Of a stretch of 52,297 nt of DNA, positions 1-52,297 are shown piece by piece. The notes beneath the pieces were generated by a model that had not been told where the DNA came from, made no database searches, and was given only the letters and a program-made list of their open reading frames with translations. Each line of letters opens with the position of its first letter. The first letter of the stretch is position 1. The DNA comes from Bacteroidales bacterium (GTDB taxonomy: Bacteria; Bacteroidota; Bacteroidia; Bacteroidales; Bacteroidaceae): assembly GCA_030532685.1 (NCBI GenBank), contig JAUNKN010000009.1:1-52297 (forward strand), given 5' to 3'. Both the position numbers and the translations under genes were made by a program.

Positions 1-53
1 CCCTGGACCCACTGATTAAGAGTCAGTTGCTCTACCAACTGAGCTAAGAGTGC
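1..53 (-). tRNA. tRNA-Lys (CUU), cut by window edge
   Basis: This is the 5' part of a second tRNA-Lys copy: acceptor 5' strand, D arm, anticodon arm with loop CTCTTAA (anticodon CTT), and the start of the T arm. The 3' T-stem strand and acceptor strand lie outside the window. Over the shared part it is identical to the complete copy at 87-159, so the two are a recent or homogenised tandem duplication, 33 bases apart and in the same direction. Confidence 0.9.
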
Positions 54-86
54 ATAGCTAGGTTACAAATCCTCGACTACAAAGAG

Positions 87-159
87 TACACTCTCAGGGA
101 TTCGAACCCTGGACCCACTGATTAAGAGTCAGTTGCTCTACCAACTGAGCTAAGAGTGC
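87..159 (-). tRNA. tRNA-Lys (CUU)
   Basis: This is a complete 73-base cloverleaf read on the minus strand. The acceptor GCACTCT pairs with AGAGTGT (a G-U first pair, then six normal pairs) and the discriminator is A. The anticodon loop is CTCTTAA with anticodon CTT, and the T arm is CAGGG/CCCTG around TTCGAAT. CCA is not encoded, so the end must be added by the CCA-adding enzyme (a candidate lies at 31041-32579). The promoter at 198-229 lies just upstream and probably drives both tandem copies. Confidence 0.95.
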
Positions 160-197
160 AAGTGTAGTGTGCGAGGCTTATTGCCCGTTTGCGAGTG

Positions 198-229
198 CAA
201 AAGTACGGCTTTCTTCTGGTTCTGCCAAA
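198..229 (-). promoter_or_regulatory. Promoter of the tRNA-Lys pair
   Basis: On the minus strand TTTG (226-229) is followed after 20 bases by TACTTTTG (198-205). This matches the Bacteroidota housekeeping promoter (-33 TTTG, -7 TAnnTTTG). The -7 box runs into the 14-base word TTTGCACTCGCAAA, which recurs at the tRNA-Asp promoter (13689-13702). Confidence 0.8.
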
Positions 230-255
230 TCTTTTCCCAATTTTCTTTGTAGTTT

Positions 256-360
256 TTTTATGAACCTCCGTGCGAGTTTCGTTTTCCGCGCTGCGAGCTA
301 AAAAATCCGCCTTCCCACTTTCGTAAGTTTAGATGCGAGTTAGAGTTTTCTCGCGCGCAC
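256..360 (-). repeat. 21-base phased intergenic array, site 1 (5 units)
   Basis: Read on the minus strand, five units start at 360, 339, 318, 297 and 276, exactly 21 bases apart. Their first bases are GTGCGCGCGAG, CTCGCATC, GTGGGAAGG, CTCGCAGCGCGG and CTCGCACGG, and the second half of each unit is A-rich or T-rich. Positions 282-310 are identical, in inverted orientation, to 19481-19509. The array lies between the tRNA-Lys promoter and the phytase-like operon end, outside any credible gene. Confidence 0.75.
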
Positions 361-631
361 ATACGCGCGTTTCCCCTTTAACTATCGTATATTTTACCTC
401 CATAGCCTCCATAGGATGACGTAAGTAGCTGGAAGTTAGGGGGAAATAAAGTGGAGGTGGGCGATAAGCTGACTTCCACTATGGAGATAAATAACTTCCA
501 GTCCTTTGCAATGATGTATAGAGAGAATGGAGGGGGTGTGGAAGCAAATCGTGCTTCTCTTCCACTGTTATCGTGATTGAAAATCAGATGTTTATATCCA
601 TTTGTGGAGCTTGTGGAAGGAAATGTAGACG
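361..631. repeat. TGGAAG/CTTCCA-rich non-coding tract, copy 1
   Basis: I see no credible gene in 361-769. The tract has a CGCGCG box (350-369) and then many TGGAAG, TGGAGG and CTTCCA words. They include an inverted pair, GTGGAAG at 538-544 and CTTCCAC at 559-565, able to form a 7-base-pair hairpin. The same word set next to a CGCGCG box recurs at 19190-19434 and 36100-36470. The remainder up to 769 is the 3' flank of the operon ending at 770. A weak inverted repeat GGGT/ACCC (734-769) could be its terminator. Confidence 0.6.
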
Positions 632-769
632 ATGTTTATGGGGGGAGCGTGCGCGTGCCTATGCGCGAAAGGAAGAGGGGAAAGTTTGTCCTACGTGTTG
701 GAGAGTCGTAAGGAAAATCAAATAAGTAAAAACGGGTGGCATAAAACCGATTGTTGTGTATGTATACCC

Positions 770-1834
770 TTAGAAGGGGAGCACAAGGACACGGATGTAA
801 TCGCGAATGCGAATGGGCCATCGTCCCATACTGGCTTGGGAGTCGTTGAGACAAAGGAGGGTGAGGCGTCCATCGCTCAAAGGCTGGCCAAGGCACATGG
901 CTTCATAGTTGGCCAAGGAGCGAGCTGTAAGATTGAGGCGTGTGGTCCAGCTGGCGATGAGTTGTTTGCGTAAAAAATGTTCAGGACGCAGGCTGCTAAG
1001 AGTTTGTTGGGGGGATATGGAGGATTGTTGACGAGGCTGCACACGATAAATCTTGACTTCGACCCAAGACTGGAAGCCAGGCAGACGAAAATTGCCTTCG
1101 CGCTCCATGACCAAAAGACTACCATCGGGGAGCGCACAGAGGGAGGGAACACCAGAGATATAGGCTCGTCCAAAGGTGGTGGCACGAGCTCTATCAGTGC
1201 GATAGGCATATTGTTCGGTGGGGCGTCCATGATGGTCGAAAGTTTGTAGGCGCAGAAGATTGGCAGCCTGAGGGTGTTGGACGCCTGGAGGAAAACCATC
1301 GTGGCGTAGTGTGGTCTCGCTGGTGGTATAAAAACGACGATATAGGCTGTCGTAGCAAAGGGCTTCAAAGCCGCAGTTGAGGTAGCAACTATCGACGGAA
1401 AATTGTGAAGGGACGGTCAGCTCGCGTCCAGTGAGGCTCCCGTCGAGACGATGCTCAACGATGCGCTGGTCGCCCTCGCCGCTGATCCACAGGCTGCGAG
1501 CGGAAGGAAGATAGGCTATGCCTTCAAGGTCGCGGCGTGTCCATCCGTGGCGATCGGTGAAGGTGGGGCGCACGCCAAAGAAGCCTTCTTGCTCCACGTG
1601 GATAATGCGTCCTGTGAGGGAGTCTTGCTCGATGTGCCAACGATAGAAACCATCGGCTTGAGACTTGTCGCTGACGAGGGCATAACGCTGCTCGCCAAGG
1701 GGAGTAATGCCGCTATAATGGGCGGTGGTGATGTGCCAAGGGGTGAGCTTTTGCTGCGGATGCAGCATCGCCTGCTGGGCACTCGCGTGGAGGGCGCAGC
1801 AGGCGATGAGAAAGGAGAAAAAAAGGCGAAGCAT
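770..1834 (-). CDS. Exported phytase-like esterase domain protein
   Basis: 354 residues. The N-terminus MLRLFFSFLIACCALHASAQQ is a clear signal peptide, so the protein should act in the periplasm or outside. The mature part resembles the esterase-like phytase family (PF13449): YSGITPLGEQRYALVSDK near residue 40, a DLEGIAYLP segment near 103, GFEALCYD near 155, and a late ANYEAMCLGQPLSDGRLTLL segment, all typical of this beta-propeller-like fold. The substrate cannot be read from sequence. It is the last gene of the minus-strand operon starting at 8497, 14 bases after the GNAT gene. The family call is fairly secure; enzymatic activity is inferred only. Confidence 0.75.
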   Translation of the reverse strand: MLRLFFSFLIACCALHASAQQAMLHPQQKLTPWHITTAHYSGITPLGEQRYALVSDKSQADGFYRWHIEQDSLTGRIIHVEQEGFFGVRPTFTDRHGWTRRDLEGIAYLPSARSLWISGEGDQRIVEHRLDGSLTGRELTVPSQFSVDSCYLNCGFEALCYDSLYRRFYTTSETTLRHDGFPPGVQHPQAANLLRLQTFDHHGRPTEQYAYRTDRARATTFGRAYISGVPSLCALPDGSLLVMEREGNFRLPGFQSWVEVKIYRVQPRQQSSISPQQTLSSLRPEHFLRKQLIASWTTRLNLTARSLANYEAMCLGQPLSDGRLTLLCLNDSQASMGRWPIRIRDYIRVLVLPF

Positions 1835-1848
1835 GAGAGGGGAAATGT

Positions 1849-2940
1849 TTATTCGTCCAAGAGCATGGCCATGAGCACGGGCTGTGCCCCGAGGAAGAGG
1901 GCGGCAAGTCCGCCAGGGGTAATGATGTTGTCGGGGCGTTGGTCGGTGATGGTGAGCTGCCCGTCCATGAGTTGATAGTAGCCGTTGTTTTCGGGGATGT
2001 CGAGGTCGCCGTCGATACCTACGTGCAGTTGCAGACCTGGGTAGATGCGCCCTACGAAGCGGAGGAAAGCTTCGACGTTGATGATGCGTGCCATGGCATA
2101 AGGACGGCTTTGTTCAAATCCTTTTCCTGGGCATCCGCCCTGCATGGCCATCTCCTTGACGTCGAGCAGTTGCATGGCTCGATATTGGAGGTAGCGCATG
2201 GTGTGCTCGTCGGTGGTGATCATGTAGCGAATGAGACCGCGAAAGTTTTTGGTCGATGCCTTGCCTGATTTCAAAGGTTTGCCCTCGCGAATGGCGAGGC
2301 AGAAACCTACGATTTTGCCTCGACGACGAGCCACCACTACTTTGCCTCCTGAGAGGTCGTGGGTTTCGATGGCGGCAAAGAAAGCCGCTTTGTCGAGCTT
2401 CAACTCGTAGTCGTGGCGACCGCCAAAGGTGTTGTAGTATTGCCAAAGGTCGCGCCCCCATTCTTCTTCGGCCAGAATGTCAAGGTGGAGGTCCGGCCGA
2501 AAATCATTTTTAGGGGTCACATCGACGGTGAGTCGATGAGTGGCGGTCCAATAGGCACCGTGATTTTGCTTTTCATACCACTTGCGGAGCTTATCGTTCC
2601 CTGGAATCAGGAAAGATATGAGTTGCCCCTCGGCATACATCTTTCGATGGGCATCGTGCAGCACTTTACTTCCCAATCCTTTTCCACGGTGGTCGGGATG
2701 GGTGCAGAGTCCACTAATATAGCCTGCTTTGATGGCTTTGCCAGCAAAATTGAAACGAAAGGGCAAAACCTGTGTTGCGGCAATCACTTGAGCATCGCGA
2801 CGTTGAGTCACATTGCGTTCAGTGGAGTAGCGGTCGGTAAAATAAATGTCGAGAAAATCTTCGCTATCGTTGGGGAAACACAGTTGCCAGAGCTGACGGG
2901 TCTGAGTTTGGAGTTGTTCGGGGCTAAGTATCATGATCAA
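1849..2940 (-). CDS. GNAT family N-acetyltransferase
   Basis: 363 residues, longer than a single GNAT domain (about 150), as in two-domain Eis-like proteins. The acetyl-CoA loop is visible as HPDHRGKGLGSKVL (residues 81-94), preceded by the beta strand AGYISGLCT. A second, weaker acyltransferase-like half follows (GGKVVVARRRGKIVGFCLA near 200). The product would transfer an acetyl group from acetyl-CoA to an unknown amine in the cytoplasm. ATG codons at 2940 and 2934 are both possible starts. It lies 15 bases downstream of the DUF2156 gene in the same operon; pairing of these two acyltransferase-fold genes suggests related substrates, which is inference. Confidence 0.8.
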   Translation of the reverse strand: MIMILSPEQLQTQTRQLWQLCFPNDSEDFLDIYFTDRYSTERNVTQRRDAQVIAATQVLPFRFNFAGKAIKAGYISGLCTHPDHRGKGLGSKVLHDAHRKMYAEGQLISFLIPGNDKLRKWYEKQNHGAYWTATHRLTVDVTPKNDFRPDLHLDILAEEEWGRDLWQYYNTFGGRHDYELKLDKAAFFAAIETHDLSGGKVVVARRRGKIVGFCLAIREGKPLKSGKASTKNFRGLIRYMITTDEHTMRYLQYRAMQLLDVKEMAMQGGCPGKGFEQSRPYAMARIINVEAFLRFVGRIYPGLQLHVGIDGDLDIPENNGYYQLMDGQLTITDQRPDNIITPGGLAALFLGAQPVLMAMLLDE

Positions 2941-2955
2941 GGTATGAAGAGAGGG

Positions 2956-3876
2956 TCAAGCAATGGTGATGCTATACTTTTGCAGAAGATATTTGGGCTG
3001 ATAGCTGAGTTTGGCACGGCGCAATCCTTCGAGACCGAGATCTTCCTCGCGGTTGATGAGGCTATATTGCTCGGGGAGATGCCGCACAAACTCGCGATTG
3101 ATAATGGCATAGGCGCCGTCATAATCGGTATCGGCTTTTTCGCAGCACACATCGAAAGTGTCGTAATTGATGGGGCCGCCAAAGGTGAAGGCCACAACTT
3201 TGCCCTCGACCAAGATTACTCCTCCTATGGCACCGAGTTCTTCCCAATGTTTGAAGACGCGGCGCATGGAGTGCTGTTCGTCGTCGGCATTGAGACGAGC
3301 TTGGCTTTCGGTGTGGCGGGCAGCCCATTGTTCTTCGAGTTGCCAGCACTCTTGTACCAAATCGGGTGTGAGTGCTCGATACTCATAGTTGGGATAGGTA
3401 CGCTCGAAGCGGTTGGCGTGGTTGCGTTTGGATTGTAATTTCTTGCCGGCAAGCGTAGAGAGGGCTTCTCGGTCGTAGATGTAGTCGGTATAGGAGGCAT
3501 CGGTTGTGGCTCGAAAGTGTCCTGGCAATACGTTTTCAAAACGAGTGAGCATTCCCTCGCAAGCCCCCATGATGCGAAAGGCTTCGCCTCGTTCCTGACT
3601 GTGCGCAACGAGATCGAGTAGGATTTGAGCATAGGTGCTACCCATGGTGGCGCAGTCGTAAGGAGGAAGGAGAAGAGGAGGAAGATAGGCCGTTTGACCG
3701 TCGCTGCGAAAGCGAATGATGAGTGCATCTCGGTGCAAAGCCATTTGGGCGTGGTAGATGAACTGCCACGACATGAGATTGATAAAGTTATAGTCGCAAT
3801 TCCTACACTCGGCTCCTAAGGTGTATCGTTGCACCAGGTCGCGGTCGGCGTAGGTAAGGTCTCGAAATTGTAGCAT
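2956..3876 (-). CDS. DUF2156 (phosphatidylglycerol lysyltransferase C-terminal-like) protein
   Basis: 306 residues with no membrane segments. The sequence matches the soluble DUF2156 fold, a double GNAT-like domain that in MprF transfers an aminoacyl group from aminoacyl-tRNA to lipid. Visible blocks are LTYADRDLVQRY at the start, GKKLQSKRNHANRFERTYP near 144, GGVILVEGKVVAFTFGG near 217, and the ending INREEDLGLEGLRRAKLSYQP near 274, which is characteristic. The membrane flippase half of MprF is absent, as usual for stand-alone Bacteroidota members. The acceptor is unknown. Its operon carries PASTA, ddl and acyltransferase genes, so an envelope role is plausible. Confidence 0.8.
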   Translation of the reverse strand: MLQFRDLTYADRDLVQRYTLGAECRNCDYNFINLMSWQFIYHAQMALHRDALIIRFRSDGQTAYLPPLLLPPYDCATMGSTYAQILLDLVAHSQERGEAFRIMGACEGMLTRFENVLPGHFRATTDASYTDYIYDREALSTLAGKKLQSKRNHANRFERTYPNYEYRALTPDLVQECWQLEEQWAARHTESQARLNADDEQHSMRRVFKHWEELGAIGGVILVEGKVVAFTFGGPINYDTFDVCCEKADTDYDGAYAIINREFVRHLPEQYSLINREEDLGLEGLRRAKLSYQPKYLLQKYSITIA

Positions 3877-3900
3877 GTTGAAACTAAGTCGTGGAGAGGG

Positions 3901-4539
3901 CTAATACAAGAAGTTGTATTGGTACAAGCCTTTGTCGGTAAGGACAAGAAAACGCAAGCTGTCGATATCGCTGCGCAAGGTGGAACGAAGCTGATGCGTG
4001 GGACAGGAGAGGTAAATCTCTTGGGTATAGTCGCTGCGATCTCCTCCATCGTTGTGAAAGAGCTGTAAGACTTGGGTGCGTCGGCCATCGGGATGCTCAA
4101 TAATACCTTTGTCGGCAAAACCAGCTCGATGTTCGCCCTTGTACGAGCGTCCTATGCCCAAACGAAGGTTGATGTATCGCTCGGTACGCCAAAGGGAGAG
4201 AAGCCGTACGGGAGCCGTTGTCTGAGCCTCTAAGCTTGCAGAAGGCGGAGGAGCTGGCACCGTTACGATATGATACACTTTGGTGGAAAGCCCCGACTGA
4301 TGCTCATGGTCGTAAGCAACGAGCACACGATATAGTGAACTGGGGTGAAGCGTAAGCGGATAATCTTTCGTTTCGATGAAAAGCGAATTGTCGAGTTTGA
4401 CAATCAGCGGCTTGCCTTGAGAATCGGTGCGCAATTCTCCCAATTCGTAGCGCAAGGCCGGAGCGGCGATTTCGTCGTCGGTACTGCAAGCGGCAAGACC
4501 GAAAGCAAAGAGTAGGGCGGTGGCAAGCTGTTTAAGCAT
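3901..4539 (-). CDS. NigD-like lipoprotein
   Basis: 212 residues from the ATG at 4539. A longer reading frame upstream is unlikely because this ATG is directly followed by a lipoprotein signal, MLKQLATALLFAFGLAACST, with the lipobox Cys at residue 18. The mature part (DNSLFIETKDYPLTL, then YRVLVAYDHE) resembles the two-domain NigD-like family, lipoproteins found in Bacteroidota whose function is not established. The start overlaps the end of the acyltransferase gene by 8 bases, so the two are translationally coupled. The name rests on pattern similarity and is moderately sure; that it is a lipoprotein is clear. Confidence 0.7.
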   Translation of the reverse strand: MLKQLATALLFAFGLAACSTDDEIAAPALRYELGELRTDSQGKPLIVKLDNSLFIETKDYPLTLHPSSLYRVLVAYDHEHQSGLSTKVYHIVTVPAPPPSASLEAQTTAPVRLLSLWRTERYINLRLGIGRSYKGEHRAGFADKGIIEHPDGRRTQVLQLFHNDGGDRSDYTQEIYLSCPTHQLRSTLRSDIDSLRFLVLTDKGLYQYNFLY

Positions 4540-5698
4540 GGGCGGCAAGATGGTTGTAAAGCGGATTGGCATACATCGTGAGCATACACTGGCGCAAGTA
4601 GGCTTCGTCCTTATTCTCAATTTTGATGAGTGCTAAGCGGCTCTGCAGGTATTGATCGAAAGTGGCTTTCTCCTTGTGAGTATAGTGCTGCGCAAAGCGC
4701 GTATTGTTTTCCAAAAGATCGGCCGCAACATAGTTGGAGGGGTAGAGACGATAGCCGCGATGAATGTGCTGGTCTATACGTGCCGCGACAGCCTCGAACA
4801 TCTCTTTTGGAGAAAGTGCTCGATATTCTTCGATCCACTCGTTGATGCAGGGCGAGAGCTGATAATGAACGCGTCCTTTCTTCCCTAAAATACCTACGCG
4901 CATATTGTCAAGGTCGTCTTGCTTCGACTTCTTGAAGGAGGGATTGTCGCGTTTTTGTTGAAACTCCTGAGCCTTGAGATAGTCGCAGGGGTCGTATTCG
5001 TAGGAAATGGTGAGAGGCACGAGCTGCATGGCTCGCAAGGCATCAAGAGGATTCCCTTCGTAGCCGAGCGTCATCATGCGGAGCACTGAGGGTTGCGTGC
5101 GATCGTTGCTATCTTTGGCGCGTCCTTCACGTTGCGCTATCCAAATATTATCTTTTCCACTTTCTATGACCCAATGCATGTAGCGGCTCATGAGCGTAGA
5201 AGAGTTCAGCAATTCTTTGGGGGAGAGCGAGCGGCGCACGATGAATGCTTTGTTCATGCGTACAAAGCGCCGTATCCAAGGATAAATGAGCAGATTGTCT
5301 CCAATGGCGATTTGGACGGTGTTGGGGAATTTCGCATCAATGAGAATCACAGAGAGCATGGCCGAGTCCAGCACGATGTCGCGGTGATTGGAGATATAGG
5401 TGTAGCCCGCCTGCTTTTGAGGAAGCGCTTCGTAGGAGAAAGTGAGTTTTTTAGTGGTGCGCCTAATCAAAAGGTGCATCGCGGGAAGCATGTAGCGCTT
5501 CTGAAATCCCAAAGCACTCTTCACTCCCCAAGAGGTGGCACGTAGGAATCCACGTATCCAGCCTTTGGGGAGCCAAGGGACGAAACCCCGTAAAACTTGC
5601 ATGAAGAGCCGATCGTGAAGAAGTTGCTCAAAGTTTTCGCGGATTTCCTCGTCGGCGACGGGGCGTATTTCGTCAAATTCGCTGGGAATGTGCTTCAT
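4532..5698 (-). CDS. 1-acyl-sn-glycerol-3-phosphate acyltransferase-like protein (PlsC family)
   Basis: 388 residues. PlsC motif I is ISNHRDIVLD (103-111), the catalytic His-Asp pair. Motif II-like FIVRRS is at 152-157, and motif III-like QREGRAKDSND is at 189-199. The family moves fatty acyl groups onto glycerolipid or other envelope acceptors at the inner membrane. The protein is longer than housekeeping PlsC (about 240) with an additional C-terminal region, so its acceptor may be another lipid. It follows ddl by 6 bases, and the next gene overlaps its stop codon. Confidence 0.8.
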   Translation of the reverse strand: MKHIPSEFDEIRPVADEEIRENFEQLLHDRLFMQVLRGFVPWLPKGWIRGFLRATSWGVKSALGFQKRYMLPAMHLLIRRTTKKLTFSYEALPQKQAGYTYISNHRDIVLDSAMLSVILIDAKFPNTVQIAIGDNLLIYPWIRRFVRMNKAFIVRRSLSPKELLNSSTLMSRYMHWVIESGKDNIWIAQREGRAKDSNDRTQPSVLRMMTLGYEGNPLDALRAMQLVPLTISYEYDPCDYLKAQEFQQKRDNPSFKKSKQDDLDNMRVGILGKKGRVHYQLSPCINEWIEEYRALSPKEMFEAVAARIDQHIHRGYRLYPSNYVAADLLENNTRFAQHYTHKEKATFDQYLQSRLALIKIENKDEAYLRQCMLTMYANPLYNHLAAHA

Positions 5699-5704
5699 GT
5701 GAGA

Positions 5705-6697
5705 TTATAGTTTACCTTCTATGATTTCGCTCAATACATCGGCTATTTCCCATTCGGAAGCAGCCACTTGTTGAGGGATGAACGATGCGGGAGTCATACC
5801 CGGTGTGGTGTTGATTTCAAGTAGGTTGATGGTTTCTTGCCCAGCTTCGCCCGATAAAATATAGTCGATACGAATGATGCCATAGCAGTCCATCTGTCGA
5901 TAAATGCGCTGTGTCAATTCGCTAACACGACGTGCCGTTTCGGGATGGATGCGTGCTGGGGTTATTTCGTCGCTTTTGCCTTCGTATTTTGCCTCGTAGT
6001 CGAAGAATTCAACGCCTTTCACGACGACCTCGGTGATAGGGAAAGTCACGACTTCGCCAGAAAGTCGACGATAGCAACCGCAGGTGATTTCGGTACCCGT
6101 GAGTAGGCTTTCTATCATGACTTCGTCACTCTCGTTCATTGCCCGCTCTATGGCGGGAAGGATGTCGGCTTCGGTTTTTACTTTGGTCACTCCAAAGGAG
6201 CTACCTCCAGCATTGGGCTTGATAAAGCAAGGAAGCCCGATTTGTTGAGCCACGTCTTGGGGCTTGAGGAGTTGCTCTCCGCGTCGCACTACGATGCTTC
6301 TCGCTACATTGACATAGGGAAGCGAACGTAGATAGGCATTGAGAGCAAATTTGTTGAAGGTGAGTGCTTCGACCAAAACTCCACTGGTGTTGTAAGGGAG
6401 GCCAATGAGGTCGAAGTAGCCTTGCAGAATACCATTTTCGCCAGGAGTGCCGTGTATGGTGATATAGGCAAAATCAAAATGTTGACGTTGCCCTTGATAG
6501 GTGTAGCTAAAATCGTTCAAGTCGATGGGCAATCTTTCTTCGCCCAAGAGGGCGTGCATATCGCGGCCGCGCTGTTCGACGATGGTGCAATTGTATTTTT
6601 CAGCATCCATAAAGCCCAAGATGCCTGCTGCACTACGCAGCGATACGCCGTGCTCGGAGCTGTCGCCTCCGGCTACGATGGCTATATTTTTTTTCAT
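5705..6697 (-). CDS. ddl: D-alanine--D-alanine ligase
   Basis: 330 residues from the ATG at 6697 (MKKNIAIVAGGDSSEHGVSL). The frame is open further upstream, but that extension overlaps rluD and does not resemble the family. The ATP-grasp fold is complete: EHGVS loop (15-19), FIKPNAGGSSFGVTKV in the ATP-binding lid, YEAKY with a flexible loop, and NLLEINTTPGMT near the C-terminus, which carries the metal-binding residues. It makes the D-Ala-D-Ala dipeptide used for peptidoglycan precursors. The next upstream gene (rluD) ends 55 bases before it; the gene order PASTA-rluD-ddl-acyltransferase makes sense as an envelope operon. Confidence 0.95.
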   Translation of the reverse strand: MKKNIAIVAGGDSSEHGVSLRSAAGILGFMDAEKYNCTIVEQRGRDMHALLGEERLPIDLNDFSYTYQGQRQHFDFAYITIHGTPGENGILQGYFDLIGLPYNTSGVLVEALTFNKFALNAYLRSLPYVNVARSIVVRRGEQLLKPQDVAQQIGLPCFIKPNAGGSSFGVTKVKTEADILPAIERAMNESDEVMIESLLTGTEITCGCYRRLSGEVVTFPITEVVVKGVEFFDYEAKYEGKSDEITPARIHPETARRVSELTQRIYRQMDCYGIIRIDYILSGEAGQETINLLEINTTPGMTPASFIPQQVAASEWEIADVLSEIIEGKL

Positions 6698-6752
6698 TGT
6701 TAAAACCATTTCTATATCGGAGTGAGTACAAGGTTTTGCGAGGAGCAAAACC

Positions 6753-7847
6753 TTATTTTTGTAGTCCTGCAATGTAAGTGCGCCACTTGTTGAGGAGAGC
6801 CTCCATATCCGGAGCAATTTCGCTGTTGAAATCCATGGATTCTCCCGTCGTGGGGTGCTCAAATCCTAAGGTCTTGGCATGCAGTGCTTGTCGAGGGCAG
6901 AGGGCCATGGCATTGCGAATAAAAGCATTGTAGCTACTCGTGCGTGCTCCCCATAGGATTTGGTCGCCTCCATAACGCTCGTCGGCAAAGAGTGGGTGAC
7001 CCAGATGTTTCATGTGAGCACGAATTTGGTGGGTGCGTCCCGTTTCAAGAATGCATTCTACGAGCGTCACGTAGCCAAAGCGTTCTAAAACGCGGTAGTG
7101 CGTTACGGCGGGTTTGCCTATTTCGCTATCGGGAGGAAATACGGCCATTTGCATCCTATCTTTGGGGTGTCGCCCTATATTGCCTTCGATGCGTCCCTCG
7201 TCGCTTTTGAGATTTCCCCATACGAGAGCGTGGTATCGACGCCGTGTTGTTTTGTGGAAGAATTGTGCACAGAGCTTTGTCTTGGCTTCTGGAGTTTTAG
7301 CCACGACCAATAGTCCACTCGTGTCTTTGTCGATACGGTGCACCAGGCCCACGGTGGGATCATTGGGATCGTAAGTTGGAAGATCACGTAGATGCCAAGC
7401 CAAGGCATTGACGAGTGTACCGTTGTAATTGCCACATCCTGGATGAACAACAAGTCCTGGAGGCTTGTCGATGACGATAAGTGCTTCGTCCTCGTAAACA
7501 ATGTCGAGGGGGATGTCCTCACCTTTGATTGTGCTATCGAAGCGAGGTCGATCGAGCATAAGGGTAACGACATCGCAAGGCTTCACACGATAGTTGCTCT
7601 TCACGACTCGCCCATTGACGTGAATACATCCTGCATCGGCAGCTGCCTGTATGCGATTGCGAGAGGTATCGGGCATGAGATTGATGAGGAACTTGTCCAC
7701 ACGGAGCGGCTGCTGTCCTTTGTCGGCTACGCATCGGTGGTGCTCGTAGAGTTGTCCCTCGTTGGTCAAGGAGGATTCTTGCTCGTCGAGCAGCTCAAGT
7801 TCGTCGTCCAGTTCGTGAGGAGGGAAAGAAGAGAGGTCGTGGGTCAT
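6753..7847 (-). CDS. rluD: RluA/RluD family 23S rRNA pseudouridine synthase
   Basis: 364 residues. An acidic N-terminal tail of about 45 residues precedes an S4 RNA-binding domain (about 48-98). The pseudouridine synthase domain has the catalytic motif HRIDKDTSGLL, with the nucleophilic Asp at 173, and the later motif GRTHQIRAHM. By homology to RluD it would modify uridines in helix 69 of 23S rRNA; RluC-like specificity cannot be excluded. Its ATG overlaps the stop of the PASTA gene by 4 bases (ATGA), a sign of coupled translation. Confidence 0.9.
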   Translation of the reverse strand: MTHDLSSFPPHELDDELELLDEQESSLTNEGQLYEHHRCVADKGQQPLRVDKFLINLMPDTSRNRIQAAADAGCIHVNGRVVKSNYRVKPCDVVTLMLDRPRFDSTIKGEDIPLDIVYEDEALIVIDKPPGLVVHPGCGNYNGTLVNALAWHLRDLPTYDPNDPTVGLVHRIDKDTSGLLVVAKTPEAKTKLCAQFFHKTTRRRYHALVWGNLKSDEGRIEGNIGRHPKDRMQMAVFPPDSEIGKPAVTHYRVLERFGYVTLVECILETGRTHQIRAHMKHLGHPLFADERYGGDQILWGARTSSYNAFIRNAMALCPRQALHAKTLGFEHPTTGESMDFNSEIAPDMEALLNKWRTYIAGLQK

Positions 7848-8497
7848 GGGAGAGAGCTAAGGTCTTCGAGGAGGATGTCGCTGGTATCTTTGGGCGAGAA
7901 ATACATGTAATCGAGCGAGTCGTTGCCATTGAACACCTCCTCGCTTTTGCCATCGCCTACGAGCAAGGTGACGGGACGTTCCACTGAGATGCGCTCGCCA
8001 GGGCGCAAACTACGCCCTCCTATTTCAACGCCATATACCCAATCGCGTTCGCCACTCACGCGTTTGATGGGGCCGAGGCGAAATCCGATTGCCGTAAGGC
8101 GCATTTCAGCCTCACGCAGAGAGCAGTTGTCGGCCAAGTCGGGTAGCGGAATGGTGCGTGCACTAGAGGCATTGATGGTTATGAAAAGTAGGCGGTTGGG
8201 TTTGACAGGGGTGCCAGCGGGAATGCTTTGTGCCAAAATCACATTGGCAGCCAAGCGAGCATTATAGCCCGTGTCGCTCACTTCTATGCGGAGCCCCAAG
8301 GCTTCGAGTTTACGTTGAGCCACCTCGCTGCGTTCTCCGCACACGTTGGGCATAGATATTGTGTGGCCGTGATAAGTGTAGGCGTCGAGAAAAAAGAAAA
8401 GCCCCACTCCGAGCCCCACAACGATGATGCCCATTGCGATGAGGTGCCCCCAAAGGTAGCGACTCGTGAGTTTGGAGAAAAATGCTTTGAAAGTCAT
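7844..8497 (-). CDS. PASTA domain membrane protein
   Basis: 217 residues. One membrane segment (about 17-38, AMGIIVVGLGVGLFFFLDAY) anchors the protein, with the bulk outside the cytoplasm. Two PASTA-like modules follow: residues 46-110 (ISMPNVCGERSEVAQRKLEA) and about 113-182 (IPLPDLADNCSLREAEMRL). PASTA modules bind peptidoglycan stem peptides in other bacteria. No kinase or transpeptidase domain is attached, as is usual for stand-alone Bacteroidota members. First gene of the eight-gene operon, about 30 bases after the expected transcription start of the promoter at 8536-8566. Confidence 0.85.
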   Translation of the reverse strand: MTFKAFFSKLTSRYLWGHLIAMGIIVVGLGVGLFFFLDAYTYHGHTISMPNVCGERSEVAQRKLEALGLRIEVSDTGYNARLAANVILAQSIPAGTPVKPNRLLFITINASSARTIPLPDLADNCSLREAEMRLTAIGFRLGPIKRVSGERDWVYGVEIGGRSLRPGERISVERPVTLLVGDGKSEEVFNGNDSLDYMYFSPKDTSDILLEDLSSLP

Positions 8498-8535
8498 AGA
8501 GTACAGATGTGTATGCGTCTGTGCATAGTATAGCG

Positions 8536-8566
8536 CAAATTTAGCACAAACTACCAGAAGGACAAA
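8536..8566 (-). promoter_or_regulatory. Promoter of the PASTA-rluD-ddl operon
   Basis: On the minus strand TTTG (8563-8566) is separated by 19 bases from TAAATTTG (8536-8543), a full match to the Bacteroidota -33/-7 consensus. No other equally good promoter was seen before 770, so all eight genes may depend on it. Confidence 0.85.
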
Positions 8567-8619
8567 GCGTATGCTCTAAAAAAGCACAGCAGCTTGTGTC
8601 TGTATTCCTAAAAAAGAAA

Positions 8620-8654
8620 GAGGCTGCTCCAAAACGATGTTTTGGCACAGCCTC
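8620..8654 (-). terminator. rpmH terminator
   Basis: An inverted repeat GAGGCTG/CAGCCTC with an inner TCCAAAA/TTTTGG pairing lies 27 bases after the rpmH stop. On the minus strand it is followed by a T-rich run. The stem sequence GGCTGTGCCAAAA recurs in the hairpins at 31000 and 32660. Confidence 0.8.
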
Positions 8655-8681
8655 TTTTGTAGGGGGGGTAAGCGCTTTGGC

Positions 8682-8840
8682 TTACTTCTTACCGTGTACT
8701 TCGTCAGATACGGTGAGCTTCTTGCGGCCCTTGGCGCGACGAGAAGCCAGTACGCGGCGGCCATTAGCAGTGGCCATACGCTGGCGGAAACCATGCTTGT
8801 TGTTTCGCTTGCGATTGTGGGGTTGGAACGTTCTTTTCAT
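8682..8840 (-). CDS. rpmH: 50S ribosomal protein L34
   Basis: 52 residues, start [20 protein letters not shown], end EVHGKK; the whole chain is the expected very basic L34 sequence ([20 protein letters not shown] in the middle). It is a component of the large ribosomal subunit. It stands alone between its own promoter (8911-8941) and terminator (8620-8654), so it is a single-gene transcript here. It is not next to rnpA or dnaA, unlike the arrangement in many other phyla. Confidence 0.97.
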
Positions 8841-8910
8841 TTTACTTTTTGATATATCGATATAATTTGTTGGTCAAGTACGATGCTCACGCATCCATCT
8901 TTACGAGGCG

Positions 8911-8941
8911 CAAAATTAGTAACAATTTCTCGAACGACCAA
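8911..8941 (-). promoter_or_regulatory. rpmH promoter
   Basis: TAATTTTG on the minus strand (8911-8918) with TTG 20 bases upstream (8939-8941). The start of transcription would be about 65 bases before the rpmH ATG. Confidence 0.65.
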
Positions 8942-8978
8942 GAAAGTCAGTCAAATAGTGCACCTCTGAGCTGTATTT

Positions 8979-10070
8979 TTATTGAGAAAAACGTGCCGAC
9001 TGCTCATTGATAAGAGCAATATCGTCGAAATAGTTGATTTTCATGGCACGGCGCACGTCGTCGAGCGTATCGGCTGCCACGGCACGAGCTTGCTCGCATC
9101 CTTTTTTCAGAATGTCGTAGACCGCAGGGATGTCTTTTTGCCATTCGAGGCGGCGGGCACGGATGGGTTCGAGAGTCTCGTTCAAGACGTTTTCGAGGAA
9201 GCGCTTGCACTTCATGTCGCCCAGGCCACCGCGTTGGTAGTGCTCTTTGCACTCGTCGAGGTTGGCATAGTCGGTCCAATAGCGAGCGAAATGCTCGTCG
9301 CGACAGAAAGCGTCGAGATAGGTAAAGACGGTGTTGCCCTCGACATGGCCAGGGTCGCTCACATTGAGGTGAGTGGGGTCGGTGTACATGGACTTGACCT
9401 TGTTCCACATTTCGTCGGCAGTTTCGGCCAGGTAAATGCAGTTGCCCAAACTCTTGGACATTTTGGCCTTGCCATCGGTGCCTGGGAGGCGCAGGCAGGC
9501 TGCATTGTCAGGGAGCATGATTTGGGGCTCTACAAGCGTGTCGCCATAGATGTGATTGAAGCGACGCACGATTTCGGTGGCCTGCTCGAGCATGGGTTTT
9601 TGGTCTTCGCCCACGGGAACGGTGTTGGCACGGAAAGCTGCAATGTCGGCAGCTTGCGAAACGGGATAGGTGAAGAAGCCCACAGGGATGCTGCCTTCAA
9701 AACCACGCATACCGATTTCTGTTTTTACCGTAGGATTGCGCTGCAAGCGGCTCACGGTGACGAGGTTTTGGAAGTAGAAAGCCAGTTCGCACAACTCGGG
9801 GATTTGGCTTTGGATGAACAGGGTGACGCGTTCGGGATCGAGGCCACAAGCCAAATAGTCGAGAGCTACTTCGATGACGTTCTGGCGAACCTTTTCGGGA
9901 TTGTCTGTATTGTCGGTCAGTGCTTGCGCATCGGCAATGAAAACGAACATCTTCTCGAAGTCGCCAGCATTTTGGAGCTCTACGCGGCGACGAAGCGAGC
10001 CTACATAGTGGCCTATGTGTAGGCGACCCGTGGGACGGTCGCCCGTGAGGATTATTTTGTTAGATGCCAT
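8979..10070 (-). CDS. trpS: Tryptophan--tRNA ligase
   Basis: 363 residues from the ATG at 10070 ([20 protein letters not shown]). The frame stays open upstream, but the -7 box at 10095-10102 would lie inside any longer coding region, which supports the short start. Class I synthetase signatures are present: HIGH (18-21) and KMSKS (203-207), with the [11 protein letters not shown] block typical of TrpRS. It charges tRNA-Trp in the cytoplasm. Monocistronic in appearance, between rpmH and a repeat-bearing intergenic region. Confidence 0.95.
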
Positions 10071-10094
10071 ATTGTGCTTGTTGTTTTGAGGAGG

Positions 10095-10102
10095 CAAAGA
10101 TA
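10095..10102 (-). promoter_or_regulatory. trpS -7 box
   Basis: TATCTTTG on the minus strand fits TAnnTTTG and is placed 25 bases before the trpS ATG. I found no clear TTTG at the proper distance upstream. Confidence 0.5.
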
Positions 10103-10240
10103 CGATTTTTTGTTGAGATACGTGTGTTTTCTGTTTTTTCGAGACAAAATGGAGATGCCACACGAAAAGGAGAGCGAGGGAGGAGGTAGGGAAAATACGG
10201 ATGTGCTGCTACGAGAAAAGTGTGTAGGTGTCTCGTGATT

Positions 10241-10324
10241 CTACATGGGAAGCCTAAAATCCTACGTGGGACGCAGGATTTTCTACGTGGGAAGAAGAAA
10301 ATCCTATGTGGGAAGAAAAAACGA
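10241..10324 (+). repeat. 21-base phased intergenic array, site 2 (4 units)
   Basis: Four units begin at 10241, 10262, 10283 and 10304, exactly 21 bases apart. Cores are CTACATGGGA, CTACGTGGGA, CTACGTGGGA and CTATGTGGGA, each followed by an A/T-rich half unit (AAAATC or ATTTT). The frame is open through the array (repeated YVGR), but the promoter at 10355 lies downstream of it, so it is probably not translated. The rest of the 357-base interval between trpS and the lipoprotein holds only the two promoters. Confidence 0.8.
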
Positions 10325-10354
10325 GAGAGCGTGTGGGCCGATTAAAAAAAGCAT

Positions 10355-10362
10355 TACCTTTG
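10355..10362 (+). promoter_or_regulatory. Lipoprotein gene -7 box
   Basis: TACCTTTG fits TAnnTTTG. It lies 65 bases before the ATG at 10428 and 31 bases after the last unit of the 21-base array, so proteins bound to the array could affect it. The -33 box is weak. Confidence 0.5.
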
Positions 10363-10427
10363 TTCTCCAACCGTGTAATAGCTGCGTTTGCTTCCTTTTT
10401 AGTTTTGCCAATTATAAAAGCTATGCA

Positions 10428-10838
10428 ATGAAACAAATACTTTTCCCCATCTTCCTTTCATTTCTTTGGGTGGCTTGCCGCGATTTGCCACAGCGCGCAA
10501 CCCTCGATATGGAGCGTGTGGCAGGTCGGGACACGACTTTCGCGCTGCGTGCTGTGTGTACCGATGAGGTCAGCGATAGTTTTTATGTCGTGGCTCCCTA
10601 TGCCGATGTAGAGGTTTTGCCCTTGAATCTTTCGAGCGATTTGAAGACGATGCTCTTGAAAGAAACGATGCTGGACGATCGTTGTACCATCTTGTTGTGC
10701 AAAGGTAGAGAGGTGCGGAGTTATGCCACGGTGAAGCGTCGTGATTTTTGTGACCTTGCTCAACTTCCTCAAGGCAGAGGTATATCTATGGAGCAACCTT
10801 TGCAAATAGATGGAGATAGCTTTAAACTTTTGGAATAG
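10428..10838 (+). CDS. Small lipoprotein of unknown function
   Basis: 136 residues from the ATG at 10428: MKQILFPIFLSFLWVACRDL, a lipoprotein signal peptide with the lipid-bearing Cys at 17. The mature domain of about 119 residues (RDTTFALRAVCTDEVSDSFY, then VLPLNLSSDLKTMLLKET) does not resemble a family I can name. The frame extends upstream through the 21-base array, but that part looks non-coding. A hairpin at 10861-10892 follows. Single gene with its own -7 box. Confidence 0.75.
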   Translation: MKQILFPIFLSFLWVACRDLPQRATLDMERVAGRDTTFALRAVCTDEVSDSFYVVAPYADVEVLPLNLSSDLKTMLLKETMLDDRCTILLCKGREVRSYATVKRRDFCDLAQLPQGRGISMEQPLQIDGDSFKLLE

Positions 10839-10860
10839 CAGTCTCGGGGCATAAAAAAAG

Positions 10861-10892
10861 ACGCTGCGGCGAATCTAAATTCGTTGCAGCGT
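10861..10892. terminator. Hairpin after the small lipoprotein gene
   Basis: ACGCTGC (10861-10867) pairs with GCAGCGT (10886-10892), with further pairing of GAAT/ATTC inside. The plus strand has only a short T run after it. The minus strand has seven Ts, so the hairpin is more convincing as a block to minus-strand transcription. Confidence 0.55.
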
Positions 10893-10946
10893 TTCTGATA
10901 ATGGGAGAAGAGAAGGGGAGATGAGAAATGTGTGAAATAAAAGTCG

Positions 10947-10954
10947 TACCTTTG
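10947..10954 (+). promoter_or_regulatory. -7 box of the LRR protein gene
   Basis: TACCTTTG, matching TAnnTTTG, about 74 bases before the ATG at 11028; no strong -33 element is seen. Confidence 0.5.
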
Positions 10955-11027
10955 TGTCCGTTTTTTTCGGAGTTAGTACTTTCGCTCCGACAGGTATAAT
11001 CTCAAAACAAGACTGATTGACAAAAAA

Positions 11028-13247
11028 ATGATGAAAAACACATTTCTCAGTGCTCTGGCGGGAGTACTTTTGTTTGGCAGTGCGGAACCCCTTACTGCAC
11101 AATTGCATGAAACCTCTATTCGTAAATATCCCATGTATACTACAACAGAATATGGTGTGGTTTTGAGTTACTACGGAAAAACAAAGGAGGAAACGATAGA
11201 TCTTTCTGGACGACCACTGCGCAATGTTGATAACGGAGCTTTTTATGATTGCTTGGCTGTCAAAAAACTTCGTGTGGGGCGTGACTTTTATCGCTTTGAC
11301 ACTAACTCTCTTATTTTTCGAAACCCTACTCTTGAAAAAATAGAAGTGGAGGAGGGGAATAAAAGTTATATCGCTCCAGAAGGAGTGCTCTATAATATTG
11401 ATGAGTCGGGAAAGGCGTTTAAGCTTCGTCGCTTCCCACCTGCCAAAGCTGGAGCTTATGAAATACTTGAAGGAGTAACGTCTATAGATTACAATGCTTT
11501 CCATAATTGTGAGAATATAACGTCGTTGCGTTTACCTCACTCTATGAAAAATATTCGAGGAAATAGGGCCCTATCCGATTGTCATAAGCTAGAGCGTATA
11601 GATATGGTGAAGGACAACGATTACTTGAAGAGTGTAGATGGAGTCTTGTATGAGTATCGTTATGAAAATCAACAAGCGGCACAAGGTCTTAGAGAAGTTT
11701 GGTTATCTGTTTTTCCTGCAGGTAAGCGTGGTACTTACGTATTGCCTGCTAATGTGACGCAATTGCGCAATCAATATATGGCTAAACGCGGCCCTAGTTT
11801 TGGAAATATAGACAACATCCAAGTAGCCGAAGGTAGCGCTCATTTCAAGAGCATAGAAGGGGTACTATTCAACCATGATGGTACAATCTTAATGGCATTT
11901 CCTGGAGCTCGAGGAGGAGAATATCGTGTTCCCGAAGGAGTTACGACGATAGCTCAGGGGGCGTTTACTCATTGTCGTAATTTGACAACATTGCACCTTC
12001 CGAAAAGCTTCCAAAAATTTGATTTTTTGCATAAGGACTACGCGGGTGTAAAAGTGCGTCCTATTTTTGAAGGCTGCACGCAATTGGCCAATATTAGTGT
12101 AGATGAAGCTAATCCAAACTTTAAGAGTGAGGGAGGAGTTCTCTATTCGAAAAAAGGCGAAACCTTAGTCTTGTGTCCTCCTGCTAAAACAGGAGTGTTT
12201 GTTGTTCCAGATGGAGTGACGAACATCGCAGAAGCTGCCTTTTATGCCTGTACTCAATTGACGGATATTCGTTTGCCTTGGAGTCTGACTACGATAGGTT
12301 TATCCTCGTTTGTGAAATGTGATGGTATTACAAATTTCTCAACTCCGTATTTGGTAGAGAAGGTGGAGGGTTTCCATCAAAATGCTCGTCCATTAAGTTT
12401 GACTGCAATTTATAATTTTGCACACAAGAGAAACTTTCGAAATAGTGAGTTTCGAGGTGATTTTAACCCTCTTTGTACATGGTGGGAAGTTCCTTACTAT
12501 TATGTAAATAGAGGTGGAGATTTGGCTTTCGATGGTTATCGCTCTCTATCTCGCACTGCCATACAGCCTCCCACTACAAAACTGGTAGATGGCGAGAACT
12601 ACGATAAAAAGATGCGTGAATACTATCCTACGTTGTCCTATACGCGCAATTTTACGAACACCCATTGGCAACCACTCTATTTGCCTTGTGATGTGGCTAT
12701 GGAAGACCTCGTGCAGTATTGTGAAGTGGCAGAGCTTGTCGAAGGAGATGCAAAAGGATTCAATGCTCGAAAGTTGAATGCCCAGGAGATGGTGAAGCGC
12801 TATCAGCCTTATGTGATTAGAGCTAAGCAAGCAGGAAATTACACTTTCAACCTCCGCAACGTGATGCTCGATGTGGCCGAAGAAAAGAGTAAAGACATTG
12901 CGGTAGGCAACGCAACTTACCGCTTTGTGAGCAATTGGACTCGAAAAGCAGGGTTGAAGAAAGACGGGCTTTACGTGATGAAGAATGGCCGTTTGCGTCC
13001 TTTGGCCAGCAGCCAAGGAGAATTGCCCGCTTTACGCTGGTATTTGCAGGCACCAGAAGGAGCAAATGTAGAGCAACTCGCTTTGCGCATAGATGGAGCA
13101 TTGCCTACCGCTTTGGGTGGAGCACCTTCTATTGAGTCTTCTTCCTCCTTGGGTGTTTTCTCGGTCGATGGTCGCCGCCAGCAACGTCCTTTGCAGGAGT
13201 TACCCGCAGGTATCTATATTGTAAATGGTCAGAAAGTAGTCAAATAA
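11028..13247 (+). CDS. BspA-like leucine-rich repeat surface protein
   Basis: 739 residues, start MMKNTFLSALAGVLLFGSAE with a signal peptide. The body has BspA-type LRR units (LRR_5), e.g. AFHNCENITSLRLPHSMKNI near 160, AFTHCRNLTTLHLPKSFQKF near 310 and AFYACTQLTDIRLPWSLTTI near 405. These alternate with segments of the form SVDGVLYEYR or SEGGVLYSKKGETLVLCPP. The end, GVFSVDGRRQQ then LPAGIYIVNGQKVVK, is the short terminal motif seen on many exported Prevotellaceae proteins and resembles the last strands of a type IX sorting domain. A surface or adhesive role is likely. The region 490-690 between the repeats and the tail is unassigned. Codon use is more AT-rich than in the flanking genes. Confidence 0.85.
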   Translation: MMKNTFLSALAGVLLFGSAEPLTAQLHETSIRKYPMYTTTEYGVVLSYYGKTKEETIDLSGRPLRNVDNGAFYDCLAVKKLRVGRDFYRFDTNSLIFRNPTLEKIEVEEGNKSYIAPEGVLYNIDESGKAFKLRRFPPAKAGAYEILEGVTSIDYNAFHNCENITSLRLPHSMKNIRGNRALSDCHKLERIDMVKDNDYLKSVDGVLYEYRYENQQAAQGLREVWLSVFPAGKRGTYVLPANVTQLRNQYMAKRGPSFGNIDNIQVAEGSAHFKSIEGVLFNHDGTILMAFPGARGGEYRVPEGVTTIAQGAFTHCRNLTTLHLPKSFQKFDFLHKDYAGVKVRPIFEGCTQLANISVDEANPNFKSEGGVLYSKKGETLVLCPPAKTGVFVVPDGVTNIAEAAFYACTQLTDIRLPWSLTTIGLSSFVKCDGITNFSTPYLVEKVEGFHQNARPLSLTAIYNFAHKRNFRNSEFRGDFNPLCTWWEVPYYYVNRGGDLAFDGYRSLSRTAIQPPTTKLVDGENYDKKMREYYPTLSYTRNFTNTHWQPLYLPCDVAMEDLVQYCEVAELVEGDAKGFNARKLNAQEMVKRYQPYVIRAKQAGNYTFNLRNVMLDVAEEKSKDIAVGNATYRFVSNWTRKAGLKKDGLYVMKNGRLRPLASSQGELPALRWYLQAPEGANVEQLALRIDGALPTALGGAPSIESSSSLGVFSVDGRRQQRPLQELPAGIYIVNGQKVVK

Positions 13248-13282
13248 AAAACAATCCTCCTCAATTCTAACAAATACTTTTT

Positions 13283-13465
13283 ATGAAACAACATTATATC
13301 GCTCCCGCTATTCAGCACATTGCATTGCAAATCGAAGGAGCACTTCTTACAGGAAGTGGAGGGGAAGGCCCCAACAATGATAAAACTATACCTTTTGACG
13401 ACACGCCAACGGACAATCCTGATGCCGCAGGACGTTCTTGGGAAATCTCTCCACTTGTAGAATAG
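13283..13465 (+). CDS. 60-residue peptide with GSGG motif
   Basis: 60 residues, start MKQHYIAPAIQHIALQIEGA. It lies 35 bases after the LRR gene and is followed 20 bases later by a strong terminator, so it is the second gene of that transcript. A leader-like first half ends in LLTGSGGEGPNN, then an acidic Pro/Asp/Thr-rich tail (FDDTPTDNPDAAGRSW). Bacteroidota genomes carry many short proteins of the form MK-x-YxxP...LLxxSGG next to surface-protein genes; no function is known to me. The Gly-Gly pair resembles a peptidase cleavage site of secreted peptides, but no transporter or peptidase gene is adjacent. Confidence 0.65.
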   Translation: MKQHYIAPAIQHIALQIEGALLTGSGGEGPNNDKTIPFDDTPTDNPDAAGRSWEISPLVE

Positions 13466-13484
13466 AGAGATTGAAAACACTTTT

Positions 13485-13519
13485 ATCCCGCAACAAAGCT
13501 TTAGGGCTTGTTGCGGGAT
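13485..13519 (+). terminator. Terminator of the LRR-peptide transcript
   Basis: ATCCCGCAACAA pairs with TTGTTGCGGGAT, extended by AGC/GCT, giving a stem of 14-15 pairs with one bulged A and a loop of about 5 bases. A short T-rich stretch follows. Confidence 0.8.
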
Positions 13520-13571
13520 GAATTTTGTTTAAGTGCGCAATCGTTTTGTTGTTGTGAGGAAATACAAAAAA

Positions 13572-13597
13572 CGCTGTACGACAATTGTCGTACAGCG
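13572..13597 (-). terminator. tRNA-Asp terminator (perfect palindrome)
   Basis: A 26-base perfect palindrome (CGCTGTACGACAA and its complement) lies 5 bases after the encoded CCA of tRNA-Asp. On the minus strand it is followed by TTTTTT, so it is a textbook intrinsic terminator for the tRNA. Confidence 0.85.
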
Positions 13598-13602
13598 AAT
13601 GT

Positions 13603-13679
13603 TGGCGGTGCGTACGGGACTCGAACCCGTGACCCCATGCGTGACAGGCATGTATTCTAACCAACTGAACTAACGCACC
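13603..13679 (-). tRNA. tRNA-Asp (GUC)
   Basis: Complete cloverleaf on the minus strand. The acceptor GGTGCGT pairs with ACGCACC and the discriminator is G. The anticodon loop is CTGTCAC (anticodon GTC), and the T arm is ACGGG/CCCGT around TTCGAGT. CCA is encoded (13603-13605), unlike the tRNA-Lys genes in this window. Confidence 0.96.
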
Positions 13680-13698
13680 TTGGTCGGCTTTGCGAGTG

Positions 13699-13730
13699 CA
13701 AAGGAAGCAAATCTTTTTGACTTCACCAAA
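13699..13730 (-). promoter_or_regulatory. tRNA-Asp promoter
   Basis: TTTG (13727-13730), 20 bases, then TTCCTTTG (13699-13706), a slightly off -7 box. It merges into the word TTTGCACTCGCAAA (minus strand of 13689-13702), shared exactly with the tRNA-Lys promoter, where the spacer is also 20 bases. Confidence 0.7.
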
Positions 13731-13766
13731 TATTAGACTTACTTTTTTCGATTTTCGACAAAAATA

Positions 13767-13800
13767 GGGCGAAAATGGGATTCAAACCCGTGACGTACGG
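13767..13800 (-). pseudogene. Possible tRNA 3'-end remnant
   Basis: The minus strand reads GTCACGGGTTTGAATCCC, which matches the variable-loop and T-arm part of the nearby tRNA-Asp (GTCACGGGTTCGAGTCCC) with two differences. No acceptor, D or anticodon arm is found around it. It may be a decayed tRNA duplicate or the far end of a lost integrated element. The similarity is short, so it could be chance. Confidence 0.4.
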
Positions 13801-13813
13801 AGTGCAGAGGGCT

Positions 13814-15328
13814 TTACTCATCTGCGAGCGTGATAGTTTGTTCTTCGGGCCAATTGACCAAATAGAGCTGCGCAGAGGTACGCGTGAAGGCAGTGTAGAG
13901 CCAACGAAGGTAGCCTGTGAGATCGGCATCGTCAGGGATGTAGCCTTGATCTATGTAGACCTCGTGCCACTGTCCACCCTGCGACTTGTGGCAGGTAATG
14001 GCGTAGGCATATTTCACTTGTAGCGCGTTGTAGTAAGGGTCTTGGCGAATGGCTCTCCTGCGTTCACGAAGATTGGTGATGTCGGCATAATCGGCGTGTA
14101 CGGATTCGTAGAGCGCATTGGCTTCCTCTTGCGTGAGAGAGGGACTTTCGCTTTGCAGAGTAGACAGGAGAAGACGGCAGTCTACCTCCAAGTTATCGTA
14201 GTCGAAGAAGCGAAGCGTCGCATCAGCAAAGAGAAAGCCGTGCATCTCGTGTACGTTGTGCAGGCGTAGCACTTCGGCACAGTCGCCATTGGCGATAAAG
14301 GGGAGAGTGAAGCGTTTTTTCTTGTTGGTATTGGTAGCTTCTATTGCAGTCCAATAGTAGTTGTTCTTGACAACCATAATCAAGTCGCCTCGCTCCAAGA
14401 GTTCCTCACGATCGAAGATGCGTGAGCGAATGCCATTGTTGTAAATATTGGCGCGCTTGTTGCTGCGCGTGATGACGATGGTATCGTCGATGCCCCAGTT
14501 GCGGTAGGAGGCTTCGAGAGCATCGATGAGTTCGTCGCCAGGCATGATGCGTACTTCTTTGTGATTGTTCACAGCGATGAGCGGAAGTCCCTCGTCATTC
14601 ACTTGCTCGAGAGCTTCGGTTTCGTGTGCATAGGCACCGCTCACCTCTGTGCCGTCGAAGGCACTGATGTGCAGACGTAGGTGGGTGGCATTGCGCAAGA
14701 CGAGCGAGGCTTCGGCTTGGCGCACCACCTCTGTGAGTTCGATGTAGCGCACATTCAGGCCATATTCCTCCAAGGTTTTAACCTGGAGCGCAGGACTCTC
14801 GTCTTCGCCCACGGGAGGTAATTGTGCTGTGTCGCCCACAAGCATGAGACGGCATCCTGAGTCGGAAAAAACATACTGGATGAGATCGTCCATCAAGTTG
14901 CCCGTTCCAAAGATGGTACTTCCCCCTTGTTGGGCTATCATTGAGGCTTCGTCGACGATGAAAAGTGCATCGTGCAGTTTGTGCAGGCTACGACTGAAAT
15001 GAGTTTCTCCAAGAGTGGAACTATCTTCACGATAGATGACTTTATGGATGGTATAGGCTGGGTGTCCCGCGTGCTGGGAAAAAACTTTGGCAGCACGTCC
15101 TGTAGGAGATAGTAGGACAATGGGGCGTTGCAAACGCTTCCAAACACGTACCACAGCGGCCACGAGCGAAGTCTTACCTGTACCTGCATAGCCACGTAGG
15201 ACGAAGGTTTGCTCGCTACGTGGATCCGAAAGAAATTCCCCAATCTTCAGAGCCGCTTCGTGCTGGAGTGGCGTGAAAGAGTGGGGAAATTCTTGAGCGA
15301 TATGTCGGGCGAAGAGTTCGCTAATCAT
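13814..15328 (-). CDS. RecD-like ATP-dependent DNA helicase
   Basis: 504 residues. Superfamily 1B helicase with Walker A GYAGTGKTS (46-54), Walker B/DEAS IVDEASMI (near 123), motif III LMLVGDTAQLPPVG (near 160), and a C-terminal UvrD-type segment YAYAITCHKSQGGQWHEVYI (near 440) followed by WLYTAFTRT. It is shorter than RecD2 (about 700+) and lacks the long N-terminal HhH region, as is common for Bacteroidota RecD-like proteins. A role in DNA repair or recombination is expected. The start overlaps the rsmD stop by 8 bases. Last gene of the VanZ-DUF3822-rsmD-recD operon. Confidence 0.9.
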   Translation of the reverse strand: MISELFARHIAQEFPHSFTPLQHEAALKIGEFLSDPRSEQTFVLRGYAGTGKTSLVAAVVRVWKRLQRPIVLLSPTGRAAKVFSQHAGHPAYTIHKVIYREDSSTLGETHFSRSLHKLHDALFIVDEASMIAQQGGSTIFGTGNLMDDLIQYVFSDSGCRLMLVGDTAQLPPVGEDESPALQVKTLEEYGLNVRYIELTEVVRQAEASLVLRNATHLRLHISAFDGTEVSGAYAHETEALEQVNDEGLPLIAVNNHKEVRIMPGDELIDALEASYRNWGIDDTIVITRSNKRANIYNNGIRSRIFDREELLERGDLIMVVKNNYYWTAIEATNTNKKKRFTLPFIANGDCAEVLRLHNVHEMHGFLFADATLRFFDYDNLEVDCRLLLSTLQSESPSLTQEEANALYESVHADYADITNLRERRRAIRQDPYYNALQVKYAYAITCHKSQGGQWHEVYIDQGYIPDDADLTGYLRWLYTAFTRTSAQLYLVNWPEEQTITLADE

Positions 15329-15860
15329 GGTGGCGAAAGAAAGAGAAGTTCACGGAGCCGTAGGCACGGTGTTCTACAAAGTCGGGACGCTCGGAAAAGT
15401 CGAAGTCACGTCCATGCTCGAGCACAAAGAGTCCACCAGGAGCAAGGAGCTTGCTATTCATGATGCGTTCGGGCAGCTCTCCCAACTCCTTGAGTGCATA
15501 AGGAGGGTCAGCGAAGACGAGGTCGAAAGTCTTGCTTCCTTTCGCTATAAATTTCAACGCATCGCCGCATAGGGCCGTAGCGGCAGAGTCGTTCAAAGTG
15601 CGTAGCATTCGGCTGATATGGGCGAAATGAGTACGGTCGCGCTCCACACATACCACTTCTGGGCAGCCTCTTGATAGCAGTTCGAGTGTGATGCTTCCCG
15701 TTCCAGCAAAGAGGTCGAGGGCTCGCGTTTCTTCAAAGTCGAGATAGGCTCGAAGCACGTTGAATAGATTTTCTTTGGCAAAGTCTGTGGTGGGGCGTGC
15801 TTTGAAATTGCGAGGCACTTCAAAGTGTTTGCCTTTGTATTTTCCTGTAATTACTCTCAT
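15321..15860 (-). CDS. rsmD: 16S rRNA (guanine(966)-N2)-methyltransferase
   Basis: 179 residues, the usual length of RsmD. Start MRVITGKYKGKHFEVP, SAM-binding motif I LDLFAGTGSI (48-57), and catalytic motif IV DPPY (118-121), typical of N2-guanine methyltransferases. It methylates G966 of 16S rRNA during small-subunit assembly. It overlaps DUF3822 by 4 bases (ATGA) and the helicase gene by 8 bases, so the three are tightly coupled. Confidence 0.95.
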   Translation of the reverse strand: MRVITGKYKGKHFEVPRNFKARPTTDFAKENLFNVLRAYLDFEETRALDLFAGTGSITLELLSRGCPEVVCVERDRTHFAHISRMLRTLNDSAATALCGDALKFIAKGSKTFDLVFADPPYALKELGELPERIMNSKLLAPGGLFVLEHGRDFDFSERPDFVEHRAYGSVNFSFFRHHD

Positions 15861-16738
15861 TTTGATTGAATGATTTGTGTCGCAAAATCAAAAGGAATTC
15901 CCTCTATTTGAGCTACGGGGTGACGATGATGTTCGGCTATGGCATAGAGTTGTCCCGTTTGTGGAGCATACTTCTGCAACTCTCTAGTGGTTGCTTCACA
16001 AACCGTTTCACAGCCATAGGTCGCGATGGGAGTAGCATCGGGCGTTAAGCCCAAAGTTTGCATGAGGGCGAAGGTGTAGTAGGCTGCGTCCTTGACGGTG
16101 AGAGTAGGGAAGGTGTTGAGCGCAAGTAGACGCTGATCCTCGAAAATGGCGATATCGACAGCCGTTTCTCGACAATGCAGGTAAACGCGGTGTCGGTGCA
16201 TAGGATTGACCTTGCCGGAAAGGTGGCGCAATGGAGCCGTGATGTGCGACACGTAATAGACTTCTCCAAATTCTGCCTCAATGGCCTGACATTTTTCTTC
16301 GTTGAGGGCAAAAAGCAAAGCTAAATTGGAACTTGGGAGTAGATCGTAGAACACGCGCAGACGGCTTTTGCTCTTTTCTTCGCTCAAGACGCAAAAGCGA
16401 TAAATGTTTTCGCACTGCTCTTCGTCAAACTCGGCCAAGGGTACGAGTGTACTGGGGCCAACGACCAAAACTTGCATAGACGCGCTACGAGCAAATGTTG
16501 GATGCCCTGCTCGAAGTTGCCGAAGTTGCTGCTCCAAAGGTAGGGTGGGGCTAAGGGCTTGTTGTAAGCATACAGGAGTTCTCCCTTCACTTTCCGATTG
16601 TGAAGAGCGATGATGAGCCGCCAGCATGAGCGAATTCTCGTCCAGACGAAGATAGAACATAGCAAAAGGAGTTTCAGTGAGCGAGGTTGCGGTGTAGATA
16701 GCGGCCAAGTGGTAGGGCGAGGAGGACTCCGAGGCCAT
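15857..16738 (-). CDS. DUF3822 family protein
   Basis: 293 residues if started at the ATG at 16738. An ATG at 16774 would add 12 residues, and one at 16660 would give 267. All but the last overlap the VanZ-like gene (16674-17036); the family's first beta strand (FAMFYLRLDENSLMLA) requires residues upstream of 16660, so I prefer the overlapping start. DUF3822 proteins have an actin/hexokinase-like ATPase fold and occur in Bacteroidota next to rsmD, as here. Function unknown. The block HRVYLHCRETAVDIAIFEDQ near 205 fits the second subdomain. Confidence 0.75.
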   Translation of the reverse strand: MASESSSPYHLAAIYTATSLTETPFAMFYLRLDENSLMLAAHHRSSQSESEGRTPVCLQQALSPTLPLEQQLRQLRAGHPTFARSASMQVLVVGPSTLVPLAEFDEEQCENIYRFCVLSEEKSKSRLRVFYDLLPSSNLALLFALNEEKCQAIEAEFGEVYYVSHITAPLRHLSGKVNPMHRHRVYLHCRETAVDIAIFEDQRLLALNTFPTLTVKDAAYYTFALMQTLGLTPDATPIATYGCETVCEATTRELQKYAPQTGQLYAIAEHHRHPVAQIEGIPFDFATQIIQSK

Positions 16739-17036
16739 TAGCCATGAAGTCATAGACATCCCCTTGTCTTGCACTGGTCAGATGTGTTTGTCCCAATTCG
16801 AGCAGTCCTCCCAACAGTATGGGCCAAAAGAAGCAAAGTAAATAGCGAAGGAAGGTTGAAGTACGCGTTTCGCTCCATAGGGCAAGCGCATAGCCTCCAT
16901 ACATTAGGAGGTGGGTATATTTGTCGACAAAGCGCACCTCGTTGAGCGGAGTTTCGGGCAATGGCATAAGGCTCAACGCCACGATAATCCCAGTGAGGAT
17001 GAAACTGAGCCGATAAGCAAAGAGGCGGTGTAACAT
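16674..17036 (-). CDS. VanZ-like membrane protein
   Basis: 120 residues with four predicted membrane segments (about 8-26, 42-58, 64-82, 95-112). The VanZ-family signature is visible as FVDKYTHLLMYGGYALALW (36-54) and GQGDVYDFMANGLGV-like text, here ARQGDVYDFMANGLGVLLAL. VanZ raises teicoplanin resistance in enterococci, but most chromosomal homologues have no known role. First gene of the operon running to 13814. No convincing promoter box was seen directly upstream. Confidence 0.85.
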   Translation of the reverse strand: MLHRLFAYRLSFILTGIIVALSLMPLPETPLNEVRFVDKYTHLLMYGGYALALWSETRTSTFLRYLLCFFWPILLGGLLELGQTHLTSARQGDVYDFMANGLGVLLALPLGRYLHRNLAH

Positions 17037-17083
17037 GAGGGAGCAAAGAGGAATGAAAACAAGAAGCGCTAAGCTTTGCCTTT

Positions 17084-17120
17084 GAGGCCGTACCCAAACG
17101 AGAAGTTAGGGCACGGCCTC
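17084..17120 (-). terminator. Hairpin downstream of the carboxyltransferase gene
   Basis: GAGGCCGT-CCC pairs with GGG-ACGGCCTC around a loop of about 14 bases. A second small hairpin, TCTCCCT/AGGGAGA (17140-17164), is closer to the gene and is followed on the minus strand by TTTTT after nine bases. Together they probably end the transcript of 17176-18957. The first stem is a variant of the GGCTGTGCC hairpins elsewhere in the window. Confidence 0.6.
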
Positions 17121-17175
17121 TTGAAAAAGCAATATTGCCTCTCCCTATGCTCAGCGCAGGGAGAAGAGTGAGAGA

Positions 17176-18957
17176 TTAGGCGCCGGGGCGTTCGATATAG
17201 GCAATTACATCGCCCTTTTGCACATGGCTACCTTGTTTGGCGTTGATCTCTACCAATTTTCCGCCGAGAGCTGCTGTTTGAGGGAGGATCTTGCCAAAGT
17301 TGTTTTCGATGTAGCAGAAGAAATCGCCTTCGGCATATTCTTTGCCGATGAAAGGCTCGATAGCTTTTACGCCTTCGGCATCGCCACCAATCTCCCAAAG
17401 CACGATACCCGCTTCAGGGGCTACGATAGCGTCGGCCTTGGCATGCTTGAAAGCCGTAGCTTCTTCGATGCTCATGCCCGAACCACCCAATGCCTTGTCT
17501 TTAGCGGCTTGTAGGTCGGCGAGGAACTTGCGTTTGGCTTCGCCACTCTTGTAGTCGCGATACTGACGCTCGTGCATGGCAAACTCGTAGAGTTCCTCCT
17601 CGTCGGGACCGAGATCCCAGCCATTCTCTTCCATCTCCTTGCGTTTGGCATCGAGTTCGGGAGCATAGAGCTCGCGGGGATCGCCCTCGTAAAATTCGTA
17701 ACCCTTTTCCTTTGCCAAGGCAACAATCTCGGGATCGATGGGGCCAGGGAGCTTTCCGCTCTTGCCCAAAATCATGCCCCACATATTGTCGTCCATCATC
17801 GAGTAACGGGGCTTGCCCATCGACTCCATGAGGAGATTCATCTGCGCAATGTTCTTGACATATTGAGAGAAGGGAGTTACGAGAGGAGGATAGCCTACAC
17901 GAGGCCATACATAGCCCACCTCGTCGAAGAGTTTCACCAAGAGTTGGTCTTCGGTGAGAGCTGTTTCACCGCGGTTTTCGCGATTCATATTGATAGCACT
18001 CATCACACCACGAAGGTCGGCCATCATCGAGCCCATCATACCACCTGGCAGACCACAGCCCAACAGAAGAGAACTCATGAGGTAGTTGCTCTTGTCCATG
18101 AAATAGCCGAGGAAATCGTCGATGAATTCCTGTGTCAAAGCGCGAGCTTCCATGTAGGCATCCATGTCGATTTCGGGCACGTCGAAGCCATAGCTCTTCA
18201 ACATGGATTGAACAGAAAGGATGTCGGCATGTCCCTTACCCCAAGAGATGGGCTCCATAGCGGTGTCGATCACGTCGCAACCATTCTTTGCCACTTCAAG
18301 GATACTGGCCATGTTCAAACCAGGGCCAGAGTGTGAGTGGTATTCGACAATCACATCAGGGTGCTTGCTCTTAATCATGCCACAGAGCTTACCCAAGAGT
18401 GCGGGTTGGCCGATACCTGCCATATCCTTCAAGCAGATTTCGGGAGCGCCAGCAGCGATAAGCTGGTCGGCAATGTCGCTATAGTATTCGGCCGTGTGAA
18501 TGGGAGAGTTTGTGATGCAGAGTGTGGCCTGGGGAGTCATGCCTGCTTCAAGCGCCCACTTGATAGAGGGGATGATGTTGCGCACATCGTTCAAGCCGCA
18601 GAAGATACGTGTGATGTCTACTCCCTGGGCATGCTTCACGCGATATTGCAATTGGCGAAGTTCGTCGGAGCAAGGGAACATGCGCAGTGCGTTCAAGCCA
18701 CGGTCGAGCATATGGGTCTTGATACCCACTTCGTTGAAAGGCTTGGTGAAGGCGCGCACGGCATCGTTAGGATTTTCGCCATACATCAGGTTTACCTGTT
18801 CGAAAGCACCGCCGTTGGTTTCGACGCGCGAGAAACAGCCCATCTTGATAATCACGGGAGCGATGCGCTCCAATTGGTCCTTACGGGGCTGAAATTTGCC
18901 GTAGGACTGAAACATGTCTCGATAGACGAGGCTGAATTGTATCTTTCTTTTTTCCAT
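17176..18957 (-). CDS. Biotin-dependent carboxyltransferase subunit (oxaloacetate decarboxylase alpha / pyruvate carboxylase B type)
   Basis: 593 residues from the ATG at 18957 (MEKRKIQFSLVYRDMFQSYG). The N-terminal TIM-barrel carboxyltransferase has YRDM-QS (substrate/metal site), the KDMAG motif with the carbamylated-type Lys (near 175), and YHSHSGPGLN (metal His pair). The conserved PYC_OADA helical region follows. The C-terminal barrel-sandwich domain (IVAPEAGIVLWEIG ... GKLVEINAKQGSHVQKGDVI) is present, but the biotinyl Lys motif A/V-MKM is replaced by IENNFGKILPQ. The protein may therefore take carboxybiotin from a separate carrier. Promoter at 19031-19061; no partner subunits are adjacent. 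Exact substrate not decided. Confidence 0.8.
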   Translation of the reverse strand: MEKRKIQFSLVYRDMFQSYGKFQPRKDQLERIAPVIIKMGCFSRVETNGGAFEQVNLMYGENPNDAVRAFTKPFNEVGIKTHMLDRGLNALRMFPCSDELRQLQYRVKHAQGVDITRIFCGLNDVRNIIPSIKWALEAGMTPQATLCITNSPIHTAEYYSDIADQLIAAGAPEICLKDMAGIGQPALLGKLCGMIKSKHPDVIVEYHSHSGPGLNMASILEVAKNGCDVIDTAMEPISWGKGHADILSVQSMLKSYGFDVPEIDMDAYMEARALTQEFIDDFLGYFMDKSNYLMSSLLLGCGLPGGMMGSMMADLRGVMSAINMNRENRGETALTEDQLLVKLFDEVGYVWPRVGYPPLVTPFSQYVKNIAQMNLLMESMGKPRYSMMDDNMWGMILGKSGKLPGPIDPEIVALAKEKGYEFYEGDPRELYAPELDAKRKEMEENGWDLGPDEEELYEFAMHERQYRDYKSGEAKRKFLADLQAAKDKALGGSGMSIEEATAFKHAKADAIVAPEAGIVLWEIGGDAEGVKAIEPFIGKEYAEGDFFCYIENNFGKILPQTAALGGKLVEINAKQGSHVQKGDVIAYIERPGA

Positions 18958-19030
18958 ATTAAGAGGAATGTGTGATGTGTTCTGAACCTTTGGGAAAGTA
19001 TGAAAATTGCACACTTTCGGCATTTCGGTG

Positions 19031-19061
19031 CAAAAGTACTACATTCCCTCCAAATAACAAA
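19031..19061 (-). promoter_or_regulatory. Promoter of the carboxyltransferase gene
   Basis: TTTG (19058-19061), 19 bases, TACTTTTG (19031-19038) on the minus strand: a full consensus match about 75 bases before the ATG at 18957. Confidence 0.8.
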
Positions 19062-19099
19062 GCGATAGTTGTGCCTTATTTTTGAGGCAATTACAAAAT

Positions 19100-19434
19100 A
19101 ATCGGGTGGAACGAGGAAGAGTGGAGGAGAGAATGGCACCAATAGCCTTATCTTCAGGTGTGTGCCTCTCTCCTTTATAGATGTGAACAATATCTTCCAC
19201 TGCTTCCATTGTTTGATATAAGTGCTTGTTTGTCAGAGAGAAAAGCTGTGGAAGTGAACTTTTTACTTTGCTTCCATTTTTGACGATAATGAGGTCTCGA
19301 GGTCTTGTATAAAGGTGGAGGAGAGAAATGGCATTCCTTCCACGACTCATTTTGCTGATATTCTGTTGTTTAACCAGTGAAGTGGAAGGAGTGGAGGAAA
19401 AAAACAGAATTTTACTGAGTGAAACGCGCGCGAG
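19100..19434. repeat. TGGAAG/CTTCCA-rich non-coding tract, copy 2
   Basis: Non-coding DNA between the carboxyltransferase promoter and the fucosidase gene. It holds CTTCCACTGCTTCCA (19194-19208), identical to 36203-36217, and a hairpin pair TGGAAG (19249-19254) / CTTCCA (19271-19276). Near the right end it has TGGAAGGAGTGGAGG and then the box ACGCGCGCGAG (19424-19434). Same word set and general order as 361-631 (inverted) and 36100-36470. The minus-strand open frame here has no protein-like features. Confidence 0.65.
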
Positions 19435-19451
19435 GAAATAGATGTGGGAAG

Positions 19452-19535
19452 CTCGCAGGGAGATTGATGGGAATAGGAGCGCGGATTTTTTAGCTCGCAG
19501 CGCGGAAAAAGAAAATGGGAAGTAGAAATACGTGG
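19452..19535 (+). repeat. 21-base phased intergenic array, site 3 (4 units)
   Basis: Units start at 19452, 19473, 19494 and 19515, exactly 21 bases apart. They open with CTCGCAGGG, ATAGGAGCGCGG, CTCGCAGCGCGG and ATGGGAAGTAG, with A- or T-rich second halves. The two middle units match two units of site 1 nearly base for base: 19481-19509 is an exact inverted copy of 282-310. From 19536 to the fucosidase promoter I see nothing else. Confidence 0.75.
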
Positions 19536-19792
19536 AAACCAATTGGGAAACGAAGCAACTTGAGAAAGACAATTGGTGATGCTTAGAGTTGAATCGAGTT
19601 GTGGTTGCGACAACGTACTTTGGGGAATTGCTCTTTTGGAGTGAGGAAAAATGAATGAAGCGGAAGAGGAACAAGGCACAAGGTGCATGGAAAAAAGAGG
19701 GAGGAAAGATGCTGGCTAAAAGGCCGAAGAAAATATTGAAAGGAAAGCAGGTAAAAGCAAAGAGAATACTTCGTGATTTGCCGCTTTTTCTG

Positions 19793-19800
19793 TACTTTTG
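19793..19800 (+). promoter_or_regulatory. Fucosidase operon -7 box
   Basis: TACTTTTG, matching TAnnTTTG, 27 bases before the ATG at 19827. A TTTG lies at 19777-19780 but is too close (12 bases) to serve as a normal -33 box. Confidence 0.55.
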
Positions 19801-19826
19801 TCGTCGAAAACTTAACCTCTTATTCC

Positions 19827-21125
19827 ATGAAACGCTATCTCCTATTTTTCCTGTTGTTGAGCTATTTGGGCGCTCCTCTACACGCTCAGCAATATCGCCC
19901 CACTACCGATAATATTGCTAATCGCGAACAGTTTGCTCGCGATCGTTTTGGTATATTTCTGCATTGGGGACTCTATTCTATGTTTGGGCAGGGGGAATGG
20001 TATATGCAAAATGCAGGGATAGATCACAGAGAATACGCCAAGTCGATGAATGCTTTTTATCCCCACGCTTTCGATGCGGAGGCTTGGGTCAAAGCCATCA
20101 AGGCGAGTGGGGCACGCTACATCACTTTTACGACGCGCCATCATGATGGGTTTTCACTGTGGGACACCAAGCAGAGCGACTACAACATCATGAATACTCC
20201 CTATGGTCGTGATGTGGTGAAAGCACTGGCTGAGGCCTGCCAGCGCCATGGGATTGCTTTGCATTTGTATTACAGTCATATCGACTGGACGCGCGATGAT
20301 TACCCCACGGGTTGGACGGGCAAGAATACAGGCAAGGACAAGAAACTCGAAAATTGGACCAGCTACTACAACTTCATGAATCGCCAGCTCACAGAGCTAC
20401 TCACTAACTATGGCCCCATACGTGCCATTTGGTTTGATGGCTGGTGGGACCATGAGAAAGATGCCTCGCCTTTTGACTGGCAGCTGCCTGGACAATATGC
20501 ACTCATTCATCGTTTGCAACCTGCCTGCTTGGTGGGCAATAATCACCACCAAACGCCCAATGAAGGAGAAGATATTCAGCTGTTTGAAAGAGATGTACCT
20601 GGCGAAAACAAAGCTGGCATGAGTGGGCAGAGCATCAGCCAACTGCCACTCGAAACCTGTGAAACGATGAATGGGATGTGGGGCTATAAGGTGAAAGACC
20701 AAAATTACAAGACGCCTTCTCAACTCATCGCTCTTCTTGTGCGCACTGCAGCCAAGGGGGCCAACTTGCTCCTGAACGTAGGTCCACAACCCGATGGACA
20801 ATTGCCCGCAACGGCACTTCAACGTTTGGAAGTTATGGGCGAATGGATGCAGCGCAATGGAGCAACCCTCTACGACACTCAAGCTGGAGGGTTGGTGCAG
20901 GGCGAACATGTGGTGAGCACACGTCGTGGCAAGGAGGTGTATTTGCATGTCTTGGCCGATAGCATCACCCATATTGACCTGCCCTGTACGGAGCGAGTGC
21001 GCCACATTCGCACCTGGGGAGCAGGCGAAACGATAAAGTTTGTTCAGAAGAAGGGGAAGCTCCGTTTTGCACTTGAACCTCAGGTCGATACTCCCGATCG
21101 CATATATACCATAACGATGAAATAA
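19827..21125 (+). CDS. Alpha-L-fucosidase, glycoside hydrolase family 29
   Basis: 432 residues from the ATG at 19827, which begins a good signal peptide (MKRYLLFFLLLSYLGAPLHA), so the enzyme is exported. GH29 hallmarks: FGIFLHWGLYSMFGQGEWY (41-59), HHDGFSLWDTK (105-115), and IWFDGWWD (201-208) with the catalytic nucleophile Asp204. KGANLLLNVGPQPDGQL is the conserved late block. The general acid/base cannot be placed with certainty. It would remove terminal L-fucose from host or dietary glycans. The next gene, the T9SS plug, starts 2 bases after the stop, suggesting a shared transcript. Confidence 0.93.
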   Translation: MKRYLLFFLLLSYLGAPLHAQQYRPTTDNIANREQFARDRFGIFLHWGLYSMFGQGEWYMQNAGIDHREYAKSMNAFYPHAFDAEAWVKAIKASGARYITFTTRHHDGFSLWDTKQSDYNIMNTPYGRDVVKALAEACQRHGIALHLYYSHIDWTRDDYPTGWTGKNTGKDKKLENWTSYYNFMNRQLTELLTNYGPIRAIWFDGWWDHEKDASPFDWQLPGQYALIHRLQPACLVGNNHHQTPNEGEDIQLFERDVPGENKAGMSGQSISQLPLETCETMNGMWGYKVKDQNYKTPSQLIALLVRTAAKGANLLLNVGPQPDGQLPATALQRLEVMGEWMQRNGATLYDTQAGGLVQGEHVVSTRRGKEVYLHVLADSITHIDLPCTERVRHIRTWGAGETIKFVQKKGKLRFALEPQVDTPDRIYTITMK

Positions 21126-21127
21126 TT

Positions 21128-22375
21128 ATGCTTCGCGCGCTCTTTTTCTCGTTTTTTTCGTGTTGGTGTCTCTTGCTTTCGGCTCAACAACACCACGTTT
21201 TCTCGCCCGATTTATGCACACTGCGCACCACGCTCAATGGCGTGCAGAGCGCCCTTCCTGTGATAACTTTAGGAGGTCAGGAGCAGTTTGTCGTGAGTTT
21301 TGATCAAATGTCGCACGAACATCGACGTTACGTGTATCGTTTGGAGCATTGCGACTATCGTTGGAAACCTACTGAAGGACTTTTTGCCAATGAAATGGTC
21401 GAAGCCAATCAAGAGCTGACGCTCATAGCTCAAGGATTGCAAAGCCGCAACACCATGCAGCAGTACACCCATCACAGCTTTGCCCTCCCCAATCGAGAGG
21501 TACGTCCTCTGCTATCGGGAAATTATCGAGTGCACATCTACGATGAAGAGAATACGGAGCAAGCCGTGGCGACAGTCTGTTTCGCCGTGGTGGAACCCTT
21601 GACGAATGTGCAAATGCAGGTGAGTGCCAATACAGATATTGATTGGAACGAGGCACATCAGCAACTTTCGATGCGAGTCAATGCTTCTCGCTTGCGCACA
21701 CAGGATTTGCGCAAAGAGCTGCACACCGTTGTGTTGCAGAATGGGCGTTGGGACAACGCCGTGTGGGATGCTGCGCCTACGCAAGTAGAGCCCCAAGGCT
21801 TGACTTGGCAGCATCAGCGTGCACTCATCTTTCCTGCGGGCAATGAGTATCGACGCTTTGAAATGCTTTCTACGCAGCAGGCAGGATTACACATCGATCG
21901 TTTGCAGTGGATCAAACCATTGTACCATGCCAGCTTGCAGGTGGATGAGGTGCAACGCAACTATCTGCACATCCAAGACCAAAATGGGATTTCGGTGATT
22001 CGCACGACCGACAATCCTCGCTCCGACACAGAGGCCGATTACGTAATGACGCATTTTGCCTTACGTATGCCTCGTGTACCCAATGCTACTGTCTATATCG
22101 ATGGACAATGGCCCGATGCCCCTTTGAGCGAAGCCTACCGTATGACCTACGACGAGAATACGGGACAATACATAGCCTCTCTTTATCTAAAACAAGGATA
22201 TTACAGCTATCGTTACCTGACGTTGCCAGACGAAAGCACTGTTGCAACGACTGCTCCCACGGAGGGCAATTTTTACCAAGCGACCAACGATTATACCGTG
22301 CTTGTTTACCATCGTTCCCCTGCTTTGCGCTATGATCGTTTGGTAGGATGGAGCCTCGCTCGTAGTTCATCTTAG
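21128..22375 (+). CDS. Type IX secretion system plug protein (DUF5103)
   Basis: 415 residues with a signal peptide (MLRALFFSFFSCWCLLLSAQ). The sequence matches DUF5103, now known as the T9SS plug family. Blocks include TLGGQEQFVVSFDQM (near 48), RRYVYRLEHCDYRW (near 66), LSGNYRVHIYDE (near 130), NPRSDTEADYVMTHFAL (near 295), then a YYSYRYL segment near the end. Known biology: the plug closes the periplasmic side of the Sov/SprA translocon, alternating with PorV. The window also has porV and porU (47071-52016), but sov itself is not here. Cotranscribed with fucosidase, TRIC channel and RNase Z genes, which have no obvious functional link. Confidence 0.85.
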   Translation: MLRALFFSFFSCWCLLLSAQQHHVFSPDLCTLRTTLNGVQSALPVITLGGQEQFVVSFDQMSHEHRRYVYRLEHCDYRWKPTEGLFANEMVEANQELTLIAQGLQSRNTMQQYTHHSFALPNREVRPLLSGNYRVHIYDEENTEQAVATVCFAVVEPLTNVQMQVSANTDIDWNEAHQQLSMRVNASRLRTQDLRKELHTVVLQNGRWDNAVWDAAPTQVEPQGLTWQHQRALIFPAGNEYRRFEMLSTQQAGLHIDRLQWIKPLYHASLQVDEVQRNYLHIQDQNGISVIRTTDNPRSDTEADYVMTHFALRMPRVPNATVYIDGQWPDAPLSEAYRMTYDENTGQYIASLYLKQGYYSYRYLTLPDESTVATTAPTEGNFYQATNDYTVLVYHRSPALRYDRLVGWSLARSSS

Positions 22376-22408
22376 CTTCTTTCCTGCACTTTACTTTTTC
22401 ACTACTTC

Positions 22409-23053
22409 ATGACAATCTTACCCGAAATTACTTTTGTTCAGATACTCGATTACATAGGTACGCTTGCGTTTGCCATTTCTGGTATTCGCTTGGCCAGTGC
22501 CAAACGCTTTGATCTTTTTGGAGCCTATGTGATGGGCTTAGCCACTGCCATTGGTGGAGGGACGGTGCGTGATTTGATGCTTGACGTTCCTATCTTTTGG
22601 ATGCACAATAGCATTTACTTCATCATCAATTTCATAGCCTTGATTCTCGTAGGAGTATTTGGCAAACTTGTGATTCGTCAGCGCAACACTTGGTTTATTT
22701 TTGACACCATTGGGTTGGGGATGTTCACGGTGATTGGCCTCGAAAAGACGATCAATGCAGGCTATCCTTTTTGGGTGGCCATTGTGATGGGAGCGATAAC
22801 AGGAGCAGGAGGTGGTGCCATTCGTGATGTCTTTCTCAATGAAGTCCCCCTCATTTTCCGAGCAGAAATCTATGCCGTGGCTTGTGTGTTAGGAGGAATC
22901 ACCTATTGGATTTGTGGACAATTCGGACTCGACACGGTGAGCTGTGGAACGGTGTGTGGTCTCACGGTCATCGCGGCGCGTGTGGTGGCAGTGCGCTATA
23001 GCATCAACTTGCCGACGTTGCGAGGAGAAGATAGTGAGCTCGAAGGAATGTAG
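22409..23053 (+). CDS. Trimeric intracellular cation (TRIC/UPF0126) family channel
   Basis: 214 residues, an inner-membrane protein of about seven segments made of two homologous halves. Each half carries the family motif: GGGTVRDLMLDVPIFW (49-64) and GGGAIRDVFLNEVPLIF (131-147). Bacterial TRIC proteins form homotrimeric cation channels; physiological role in this organism unknown. Starts 33 bases after the plug gene and ends 8 bases before rnz. Confidence 0.9.
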   Translation: MTILPEITFVQILDYIGTLAFAISGIRLASAKRFDLFGAYVMGLATAIGGGTVRDLMLDVPIFWMHNSIYFIINFIALILVGVFGKLVIRQRNTWFIFDTIGLGMFTVIGLEKTINAGYPFWVAIVMGAITGAGGGAIRDVFLNEVPLIFRAEIYAVACVLGGITYWICGQFGLDTVSCGTVCGLTVIAARVVAVRYSINLPTLRGEDSELEGM

Positions 23054-23061
23054 TTTGTAAT

Positions 23062-23979
23062 ATGGAGAAATTTGACTTACATATCTTAGGCTGTGGTAGT
23101 GCTATTCCTACGGTTAAGCATTTGCCTACAGCGCAGGTATTAGATATCCGCGACAAACTTTTTATGATCGATTGCGCAGAGGGCGCACAGCTCCAATTGC
23201 GTAGGCAGAAGTTGAAGTTTTCGAGATTGGGGCACATCTTCATTTCTCATTTGCATGGCGACCATTGTTTTGGACTTATTGGTTTATTGAGTACTTTCGA
23301 CCTTTTAGGACGTACGGCTACACTTCATATTTATAGTCCAGGGAAAGACCTTGAAGAGCTGTTGCGCCCTTGGCTCGACTATTTTTGTCGCGGTATGAGT
23401 TATGCCGTAGAATTTCACGCGGTCAATCCCAAGGAGCGTGCCGTCATTTACGAAGACCGAACGCTTACCGTCGAAACCATTCCTTTGCGACATCGTGTGC
23501 CTTGCTGCGGATACTTGTTTCGCGAGAAACCGCTGCAGCCTCACATTCGGCGCGATATGATAGATTTCCTGGGTATCCCCACCTATGCTATACATCGTAT
23601 TAAGGCTGGAGAGGGATGGACAGATGCCGAAGGGCGAGAGTGGAAACACGAACAACTAACAACTCCCGCTGCTCCTGCTCGTGCTTATGCCTACTGCTCG
23701 GATACAAGCTATTTGCCTCAACTCGCAGAACAACTTTATCAGGTCGATTTGCTTTATCATGAAGCGACATTCACCGACGATGCAGAGAAACGTGCTGTTG
23801 AAACTTATCACAGCACAGCTTCGCAAGCTGCTCGTTTGGCGCGCGATGCCCAGGTGAAACGATTGCTTTTGGGGCATTTTTCTGCGCGCTACGATAATGA
23901 AAGTTTGCATTTGAGCGAGGCTCAATCTTTATTCCCTGCGACAACCCTTGCTCGAGAGGGAATGTGCATTTCGCTTTAA
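23062..23979 (+). CDS. rnz: Ribonuclease Z
   Basis: 305 residues. Metallo-beta-lactamase fold: start MEKFDLHILGCGSAIPTVKH, zinc motif SHLHGDH (62-68), PLRHRVPCCGYLF (near 142), and a terminal zinc-binding block CSDTSYL ... HEATF ... LLLGHFSARY. RNase Z trims the 3' ends of tRNA precursors. This suits a genome where some tRNA genes (tRNA-Lys here) lack CCA and need endonucleolytic trimming before CCA addition. Last gene of the plus-strand run; a 38-base palindrome follows at 24026. Confidence 0.93.
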   Translation: MEKFDLHILGCGSAIPTVKHLPTAQVLDIRDKLFMIDCAEGAQLQLRRQKLKFSRLGHIFISHLHGDHCFGLIGLLSTFDLLGRTATLHIYSPGKDLEELLRPWLDYFCRGMSYAVEFHAVNPKERAVIYEDRTLTVETIPLRHRVPCCGYLFREKPLQPHIRRDMIDFLGIPTYAIHRIKAGEGWTDAEGREWKHEQLTTPAAPARAYAYCSDTSYLPQLAEQLYQVDLLYHEATFTDDAEKRAVETYHSTASQAARLARDAQVKRLLLGHFSARYDNESLHLSEAQSLFPATTLAREGMCISL

Positions 23980-24025
23980 AAGCAGCGTTTGAGCACTTCG
24001 CTTTTGTTGGCTTTCTTTTTAACCT

Positions 24026-24063
24026 CAACAGCCCCTCTCAGAAATTTCTGAGAGGGGCTGTTG
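24026..24063. terminator. 38-base perfect palindrome between convergent genes
   Basis: A perfect inverted repeat of 19 + 19 bases (CAACAGCCCCTCTCAGAAA and its complement) lies between rnz and the convergent kinase gene. Neither strand has a T tract after it, so it is not a standard intrinsic terminator. It may still stop or stabilise both transcripts. Confidence 0.6.
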
Positions 24064-24100
24064 GCAAAATGATAAAACTATTTAAGGGGTGAGCGTGCTC

Positions 24101-24820
24101 TTAAGCCAACCCCTTCCGAACCAAATAGGCATGATGCCCCTTTTGTATTTGGTCGATGCAATATGCCGCATCGGCATTGCGGTGTTGTGCGTAGAGTGTA
24201 CCCAGCTGCTTGAAGAAATCGGGATTTCCTTGCAAACGCGCAAAGTTTTGACAGCCTTTCTCCACACTAACGGCACGACCACATTTCATGGAATTGGTGT
24301 CGATGAGTGCGAAATGAATGCGGCTACCTACGCGGTCAAAGAGGATGTTGCCTGCAGAGAAGTCGCGATGCAGAAAACCATTTTTGTGCAAATGGGCTGC
24401 GTAGCGTGCAAAAGCCTCAATGACCTCTGTGCGAAACGCGACATCGAGCGTGTCGATATCGGCCATGGTATAGCGATAATTGGAGTGCAGGCAGACAAAA
24501 TAGTGGGTCGCATTGAGCCAATTTTCACGATAGGTCACGAAAGCCACAGGTTCTGGACTCTCAAAACCTCGCTCTTTGAGCAGCAAAGGGCGTATGTAAG
24601 CATTTTTTGCCTTATTGCTTTTGTAGATGCGTGTGGCAATGCGATTGCTTAGTGGCATGCGTCCATAGCGTTTCACGACGAGGGTAAGACCATCGACTTG
24701 TAGTACGCGGAGCACATTGCGGCCACGATGTATTTCGCGACCCTCTTGCTCGAAGTGCTCATCAATTTGCTTAATGTAGCTTTCGAGGCGTTGGTATTTG
24801 GGATTGAGAACGATGCGCAT
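24101..24820 (-). CDS. Lipopolysaccharide kinase-like (InaA/KdkA family) protein
   Basis: 239 residues. Protein-kinase-like fold: LTLVVKRY with the ATP-binding Lys50, catalytic loop LHKNGFLHRDFSAGNILF (144-161; HRD 151-153, Asn158), and a degenerate metal loop IHFALIDTNSM. InaA/KdkA-type kinases phosphorylate Kdo or heptose in the LPS inner core at the cytoplasmic face of the inner membrane. The exact sugar is not readable. The ATG overlaps the fhs stop by one base (TAATG), so it is translated from the fhs transcript. Confidence 0.8.
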   Translation of the reverse strand: MRIVLNPKYQRLESYIKQIDEHFEQEGREIHRGRNVLRVLQVDGLTLVVKRYGRMPLSNRIATRIYKSNKAKNAYIRPLLLKERGFESPEPVAFVTYRENWLNATHYFVCLHSNYRYTMADIDTLDVAFRTEVIEAFARYAAHLHKNGFLHRDFSAGNILFDRVGSRIHFALIDTNSMKCGRAVSVEKGCQNFARLQGNPDFFKQLGTLYAQHRNADAAYCIDQIQKGHHAYLVRKGLA

Positions 24821-26487
24821 TAGGAGAGACCTGTGATTTCGCCGTTGATGTAATCGATGTGCAAGGCTTGAGGCACTTTGGGAAGACCTGGCATGCGAAT
24901 GATGTCGCCAGCAATGGCTACAATCATCTCGGCACCAGCATTGATGACCACTTCACGAATGGGGAAGTCGAAACCTTCGGCAGCACCGTAACGCTTCTGG
25001 TCGGCCGAGAAAGAGAACTGCGTCTTGGCGATGCAAACGGGAAAATGCCCCATGCCTCCAGCTTCGGCCAGACGAATGCGGTCGAGAGCAGCCTTGGAGA
25101 ACGACACATTGGCTGCTCCGTAAATTTGTCGGGCTACCTTTTCGATTTTTGTGCACAAACCATCGCCATCTTCATATTGGAACTGCAGAGGCTTGGAAGG
25201 GTTGCGTTCGATGGTTTCTACCACGAGTTGTGCCATTTCGGCAGCGCCTGCTCCCCCCTCAGCATAAGCATTGTTGATGACGAAAGGAGCTTGGAGCACT
25301 TTTTCACAGTGCTGGCGCAAGAGTGCCATCTCTTCGTCTGTATCGGTCGCAAAGCGGTTGAACACAATGAGCACGCTCTGTCCGAACGAACGAAGATTGC
25401 GCACGTGCTTGTCCAAATTGGGAAGTCCTGAACGCAGCCCTTCGAGGTTGGGTTCTTTGATTTGATCAAGTGCCACACCGCCGTGCATCTTCAATCCTTG
25501 TGCTGTGGCTACGAGGACGGTGAGCGAAGGCTGCAGGCCACTCTTGCGGCATTTGATGTCGAAGAACTTTTCTGCTCCCAAGTCTGCTCCGAAACCTGCT
25601 TCGGTAATGGTGTATTCGGAGTGCGAAAGCGCCATCTTCGTGGCAAACAAGGTGTTGCAGCCGTGGGCGATATTAGCAAAGGGACCTCCGTGTACAAAAG
25701 CAGGAGTATTTTCGGTCGTTTGTACGAGGTTGGGTTGTATGGCTTCTTTGAGCAATACCATGATAGAGCCGGCCACTCCCAATTCTTTTACGGTGAAAGG
25801 CTTGCCCTCGTAGGTGTAGCCCAGCACGATTTGCTCAATGCGACGGCGCAGGTCGTCTTCGCTCGTGGCCAAGCACAAAATGGCCATTAACTCGCTGGCA
25901 GGAGTGATGTCAAAACCTGCTTGAGTTTCAATGCCATTGGTAGAGGGGCCTAAACCCGTGACGATGCTACGTAGCGAACGGTCGTTCACGTCGAGCACGC
26001 GACGCCACAAAATCTCTTTCAGACCGAAGCCTTCAGCTCGATGCTGGTAGAGATAGTTGTCGAGCAGTGCAGCTATCATATTGTGCGCTGAAGTGATGGC
26101 ATGGAAGTCGCCCGTGAAGTGGAGATTGATTTTCTCCATGGGCAAAACCTGGGCACGTCCTCCACCTGCGGCACCCCCTTTCATGCCAAAGCAAGGCCCC
26201 AAGGAAGGTTCGCGCAGAGCCACGACTGCTTTTTTACCAATGTGGTTGAGCCCAAGAGCAAGGCCAATGCTTACCGTCGTTTTGCCGATTCCTGCTTTCG
26301 TAGCAGTGATAGACGTCACGAGAATAAGGTGGCTCTTTTTGGCTTTCTCTTCGTCAATGAGGGCGAGGGGGACCTTGGCAATGTGCTTACCATAGTTCTC
26401 TATATCGTTGGCATCGATGCCGATTTTTTGTGCCACCTCCGCGATGGGATGCAGAGGGGTGGCGCGTGCTATTTCGATGTCAGTCAT
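24820..26487 (-). CDS. fhs: Formate--tetrahydrofolate ligase
   Basis: 555 residues, the family length. Nucleotide loop [13 protein letters not shown] (59-71), then [29 protein letters not shown], and the late [21 protein letters not shown] block, all characteristic. It makes 10-formyltetrahydrofolate from formate, THF and ATP, feeding purine and formyl-methionine synthesis. The kinase-like gene downstream overlaps it by one base. Divergent from the WYL regulator, with 211 bases between the start codons. Confidence 0.96.
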
Positions 26488-26553
26488 GGCTGTGAGTTTG
26501 TAGTGGATTGTCTGTTATTTTTTGTTTGTCCGTCGTGGCCAAACATTCTCCTG

Positions 26554-26561
26554 CAAATATA
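26554..26561 (-). promoter_or_regulatory. fhs -7 box
   Basis: TATATTTG on the minus strand (TAnnTTTG), about 67 bases before the fhs ATG. No TTTG at the normal distance. Confidence 0.5.
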
Positions 26562-26656
26562 CAAAAGTTTTCACTATCGCCACCGCGCTCCTCTCACATT
26601 TGTTGGCTCTTCTTGTTGAATTTGTGTATTTTGTGGCTATACCAGCGTTTCTCTCC

Positions 26657-26685
26657 TTGCATTCTGCCTGTTTTTTGTAGATTTG
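26657..26685 (+). promoter_or_regulatory. WYL regulator promoter
   Basis: TTG (26657-26659), 18 bases, TAGATTTG (26678-26685). The ATG follows only 13 bases after the -7 box, so the transcript would be nearly leaderless. Confidence 0.55.
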
Positions 26686-26698
26686 CAGCACCTAAGGT

Positions 26699-27619
26699 AT
26701 GGAATACGAAAAATTAGAATATCAGCTCCGTCTCATCGCCCTCCTCACGGAGGGGCGATTCTTGAGTGTGAAGCAAATCGTCGATGCCATTGGTATCGGG
26801 CAGCGCACGGTGTATCGGCATTTGGAAACTCTTCCACTTTTGGGACTTCCTGTGGAGAAACGTGGCACTCGCTACCGCATAGCTCCCGAGGCTCCTTTCT
26901 TAGACCGCATTGCTTCCCACATTCGCCTTTCGACCAATGAAGCGGCTGCCATAGCCCAACTGCTACAAGCCGTGGGCGAACAGACTCCTCTTGTGCGGCA
27001 ACTGCGCGAAAAAATGCAACGCATAGTGCAAGGAGAAAACTTAGTGCCCATTGATGTGGACGAGCGTGCAGCAAAAAACATACGCACCGTCTTCGAAGCC
27101 ATGCAGGTAGAACAGTGCGTATGGCTTCGCGGATATGCTTCTCCCCATAGCGGAGTCAAAAGCAATCGTCTGGTCGAGGCTTTTGCTTTTTTGCCAGGCA
27201 ATCGCGAGGTGCGCTGCTACGAATTGGCTTCGGGCATGAACAAAACCTTCAGCTTGTCGCGGGTCGAGGAGGTGGCGCTCGTCGATGTGCGTTGGACACA
27301 TCAACAGGAATATCGCCCCATTGTGACCGACCTGTTTCACTTTAGTGGCGAACAGACGATGCCCGTAGTGTTGCGGTTAGGATTGTTGGCCAAAAGCGTG
27401 CTGCTCGACGAGTATCCGCAGGCCGAGGCACATCTTACTGCCGAACCCGAGACCCACCGCTGGTTGCTTCGTTTAGAAGTCTGCTCTTACAAAGGGATCG
27501 GGCGCTTTGTCCTTGGTTTGTTCGACGATATAGAGGTGCTTGAAAGCGCTGCATTTATCGACTATTTGCGGCAGCGCATGTCCGTTTTTCAAGAAAAAAT
27601 GCTGGCGTCTTCTTCTTGA
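26699..27619 (+). CDS. WYL domain transcriptional regulator
   Basis: 306 residues. An N-terminal winged helix-turn-helix (FLSVKQIVDAIGIGQRTVYR, about 21-40) with a wing (VEKRGTRYRI) is followed by a linker and a WYL domain (about 140-220; NREVRCYELASGMNKTFSLS). The C-terminal WCX-type extension includes WLLRLEVCSYKGIGRFVLGL. WYL proteins sense nucleotides or nucleic acids and regulate DNA-damage, metabolic or defence genes. No defence genes are adjacent. Transcribed divergently from fhs, so self-regulation or control of fhs is possible. Confidence 0.88.
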   Translation: MEYEKLEYQLRLIALLTEGRFLSVKQIVDAIGIGQRTVYRHLETLPLLGLPVEKRGTRYRIAPEAPFLDRIASHIRLSTNEAAAIAQLLQAVGEQTPLVRQLREKMQRIVQGENLVPIDVDERAAKNIRTVFEAMQVEQCVWLRGYASPHSGVKSNRLVEAFAFLPGNREVRCYELASGMNKTFSLSRVEEVALVDVRWTHQQEYRPIVTDLFHFSGEQTMPVVLRLGLLAKSVLLDEYPQAEAHLTAEPETHRWLLRLEVCSYKGIGRFVLGLFDDIEVLESAAFIDYLRQRMSVFQEKMLASSS

Positions 27620-27733
27620 TGCTGGTTGCCCTAATCGAGGATGCCCGTTTGTTGGAGGGGCGCCTGTGGCAAGCATTCTCCCTTTTCGTAGCACGGAGAA
27701 AAAAGAGTAGGGGAGGGCAGCCATTTTTTTTAA

Positions 27734-27865
27734 CTCGCAAGGATGTTTATTATTTCCGCGGATTTATTTAATTATTTCCGCGGGATTATTTGAGTTTTCT
27801 CGCGGACTTAATTTCATAATTGCGCGGAAATAATAAATCGTGCTGCGAGAAAAAAATAATGGAGC
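27734..27865. repeat. 22-base phased array, site 4 (6 units), containing a 92-base inverted-repeat element
   Basis: Cores fall at 27734 (CTCGCA), 27756 (CCGCGG), 27778 (CCGCGG), 27800 (TCGCGG), 27822 (GCGCGG) and 27844 (TGCGAG), exactly 22 bases apart in AT-rich DNA. Inside it, 27746-27837 is a 92-base element with perfect 15-base inverted ends (TTTATTATTTCCGCG). The first 37 bases of the element are shared with 44844 and 52225 apart from the CCGCG-flanking base. The centre has diverged. The interval 27620-27946 between the WYL gene and bamD holds nothing else but the bamD promoter. Confidence 0.8.
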
Positions 27866-27920
27866 GGCACGAAGCGAAAAATAAGTGTATATTTGCTTAT
27901 TCTAAATGCACAAAATTGTG

Positions 27921-27928
27921 TATCTTTG
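27921..27928 (+). promoter_or_regulatory. bamD operon -7 box
   Basis: TATCTTTG, matching TAnnTTTG, 18 bases before the bamD ATG at 27947. Confidence 0.55.
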
Positions 27929-27946
27929 CTCCCAAATTACATAGCC

Positions 27947-28786
27947 ATGAAGCACTCTCTCCTTTCGTTGTTCACAGCCGTGGTGGCTTTTAGCTCCTGT
28001 GGCGACTACAATAGCGTGCTCAAATCGAACGATATAGACTATCGCTACGAGGCGGCCAAACAATACTTTTTTCAAGGAAAGTACGAGCAGAGTTCGACAG
28101 TTCTGTTCGAAATGTTGGCCGCAACCAAAGGAACGGAACGCGCTGAGGAGGCTTTGTTTCTCTTAGGGATGTCGGCTTTCAAAGGGAAAGACTACGAAAG
28201 TGCAGCCTCTTACTTCAAGAAATACTACGAGAGCTATCCCAGTGGGCGGTATGTCGAGGAGGCTCGCCTCTACGCAGGTCGATCGCTCTATGCCAATACG
28301 CCTATCCCCATCCTCGATCAGACCGATACGTACAAGGCGATTACTGAATTTCAAAGTTTTGTCGAAACCTATCCCAACAGCAAATATCGTGATGAGGCCT
28401 CGCAATTGGTCTTTGACTTGCAGGACAAACTCATCGAAAAGGAGTATGCTGCAGCCAAGTTGTATTACGATCTCGGACAATACTTTGGCAACTGCACCAA
28501 GGGCGGAAGCAACTATCAAGCCTGTATCGTAACGGCACAGAATGCCATCAACGACTATCCCTATTCGTTGCGTCGTGAAGATTTTGCCATCTTGATTCTT
28601 CGTTCCAAGTTTGATTTGGCAGAACAGAGCGTAGAGGAAAAACAGAAAGAGCGTTACCACAGCGCTATTGATGAGTATCACGGATTTTGCAATGAATATC
28701 CAGAGTCAAAATTCATGCCTCAAGCCAAGTCGCTCTATGAGAAAGCCAAGAAGTTTGATACGACGCGAGTGGGTGTGCAGAAATAA
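27947..28786 (+). CDS. bamD: Outer membrane assembly lipoprotein BamD
   Basis: 279 residues from the ATG at 27947: MKHSLLSLFTAVVAFSSCGD, a lipoprotein signal with Cys18. TPR-like repeats follow, e.g. YEAAKQYFFQGKYEQSSTVL (33-52), AEEALFLLGMSAFKGKDYES (near 67), FQSFVETYPNSKYRDEAS (near 135) and a final FCNEYPESKFMPQAKSLYEK. BamD is the essential lipoprotein partner of BamA in beta-barrel insertion, needed for PorV and the barrel at 45024. Followed by rpoZ, DUF4293 and ssb, a common Bacteroidota gene order. Confidence 0.93.
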   Translation: MKHSLLSLFTAVVAFSSCGDYNSVLKSNDIDYRYEAAKQYFFQGKYEQSSTVLFEMLAATKGTERAEEALFLLGMSAFKGKDYESAASYFKKYYESYPSGRYVEEARLYAGRSLYANTPIPILDQTDTYKAITEFQSFVETYPNSKYRDEASQLVFDLQDKLIEKEYAAAKLYYDLGQYFGNCTKGGSNYQACIVTAQNAINDYPYSLRREDFAILILRSKFDLAEQSVEEKQKERYHSAIDEYHGFCNEYPESKFMPQAKSLYEKAKKFDTTRVGVQK

Positions 28787-28905
28787 ACATCCGGAACGGC
28801 CTGTCGCAAAGCAAAATCTGCTAAATGGCAAAATGGCGAATGCGCACTGCTTATGTGCGACGCTCGATACATAAAGATTTAGAAGACAACAATACTACTC
28901 TCTAT

Positions 28906-29250
28906 ATGGATTATAAGAAGTCGAAAGCTCCCCTCAACACCGTGACTCACAATCTGATGGATTTTGCCGAACCAACGGGCAATATCTACGAAAGCTTGGT
29001 GATTATCAGCAAGCGTGCCAATCAGATTTCGGGGAAGATGAAGGAGGACTTGAACAAGAAGCTCAAAGAGTTTGCATCGACGAGCGACAACCTCGAAGAA
29101 ACTTTTGAAAATCGCGAACAGATTGAAATTTCTCGCTACTATGAGCGTTTGCCCAAAAGCACGCTCATTGCCGCAGACGAGTTCCTGAACGGAAAAGTCT
29201 ACTTCCGCAATCCTCTCAAGGAGCGTGGACAGCAGGCCAATGAAGATTAA
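28906..29250 (+). CDS. rpoZ: DNA-directed RNA polymerase omega subunit (Rpb6/omega family)
   Basis: 114 residues from the ATG at 28906 (MDYKKSKAPLNTVTHNLMDF). The frame is open 27 residues upstream, but that part is unlike the family. The omega/Rpb6 signature is TGNIYESLVIISKRANQIS (about 25-43). The remaining acidic helix and the NPLKERGQQ tail are typical of the Bacteroidota version. It helps assemble RNA polymerase around beta-prime. Lies 119 bases after bamD. Confidence 0.85.
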   Translation: MDYKKSKAPLNTVTHNLMDFAEPTGNIYESLVIISKRANQISGKMKEDLNKKLKEFASTSDNLEETFENREQIEISRYYERLPKSTLIAADEFLNGKVYFRNPLKERGQQANED

Positions 29251-29273
29251 GCAACCCATATTTGTGCAACGCG

Positions 29274-29319
29274 GCAGGTTCCATCGTAGCCTTTGTGGCT
29301 CACAGAGAGGAAGCCTGTC
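29274..29319 (+). terminator. Possible terminator after rpoZ
   Basis: CAGGTTCC pairs with GGAAGCCTG (one bulge) around an inner AGCC/GGCT hairpin, followed by CGTTTTGC. It is a modest structure, 24 bases after the rpoZ stop. The next gene is 180 bases away and may have its own promoter. Confidence 0.5.
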
Positions 29320-29429
29320 GTTTTGCTTTCTTACTCCAAGCGAGTTTTTTCTCTGTATTCTTTGTTTTTAGGATTAGAAATTTATTGAGAGACTTCTCGA
29401 TTCTTTTCTAATTAAGCCCAACCACAACC

Positions 29430-29894
29430 ATGATACAACGCATCCAAACCATTTATCTTCTTGTGGCCGCCATTTTGATGGCCTTGAGCTATGCTTTCGA
29501 CGTGCTTATTGGTTTTACCGCACCTCAATCAAAACTCTACACTCAGCTTTCTATGTTTGGAGCGACTGGGCAGGCTCACTACTCTCCCACCGCTTTGCAG
29601 CTGATTATGCCAGTGGCTGCTGGACTTGCGATAGCTTTGCAATGTTGGGGGATTTTTGCTTTCTCCAATTTGAAGCGACAGGCTCGCATTGTTCTCCTGA
29701 GCACTTGTGCCATTGCTGTGTTTTATGCACAGTTGGCCTATGAGTTTTTCTTTATGAAGCAGCAGCTTGCCGGCCCCATTCTCCCTTATCTTGGAGCTGT
29801 GCTCCCTGTCGTTTCGCTCGTTTTTGTTGTCATGGCATGGCGTGCCATTCGTCGTGACTATCAGTTGATACGTTCTGTAGATCGCATACGATAA
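29430..29894 (+). CDS. DUF4293 family membrane protein
   Basis: 154 residues, start MIQRIQTIYLLVAAILMALS, which is the family's signature N-terminus. Four membrane segments are predicted (about 7-28, 55-77, 86-105, 117-136), and the protein ends in the basic tail IRRDYQLIRSVDRIR. DUF4293 proteins are confined to Bacteroidota and have no known role; they are regularly found near bamD and rpoZ, as here. Followed 19 bases later by ssb. Confidence 0.85.
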   Translation: MIQRIQTIYLLVAAILMALSYAFDVLIGFTAPQSKLYTQLSMFGATGQAHYSPTALQLIMPVAAGLAIALQCWGIFAFSNLKRQARIVLLSTCAIAVFYAQLAYEFFFMKQQLAGPILPYLGAVLPVVSLVFVVMAWRAIRRDYQLIRSVDRIR

Positions 29895-29913
29895 CCTTTT
29901 ATCTCCTATTGGT

Positions 29914-30327
29914 ATGAACAAAGTTATGCTTATCGGCAATGCTGGCAAAGATCCAGAAGTGCGCTACGTAGACAATGGAGTGTGCACGGCTAAACTTTCT
30001 TTGGCTACCACGACAAAGGGCTATACCTTGCCCAATGGAACGCAAATACCCGATCGTACAGAGTGGCATCATTTACTCTTTTGGCGCGGATTGGCCGAAG
30101 TTGTAGAGAAGTATGTGCACAAAGGAGATAAACTTTTTGTCGAAGGCGAATTGCGCACTCGTAACTACACAGATCATCAAGGCGTCACCCGCTACATTAC
30201 AGAGATTTGGGTGAACAATATGGAGATGCTTACCCCCAAGACATCGGCTGCTTCTCCTGGTGTTGCCCCCTCCGCTCCTCCCTCTTCGACTGCTATACCT
30301 CCTCGCCCCACGGAGGTTCCGTTTTAA
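29914..30327 (+). CDS. ssb: Single-stranded DNA-binding protein
   Basis: 137 residues. The OB fold occupies residues 1-105: MNKVMLIGNAGKDPEVRY, then TEWHHLLFWRGLAEVVEKYV and GDKLFVEGELRTRNY. A Pro/Ser-rich linker ends in PTEVPF, a weakly acidic version of the usual DDxPF tip that recruits partner proteins. It protects single-stranded DNA in replication and repair. Shorter than the usual 150-170 residues because the linker is short. Confidence 0.95.
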   Translation: MNKVMLIGNAGKDPEVRYVDNGVCTAKLSLATTTKGYTLPNGTQIPDRTEWHHLLFWRGLAEVVEKYVHKGDKLFVEGELRTRNYTDHQGVTRYITEIWVNNMEMLTPKTSAASPGVAPSAPPSSTAIPPRPTEVPF

Positions 30328-30339
30328 TTTTTCTGACTT

Positions 30340-30966
30340 ATGCCCCTTTTACCCTCTTATCTTACCCAAAAAGCCGATGTTGGCTTTTGGCGCATTTTAG
30401 AAGATGAAGAGCAGCTGTTAGCCTCTCTTCCTCCTCAGCATCGTTATGGCGAACAACTCAGCACGATGACTGCCCCGCAGCGTCGTCGAGAGTGGCTGGC
30501 TACAAGATGCTTGTTGCACACGTGGTTAGGGCAAGAGATACGCTTGGTGTATCGGCCTGATGGAAGCCCGATGATACAACGTCCCGATGGGACTTTGAGA
30601 GAATGTAGTATAACTCACACCGACGATTTGGTGGCGATTGCAGTGTCGAATACGAGGGAATCAGTGGGGATAGATATTGAGAAAGATGCTGAGCGTGCTC
30701 ACCGTTTGCGCAATCGATTCCTTTCGCCTCATGAGCAGTGGAATCTCTTGCGCGATGGCACGACGGCTGTACAATTATGGTGTGCCAAGGAAGCTGTCTA
30801 CAAGCTTTGCCGAACTCCGGGCTTAGGCTTCTTAGAGCACATCGTCTTGCACAAGGAGGAACGTCAACTCAAAGCGACCATTCCCAGTTTGGAACGAAAG
30901 GTAGATATTTGCTCTTTTACGCTCTACGGAACTCCTGTAGCTGTAGCTACTTTTGCAGGAGCTTAG
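30340..30966 (+). CDS. 4'-phosphopantetheinyl transferase (Sfp/AcpT type)
   Basis: 208 residues. Magnesium-binding motif VGIDIEKD (109-116) and the WCAKEAVYK motif (about 146-154) are intact. SITHTDDLVAIAVS (90-103) precedes them as in the family. It transfers phosphopantetheine from CoA to acyl carrier proteins. Length and layout fit the Sfp-type monomer with two half-domains. Starts 12 bases after ssb and is closed by the bidirectional terminator at 31000-31041. Confidence 0.88.
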   Translation: MPLLPSYLTQKADVGFWRILEDEEQLLASLPPQHRYGEQLSTMTAPQRRREWLATRCLLHTWLGQEIRLVYRPDGSPMIQRPDGTLRECSITHTDDLVAIAVSNTRESVGIDIEKDAERAHRLRNRFLSPHEQWNLLRDGTTAVQLWCAKEAVYKLCRTPGLGFLEHIVLHKEERQLKATIPSLERKVDICSFTLYGTPVAVATFAGA

Positions 30967-30999
30967 GAGAGATACTCTTCTCGTGGAACAAAGAAAAAT

Positions 31000-31041
31000 A
31001 AAAAGGCTGTGCCAAAAGTTTTTACTTGGCACAGCCTTTTT
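31000..31041. terminator. Bidirectional terminator between convergent genes
   Basis: AAAAAGGCTGTGCCAA (31000-31015) pairs with TTGGCACAGCCTTTTT (31026-31041), giving a perfect stem of 16 pairs with T runs on both strands. It ends the transferase transcript and the convergent CCA-enzyme transcript, whose stop codon is at its right edge. Confidence 0.9.
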
Positions 31042-32579
31042 TAGTTTGTTGTAGGAGGGGTGACTTTTAGCGTGAGCCCCATTTTTTTAGCACGCTCGAT
31101 GATAAATGCCAAACCCGCTTCGTGGTCGTTGGGAATTTTACCATCTAATATCGCATCTTTCAGTGCCGATTTGAGTGTGCCAATTTCGGCACAGGGAGAC
31201 AGTCCGAAGAGTCGCATGATTTCGTCTCCATCTACGGGAGGTTGAAAATTGCGAATACGATCTTTTTCTTCGATAGCTACCAGTTTTTCGCGTACTAAGC
31301 GATAATTTTCAAAGAAATTGCGTTTACGCTGTTCATTCTTGGAAGTAATATCGGCTTCGCACAAAAGCATGAGGTCGTCAATGTCGTTGCCTGCATCGAA
31401 TAGTAAACGACGAACTGCAGAATCGGTAACAATATCGTCGGCTATATTGATGGGGCGCATGTGAAGGTCTACGAGCTTCTCGACATACTTCATTCGCTCG
31501 TCGAGAGGAAGTTTCAAGCGACGAAAGAGAGGCCGTATCATGCGCATGCCGAGATAATTGTGGTTGTGAAAGGTCCAGCCGATTTTGTTGTCCCAGCGCT
31601 TTGATTTGGGCTTCCCAATGTCGTGGAGTAAAGCCCCCCAACGGAGAAAAAGCAAACGTTCAGGAGAGAAAACAGGAGTATCACTCATATTGGCAGCCTC
31701 TATGGCTTCTTGGCGACGTACGAGATTTTCCAACACCTCGAGGGTGTGGTAGAAGTTGTTCTTGTGTTTGCGGCCGTTGCGCTCTTCTACAATGTCAAGT
31801 GCAGAGAGTTCGGGCAGAATCAGTTCAAGAAGTCCACATCTGTGCAATTCGATAAAGCCCTTGGAGGGATGCGGAGCAAGCATGATTTTATTGAGCTCGT
31901 CAATGATGCGTTCGCCCGAGATAATTCCTATGCGCTCTTTGTTGCGTCCAAGTGCTTCAAAAGTTTCTTCTTCGATGTGAAAATTGAGTTGCGTGGCAAA
32001 ACGAATGCAACGCATCATGCGCAGCGGATCGTCGCTAAAAGTAATATCAGGATCGAGTGGGGTAGCGATGATGCCATCTTCCAAATCCAACAAGCCACCA
32101 AAAGGATCGATAAGTTCTCCAAACCGTTCTCGATTGAGACATACTGCAAGTGCATTGATCGTGAAGTCGCGGCGGCGCTGGTCGTCGTCGAGGGTACCAT
32201 CTTCCACAATGGGTTTGCGAGAGTCGCGCTGATAGCTCTCTTTGCGTGCACCTACAAATTCTACTTCTTGCTCTATTCGAGTTCTCTTGCCATTGATTAT
32301 TTCATGGCGACTCCATTTTACTTGGGCCGTTCCGAAGTTCTTGAATACGGAACAATGTGCCCCCTTTCCCAATTTTTGAGCAAAAGCTTTGGCTACGGCA
32401 ATACCTGAGCCGACGACTACGACGTCGATGTCTTTCGAAGGGCGTTGGAGTAACAAGTCGCGTACATATCCTCCCACGATGTAACCTTCCAGCCCCATCT
32501 CATCGATGGTTTCGGAAAGAAGATGAAAGTGAGGAGCAGAAAGTCGCTCAGCAAATTGAGCTGTGGTGAGAAGTTGCAT
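31041..32579 (-). CDS. cca: CCA tRNA nucleotidyltransferase with HD domain
   Basis: 512 residues. Class II nucleotidyltransferase: GGYVRD (36-41), metal-binding DID (50-52), VGARKESY and the RRRDFTINALAV block (near 135). The RNA/head-binding middle region follows (DDPLRMMRCIRFATQLNF). A C-terminal HD domain is marked by LLHDIGKPK (near 317). The enzyme adds or repairs the CCA end of tRNAs; the tRNA-Lys genes here lack CCA, while tRNA-Asp encodes it. A poly(A) polymerase activity cannot be excluded from sequence. Stands alone between two hairpins. Confidence 0.92.
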   Translation of the reverse strand: MQLLTTAQFAERLSAPHFHLLSETIDEMGLEGYIVGGYVRDLLLQRPSKDIDVVVVGSGIAVAKAFAQKLGKGAHCSVFKNFGTAQVKWSRHEIINGKRTRIEQEVEFVGARKESYQRDSRKPIVEDGTLDDDQRRRDFTINALAVCLNRERFGELIDPFGGLLDLEDGIIATPLDPDITFSDDPLRMMRCIRFATQLNFHIEEETFEALGRNKERIGIISGERIIDELNKIMLAPHPSKGFIELHRCGLLELILPELSALDIVEERNGRKHKNNFYHTLEVLENLVRRQEAIEAANMSDTPVFSPERLLFLRWGALLHDIGKPKSKRWDNKIGWTFHNHNYLGMRMIRPLFRRLKLPLDERMKYVEKLVDLHMRPINIADDIVTDSAVRRLLFDAGNDIDDLMLLCEADITSKNEQRKRNFFENYRLVREKLVAIEEKDRIRNFQPPVDGDEIMRLFGLSPCAEIGTLKSALKDAILDGKIPNDHEAGLAFIIERAKKMGLTLKVTPPTTN

Positions 32580-32659
32580 AAAGAAATAGAGGAGCGGCTT
32601 AAAGTGAAGAGAATAAGCCTAATGGTTTCGGTATCGGCGATAAGCCGAAAAGGCGAACG

Positions 32660-32693
32660 GGGCTGCGCCAAAACTTACATTTTGACACAGCCC
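32660..32693 (-). terminator. tsf terminator
   Basis: GGGCTGTGTCAAAA pairs with TTTTGGCGCAGCCC on the minus strand (two G-T/mismatch positions), 36 bases after the tsf stop codon. The stem belongs to the GGCTGTGCCAAAA hairpin group. Confidence 0.7.
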
Positions 32694-32728
32694 TGTTCTG
32701 ATAGAAAGATTTTTATTGTGAGGAGAAA

Positions 32729-33724
32729 TTACTCAGCGCGGAGCGTGAAACGCTTGAACGCAGTAACGGTGAGTCCCTTCTCAACACTGTTGAGGTACTG
32801 AGCCACGGTTTGAGCCTTGTCCCAAATAAATTCTTGCTCGAGGAGACAAACTTCCTTGAAGAACTTGCCGAGGCGACCCTTGGCGATGTTTTCAATCATA
32901 CCTTCGTTGAGGTTTGCTTCCTTCTCAGCAGCTACGCTGGCCTTGAGCTGGCGAATTTCTTCAGCTTGCTCTTCGGTGATGTTCCCCTTGCGCACGCCCT
33001 CTTCGAGGTGTTCTTCGCTCTCGGCAATGTAGAGGTTCACACCAGCCTTCTTGAGCGCTGCTTCAACGGCCTTTTGTACTTGTTCTACCTTGGTCTTCTC
33101 GACAGCTACTTTGAACTCCGTGTCCTTCGTTTCTTGGGGCACGCTGTCTGCATCGATTGCAACGGGGCTTGCAGAAGCTACTTGCATGGCAATGTTGCGA
33201 CCTACGGTTTCGTCCTCTACCTTAGAGCTAAGCGCAACGAGGGTGCAGAGAACGTTGTTGTTTTGGTGGTTGTAAGCAGCGAGAGCTTCGCCTTCTACCA
33301 CTTGATAGCCGTCCAGCTCCATCTTCTCTCCAGTGATACCAGACTGGTCGGTGATGCGTTCTGCAACAGTGCGACCACCGATGGTGAGGGCTTGTACCTC
33401 CTCGATTGTCTTGCAACGAGCAGCAACAGCTGCATCGAGAATTTCGTTGGTAAGGGCTACGAAGTCAGCGTTCTTGGCTACGAAGTCAGTTTCGCACTTG
33501 AGGGCGAGAATAGCACCAAAGTTGCCGTCGATCTTCACGAGTACGCAACCTTCAGCTGCTTCACGATCGCTGCGCTTAGCTGCGATGGCTTGACCACGCT
33601 TGCGAATGAGTTCTACTGCTGCATCGAGGTTGCCTTCGGCCTCGGCGAGGGCATTCTTACAGTCGCTAAGACCTGCGCCAGTGAGAGCGCGGAGCTTCTT
33701 GATATCTTCAATTCCTACTGCCAT
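32729..33724 (-). CDS. tsf: Translation elongation factor Ts
   Basis: 331 residues, start MAVGIEDIKKLRALTGAGLS. The N-terminal UBA-like domain with the signature DCKNALAEAEGNLDAAVE is followed by the core (ALKCETDFVAKNADFVAL, residues about 74-91, contains the TDFVA contact to EF-Tu). The C-terminal helical hairpin differs in length from E. coli (283), giving the longer Bacteroidota form. It recycles EF-Tu-GDP. Downstream of rpsB in the rplM-rpsI-rpsB-tsf operon, with a strong hairpin in the 123-base rpsB-tsf gap. Confidence 0.97.
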   Translation of the reverse strand: MAVGIEDIKKLRALTGAGLSDCKNALAEAEGNLDAAVELIRKRGQAIAAKRSDREAAEGCVLVKIDGNFGAILALKCETDFVAKNADFVALTNEILDAAVAARCKTIEEVQALTIGGRTVAERITDQSGITGEKMELDGYQVVEGEALAAYNHQNNNVLCTLVALSSKVEDETVGRNIAMQVASASPVAIDADSVPQETKDTEFKVAVEKTKVEQVQKAVEAALKKAGVNLYIAESEEHLEEGVRKGNITEEQAEEIRQLKASVAAEKEANLNEGMIENIAKGRLGKFFKEVCLLEQEFIWDKAQTVAQYLNSVEKGLTVTAFKRFTLRAE

Positions 33725-33767
33725 AATGGGATTGTAGTATTTGTGGGTTGTTGTATTTGAGTGAAAA

Positions 33768-33824
33768 ATAGGCTACAAGCCTGCTCGGCTGCGGCTGTGC
33801 AAACCGACTAAGCTTGTAGCCTAT
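33768..33824 (-). terminator. Terminator/attenuator between rpsB and tsf
   Basis: ATAGGCTACAAGC (33812-33824 on the minus strand) pairs perfectly with GCTTGTAGCCTAT (33768-33780), with an inner TCGG/CCGA pairing, and is followed by TTTTT. It sits 24 bases after the rpsB stop and 43 bases before the tsf start, so it could reduce tsf transcription relative to the ribosomal protein genes. Confidence 0.8.
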
Positions 33825-33847
33825 TGGATGAGATTTTGAGTCAGGTA

Positions 33848-34600
33848 TTACTCAGCAGCCTCAGTGGCTTCGCTCTTGCGAGCGGGCTTTTCGGCTTCGT
33901 CCACCTTCTCCATCTTACGCTCCTGCACACCTTCTGCGATAGCGGCGCAGCAAGCATCGAGAATCACTTCTACGCTGCTGGTTGCATCGTCGTTGGCGGG
34001 GATTACGTAGTCGATGAGGTTGGGATCAGAGTTGGTATCAACGATACCGAACACGGGGATACCCAAGCGGATAGCTTCCTTCACTGCGATGTGCTCCTTG
34101 CAGGTGTCCACAACGAAGAGGGCAGCGGGGAGACGAGTGAGGTCGGCGATAGAACCGAGGTTCTTCTCGAGCTTAGCACGTTGGCGGCTAATTTGGAGAA
34201 TTTCGCGCTTCGAGAGGTTGGAGAAAGTGCCGTCTGCTGTGAGCTTATCGATGTTGGCCATCTTCTTCACGGCCTTGCGGATCGTGGGGAAGTTGGTGAG
34301 CATACCACCGGGCCAGCGCTCAGTCACGTAAGGCATATTGACAGCTGCGGCTTTTTCACCTACAACTTGTTTGGCCTGTTTCTTAGTAGCTACAAAAAGA
34401 ATACGACGACCAGACTTAGCGATTTGCTTGAGAGCTTCGGCAGCTTCGTCTACCTTGGCTACAGTCTTGTGGAGGTCGATGATGTGAATGCCATTGCGCT
34501 CCATGAAGATGTAAGGAGCCATAGCGGGGTTCCACTTACGCTTGAGGTGACCAAAGTGGCAACCAGCGTCGAGGAGAGTTTCAAAATTTGTTCTAGACAT
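33848..34600 (-). CDS. rpsB: 30S ribosomal protein S2
   Basis: 250 residues, start MSRTNFETLLDAGCHFGHLK. Standard S2 blocks are FMERNGIHIIDLHKT, RILFVATKKQAK, VTERWPGGMLTNF and GIPVFGIVDTNSDPNLIDYVIPANDD. A charged tail (KMEKVDEAEKPARKSEATEA) extends past the core, as in other Bacteroidota. It is part of the small ribosomal subunit. Preceded by a 249-base spacer with strong RNA structure potential (34673-34805). Confidence 0.98.
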   Translation of the reverse strand: MSRTNFETLLDAGCHFGHLKRKWNPAMAPYIFMERNGIHIIDLHKTVAKVDEAAEALKQIAKSGRRILFVATKKQAKQVVGEKAAAVNMPYVTERWPGGMLTNFPTIRKAVKKMANIDKLTADGTFSNLSKREILQISRQRAKLEKNLGSIADLTRLPAALFVVDTCKEHIAVKEAIRLGIPVFGIVDTNSDPNLIDYVIPANDDATSSVEVILDACCAAIAEGVQERKMEKVDEAEKPARKSEATEAAE

Positions 34601-34672
34601 TTTGAATGTTGGGTTTGTTGTTTACGTTCCTGTTGAGTTGTTGGGCATTCTAACGCATCTGTGATGGTATCA

Positions 34673-34805
34673 ATCCTTGCGAAGAAGCAGGATGTGTGCC
34701 CGAAAGAAGTTTCCCACGGGAGGCTGCGAGAGCCGAGTGGGTGTTCAACCAACCTGCAGGTAGCACTGCCACCCCATTAGGCAGCGAGTGGTCGAGCAGG
34801 TTTGG
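34673..34805 (-). promoter_or_regulatory. Structured leader upstream of rpsB (candidate S2 autoregulatory RNA)
   Basis: The 249-base rpsI-rpsB gap can form three successive stems on the minus strand. Stem 1 is AACCTGC/GCAGGTT (34796-34802 with 34751-34757) enclosing CTGCC/GGCAG. Stem 2 is CCCAC/GTGGG (34713-34741) enclosing GGCT/AGCC. Stem 3 is ATCCTGC/GCAAGGAT (34673-34693). Ribosomal protein genes are often controlled by such leaders; which protein would bind is inference. Confidence 0.55.
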
Positions 34806-34849
34806 ATGCTAAACGTTGGTCCAATTTCAGCAAACTTGCCGATAAAAGA

Positions 34850-35236
34850 TTAACGCTTGCTGAACTGGAAGCGACGGCGAGCTTTGGGCTGACCGGGCTT
34901 TTTGCGTTCCACCTGACGAGGGTCGCGAGTCATGAAGCCTTCGGCGCGGAGAGCCTTCTTGTCGTCGGCATTGATCTTCACGAGTGCGCGAGCAATGGCG
35001 AGACGGAGAGCTTGGCTCTGACCTGTGAAACCACCACCATTGAGGTTTACCTTGATGTCGTACTTTTCGGTAGCATCGAGGAGTGCGAGGGGCTGCTTCA
35101 CTACAAACTGAAGGATAGAAGAGGGGAAGTATTCGGTGAGGTCACGCTTGTTGATCGTGATTTTACCAGTACCCTCGGTAACGAAGATGCGGGCTACGGC
35201 GCTCTTGCGACGTCCCAGTGCGTTGATCATTTCCAT
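34850..35236 (-). CDS. rpsI: 30S ribosomal protein S9
   Basis: 128 residues, start MEMINALGRRKSAVARIFVT. Conserved S9 features include GGGFTGQSQALRLAIARALV (about 66-85), the RDPRQVERKKPGQPKARRRF block and the C-terminal KR that reaches the P-site tRNA (SKR). Twelve bases after rplM. Confidence 0.98.
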   Translation of the reverse strand: MEMINALGRRKSAVARIFVTEGTGKITINKRDLTEYFPSSILQFVVKQPLALLDATEKYDIKVNLNGGGFTGQSQALRLAIARALVKINADDKKALRAEGFMTRDPRQVERKKPGQPKARRRFQFSKR

Positions 35237-35248
35237 GTGTCTACTTGA

Positions 35249-35710
35249 TTACTTAAGGGTGTTGATGTCAATAGCCTTGGGGCTTTGTGCTTCGTGCTTG
35301 TGCTCGGTACCAGTGTAGATGTAGAGGTTGCCGAGGATGTGAGCACCCAGACGGTTCTTGGGGAGCATACCCTTAACGACACGACGGAGGAGCTTGTCTG
35401 CACCATTGGGCTTGGCAAGGATAGAGGCGGGAGTGTGTTCGCGCTGACCGCCGGGGTAGCCTGTGTAGGTGTAGTAAACGCGATCGGTCATCTTCTTACC
35501 TGTGAGGATGAACTTGTCGGCGTTGATGATGATTACGTTGTCGCCGCAGTCTACGTGGGGAGTAAAGTTGGGCTTGTACTTACCACGGAGGAGCTTGGCA
35601 ACTTTCGAAGCAAGGCGACCGAGCACTTGGTCGGTGGCGTCAACGATGACCCACTCCTTTTGTGCGGTTTCCTTGTTGGCAGAAATGGTCTTGTAGCTTA
35701 AAGTGTCCAT
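35249..35710 (-). CDS. rplM: 50S ribosomal protein L13
   Basis: 153 residues, start MDTLSYKTISANKETAQKEW. L13 hallmarks: VDATDQVLGRLASKVAKLLR, VDCGDNVIIINADKF, YTGYPGG, and the MLPKNRLGAHILGNLYIYTG block. A large-subunit protein that assembles early. First gene of the rplM-rpsI-rpsB-tsf operon; promoter at 35879-35909 with a leader of about 160 bases. Confidence 0.98.
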   Translation of the reverse strand: MDTLSYKTISANKETAQKEWVIVDATDQVLGRLASKVAKLLRGKYKPNFTPHVDCGDNVIIINADKFILTGKKMTDRVYYTYTGYPGGQREHTPASILAKPNGADKLLRRVVKGMLPKNRLGAHILGNLYIYTGTEHKHEAQSPKAIDINTLK

Positions 35711-35741
35711 TCTAAGTTGTTGATTGTTTTGTAGTTACTAA

Positions 35742-35872
35742 GGGAGCGTTTGCTCCAAAATCTAATTGAATTATCGCTATCCTACGCTTCCCGAACCACC
35801 GCTTCAGGCCAAAAAGAAGTCGGCTATTCATACGCAGGGGCGACCACTCATAGTGGCCGCTTGATAATAATC
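35742..35872 (-). promoter_or_regulatory. rplM leader with hairpins
   Basis: The 160-base untranslated leader contains three hairpins on the minus strand. One is GCGGCCACT/AGTGGTCGC (35840-35860, one mismatch). A CCTGAA/TTCGGG hairpin lies in the middle. GGAGC/GCTCC with a 4-base loop (35743-35756) is close to the start codon. L13 represses its own operon in E. coli, so a similar control is possible here. Confidence 0.5.
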
Positions 35873-35878
35873 GGCACG

Positions 35879-35909
35879 CAAAATTACGCATAATCTTTTA
35901 ATCTACAAA
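35879..35909 (-). promoter_or_regulatory. rplM operon promoter
   Basis: TTTG (35906-35909), 19 bases, TAATTTTG (35879-35886) on the minus strand, a full consensus match. Confidence 0.85.
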
Positions 35910-36034
35910 GGACCATCTGCCTATTTTAGTCTCTGAAGTCGTATTTTACTGATTTTCTACAAAACAGGAATAGAACATAAGGAGAAAAAACTCACGCTAT
36001 CGCGGCTTTGAGTAAAAATAGGAAGGAGGAATTT

Positions 36035-36097
36035 CTACGTCCCATGTAGAAAATTTTTGCTCGCAGCGCCGATTTTCTACCTCCCTTGGAAATAAAT
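36035..36097. repeat. 21-base phased intergenic array, site 5 (3 units)
   Basis: CTACGTCCC at 36035 and CTACCTCCC at 36077 are 42 bases apart, with a CTCGCAGCGCC-type unit between them (36056-36076), so the period is 21. The minus strand of the first unit reads CTACATGGGA, the core of site 2 (10241-10324). The middle unit carries the CTCGCAGCG core of sites 1 and 3. Confidence 0.65.
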
Positions 36098-36099
36098 GA

Positions 36100-36470
36100 A
36101 CAAGGATACGAGCAGAGGGGGAGAGGAAGCAGAGCAATAAGGGTAATAATGGTGGAAAAAGTTGTTACACGTATATACTCACTTTAATAGTATTGTTTTT
36201 TACTTCCACTGCTTCCACAATCGAAGGTAAATGGCTGATATCATGGCAATAAGGGATGGAAGAGAAGAGGCTATTGGAACCCATTGAGTGGAGGGGGGCT
36301 GGTATTAGAGGACGGGATAGCCTTTGGGAAGATGGAAGATGTGGAAGCCTATCGGTAAGTTGCTTCCATAGTTGAAAGGCTTGTCTTTGAGATAGATATG
36401 CTGGGTTGTGGAAGCAATGGAAGGAAAAAGAACGGATATATAGGAGTACGCGCGCGAGGGCAATCGGGCG
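36100..36470. repeat. TGGAAG/CTTCCA-rich non-coding tract, copy 3
   Basis: Non-coding DNA between the rplM promoter and the nuclease gene. It has CTTCCACTGCTTCCA (36203-36217, identical to 19194-19208) and a perfect hairpin pair TGGAAGC (36342-36348) / GCTTCCA (36362-36368). TGGAAGCAATGGAAGG is followed by ACGCGCGCGAG (36448-36458), exactly the box of copy 2. No open frame here looks like protein. Confidence 0.65.
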
Positions 36471-36572
36471 AATGTGAGAGGGAAGGATTCATGCTTTTTG
36501 AACACTGATAAAAGGGGAAAAATAAGGAGGAATTTCTTATTTTCGCATTCGTAACGAATAGAACTATAAGTC

Positions 36573-37331
36573 ATGCGTATTTTCTTTCTTCTCCTTTGGC
36601 TGTCGACGACACCTCTCGTAGCTGGAACATTGGGGAAACATCCTTTGGAGCAGCCTGTACGTTTGAAAGGTGTATTCGAACGGATTGTTGCTCATACAGG
36701 TTTTCGGCTTTCGTTCAATGCTCGAACACTTTGTCCCAACTGGGTGGCTTGGGAATTGACGGCAAGTGAAGCTCAAGCAGAGGGCAAACGCTATGATCGT
36801 TTTGAGCCAGATCCTGCCTTGCCTTATGCTCTGCAGGTGGTGCATGCCGACTATAAAGGTTCGGGCTATGATAGAGGGCACATGTGTCCTGCGGCCGATA
36901 TGAAATGGGAGAAGAGAGCACAACAAGAATGTTTTTACATGTCGAACATCTGTCCTCAGGAACCTTCGCTCAATAGTGGGGCATGGAAGAAACTCGAAGA
37001 GGCGTGTCGTCGATGGGCTAAACGGGAGGGAAGTGTGTATATCGTGACGGGGCCAGTGTTCAAACCACGACAGCATATAGAAACGATAGGGCGTAAGGTG
37101 AAAATTAGCGTTCCTCATGGCTTTTTTCGAGCGGTGCTCTCTCTTCGAAAAGGGAAGGAGAAAGCCATTGCTTTCTATTATGAAAATCGTGCAGGAAAGC
37201 AAGCTATGGCAGGTCGTGCAATGACTATAGATGCTTTGGAGCGTATGCTGGGAATGGACTTTTTCCCGGGGCTGGAGGATGCCTTGGAGAGGAAGTTAGA
37301 AAGTCAAATGCGATTTGAACACTGGCAGTAG
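36573..37331 (+). CDS. Secreted DNA/RNA non-specific endonuclease
   Basis: 252 residues with a signal peptide (MRIFFLLLWLSTTPLVAGTL). The beta-beta-alpha-metal nuclease motif DRGHMCPAADM (100-110, catalytic His103) is followed by FYMSNICPQEPSLNSGAWKK with the metal-binding Asn134. It would degrade DNA and RNA non-specifically outside the cell or in the periplasm, for nutrient recovery or escape from DNA-based traps. Single gene, ending at a shared terminator. Confidence 0.92.
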   Translation: MRIFFLLLWLSTTPLVAGTLGKHPLEQPVRLKGVFERIVAHTGFRLSFNARTLCPNWVAWELTASEAQAEGKRYDRFEPDPALPYALQVVHADYKGSGYDRGHMCPAADMKWEKRAQQECFYMSNICPQEPSLNSGAWKKLEEACRRWAKREGSVYIVTGPVFKPRQHIETIGRKVKISVPHGFFRAVLSLRKGKEKAIAFYYENRAGKQAMAGRAMTIDALERMLGMDFFPGLEDALERKLESQMRFEHWQ

Positions 37332-37390
37332 AGTAGGAGGTCAGAAGTGATACATCAATAGGTGATTTTAAGTCGACTTTGTCGATGAAT

Positions 37391-37435
37391 CAAGAGCCGC
37401 AGCTCATTACCTTAAGGGTAAGAGTGCGGCTCTTG
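37391..37435. terminator. Bidirectional terminator
   Basis: CAAGAGCCGCA (37391-37401) pairs with TGCGGCTCTTG (37425-37435), with an inner TTACC/GGGTAA stem. It lies between the convergent nuclease and PBP1A genes. Confidence 0.8.
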
Positions 37436-37441
37436 GTCGTT

Positions 37442-39988
37442 TTAGTCAAAAAGATTGTCGCGGTCGCGAGAAGGTTTAGGCTTAGCTGGTTTAGCTGGAC
37501 TATCCTTCGGTTGTTGAGGATTGGGTGATGAAGGAGCTGGAGTTGGTGCGGTGGGAGAAGGGAGGTTCTCGGGCATCTCTATTCCCTCGGCATCCATTTC
37601 AGGGCTCCCCAAGTCGCCCTCTTCGAGTGCGGGCATGAGGTCGAGCGTGTCGGAGAGTTGCGTCGTGTCTGTTTGGATCTGGGGCATCCTTCCCTCCAAG
37701 TCGGCAGGGTTCACACCTTCTGGAGCCACATAGCGTCCCAAGTATTTTGGGGAAAGTTGTGCATCCGAGAGAACTTTCTTCATGAACAAACCGAAGATGG
37801 GAAGAGCTGTTTTGGAGCCTTGCCCTAAGGCACCTGTGCGGAAGTGGATTTGTCGATATTCGCCTCCGACCCATGCCCCGCCCACGAGTTTGGGGGTGGT
37901 CCCGATAAACCATGCATCGGCATGAGAGTTGGAAGTACCCGTTTTACCGCCGATATCGATTTGTTTGCTCCAGAACCAGCGTCCCATGTAGCTATCGCTC
38001 CCCAAGGATTGTGAGGTTCCTCCACCATCGGTCACCCCTGCCGCGAGCAGAGTCTGCATATAGAAGGCCTCGGTACGGGTCATCACGGTGCGAGCTTCAC
38101 GGCGAGCTTCGTAGACCACTTTTCCTTCGGCATCGACTATACGTTCGATGAGGGTGGGTTTTACGTATTCGCCATAGTTGGCTACCGAGGCAAAGGCTCC
38201 GACCATTTCGGTAAGGGTCGCATCGCTGGCGCCGAGAGGTAGAGAGGGGGCATTTTCCAAAGGAGACTCGACTCCCATATCTCTGGCGGTTCGAATCACA
38301 TTGTCAATACCGACTTCCTGTCCTAATTTGATAGCAATAGTATTGATACTCTGTGCAAATGCGGCACGGAGCGGAATGTTGGCGCCAGAGAAACGCCCAT
38401 TGGCGTTGTGAGGGCGCCAAACGCTGGGTTTACCATCTTTGTCGATTACATCCATTTGAATGTATTCGTCGCGCAAACGGGCATCGCTGGGCTTCCAACC
38501 TTGCTTCAAAGCGGTGGCGTAGACGAAGAGTTTGAAGGTCGAACCAGGCTGATGGGTAGCCGAGACTTTGTCGTGCTGCCAAGTATTGAAGTCAATGTCG
38601 CCAACATAGGCTTTGACGTGTCCCGTTTGAGGTTCCATGGCCAAGAAACCTGCGTGCATGTAGCGGAGCATAAAGCGCAGGGAGTCTACGCTTGACATTT
38701 CACGCTCCACGATACCATCGTAAGTGAAGAGGCGTACCTTGTGAGGACGATTGAGCAACTCTTGTACACGATCGGGATTGTCAGGATAGCGAGCCGAGAG
38801 CATCTTGTAGGCTTCGGTCTGGCGCAATTTTTCTTGTAAGAAATTGGGAAGAGGCTTGTTGTCGTTCGATATCCAAGGGTCTTGTTTTCCCCAGTGGCTT
38901 TCGAAATTTCGTTGCACCTTTTGCATTTGCTCACGTACAGCGGCTTCTGCCATCGTTTGCATGCGGCTGTCGAGTGTAGTATAGATTTTTAGACCGTCAC
39001 GATAGGGGTCGAGTTCGGGAGCGATGTGCTTGAGCTCTTCGGCAACAGCTTGACGAAAATAGAGGGCTTGCCCGTCGTAAGCCGTCTCGACACTAAACTT
39101 CAGTTCAATGGGCTTTTCCTTTAGTTCGAGGCATTTTGCTACCGTCAGATGTCCATGTTGCTGCATGTTGTCAAGCACAACATTGCGACGACGGCGAGAG
39201 TCTTTAGGGTTGAGTTTCGGATTATAGGCCGAGGTTGCCTTGAGCAATCCAACAAGTACAGCGGCTTCTTCTGTTTTTAGGCGAGAGGGCGTTGTATCAA
39301 AATAGGTTTTTGCTGCCGTTTTGATTCCGTAGGCATTAGAGCCGAAGTCTACGGTATTGGCATACATGGTAAGGATTTCTTCCTTGGAACAAAAAAACTC
39401 CAATTCGGTGGCGATAATCATCTCCTTACTTTTCATCACCAGCATCTTGATGCCGGGGATATAGCCGAGCAGTCCTGTGCTATATTGAGTGCGCACACGG
39501 AACATGTTTTTGACCAACTGCTGGGTGATGGTCGAAGCTCCACGTGCATTTCCCATCGCTGCGTCCTTGATGGCGGCAAAAATACCGAAGAAATCCACGC
39601 CATGGTGAGAATAGAAGCGCTCGTCTTCAGTACTAATCAAGGCATCGAAAAATGTGGGGGAGATGGAGTCATAGGGAACGGGCGAACGGTTTTCGTTGAA
39701 GTATTTGCCAAGTACTTTTCCGTCTGCACTGATCAGCTCCGATGCCATTGCTGTTTTGGGGTGCATGATGCTGTCGAGCGAAGGACTCTTCCCGAAGAGC
39801 CACAAAAGATTGACTTGTACCGCAAAAGCATAGAAGAACAAGGCAAAGATGGCGGAGAGAACAGCTACACCTATTTTTTTCCACCAAGGTGCATTTCGGT
39901 AAAGGCTTTTGTACCAGCGTCCACTGCGTGCCAATAGAGAGAAAGGAGCTCGGAGGAGAGAAGAGAGCTTGTGTTTTTTTTGATTCAT
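37442..39988 (-). CDS. Penicillin-binding protein 1A (bifunctional transglycosylase/transpeptidase)
   Basis: 848 residues. Short cytoplasmic tail, one membrane segment (about 40-58), GT51 glycosyltransferase domain (STEDERFYSHHGVDFFGI with the catalytic Glu, then GASTITQQLVKN), and a transpeptidase domain with STFK (catalytic Ser), SIN and KTGTSN. A low-complexity Pro/Ser/Lys tail (PSPTAPTPAPSSPNP) ends the protein. It polymerises and cross-links peptidoglycan in the periplasm. Monocistronic, with a strong promoter at 40091-40121 and a leader of about 96 bases. Confidence 0.95.
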   Translation of the reverse strand: MNQKKHKLSSLLRAPFSLLARSGRWYKSLYRNAPWWKKIGVAVLSAIFALFFYAFAVQVNLLWLFGKSPSLDSIMHPKTAMASELISADGKVLGKYFNENRSPVPYDSISPTFFDALISTEDERFYSHHGVDFFGIFAAIKDAAMGNARGASTITQQLVKNMFRVRTQYSTGLLGYIPGIKMLVMKSKEMIIATELEFFCSKEEILTMYANTVDFGSNAYGIKTAAKTYFDTTPSRLKTEEAAVLVGLLKATSAYNPKLNPKDSRRRRNVVLDNMQQHGHLTVAKCLELKEKPIELKFSVETAYDGQALYFRQAVAEELKHIAPELDPYRDGLKIYTTLDSRMQTMAEAAVREQMQKVQRNFESHWGKQDPWISNDNKPLPNFLQEKLRQTEAYKMLSARYPDNPDRVQELLNRPHKVRLFTYDGIVEREMSSVDSLRFMLRYMHAGFLAMEPQTGHVKAYVGDIDFNTWQHDKVSATHQPGSTFKLFVYATALKQGWKPSDARLRDEYIQMDVIDKDGKPSVWRPHNANGRFSGANIPLRAAFAQSINTIAIKLGQEVGIDNVIRTARDMGVESPLENAPSLPLGASDATLTEMVGAFASVANYGEYVKPTLIERIVDAEGKVVYEARREARTVMTRTEAFYMQTLLAAGVTDGGGTSQSLGSDSYMGRWFWSKQIDIGGKTGTSNSHADAWFIGTTPKLVGGAWVGGEYRQIHFRTGALGQGSKTALPIFGLFMKKVLSDAQLSPKYLGRYVAPEGVNPADLEGRMPQIQTDTTQLSDTLDLMPALEEGDLGSPEMDAEGIEMPENLPSPTAPTPAPSSPNPQQPKDSPAKPAKPKPSRDRDNLFD

Positions 39989-40090
39989 TGGAAGTTCCTA
40001 CGTGAAAGTCAATGTTTTGACGTGTTCTTGTGAGTAGACCTATCTTAGAAAGAGATTTTTCCTTGAAAGAGGGAGCAGAGCTAATTTCAG

Positions 40091-40121
40091 CAAAAGTACA
40101 GCGAAAGAATGAATGTACAAA
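40091..40121 (-). promoter_or_regulatory. PBP1A promoter
   Basis: TTTG (40118-40121), 19 bases, TACTTTTG (40091-40098) on the minus strand, a full consensus match. Confidence 0.85.
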
Positions 40122-40364
40122 ATAAAAACTACTCTTTTCCTTCTGCGAGCGAAAGGGAATAGGCGTAGTAGAGCCAACCAGCAAGTGCGAAATTATGATA
40201 TTCTTTTGTTGAACTCTGATTTGAGGGGGGCAACATAGAGTTTCCAACTTAGCCTTCTGTTGATATTTCTCTGTATTTGAGCTCTTCTATTGCCCATTAT
40301 CGGTAATGTCCGAAAAAGTGCGCGTGCTTGAGTGCGTATTGCTTGATGAGGTTGTTAGTATGCT

Positions 40365-40450
40365 TAATCGCTCTCTGTATCCTGTTTGTCTACGTGCGCC
40401 GTAGAAACTTTATGACGCACGCAGCAAAAACGGCATATAAAGAGCGATTA
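40365..40450. other. Inverted-repeat-bounded non-coding segment
   Basis: The 500 bases between PBP1A and the glycosyltransferase hold no credible gene. Within them TAATCGCTCT (40365-40374) and AGAGCGATTA (40441-40450) are perfect inverted repeats bounding 86 bases. Inside, CGTGCG/CGCACG and CTACG/CGTAG can also pair. It could be a terminator for the downstream side, a small structured RNA or a relic of a short mobile element. I cannot choose between these. Confidence 0.4.
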
Positions 40451-40487
40451 TAAAAAGTACAGCGTTCTTCTACACAAGGAAGAGGTA

Positions 40488-41426
40488 CTATTTCGGGGAG
40501 AAAGCGGAAGAATCTAATACTGCTGCATTCTCCTCCAAGAATGTATCGTAAACTCCTACCTTATATAATGAAAATAACAGGAGGGAGGGATGCCTCGAAA
40601 GGAGCTGTCTATGAAGAAGCTGGCGTAGATGGCGAAACACTGCCCGAAAGAGCGATAGTACTCCCATTTGCTTCAAGCGATGATGTAGACGCACCACGCC
40701 ACTGCGCTCAGTGAGAGGACTTCCTAAACGTACGAGGTTGCGCATGGCTGCTTCGGTGTTGCGCAAAAAAGTGCTGCTATCGTTGATGCCCGTGTGCAAA
40801 AGTGGATTGTCGATGTGGCATACGGAGTGTCCTTTCTGCTCTAACTGAATTCCCATAAGAGCATCTTCATAACCATACTCAACACAGCGTGGATCAAATG
40901 GCAACTTTTCCACGACGTGGTGAGCAAAAAGCACGTTGAATGTCGTGAAGCGTTCGTAGGGATGTGCTTGTCGGTAAGCTATGGTGCGATACGCATCGGC
41001 AGCTCGTTCGTAACGAAAACGCAGTTCGCAGCCCCGTGGAGCTGTCAGAGGATTAAGCAGCCCTCCCACAATAACTTCGGCCTCCTCTTTTGCTTCCCAA
41101 TAACGAGCGATGAAGTCGTCGCTAACAACTTGGGCGTCGGCATCGATCAGCAACAAATGAGGGAATTGGGCTTGTTCAAAAAGCCAATTGCACAACAAAG
41201 CACGACCTACATTCTCTTGCATACGAATGTACTGACACTGTGGAAGTAGCTCGATGAGTTCGCACTTTTCGACCAACTTGGCGTCTGTGCTGGCGTCGTC
41301 GGCGACGAGGATTTCGTAGTCGAAAGTATGGCCATATTGTGCTTGAAGCTCTTCGCATTGCTGTTGTACATCGGTGACGAGACGCAAGCAGTCGAAATTG
41401 TAAGTTGGGATGAGTATCGAAATCAT
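40488..41426 (-). CDS. Family 2 glycosyltransferase
   Basis: 312 residues, start MISILIPTYNFDCLRLVTDV, the usual GT-A opening. Nucleotide-sugar site YEILVADDASTD (38-49), DxD-type motif LLLIDADAQ (near 91), and a later acceptor loop GYEDALMGIQL. C-terminal basic helices (LLHRQLLSRHPSLLLF) may touch the membrane. It probably adds a sugar to a cell-surface glycan; donor and acceptor are not known. Starts 2 bases after the helicase-nuclease gene, which is unexpected company for this function. Confidence 0.88.
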   Translation of the reverse strand: MISILIPTYNFDCLRLVTDVQQQCEELQAQYGHTFDYEILVADDASTDAKLVEKCELIELLPQCQYIRMQENVGRALLCNWLFEQAQFPHLLLIDADAQVVSDDFIARYWEAKEEAEVIVGGLLNPLTAPRGCELRFRYERAADAYRTIAYRQAHPYERFTTFNVLFAHHVVEKLPFDPRCVEYGYEDALMGIQLEQKGHSVCHIDNPLLHTGINDSSTFLRNTEAAMRNLVRLGSPLTERSGVVRLHHRLKQMGVLSLFRAVFRHLRQLLHRQLLSRHPSLLLFSLYKVGVYDTFLEENAAVLDSSAFSPK

Positions 41427-41428
41427 GG

Positions 41429-44400
41429 TTAGAGTATTTCACATTCAACGGCTTCGAGTTCGCCAGCATACACGTACCAAATGTAGCCTTGCACATGGCG
41501 ATGTCCCATTTGATGCAGCAAACGGCAGTAGTCGCGCACTTGCTGACGATAAACAGAACGAGCGCGTCCAAACTTGTAGTCGACCACTACGACTTCCTCG
41601 CCGCGCATCATTACGCGGTCGGGACGTTGCCCCACGAGTTTTCCATCAGCTTGTCGTTGCAGAATACTACATTCGCGATAGAGTCGCCAAGACCCGTCAA
41701 ACCATTGGCGAGCTATGGGGTGGGCAAGGGCACGATGAAGGAGTTGTACCACCTCCTCGGCGGGTAGACTCTCTGCCAAATCACCCTCAAAACGAGCCTC
41801 TTGCAGCACGCGTTCCACATCGGCCAATGTCTCGATGCGTTCCATTAGGCTGTGCAGTGCCACTCCCACGCGGCGTGCTCGATATTGAGCGAGGTCAAAG
41901 TTATTGGCTTCTTGCTCCTCATCGAGCGAGGCCAGCATTGCCTTGGCCTTGTTACTTTGACGGAACTTAGCCCGATTGGCTTGCAGACGAAAATCTAAGG
42001 CTTCATTTTGTGCCTCGATGATGAGCGGGTTGCTACTCTTGGGAGCTTCGCCTGCAGCCTCGATGGCGCATTCGTATGTGGAGGGAGTACCCCACTCAAC
42101 GACCTTTTTTTCTTGGTCAAATTCGATATAAGATGGCTCGTCTACCAGTTGGCTCATTTCGACAAAGAAAGGACTTTCGGGGCTGCCCAATACGCCTGCC
42201 AAAAGATTGTACATGGTCGTATCGTTGAGTATCTCTTGTGAACAGATGACAAGATTTTGTCGTGCTCGCGTGAAAGCAACATAGAGCAAATTGAGATTTT
42301 CGATGCGCCGGTTTCGATGTTCTTCTTCATAGTCGGCACGATACACACTATCTTGTGCTAATTTGGTACAGCTAATGGGAAGAAATGGAATGGCATTGTA
42401 GGGGCTTTCGGGAGGATTGACCCACAACAAATTGTCGATACTTTTCTCGAGTGTCCAGTTGCAATAAGGGATGAATACGGAATGGAAAGCCAGTCCCTTG
42501 GATTTGTGAATGGTAAGGATGCGCACGCCTTTCACCACGGTAGAGGGGATACTTTTCTTGTGGAGTCGTTCCTCCCATTCGTTCAAGAAACTGCGAATAT
42601 CTGGGGCGTGGTCTTCCAAGAAAGCCAGCACGTTGTCCAAGAGCGCATAGATGTAGGGCGACTGTCCCGACTGTGCATCCAACTCGAAAAGACGCACTAA
42701 CTGTACGACCAATTCGTAGAAGGGTAAGCTATGGAAGCGTTGAGCATGCCACTGCTCGAGTATGGGCAAGATGCTTTCGGTTTTTCCTGCTGGCGCGTGG
42801 GCTATGAGGTAAGCCTTGGCCACACCATCGTCCGTGCGGTGGATGTAGCGCAGGGCGTGGACAATCGTTTGTACGGCAGGGGAGGAACTAAGTAGAAAAG
42901 CTTCGTCCGATACCAAAGGAATTTGCCGCAATGTGGCGTCTTGTTCAAAATAGTCAAACACGCGCTTCACTTCTGAATTTTTGCGCACAAGGATGGCCAT
43001 TTTCTCATAGGGCACTCCTTTCTCGTACAAACGTAAAATCTGTTCGCCCAAATCGGCTACGATGATGTCTTCTTCCTCTTCTTTGGACTTCGTGTTGTTT
43101 TCGTTGGAACGTTCCAGCAGGTGCACCCGCACGAAACCACCAGGCAGAACTGGGCGTTGCTTCACCTCGTCGGGGCGGTAGATATCGGTAATACTCACAG
43201 AGCTTTGAGTATCGAGTTGCTCCCTGGGTTCGCTCGCAATATGTTGTGCCAGGTGTACGAAGAGTGCATTGTTGAACTCGACAATGCGCTCGCCGCTACG
43301 ATAGTTTGCATCAAGCGTGCACACTTCTATACTCTCGCTTGCTTTCATCTGCGAGAGGGCGGTCCAATCTCCCCCTCTCCAGCGATAAATACCTTGTTTT
43401 ACATCGCCCACGAGCATGCAGGAATTGCCCTGTGCAATGTTTTCAACGAGCAGGTGCTGAAGATTGTTCCACTGTAAGGTCGAAGTGTCCTGAAATTCAT
43501 CGACCATAATGTGGCGATACTGTGTTCCCGCACGCTCAAATACAAAAGAGGCTTCGGCTCCCGATACCAACTGAGCAAACAGTAGAGGAGTGTGGGCCAG
43601 CATGAAAGCATTATTTTCAGTGTTGAGTAGGCGCACGTGCTTGTCTATGTCGTCGAGCAGGCGGAGTGCGTTGAGATGTTGTACGCTGAGTAGACAAGAG
43701 ATAACATCGGGCAGGATATGGTCGTAGGTGTGCTCCACTTTTGTGAGTCGTTGGTGCACTTCCTCTGCCCAAGCACAGAGTTCTGGGTGTTTCTTCCTGT
43801 CGGCCGCCTTGATGAGGGCTTCGGGATCTTTCAGCTGTTTTTGGTAGGTGTCGCTTCGGTCTTTTCCCACTTCTTGAGCGATGTGTCTGTCGAGACGAGC
43901 AAGGATATTCTTTCCATAGGACAAGGAGGCGAAACCTTCGGTTTGCTCAACAAAATCTTTCGCCATTTGAGCCTCGGTCGATAAACGTTCCAAATAGTCC
44001 TTGCGCAACTGTGACATAGAGCGTCGATACTGCCTCACCGTGGCATTGTCGAGGGGAAGTGCACGAAGCAAATCGCCATATTTCAAATAGGGCTCCTTGA
44101 GCAATTCTTGCGCCAGCTTTTTAAGTTGCTGTGTGACATTCCAAGATTTTCCTTCGTCCAGCTGTTCGGCGATGTATTGGGTGATCCATTCCAGCACTTC
44201 CGACCCGGGTTTAAGCCCTTGCATAAGGCTATCGACGGCCTTGCCCAGCACGTTTCCATCGCCAAGATCGACCTTAAAGCTACTGGTAAGTCCCAGTTCG
44301 TGGGCAAGGCTCGTGAGCAAACGCTGAAAGAAACTGTCGATGGTCGTGACATGAAACTGCTCGTAGTTGTGCACGATTTCTCGCAGAGTTTGACCTGCCC

Positions 44401-44689
44401 GTTGGCGCAGCATACCGTCGGTGATGTGCTGAGGTACTTGTGCACGCACTGCACGAAAGAAACCATCGTGGGCCGACTTGCCTTGCCACAAATCGTAGAG
44501 CGATTGTAAGATGCGCTCCTTCATCTCGGCAGTGGCTTTCTTCGTAAAAGTAATGGCCAGCTGATGCCGATGTGGATACTCGCCCCTCTCATAGTCATTG
44601 ATGAGATTGGCGATAAATTCGGCAGCAAGAGCAAAAGTCTTGCCCGAACCAGCCGAAGCCTTATATACGTGTATGGGACGGTAGGACAT
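41429..44689 (-). CDS. AddA/RecB-like UvrD helicase with C-terminal nuclease domain
   Basis: 1086 residues from the ATG at 44689 (MSYRPIHVYKASAGSGKTFA); an ATG at 44710 would add 7 residues. Walker A is ASAGSGKTF (11-19). Other superfamily 1A motifs are IMVDEFQDTSTLQW, MLVGDVKQGIYRWRGGD, VRILTIHKSKGLAFHSVF and LLYVAFTRARQNLVI. The C-terminal PD-(D/E)XK nuclease core is RPDRVMMRGEEVVVVDYKFG followed by QVRDYCRLL. It should process double-strand breaks for recombination. The usual partner AddB, normally adjacent, is not next to it here. Overlaps nothing; the glycosyltransferase follows by 2 bases. Confidence 0.88.
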   Translation of the reverse strand: MSYRPIHVYKASAGSGKTFALAAEFIANLINDYERGEYPHRHQLAITFTKKATAEMKERILQSLYDLWQGKSAHDGFFRAVRAQVPQHITDGMLRQRAGQTLREIVHNYEQFHVTTIDSFFQRLLTSLAHELGLTSSFKVDLGDGNVLGKAVDSLMQGLKPGSEVLEWITQYIAEQLDEGKSWNVTQQLKKLAQELLKEPYLKYGDLLRALPLDNATVRQYRRSMSQLRKDYLERLSTEAQMAKDFVEQTEGFASLSYGKNILARLDRHIAQEVGKDRSDTYQKQLKDPEALIKAADRKKHPELCAWAEEVHQRLTKVEHTYDHILPDVISCLLSVQHLNALRLLDDIDKHVRLLNTENNAFMLAHTPLLFAQLVSGAEASFVFERAGTQYRHIMVDEFQDTSTLQWNNLQHLLVENIAQGNSCMLVGDVKQGIYRWRGGDWTALSQMKASESIEVCTLDANYRSGERIVEFNNALFVHLAQHIASEPREQLDTQSSVSITDIYRPDEVKQRPVLPGGFVRVHLLERSNENNTKSKEEEEDIIVADLGEQILRLYEKGVPYEKMAILVRKNSEVKRVFDYFEQDATLRQIPLVSDEAFLLSSSPAVQTIVHALRYIHRTDDGVAKAYLIAHAPAGKTESILPILEQWHAQRFHSLPFYELVVQLVRLFELDAQSGQSPYIYALLDNVLAFLEDHAPDIRSFLNEWEERLHKKSIPSTVVKGVRILTIHKSKGLAFHSVFIPYCNWTLEKSIDNLLWVNPPESPYNAIPFLPISCTKLAQDSVYRADYEEEHRNRRIENLNLLYVAFTRARQNLVICSQEILNDTTMYNLLAGVLGSPESPFFVEMSQLVDEPSYIEFDQEKKVVEWGTPSTYECAIEAAGEAPKSSNPLIIEAQNEALDFRLQANRAKFRQSNKAKAMLASLDEEQEANNFDLAQYRARRVGVALHSLMERIETLADVERVLQEARFEGDLAESLPAEEVVQLLHRALAHPIARQWFDGSWRLYRECSILQRQADGKLVGQRPDRVMMRGEEVVVVDYKFGRARSVYRQQVRDYCRLLHQMGHRHVQGYIWYVYAGELEAVECEIL

Positions 44690-44831
44690 AGAGTAGTAAA
44701 AAAGGAGCACAAAATAATACCTCTACTCGAAGCATACAAAAACGAGGGAGCTTACTTTTGGGGAAAACTTCTTGTCAAAATAAGTCTTTTTCCGCTCTCG
44801 AAACGTGGAGCTGAGACTCGTATATTTTTCT

Positions 44832-44941
44832 TTGGGTAGGAGGTTTATTATTTCCGCGGATTTATTTAATTATTTCCGCGAGATTATGAAATTATTTCCG
44901 CGGGAATAATTAAATAAATCCGCGGAAATAATAAAAGGCTG
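44832..44941. repeat. 22-base phased array, site 6, with the most perfect 92-base element
   Basis: Element 44844-44935 is 92 bases, with perfect 31-base inverted ends beginning TTTATTATTTCCGCGGATTT. CCGCG cores fall at 44854, 44876, 44898 and 44920, exactly 22 bases apart. A GGG-containing unit (44832) precedes. The trinucleotide AGG flanks the element on both sides. The 334-base interval 44690-45023 between the AddA-like start and the barrel gene's stop contains no gene. Confidence 0.85.
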
Positions 44942-45023
44942 TCGGAGTGCCGCATACCTTCTTGCGAGAGTGAAGCTGTAAAGAGGCCTACAAAATCACA
45001 GAAATGCTTGCGCAGAGCCAACA

Positions 45024-47039
45024 TTAGGGGAGAGAAAATCCCTCTTTTCCCGTATGTTGTAGGCGTTGGCGATCGGCATCGAGCAGCGTAGCAGGACGGC
45101 GTCGACCACTGCCCCAACGCCAAGTTATACCGAGCGCGAGGCGGGGCGTAAACTCGTTGATGTGCATCTTTATTGGAGCATTTTCGCCTTTAGAGAGGCG
45201 CTGCACTTGGGTGTGCAGGGGATCGTGTATGGTGAGAGCGATGCGCCAATTTTTCCAATGTTTGGCGAGGCCTGCGCTGAGCCACCATTGGGGCTCGACT
45301 TGCCATTCGCCCCAATAGTGCGACGAACGATAAGAGGCACCAACATCGGCACTCCAGCGCCCAGGCAGAGTTAGGATTTCCTTGACTTGTAGCAAATAGT
45401 TGGACGACTGTCTGGTAAAATTACCCTTTGTTCGTCGGTCGAAATCCTCCTGCCAGCGCCAAAATCCATACAAATCAGTGCGCCAGCTCCACGATTGGCG
45501 TTGAACAAGATAGAAGGGGACATGAGCCGAAAATTGTGTATAACTCAGAGAGGTCCAATTGATGGGACGCAAACGATAGTCGGCCGCCTTGCCAGAGCTT
45601 AATTCTTGTATCCAAGGTTGTTCGACATAGGCCGATTTCCATTCGAGAAATGTGGCATTTCGATAGATATAACGCAGGGAGAGTTGGTGAGTGGTCGTGG
45701 AGCGCAGTTGAGCATTTCCTTCGGCCACAAAGAGGGTTCCATTTAGGCTAGCACCATTATTGAGTTGTCTAAAGGGAGGGCGCGTTAAGGTCGATGCCCA
45801 CTCGGTTTCTATATGGTGTGCCTCGTGAGGACGGTAGCTCAAGAGGGCATAGGGAAGTGGCTGAACATGTAGGGCCCCCGCAGCCATAATCCCTGTGGAT
45901 TGATAGGCCTGTACAGAATCGAGAGCCAACTGCATACCCAGAACAACTGTGCTCTTACGCCCTTGATGCACCAGTTGTAGCTGTGGAGTTGCCCGCCACT
46001 CTTGCCAAGAAAATTCGGGATTGATGCGTCCTGTATAAGGGCGTACAAGAACAGCCTGATATTGATTGTAGTGAGCATTTATTCCTGCCCTGATGCGCCA
46101 GTCTGGGGCGATGTGCCAGGTCGCTTCGGCGAGAGCCGCGCCCATTGTCGTTTGGTCGTCGCGATAGGGGAGTAGCTGCTTGGCTTGCTTGCGGTAGTAG
46201 CGGCGCGACTGTCGGTGTTGCCCTTCGCCCTCTAAACGCAAAGTGAAACGTGGAGTGCGTAGGAGATAGTGAGCTTGCCCTGCCCAACCTTCTTCCTCAA
46301 AGGCTGCACGTGCGCCATGGCTGTATTTCAGGTCTTCTTGCGTCTTGAGATAATTTCCTCCCAGGCCCAAAGTATGGTTCGGCGAGAAGCGTAGTGTAAC
46401 ATGGACCTTGCCCCAACCCTCGTGCCGTGGAGCCACCCATTCTTCTTCGTGCTCTTGATTGATACGCACGTCTTTGGCGCCACGTTGTTGCGAAGCTCCG
46501 TAGTTCAAGTCGGCATCGAGCCAACGATTGGCATAAGCGAAACGCCCATTAAGCTGTTCGCTTATAAAACCTTGTAGATGGGTAGACAGGGTGTTGAAAC
46601 CAGATAAATGCCCTGAACGAGGGGAGTGTAGCCGAACGTTAAGCACATAATCGGCAGGAGTGGAAAATTCTCCCATCGTGTTGTGCACCAACTCTATTGC
46701 CTTTACCTCGTCGGCAGGAAGGCTCCTCAGGTAGTCTTCAAGGGAGTTACCTATGAGGCGTACCATACGTCCGTCTACTGCAAGCTCTGGCCAAATTTGT
46801 CCTTCCCAGCGTATCCCTTCGGGCTCTATGCTTAGTGCAGGCAACAAGCGCAGGGCGTGCAGCAGATCACTACCTGCTACATCGCCCTGTACGGAAAGTT
46901 GATAAATGCTTTTGTTGGCTTCTTGTCGGATGAGCCAATGGGTGCTTTTGGCTTTAGCTTCAGGCAAAGAATAGTCCTTTTGTGCTCTCAACACTCCAGA
47001 TAAGGAAAGCCCCAACAATAGAGAAAAAAATGGTTTCAT
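45024..47039 (-). CDS. Outer membrane beta-barrel protein (TonB receptor-like)
   Basis: 671 residues from the ATG at 47039 (MKPFFSLLLGLSLSGVLRAQ, a signal peptide). Residues about 35-140 form a plug-like domain (LHALRLLPALSIEPEGIRW ... EVKAIELVHNTMGEF) but without a clear TonB box or carboxypeptidase-like domain. The rest is a large barrel of alternating strands (e.g. RFTLRLEGEGQHRQSRRYY, TEWASTLTRPPFRQLNNG). Resembles the outer membrane beta-barrel family OMP_b-brl_3. Starts 31 bases after porV in the same operon, so a link with type IX secretion is possible; not a named T9SS part. Confidence 0.8.
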   Translation of the reverse strand: MKPFFSLLLGLSLSGVLRAQKDYSLPEAKAKSTHWLIRQEANKSIYQLSVQGDVAGSDLLHALRLLPALSIEPEGIRWEGQIWPELAVDGRMVRLIGNSLEDYLRSLPADEVKAIELVHNTMGEFSTPADYVLNVRLHSPRSGHLSGFNTLSTHLQGFISEQLNGRFAYANRWLDADLNYGASQQRGAKDVRINQEHEEEWVAPRHEGWGKVHVTLRFSPNHTLGLGGNYLKTQEDLKYSHGARAAFEEEGWAGQAHYLLRTPRFTLRLEGEGQHRQSRRYYRKQAKQLLPYRDDQTTMGAALAEATWHIAPDWRIRAGINAHYNQYQAVLVRPYTGRINPEFSWQEWRATPQLQLVHQGRKSTVVLGMQLALDSVQAYQSTGIMAAGALHVQPLPYALLSYRPHEAHHIETEWASTLTRPPFRQLNNGASLNGTLFVAEGNAQLRSTTTHQLSLRYIYRNATFLEWKSAYVEQPWIQELSSGKAADYRLRPINWTSLSYTQFSAHVPFYLVQRQSWSWRTDLYGFWRWQEDFDRRTKGNFTRQSSNYLLQVKEILTLPGRWSADVGASYRSSHYWGEWQVEPQWWLSAGLAKHWKNWRIALTIHDPLHTQVQRLSKGENAPIKMHINEFTPRLALGITWRWGSGRRRPATLLDADRQRLQHTGKEGFSLP

Positions 47040-47070
47040 ACGAATGCACGAATTCTGGTGCAACACAAAA

Positions 47071-48225
47071 CTATCGGCGACCTAACAATTCTTGTATGCC
47101 GTCCATGTCGAACGATAGCGAGACGCGCAAAGTTTGGTCGAGAGGGTTGCTGGGATTGGTTGCTACCACATAGCCCGCGTCAATGCTCAGTACGTTCATC
47201 TTAAAGCCCGCTCCGAAAGTATAGTACTTGCGATTGCCCTGCATTTCGCTCTCGTGGTGATAACCAGCACGCAGGGCAAATTTGTCGTTGTAGGTATACT
47301 CTGCGCCAAGGCTCCATTGCACTTCCTCCAATTCGCCTTCTAAACCACGTTCGCTATCTGAAAAGCTCTTGAATATTCCAGCAATGGGGGACACGTCGTA
47401 GTAGCCTCGGCGAATGCGGTCTTGATATTCTTCCGTAGCTTCGCCTTCTGCTTGTAGCGGCAAAGAGGGCACGAGAAATTTGCTCACGTCGGCCGTGATG
47501 GCAAAACGATTGTACTCGTTGACGGGTAGTGTAAGATTTAGTCCCGTACGCAAGGTGGTTGGGATAAAATAGGAGTAGTCTGAGCCGAAATTGATTTTCG
47601 TACCAATGTTTTGTACATTCAAGCCCCACGCCAAGTTGCATTCGCGAGAACCCAGTAGGATGTAATTGTTCCAGTACATCGAGATGTCAGCAGCAAAGGC
47701 TGAACCAGGTGTGACTTGGTCATTGTAGCGCCCCGACAAGTCGGAGTACATGTAGCGCATGGCAATCGACGCCGAGAAATTCGGAGAAAGCATGCGAGAG
47801 TAGGCCGCGTCGACAGCAAATTCGTAAGGCTTTACGGTGTAGCTGCCATCGGTGGCAATGACATCGCCCACAGTGAAGTATTTAATTGAACCCGAAACGG
47901 CTTGCAAATCGCCCAAGCGGGTGTAGCCAACAGCATTGACCAGCGCAATGCCTTCGGTGAGCTGGCGCAACCAAGGCGTATAATTGAGCGTAAAGCCTGC
48001 ACGCGACACCGTGAAAGGATATTTAGAGGGATTCCAGTTTTGTGAGTACACATCTGGGTCTGTGGCTGCACCAAGGTCGCCCATTGCTGCGCCGCGAGCA
48101 TCAGCCGCGATGGTTTGCGACACGACCGCTGTGCGCACGGGGTTGAATTTCTTTTGAGTTTCACTCTGTGCTGTGGCCGACAACGAGAGGGCCATGAATG
48201 CAGAGGCTATGACAATACGATTCAT
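47071..48225 (-). CDS. porV: Type IX secretion system outer membrane protein PorV
   Basis: 384 residues with a signal peptide (MNRIVIASAFMALSLSATAQ). FadL-like barrel of the PorV/LptO family: FNPVRTAVVSQTIAADARG, GDLGAATDPDVYSQNWNPSK, then GYTRLGDLQAVSGSIKYFT, and a terminal strand QTLRVSLSFDMDGIQE. PorV binds cargo C-terminal domains and carries them from the Sov/SprA translocon to the PorU attachment complex. It is translationally coupled to porU (4-base overlap, ATGA). Confidence 0.95.
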   Translation of the reverse strand: MNRIVIASAFMALSLSATAQSETQKKFNPVRTAVVSQTIAADARGAAMGDLGAATDPDVYSQNWNPSKYPFTVSRAGFTLNYTPWLRQLTEGIALVNAVGYTRLGDLQAVSGSIKYFTVGDVIATDGSYTVKPYEFAVDAAYSRMLSPNFSASIAMRYMYSDLSGRYNDQVTPGSAFAADISMYWNNYILLGSRECNLAWGLNVQNIGTKINFGSDYSYFIPTTLRTGLNLTLPVNEYNRFAITADVSKFLVPSLPLQAEGEATEEYQDRIRRGYYDVSPIAGIFKSFSDSERGLEGELEEVQWSLGAEYTYNDKFALRAGYHHESEMQGNRKYYTFGAGFKMNVLSIDAGYVVATNPSNPLDQTLRVSLSFDMDGIQELLGRR

Positions 48226-51200
48226 AAGCGAGAGATAATGAGTTTTTGAGTTTGAGATTTGCTCGTGCCTTGAGGATAGCTAATCGTTGCACGATACAAA
48301 TAAATCCCGTCAGAGAGAGGAGCACCAGTGTTGTTGTGTAGATTCCAATGGAATGTCGCACTCGATTGCCCAGCTGCGCTCTTGGAAATGTGCGACCACA
48401 CGCGGTGGCTGGCTACATCAAACACTTCGATGAGTAGCTCCCCTTCCTCTTGAGCTTGTGCCTCCCAACGAACAACGAAAGTTGTGTGATTTTGAGCGGG
48501 ATTGTTGCTGGCTAAAATGGAAGTTGCTTTTTGTTCTTCGTCACTTACGACAAAGCGTAGGTGGGTGGTTGTGGAGTTGTTGTTGATGTCCCATACACGA
48601 AGAGACAACTGATGCGGACCAGCGGAAAGCCCCTTTAGAGGATAAGTAAGCGTGCCTTTCTGATACGAGCCAAAGTCGTAGGTAAAGTAGTCATTGAGTG
48701 CAACCATCTCAGAGGCCCGGCCATCGAGGGTGAGTTCGATGTCGTGGCCCACGCTATTGCTTAGGCTGTGGATACCGCTGTCGTCGCTGATGTGTGCGAT
48801 GAGTGTAGGATGCTTGTCTACAATGGCCAGTTCAGGCGTGTCAGGGCTATTTAGATAAGCGACCACTTTGGGAGGAGATACATCAAGTTCGGCATTGGTG
48901 TCGGTACCATTTAGGTAGAAGGCTGTGCTCACACCACTGCACTCCCTTTGTTTGTCGTCGCTCACAGCGTAAAGGGATAGCCGCGCCGATTCGTCGGAGT
49001 AACTGATGTCTCGGGGAATGACAACCTTAAATTCAAATCGTCCTTCCTTGACTACATGGCTACCGCCAAATACCTGCCGCGTGCGCTCTTTGTACTTGAA
49101 AGGTTGTTTGTCGTCTTGCCGCGCACTGCCATCGTTGTCCTTACAAGTGATGGTTTCGATGCGATCGAAAAGCATTGCTTCGAGCTTTCCGTTGAAGCTC
49201 GTGTCGACTTGCTTTTCGTCGTTGGTTTGAGCGACATAGCCCGAGAAGGTGACCACGCTTCCTGCTGCGAGTTGTATATTGTTTTTCAAGGGCTTACCGT
49301 CTATTTGTTCGAGTATCAAAGTACCCGTTGGGAGCGCCAGTGTAAGGGCCGGGTCGCCAAAGAGTACGTATTTGAGTTTGTTGATGCTCGTATCCAGGTA
49401 ACCCGATAACATTTCGTTTTTGGCCAAGCGCAGTGCTTCACCCATGCTCACATGTTTTCCTTGGGCATTGCGTCCTACGACATGTTTGGAAAAAGCTGCG
49501 TTGAGTGCAGCATTTTGTGCTGCATATACGGCGCGTGTAGCACACATGAAGGCGATACTCCCTCCATCGGGAAGATAAAGAGAGCTTTCGCCCAAATTGT
49601 CTTCGTAGGCATCGAAAGGATATATCTCACAAGAAGCCACCACCCACAAGGCCAAATGAGGAGAAAAGGCTTTGCGAAAATCGTCGAAGCCCAGCACTTT
49701 TTCGTGCGATATTTGGTGGGGAGCACCATGGCCACAGTAGTTGAACATGGCTGCTCCGCTGCTCATTTGTTGATGGATTTGTGTCGTGGCAAGCGGGTAG
49801 GTAAATCCCGCTGCTCCCGTTTGTCGCTTGAAACTGTCCCAATAAATTTTTCGTACGTTCAAGCTGGGGTTGGCGGCTTCTATGACATCGGCCACCTCGT
49901 CGGCGTCTTCCATATGTTCATTGGCATCGCCGTCGTCGCCGAGCATCACTACTTTTGTTTTCCAAGCACCAGTGGTCTTGTTGTTAAGGTATTGTTCCAC
50001 CTTATCCACCAGTCGGCGAGCTTCCTCGGCAGTGGTAGCAACCATGCGCCCTACGGCCAAATCGAGTTTTTCAAAACGCAAATTAGCTCCTTCCCCATCG
50101 TCGAGCATTGCGAAAAAATCGTCGCTCACATAGCTTTGTACGGTGCCTATGCTGTAGGGAGAATGGTCGGCCTCGTAGGGTAGCAGGTAGTCGGCAGGGT
50201 TCTTCCCCGCCCAATGAGCTGTGATGAAACGAGCATCCCAAGGACTTTTGCCCATGAGTAGCAAGTATTTCGGAGCTTCTTTTTCTGTAGCAGCTCGATC
50301 GTAGAGCATTTTCAAATATCGGCGATAGGCATTGGCGTCGGGAGTTCCAGAAGAGAATTCGTTGTAGAGCCAATCGGCGCGTACCACTTTGACCACCATT
50401 CCCTCACGCTCACGATGCAACTGGGCTAATCGCTCAGCTTGCTCCATCAGTTTGCCACTTTCGGGCACAACGATTACGTAGTCGATTTTTTCATCGGCAT
50501 GTAAATTTTGAGGGGCTATCGTTCCGACATATTCGGGAGCGGGATAGGAGAGTGCTGCGTCAAAAGCCACAAAGCGTTCTTCTGGAGTTTGGGTCGTAAA
50601 TGTAGCTTTCCCTCCTTCCAAAAGTGTGAGTGGCACTCGCTGGGTTGGTTGCACGCCTCGCGCCAATTGCCACAACTGCGTCGTAGAGGTGACTCCCTCG
50701 AGACGCAACGTTTGTTTTCCTATGCCTTGAGGCGAAAAAGTATAAGGCGCTGTTGATAAGCGTAGTATGCGTGGGTAATTGATGCGAATGTAGTCGAGTC
50801 GAGCTTCATTGCCAGGCGTGGTCGTGAAGTCATATTTGAGAGTTTCGCTCCGAGCTGTGCTGGTGAAGCTACTGCTTGTGGCTCTCGCTATCTCGAGGAG
50901 AGAGTTGTAGGTGCCCAGCGTGCTTTGAGCCATCAATTCCCCTCCTTGTTCCACCAATACTTTGGTGGGGATAGTGGCAGAGGAAGCTGCAAAGGCTATT
51001 TCGGTATTGACTTTTGTTCCCGTTTCGGTGAGTGCGATATCGGGAAGTGCGATGGAATAGCTGTGTTCGTTGCCCTGTGCAAAATTGTAAGCGTCAAACA
51101 AACGACGTCCTCCCTCGTACCAACTTTCTTTATCTTCGTCCAATACGGCAATGTGGGGAACGGTAGTTCGCACGGTGGTATTGGGCGAAAGTTCGCTTTG

Positions 51201-52016
51201 GAGTTCAATCTTGGCATTTGCTTCTCCCTCGGTCACGAAATAGTAAGAGTAGGCCGAATAATGGTTGTTCGTGTGCGTCCAACGGTTTGTGGCGCGTTCA
51301 AATTGGTACGAACGTGTCCCCTCTGCCCAAAACAAGCGACCTTCGCGCCCTGCGATGGTGCGTACTTCAACCAAATCGTCGGGAACGAAGCTCTGAGCAG
51401 AGAAATCGAAGGTTTCGGGCTGCAAACGTCCGCCATAGCCATACACCTTGATGCGCTCCATGTGAGAAAATCCCATTTGTTTCAAGAACGCTGGTGTGAT
51501 GCAATAAATGCCTTCTTGGCTAACTCTGATTTTTGCCCATTTTCCTTGGCTCAAGACCGATTGCTTGGTCCATCTTTCCCGCTTGTCCTTTCCTCCTTGT
51601 GCTGGAGCCAAAGAGCGAGTGTTTCGAGGGCTTACTTTTAGTTTGCACGAAGACAAGCGCATCCACTTGCCTTCGTGGCGGACAATCGGAGAAATGCTCA
51701 CATTGAGGTAGCGCTCTTTACGGCTCACGTTGAGACGATGTTCCAAGTGCCAGCCTCCATCCGTTCGTCCTTTACGGAGCATTTGTTGCAACACTTTGCG
51801 TTCGCTTGCCGTGAGCGGGCTATACTCGGGGTAGAGGAGCTGGACGTCAAAATGGTCGCCTATGTCCTTTCCCAAGCGAATCTCGTGGGTGAAGATGGGC
51901 AAGCTATCGACCACTCGATAGTCCTGCACATCAATATGCAGGAACTCCCTCTCCTGAGCGTGAAGCCCGAGAGAAAGACTTGAGAGGAAAAAGGCTAATA
52001 TCGTCGATTTGAGCAT
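48222..52016 (-). CDS. porU: Type IX secretion system sortase PorU
   Basis: 1264 residues from the ATG at 52016 (MLKSTILAFFLSSLSLGLHA, a signal peptide); 16 more codons are open upstream but would spoil the signal. A C25 (gingipain-type) peptidase domain lies in the middle, with catalytic His763 in NYCGHG and Cys796 in VASCEIYPFD. The 33-residue spacing equals that reported for P. gingivalis PorU (His657, Cys690). The end is a type IX sorting-like domain (NPAQNHTTFVVRW ... DGIYLYRATISY ... KLIISRL). It cleaves cargo sorting domains and joins cargo to surface lipopolysaccharide. First gene of the porU-porV-barrel operon. Confidence 0.95.
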   Translation of the reverse strand: MLKSTILAFFLSSLSLGLHAQEREFLHIDVQDYRVVDSLPIFTHEIRLGKDIGDHFDVQLLYPEYSPLTASERKVLQQMLRKGRTDGGWHLEHRLNVSRKERYLNVSISPIVRHEGKWMRLSSCKLKVSPRNTRSLAPAQGGKDKRERWTKQSVLSQGKWAKIRVSQEGIYCITPAFLKQMGFSHMERIKVYGYGGRLQPETFDFSAQSFVPDDLVEVRTIAGREGRLFWAEGTRSYQFERATNRWTHTNNHYSAYSYYFVTEGEANAKIELQSELSPNTTVRTTVPHIAVLDEDKESWYEGGRRLFDAYNFAQGNEHSYSIALPDIALTETGTKVNTEIAFAASSATIPTKVLVEQGGELMAQSTLGTYNSLLEIARATSSSFTSTARSETLKYDFTTTPGNEARLDYIRINYPRILRLSTAPYTFSPQGIGKQTLRLEGVTSTTQLWQLARGVQPTQRVPLTLLEGGKATFTTQTPEERFVAFDAALSYPAPEYVGTIAPQNLHADEKIDYVIVVPESGKLMEQAERLAQLHREREGMVVKVVRADWLYNEFSSGTPDANAYRRYLKMLYDRAATEKEAPKYLLLMGKSPWDARFITAHWAGKNPADYLLPYEADHSPYSIGTVQSYVSDDFFAMLDDGEGANLRFEKLDLAVGRMVATTAEEARRLVDKVEQYLNNKTTGAWKTKVVMLGDDGDANEHMEDADEVADVIEAANPSLNVRKIYWDSFKRQTGAAGFTYPLATTQIHQQMSSGAAMFNYCGHGAPHQISHEKVLGFDDFRKAFSPHLALWVVASCEIYPFDAYEDNLGESSLYLPDGGSIAFMCATRAVYAAQNAALNAAFSKHVVGRNAQGKHVSMGEALRLAKNEMLSGYLDTSINKLKYVLFGDPALTLALPTGTLILEQIDGKPLKNNIQLAAGSVVTFSGYVAQTNDEKQVDTSFNGKLEAMLFDRIETITCKDNDGSARQDDKQPFKYKERTRQVFGGSHVVKEGRFEFKVVIPRDISYSDESARLSLYAVSDDKQRECSGVSTAFYLNGTDTNAELDVSPPKVVAYLNSPDTPELAIVDKHPTLIAHISDDSGIHSLSNSVGHDIELTLDGRASEMVALNDYFTYDFGSYQKGTLTYPLKGLSAGPHQLSLRVWDINNNSTTTHLRFVVSDEEQKATSILASNNPAQNHTTFVVRWEAQAQEEGELLIEVFDVASHRVWSHISKSAAGQSSATFHWNLHNNTGAPLSDGIYLYRATISYPQGTSKSQTQKLIISRL

Positions 52017-52133
52017 ATCGTGTCGTTGCTTAACTTCGCAGGAAAAGTGTTTTTTCGTGCGCATATAGTTTCAGAACGTAGCGCTACTTGTTTTATTGTT
52101 TTCCCAAAGGGGCTTCTACGTTCTATGCAGGCA

Positions 52134-52141
52134 CAAAAATA
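52134..52141 (-). promoter_or_regulatory. porU operon -7 box
   Basis: TATTTTTG on the minus strand fits TAnnTTTG, about 118 bases before the porU ATG. No good TTTG at the normal distance; the repeat array starts 72 bases upstream. Confidence 0.5.
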
Positions 52142-52212
52142 AGGAAAATAGCCGAATTTGACGAGGTTGCATTCGTTTCATTTTTCTTCAGCAGCCTTCT
52201 TCAAAAAACAAA

Positions 52213-52297
52213 TAGGGAAGCAACTTTATTATTTCCGCGGATTTATTTAATTATTTCCGCGAGATTATGAAATTAAGTCCGCGGAAATAATTAAATA
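52213..52297. repeat. 22-base phased array, site 7, cut by window edge
   Basis: The first 73 bases of the 92-base element (from 52225) are present. CCGCG cores are at 52235, 52257 and 52279, 22 bases apart, preceded in phase by a TAGGGAAG unit (52213). It is the same as site 6 over the first 51 bases and then differs at a few positions. It lies upstream of the porU promoter. Confidence 0.8.

What the first reader, a model, noticed from the sequence alone, without database searches (positions are those of the whole stretch)
256..52297. Seven intergenic arrays of strictly 21- or 22-base phased units with interchangeable GC cores
Sites 256-360, 10241-10324, 19452-19535, 27734-27865, 36035-36097, 44832-44941 and 52213-52297 all have three to six units at an exact 21-base period (sites 1, 2, 3, 5) or 22-base period (sites 4, 6, 7). 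Each unit is a GC core (TGGGAAG, CTCGCA or CCGCGG type) followed by AT-rich sequence, and different core types follow one another within one array in phase. All lie between genes. Two helical turns per unit would put every core on one DNA face, as for a protein that binds cooperatively. Alternatives are a non-autonomous repeat spread by recombination, or structured RNA. I know of no described class that mixes cores this way.
Basis: partly seen in the sequence, partly recalled or inferred. Interest (0 to 1): 0.85.

Follow-up and report, generated by a model that had tools for sequence, protein, structure and literature searches.

The report
Evenly spaced two-turn DNA repeat arrays
Between its genes this bacterium carries short DNA arrays whose building blocks repeat exactly every two turns of the double helix and which sit at surprisingly even distances along the chromosome, while related species carry arrays of the same geometry spelled with different letters, which hints at an undescribed way of organising a bacterial chromosome.

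Summary
The arrays are real. In a 400-kb own-genome sample taken at fixed positions, in-register chains of the TGGGA/CTCGCA-type cores number 33 at period 21 and 0-3 at each other period from 15 to 27; 14 of 33 mix core types. The CCGCGG sites (4, 6, 7) are a separate ~90-bp, 22-bp-period repeat. None of 36 same-genus genomes carries the A repeat, yet several carry 21-bp lattices with other words: 15-bp imperfect dyad plus 6-bp A-tract. Spacers avoid TpA: 0 of 67 in 34 sister-species arrays (61.5 expected), 3 of 64 here (46.2 expected); some minor word families do not. In sister species the arrays are dyads whose outer units covary and persist while flanks diverge. Spacing (about 5, 9 and 11 kb in three lineages) is more even than random gaps give in most tests. 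Gene direction does not matter; no G-U bias. Best reading: evenly spaced curved-DNA/protein platforms organising the chromosome; no protein was found. Main rival: a self-limiting mobile repeat.

The parts
256..360 (.). Site 1: mixed C/A array, 21-bp lattice (TGCGAG, CCGCGCTGCGAG, TCCCAC cores)
10241..10324 (.). Site 2: family A array, four CTACGTGGGA-type units at 21 bp
19434..19535 (.). Site 3: mixed A/C array on a 21-bp lattice
27734..27865 (.). Site 4: family B ~90-bp near-palindrome, CCGCGG-type cores ~22 bp apart, with CTCGCA/TGCGAG cores at its edges
36035..36097 (.). Site 5: short mixed array (TCCCA, CTCGCAGCGC cores) at 21 bp; periodicity not significant on its own
40390..40425 (.).
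44832..44941 (.). Site 6: family B element
52213..52297 (.). Site 7: family B element cut by the contig end

Best explanation
Shown: a family of intergenic elements on a two-turn lattice; unit = 15-bp imperfect dyad core plus a 6-bp spacer that is usually an A-tract (AnTm, without TpA), repeated at 21 bp (2 x 10.5). Several core words per genome share one register. In two sister species most arrays are three units (outer, centre, inverted outer) whose left and right outer units covary. Words differ between species of the genus; the lattice recurs. Arrays are spaced about 5 kb (G007/G019), 9 kb (this window) and 11 kb (G065) apart, more evenly than random choice among gene gaps in most tests, and without regard to gene direction. 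Inferred, not shown: the phased A-tracts make a ~70-90 bp curved, dyad-symmetric element bound on one face by dimers of an architectural protein and/or pinning the tip of a supercoiled plectoneme, so that an evenly spaced set divides the chromosome into supercoil domains; the words turn over by copying between arrays together with change in the bound protein.
For: 21-bp lattice with mixed words; same lattice with other words in relatives; TpA avoidance, 0 of 67 against 61.5 and 3 of 64 against 46.2 expected, G065 0 of 13; dyad covariation in cores but not at the two middle spacer positions, n = 34; array identity 0.87 against 0.54 in adjacent intergenic DNA, 19 ortholog pairs; even spacing; gene-direction neutrality; additive A-tract bend higher at arrays than in array-free gaps; array length near the ~73-bp plectoneme tip and 75-bp curved inserts of PMC6301789 (section 8 read).
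Against: No binding protein was identified. Bend model is crude and the excess is modest outside G007/G019 (43-49 against 28-34 degrees). Family B and some minor G007 words (TATATA spacers) contain TpA; A/T runs at sites 1 and 3 also do. Even spacing is weak or absent in some tests: own C42 P 0.18-0.29 with one detector, window P 0.22-0.28 with the word detector; the remnant raises the window CV from 0.094 to 0.276. Array sites are not shared with a distant relative at 2 of 2 testable sites, and G004, a complete genome of the genus, seems to lack arrays in 400 kb, so they are dispensable. Strong predicted folding also fits hairpins.
Confidence: 0.4

Rival explanations
1. Self-limiting mobile repeat: a non-autonomous element that spreads by copying, keeps away from existing copies (target immunity, or loss of close pairs by recombination) and stays palindromic because inverted halves template each other. 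Even spacing is then packing, not function.
For: Near-identical segments at several loci; species-specific words; gain or loss between sister species; inversions of arrays between orthologs; family B is a compact dispersed palindrome; short spacings are the ones missing.
Against: No fixed ends seen in the A/C arrays and no precise insertion boundary in the three gaps compared; no IS21 transposase over cut-off and no Y1 transposase in the own genome (genome 85.5% complete); middle spacer positions are not made symmetric with the rest; array identity near that of genes while flanks diverge.
Confidence: 0.33
2. Single-stranded or cruciform hairpin used by a nuclease, recombinase or HUH-type enzyme, as integron attC sites or REPs are folded; pairing of the two arms is what is selected.
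For: Whole-array palindromes (median 24 of 30 pairs against 14 in array-free gaps), covariation, 22 compensatory differences in 19 ortholog pairs, strong predicted folding.
Against: 67 one-sided differences beside the 22; middle spacer positions unpaired in about half; pairing alone does not need a strict 21-bp period or TpA-free spacers; no RAYT in own or G015.
Confidence: 0.12
3. Transcribed structure: bidirectional terminator or mRNA-stabilising hairpin.
For: Palindromes with A-run before and T-run after; RNA folding z medians -4.6 to -6.0.
Against: Divergent gaps carry arrays at about background rate: 6 of 32, 6 of 29, 6 of 32 and 2 of 12 arrays in own, G007, G019, G015; no G-U over A-C excess.
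Confidence: 0.07
4. DNA uptake signal with species dialects.
For: Species-specific words and even spacing, as recalled for uptake sequences of Haemophilus and Neisseria (recalled, no call).
Against: Core words not enriched in genes in own (9 against 7.8 expected) or G065 (2 against 1.4); G007 and G019 show a small excess (10 against 2.3 and 2.2). An array lattice is not needed for uptake.
Confidence: 0.03

Closest known systems
REP / BIME (bacterial interspersed mosaic elements)
   Same: Extragenic palindromic units in mosaics, species-specific, >100 per genome plausible here; regular spacing of units, complementary changes (PMC2817692, passages)
   Different: Strict 21-bp two-turn lattice with A-tract spacers; mostly same-orientation neighbours in family A (61 same, 26 opposite at 21 bp) instead of alternation; no avoidance of divergent gaps as reported for REPs (PMC3733652 section 15); no RAYT in own genome or G015; even kb spacing
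BrickBuilt MITE of Porphyromonas gingivalis
   Same: Intergenic tandem repeat in the Bacteroidales, period close to two turns (23 nt)
   Different: BrickBuilt has spacerless 23-nt repeats with leader, tail and terminal inverted repeats and 19 copies (PMC4596501, abstract and passages); none of that anatomy was seen here
PINSR of Prevotella intermedia
   Same: Lineage-specific intergenic repeat, 177-184 copies, about three quarters of loci shared between strains, function unknown (PMC4755523, abstract and section 3.4)
   Different: 188-bp repeat without terminal inverted repeats; whether it has an inner 21-bp lattice could not be checked
IS21-type transposon ends
   Same: Multiple ~20-bp repeats at the ends (recalled)
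   Different: No IS21 transposase over the cut-off in the own genome; arrays not seen at ends of an element
Curved DNA that pins plectonemes
   Same: Curved inserts of 75 bp suffice in vitro (PMC6301789, section 8)
   Different: Not a repeat family; that paper's abstract places plectonemes upstream of promoters, while these arrays ignore gene direction

Membership tests
REP/BIME | Extragenic palindromic units arranged in mosaics | tested here: met
   Noncoding location and mixed units; palindromicity
REP/BIME | Cognate RAYT (Y1 transposase) in the genome | tested here: not met
   PF01797: none in own (85.5% complete) or G015; present in array-bearing G007, G014, G016, G019 and also in G004, where no arrays were found
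REP/BIME | Predominantly between tandem and convergent genes | tested here: not met
   Divergent gaps at about background rate
REP/BIME | GTAG or CGTC tag at one end | tested here: inconclusive
   Own A cores read CTAC...GTAG, but words in G007, G019 and G015 mostly do not; ends of arrays not systematically tested
BrickBuilt | Spacerless 23-nt repeats with leader, tail and terminal inverted repeats | tested here: not met
   21- or 22-bp period, A-tract spacers, no common leader or tail seen in 30 printed family A loci
IS21 ends | IS21 transposase (IstA) in the genome | tested here: not met
   NF033546: own genome only weak matches below cut-off (best 24.6 bits, cut-off 160)
Intrinsic terminators | At 3' ends of genes, absent from divergent gaps | tested here: not met
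DNA uptake sequences | Enriched in coding DNA as well | tested here: inconclusive
   No enrichment in own and G065, small excess in G007/G019
PINSR | 188-bp consensus | not testable with these tools
   Consensus not in the text read
Plectoneme-pinning curved DNA | Strong intrinsic curvature over ~75 bp, pinning in vitro | tested here: inconclusive
   Simple additive A-tract model with an assumed 18 degrees per tract: clear excess in G007/G019, modest elsewhere; pinning itself not testable here

The most novel reading that the evidence does not exclude
A chromosome-wide ruler: a class of two-turn-phased, A-tract-spaced, dyad-symmetric arrays, patchy within one genus, placed at species-specific even distances (about 5, 9 or 11 kb) that partition the chromosome, recognised by a fast-evolving architectural protein whose word set is rewritten between species while the geometry stays fixed, a bacterial counterpart of satellite/protein coevolution at centromeres.
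Probability: 0.3. Interest if true: 0.95.

Novelty: new variant of a known kind. Interest (0 to 1): 0.82.

Why it matters
Bacterial chromosomes are thought to be divided into supercoil domains, but evenly spaced sequence marks for them are not known to me (recalled, not searched exhaustively). An element family whose geometry (two turns, A-tract phase, dyad, kb spacing) recurs while its letters are replaced would make the question testable in one genus, and would show selection or copying acting on DNA shape rather than on sequence. Even if it is only a self-limiting repeat, it would be a case of a measurable exclusion distance between repeats in a bacterial genome.

Tried and rejected
IS21-end origin was my first lead. 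Not supported for the own genome. The GTGGGA 21-bp arrays of other taxa were not followed to a transposase: of 10 neighbouring proteins scanned none was an IS21-type transposase, one was a serine recombinase beside the Methylocystaceae array; two similarity searches gave no match and one weak, partial match. One search used NF033516 by mistaken recall (it is IS3): no match in the own genome.

Unit-by-unit hairpin selection: half-sites inside single cores do not covary in own (z 1.1) or G015 (z -0.2), weakly in G007 (z 3.0). The symmetry is at whole-array level, where choosing the best centre favours the result; one search repeats it with centres set by register, on arrays chosen for CTAAACGCC-like outer units. 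In one search (own genome) that bias was not removed, so the own-genome covariation (0.711 against 0.550, and 0.684 against 0.618) is only suggestive.

In one search, 22 of 25 ortholog pairs passed the symmetry filter, but pairs with different chosen centres gave false compensatory counts; one search uses 19 pairs (six dropped, G007 starts 45194, 50518, 78192, 82055, 123995, 153297). In one search the CTCGCA register was one base off; one search corrects it. CCGCGG pairs 23 bp apart in G014/G016 belong mostly to REP-like hairpins, not lattices. Lag 18 and 27 signals in G004 look coding-like or like simple repeats. Some lag-21 clusters counted in G015, G016 and G018 are not arrays of this type by eye. 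Order-level relatives were sampled too thinly to judge. Ten paper searches listed no paper that, from title and start of abstract, describes this class; the library lacks most subscription journals.
Full report
What is there. The window is one contig (C30) of a 1.87-Mb, 54-contig genome, 85.5% complete. The seven sites were re-read. Sites 1, 2, 3 and 5 have best lag 21 and sites 4, 6, 7 best lag 22; six of seven beat shuffles, site 5 does not on its own. Three repeat families are involved. Family A: CTACGTGGGA-type 15-bp core plus a 6-bp spacer; 40 of 150 candidates were scored in the own genome. Family C: CTAGCTCGCAGCGCG-type core, often on either side of an A core. Family B: a ~90-bp near-palindrome with CCGCGG-type cores ~22 bp apart at 14 places.

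More than chance. Twenty stretches of 20 kb were taken at fixed contig positions. Distances between cores fall on one 21-bp lattice, including opposite strands and A with C. Chains of cores in register: 33 at period 21, at most 3 at any other period from 15 to 27; 14 of 33 hold more than one core type. In the G004 and mixed-relative samples these A and C words show no such peak. Core-blind scanning of 67 kb noncoding DNA gives 24 clusters at lag 21 and 0-2 at each other lag from 14 to 30.

Other species. None of 36 same-genus genomes shows the A array at E <= 0.001. Core-blind scanning finds 21-bp lattices with other words in G007 (30 clusters in 34 kb noncoding), G015 (11 in 52 kb), G014 (4), G016 (4) and 22-bp ones in G018 (3), some of the smaller sets including clusters that are not arrays of this type by eye; G004, a single-contig genome, has nothing convincing in 400 kb. 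TTTTCT-N11-AGAAAA, the outline of two A-tracts around a core, was counted in 58 genomes of the genus against its reversed control: 17 against 1 here, 20 against 1 in G007, 31 against 0 in G019, 13 against 0 in G065; most others show little or no excess, and some less than the control, e.g. G061 2 against 9. In the rows listed (the list was cut) the inner 11 bases differ by species, G007 and G019 sharing theirs. A pattern scan of named genomes found longer 21-bp GTGGGA arrays in Tannerella forsythia OH1426, Porphyromonadaceae COT-184 and H1, other Bacteroidetes, a Methylocystaceae contig and some viral contigs; the pattern fixes the spacing, so only the extension beyond it is informative, and several of the 25 and 11 stretches are unrelated coding DNA by eye.

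Anatomy. Spacers are mostly A-tracts of AnTm form. Of 67 inner spacers with at least five A/T in 34 sister-species arrays none has a TpA step (61.5 expected by letter permutation); outer flanks 5 of 60 (43.1 expected); own genome 3 of 64 (46.2 expected); control intergenic hexamers 1183 of 2286 (1388 expected) in own and 289 of 610 (383 expected) in G007. G065: 0 of 13. Exceptions: some G007 word families have TATATA spacers, and family B spacers contain TpA. That AnTm tracts bend DNA while TnAm tracts do not is recalled. With an assumed 18 degrees per tract, median 73-bp bends are 69, 68, 43, 44 and 49 degrees at G007, G019, G065, own C42 and window arrays, against 30, 30, 34, 28 and 33 in array-free gaps (P 3e-6, 3e-9, 0.046, 0.002, 0.046).

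Symmetry. G007 contig C2 and G019 contig C26 are syntenic at 80.6-92.1% identity over 170 kb. Most arrays there have three units, reading outer, centre, inverted outer. With centres fixed by register, 34 arrays pair at 0.847 of cells against 0.787 (sd 0.0096, maximum of 2000 re-pairings 0.821) when left arms meet right arms of other arrays; position 23 pairs 0.94 against 0.45, while the two middle spacer positions pair no better than re-paired arms. These arrays are related to each other, so cells are not independent events. Between 19 ortholog pairs there are 22 compensatory and 67 one-sided differences. In 7 of 25 pairs the better match is to the inverted array.

Conservation. Array identity between orthologs is 0.87 (better orientation and best centre chosen, so somewhat inflated) against 0.54 for adjacent intergenic DNA, unrelated flanks giving 0.30. 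Three G019 arrays have no array in the matching G007 gap. Between own and G007 (mean protein identity 59.6%) 13 conserved adjacent gene pairs were found; the two whose own gap holds an array have gaps of 46 and 13 bp in G007.

Even spacing. Arrays were placed against random choice among gene gaps of at least 100 bp (80 bp). G007: 28 arrays, CV 0.55 against 0.79 (P 0.019; 0.039 length-weighted), no spacing under 3 kb where 7.0 are expected (0 of 5000 draws); with the word detector 31 arrays, CV 0.45 against 0.78, P 0.0004, one spacing under 3 kb where 8.5 are expected. G019: CV 0.34 and 0.38 against 0.79 and 0.77, 0 of 5000 draws as low. G065: 8 arrays in 100 kb, spacings 9.2-17.3 kb, CV 0.22 against 0.78, P 0.0006 (0.005 length-weighted). 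Own contig C42 (140 kb): P 0.18-0.29 with one detector, 0.009-0.022 with the other. Window: seven reader sites 7.4-10.0 kb apart, CV 0.094 against 0.70, P 0.00006 (0.00004); with the remnant at 40408 CV 0.276, P 0.006-0.009; lag/chain detector (six arrays) P 0.049-0.065; word detector, which misses site 3 and counts the remnant, CV 0.51, P 0.22-0.28. G007 and G019 share ancestry and count as one lineage.

What it does. Gene direction does not matter: divergent gaps hold 6 of 32, 6 of 29, 6 of 32 and 2 of 12 arrays in own, G007, G019 and G015, close to their share of gaps, unlike what is reported for REPs (PMC3733652, section 15 read). Mismatches on the sense strand show no G-U bias. Both speak against an RNA function, although the arrays fold well on paper. 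Strict two-turn phase, spacers kept as A-tracts rather than as letters, dyad form and even kb spacing speak for a double-stranded DNA architectural role. The array length (about 70-90 bp) agrees with the ~73-bp tip and the 75-bp curved inserts that pin plectonemes in vitro (PMC6301789, abstract and section 8 read). That link, and the existence of a bound protein, are inference. The main rival is a self-limiting repeat whose spacing reflects exclusion; the present data do not separate function from packing.

Filing. No Y1 transposase was found in the own genome or G015, while G007, G014, G016, G019 and also G004 have one; with the missing orientation preference, REP/BIME membership is not claimed, though the mosaic logic is BIME-like. 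BrickBuilt (PMC4596501, abstract and passages) and PINSR (PMC4755523, abstract and section 3.4) are the nearest repeats of the order that I found.

Noticed in passing
window ~340-410 and ~19395-19440; L065, L078, L098, L100 near their match: Beside several C-type arrays lies another repeated motif: TGGAAG...TGGAGG (or its complement) about 30-40 bp from a CGCGCGCG run; it looks like a separate dispersed element.
   Followed up: no
L203 14941-15300, L211 14144-14450, L213 45-12500 (relatives G014, G016): REP-like hairpins CCGCGGGT...ACCCGCGG with nearby GACCCCTATGGGGTC palindromes, in clusters.
   Followed up: no
L117, L126 (Tannerella forsythia OH1426), L124, L128 (COT-184), L130, L134 (H1), L120, L132 (Umea1), L123, L115, L140: Longer arrays of 21-bp GTGGGA units in other Bacteroidetes, one Methylocystaceae contig beside a serine recombinase gene, and a phage contig beside a terminase gene.
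   Followed up: partly
L255 8223 and 9647 (order-level relative G054): Arrays with period 23 (CTCACAATCTTGTCA-type core plus AT-rich spacer), perhaps the same architecture with another period.
   Followed up: no
window 52297; starts of C10, C14, C23, C24, C38, C49, C51; ends of C12, C41: Several contigs of the assembly begin or end inside these arrays, as if the repeats broke the assembly.
   Followed up: no
window 35786-35860 (-): L13-Bacteroidia ribosomal protein leader, 40.6 bits against a gathering score of 38, about 175 bp from site 5.
   Followed up: no
window 11028-13247 (+): BspA-type leucine-rich-repeat protein gene downstream of site 2.
   Followed up: no
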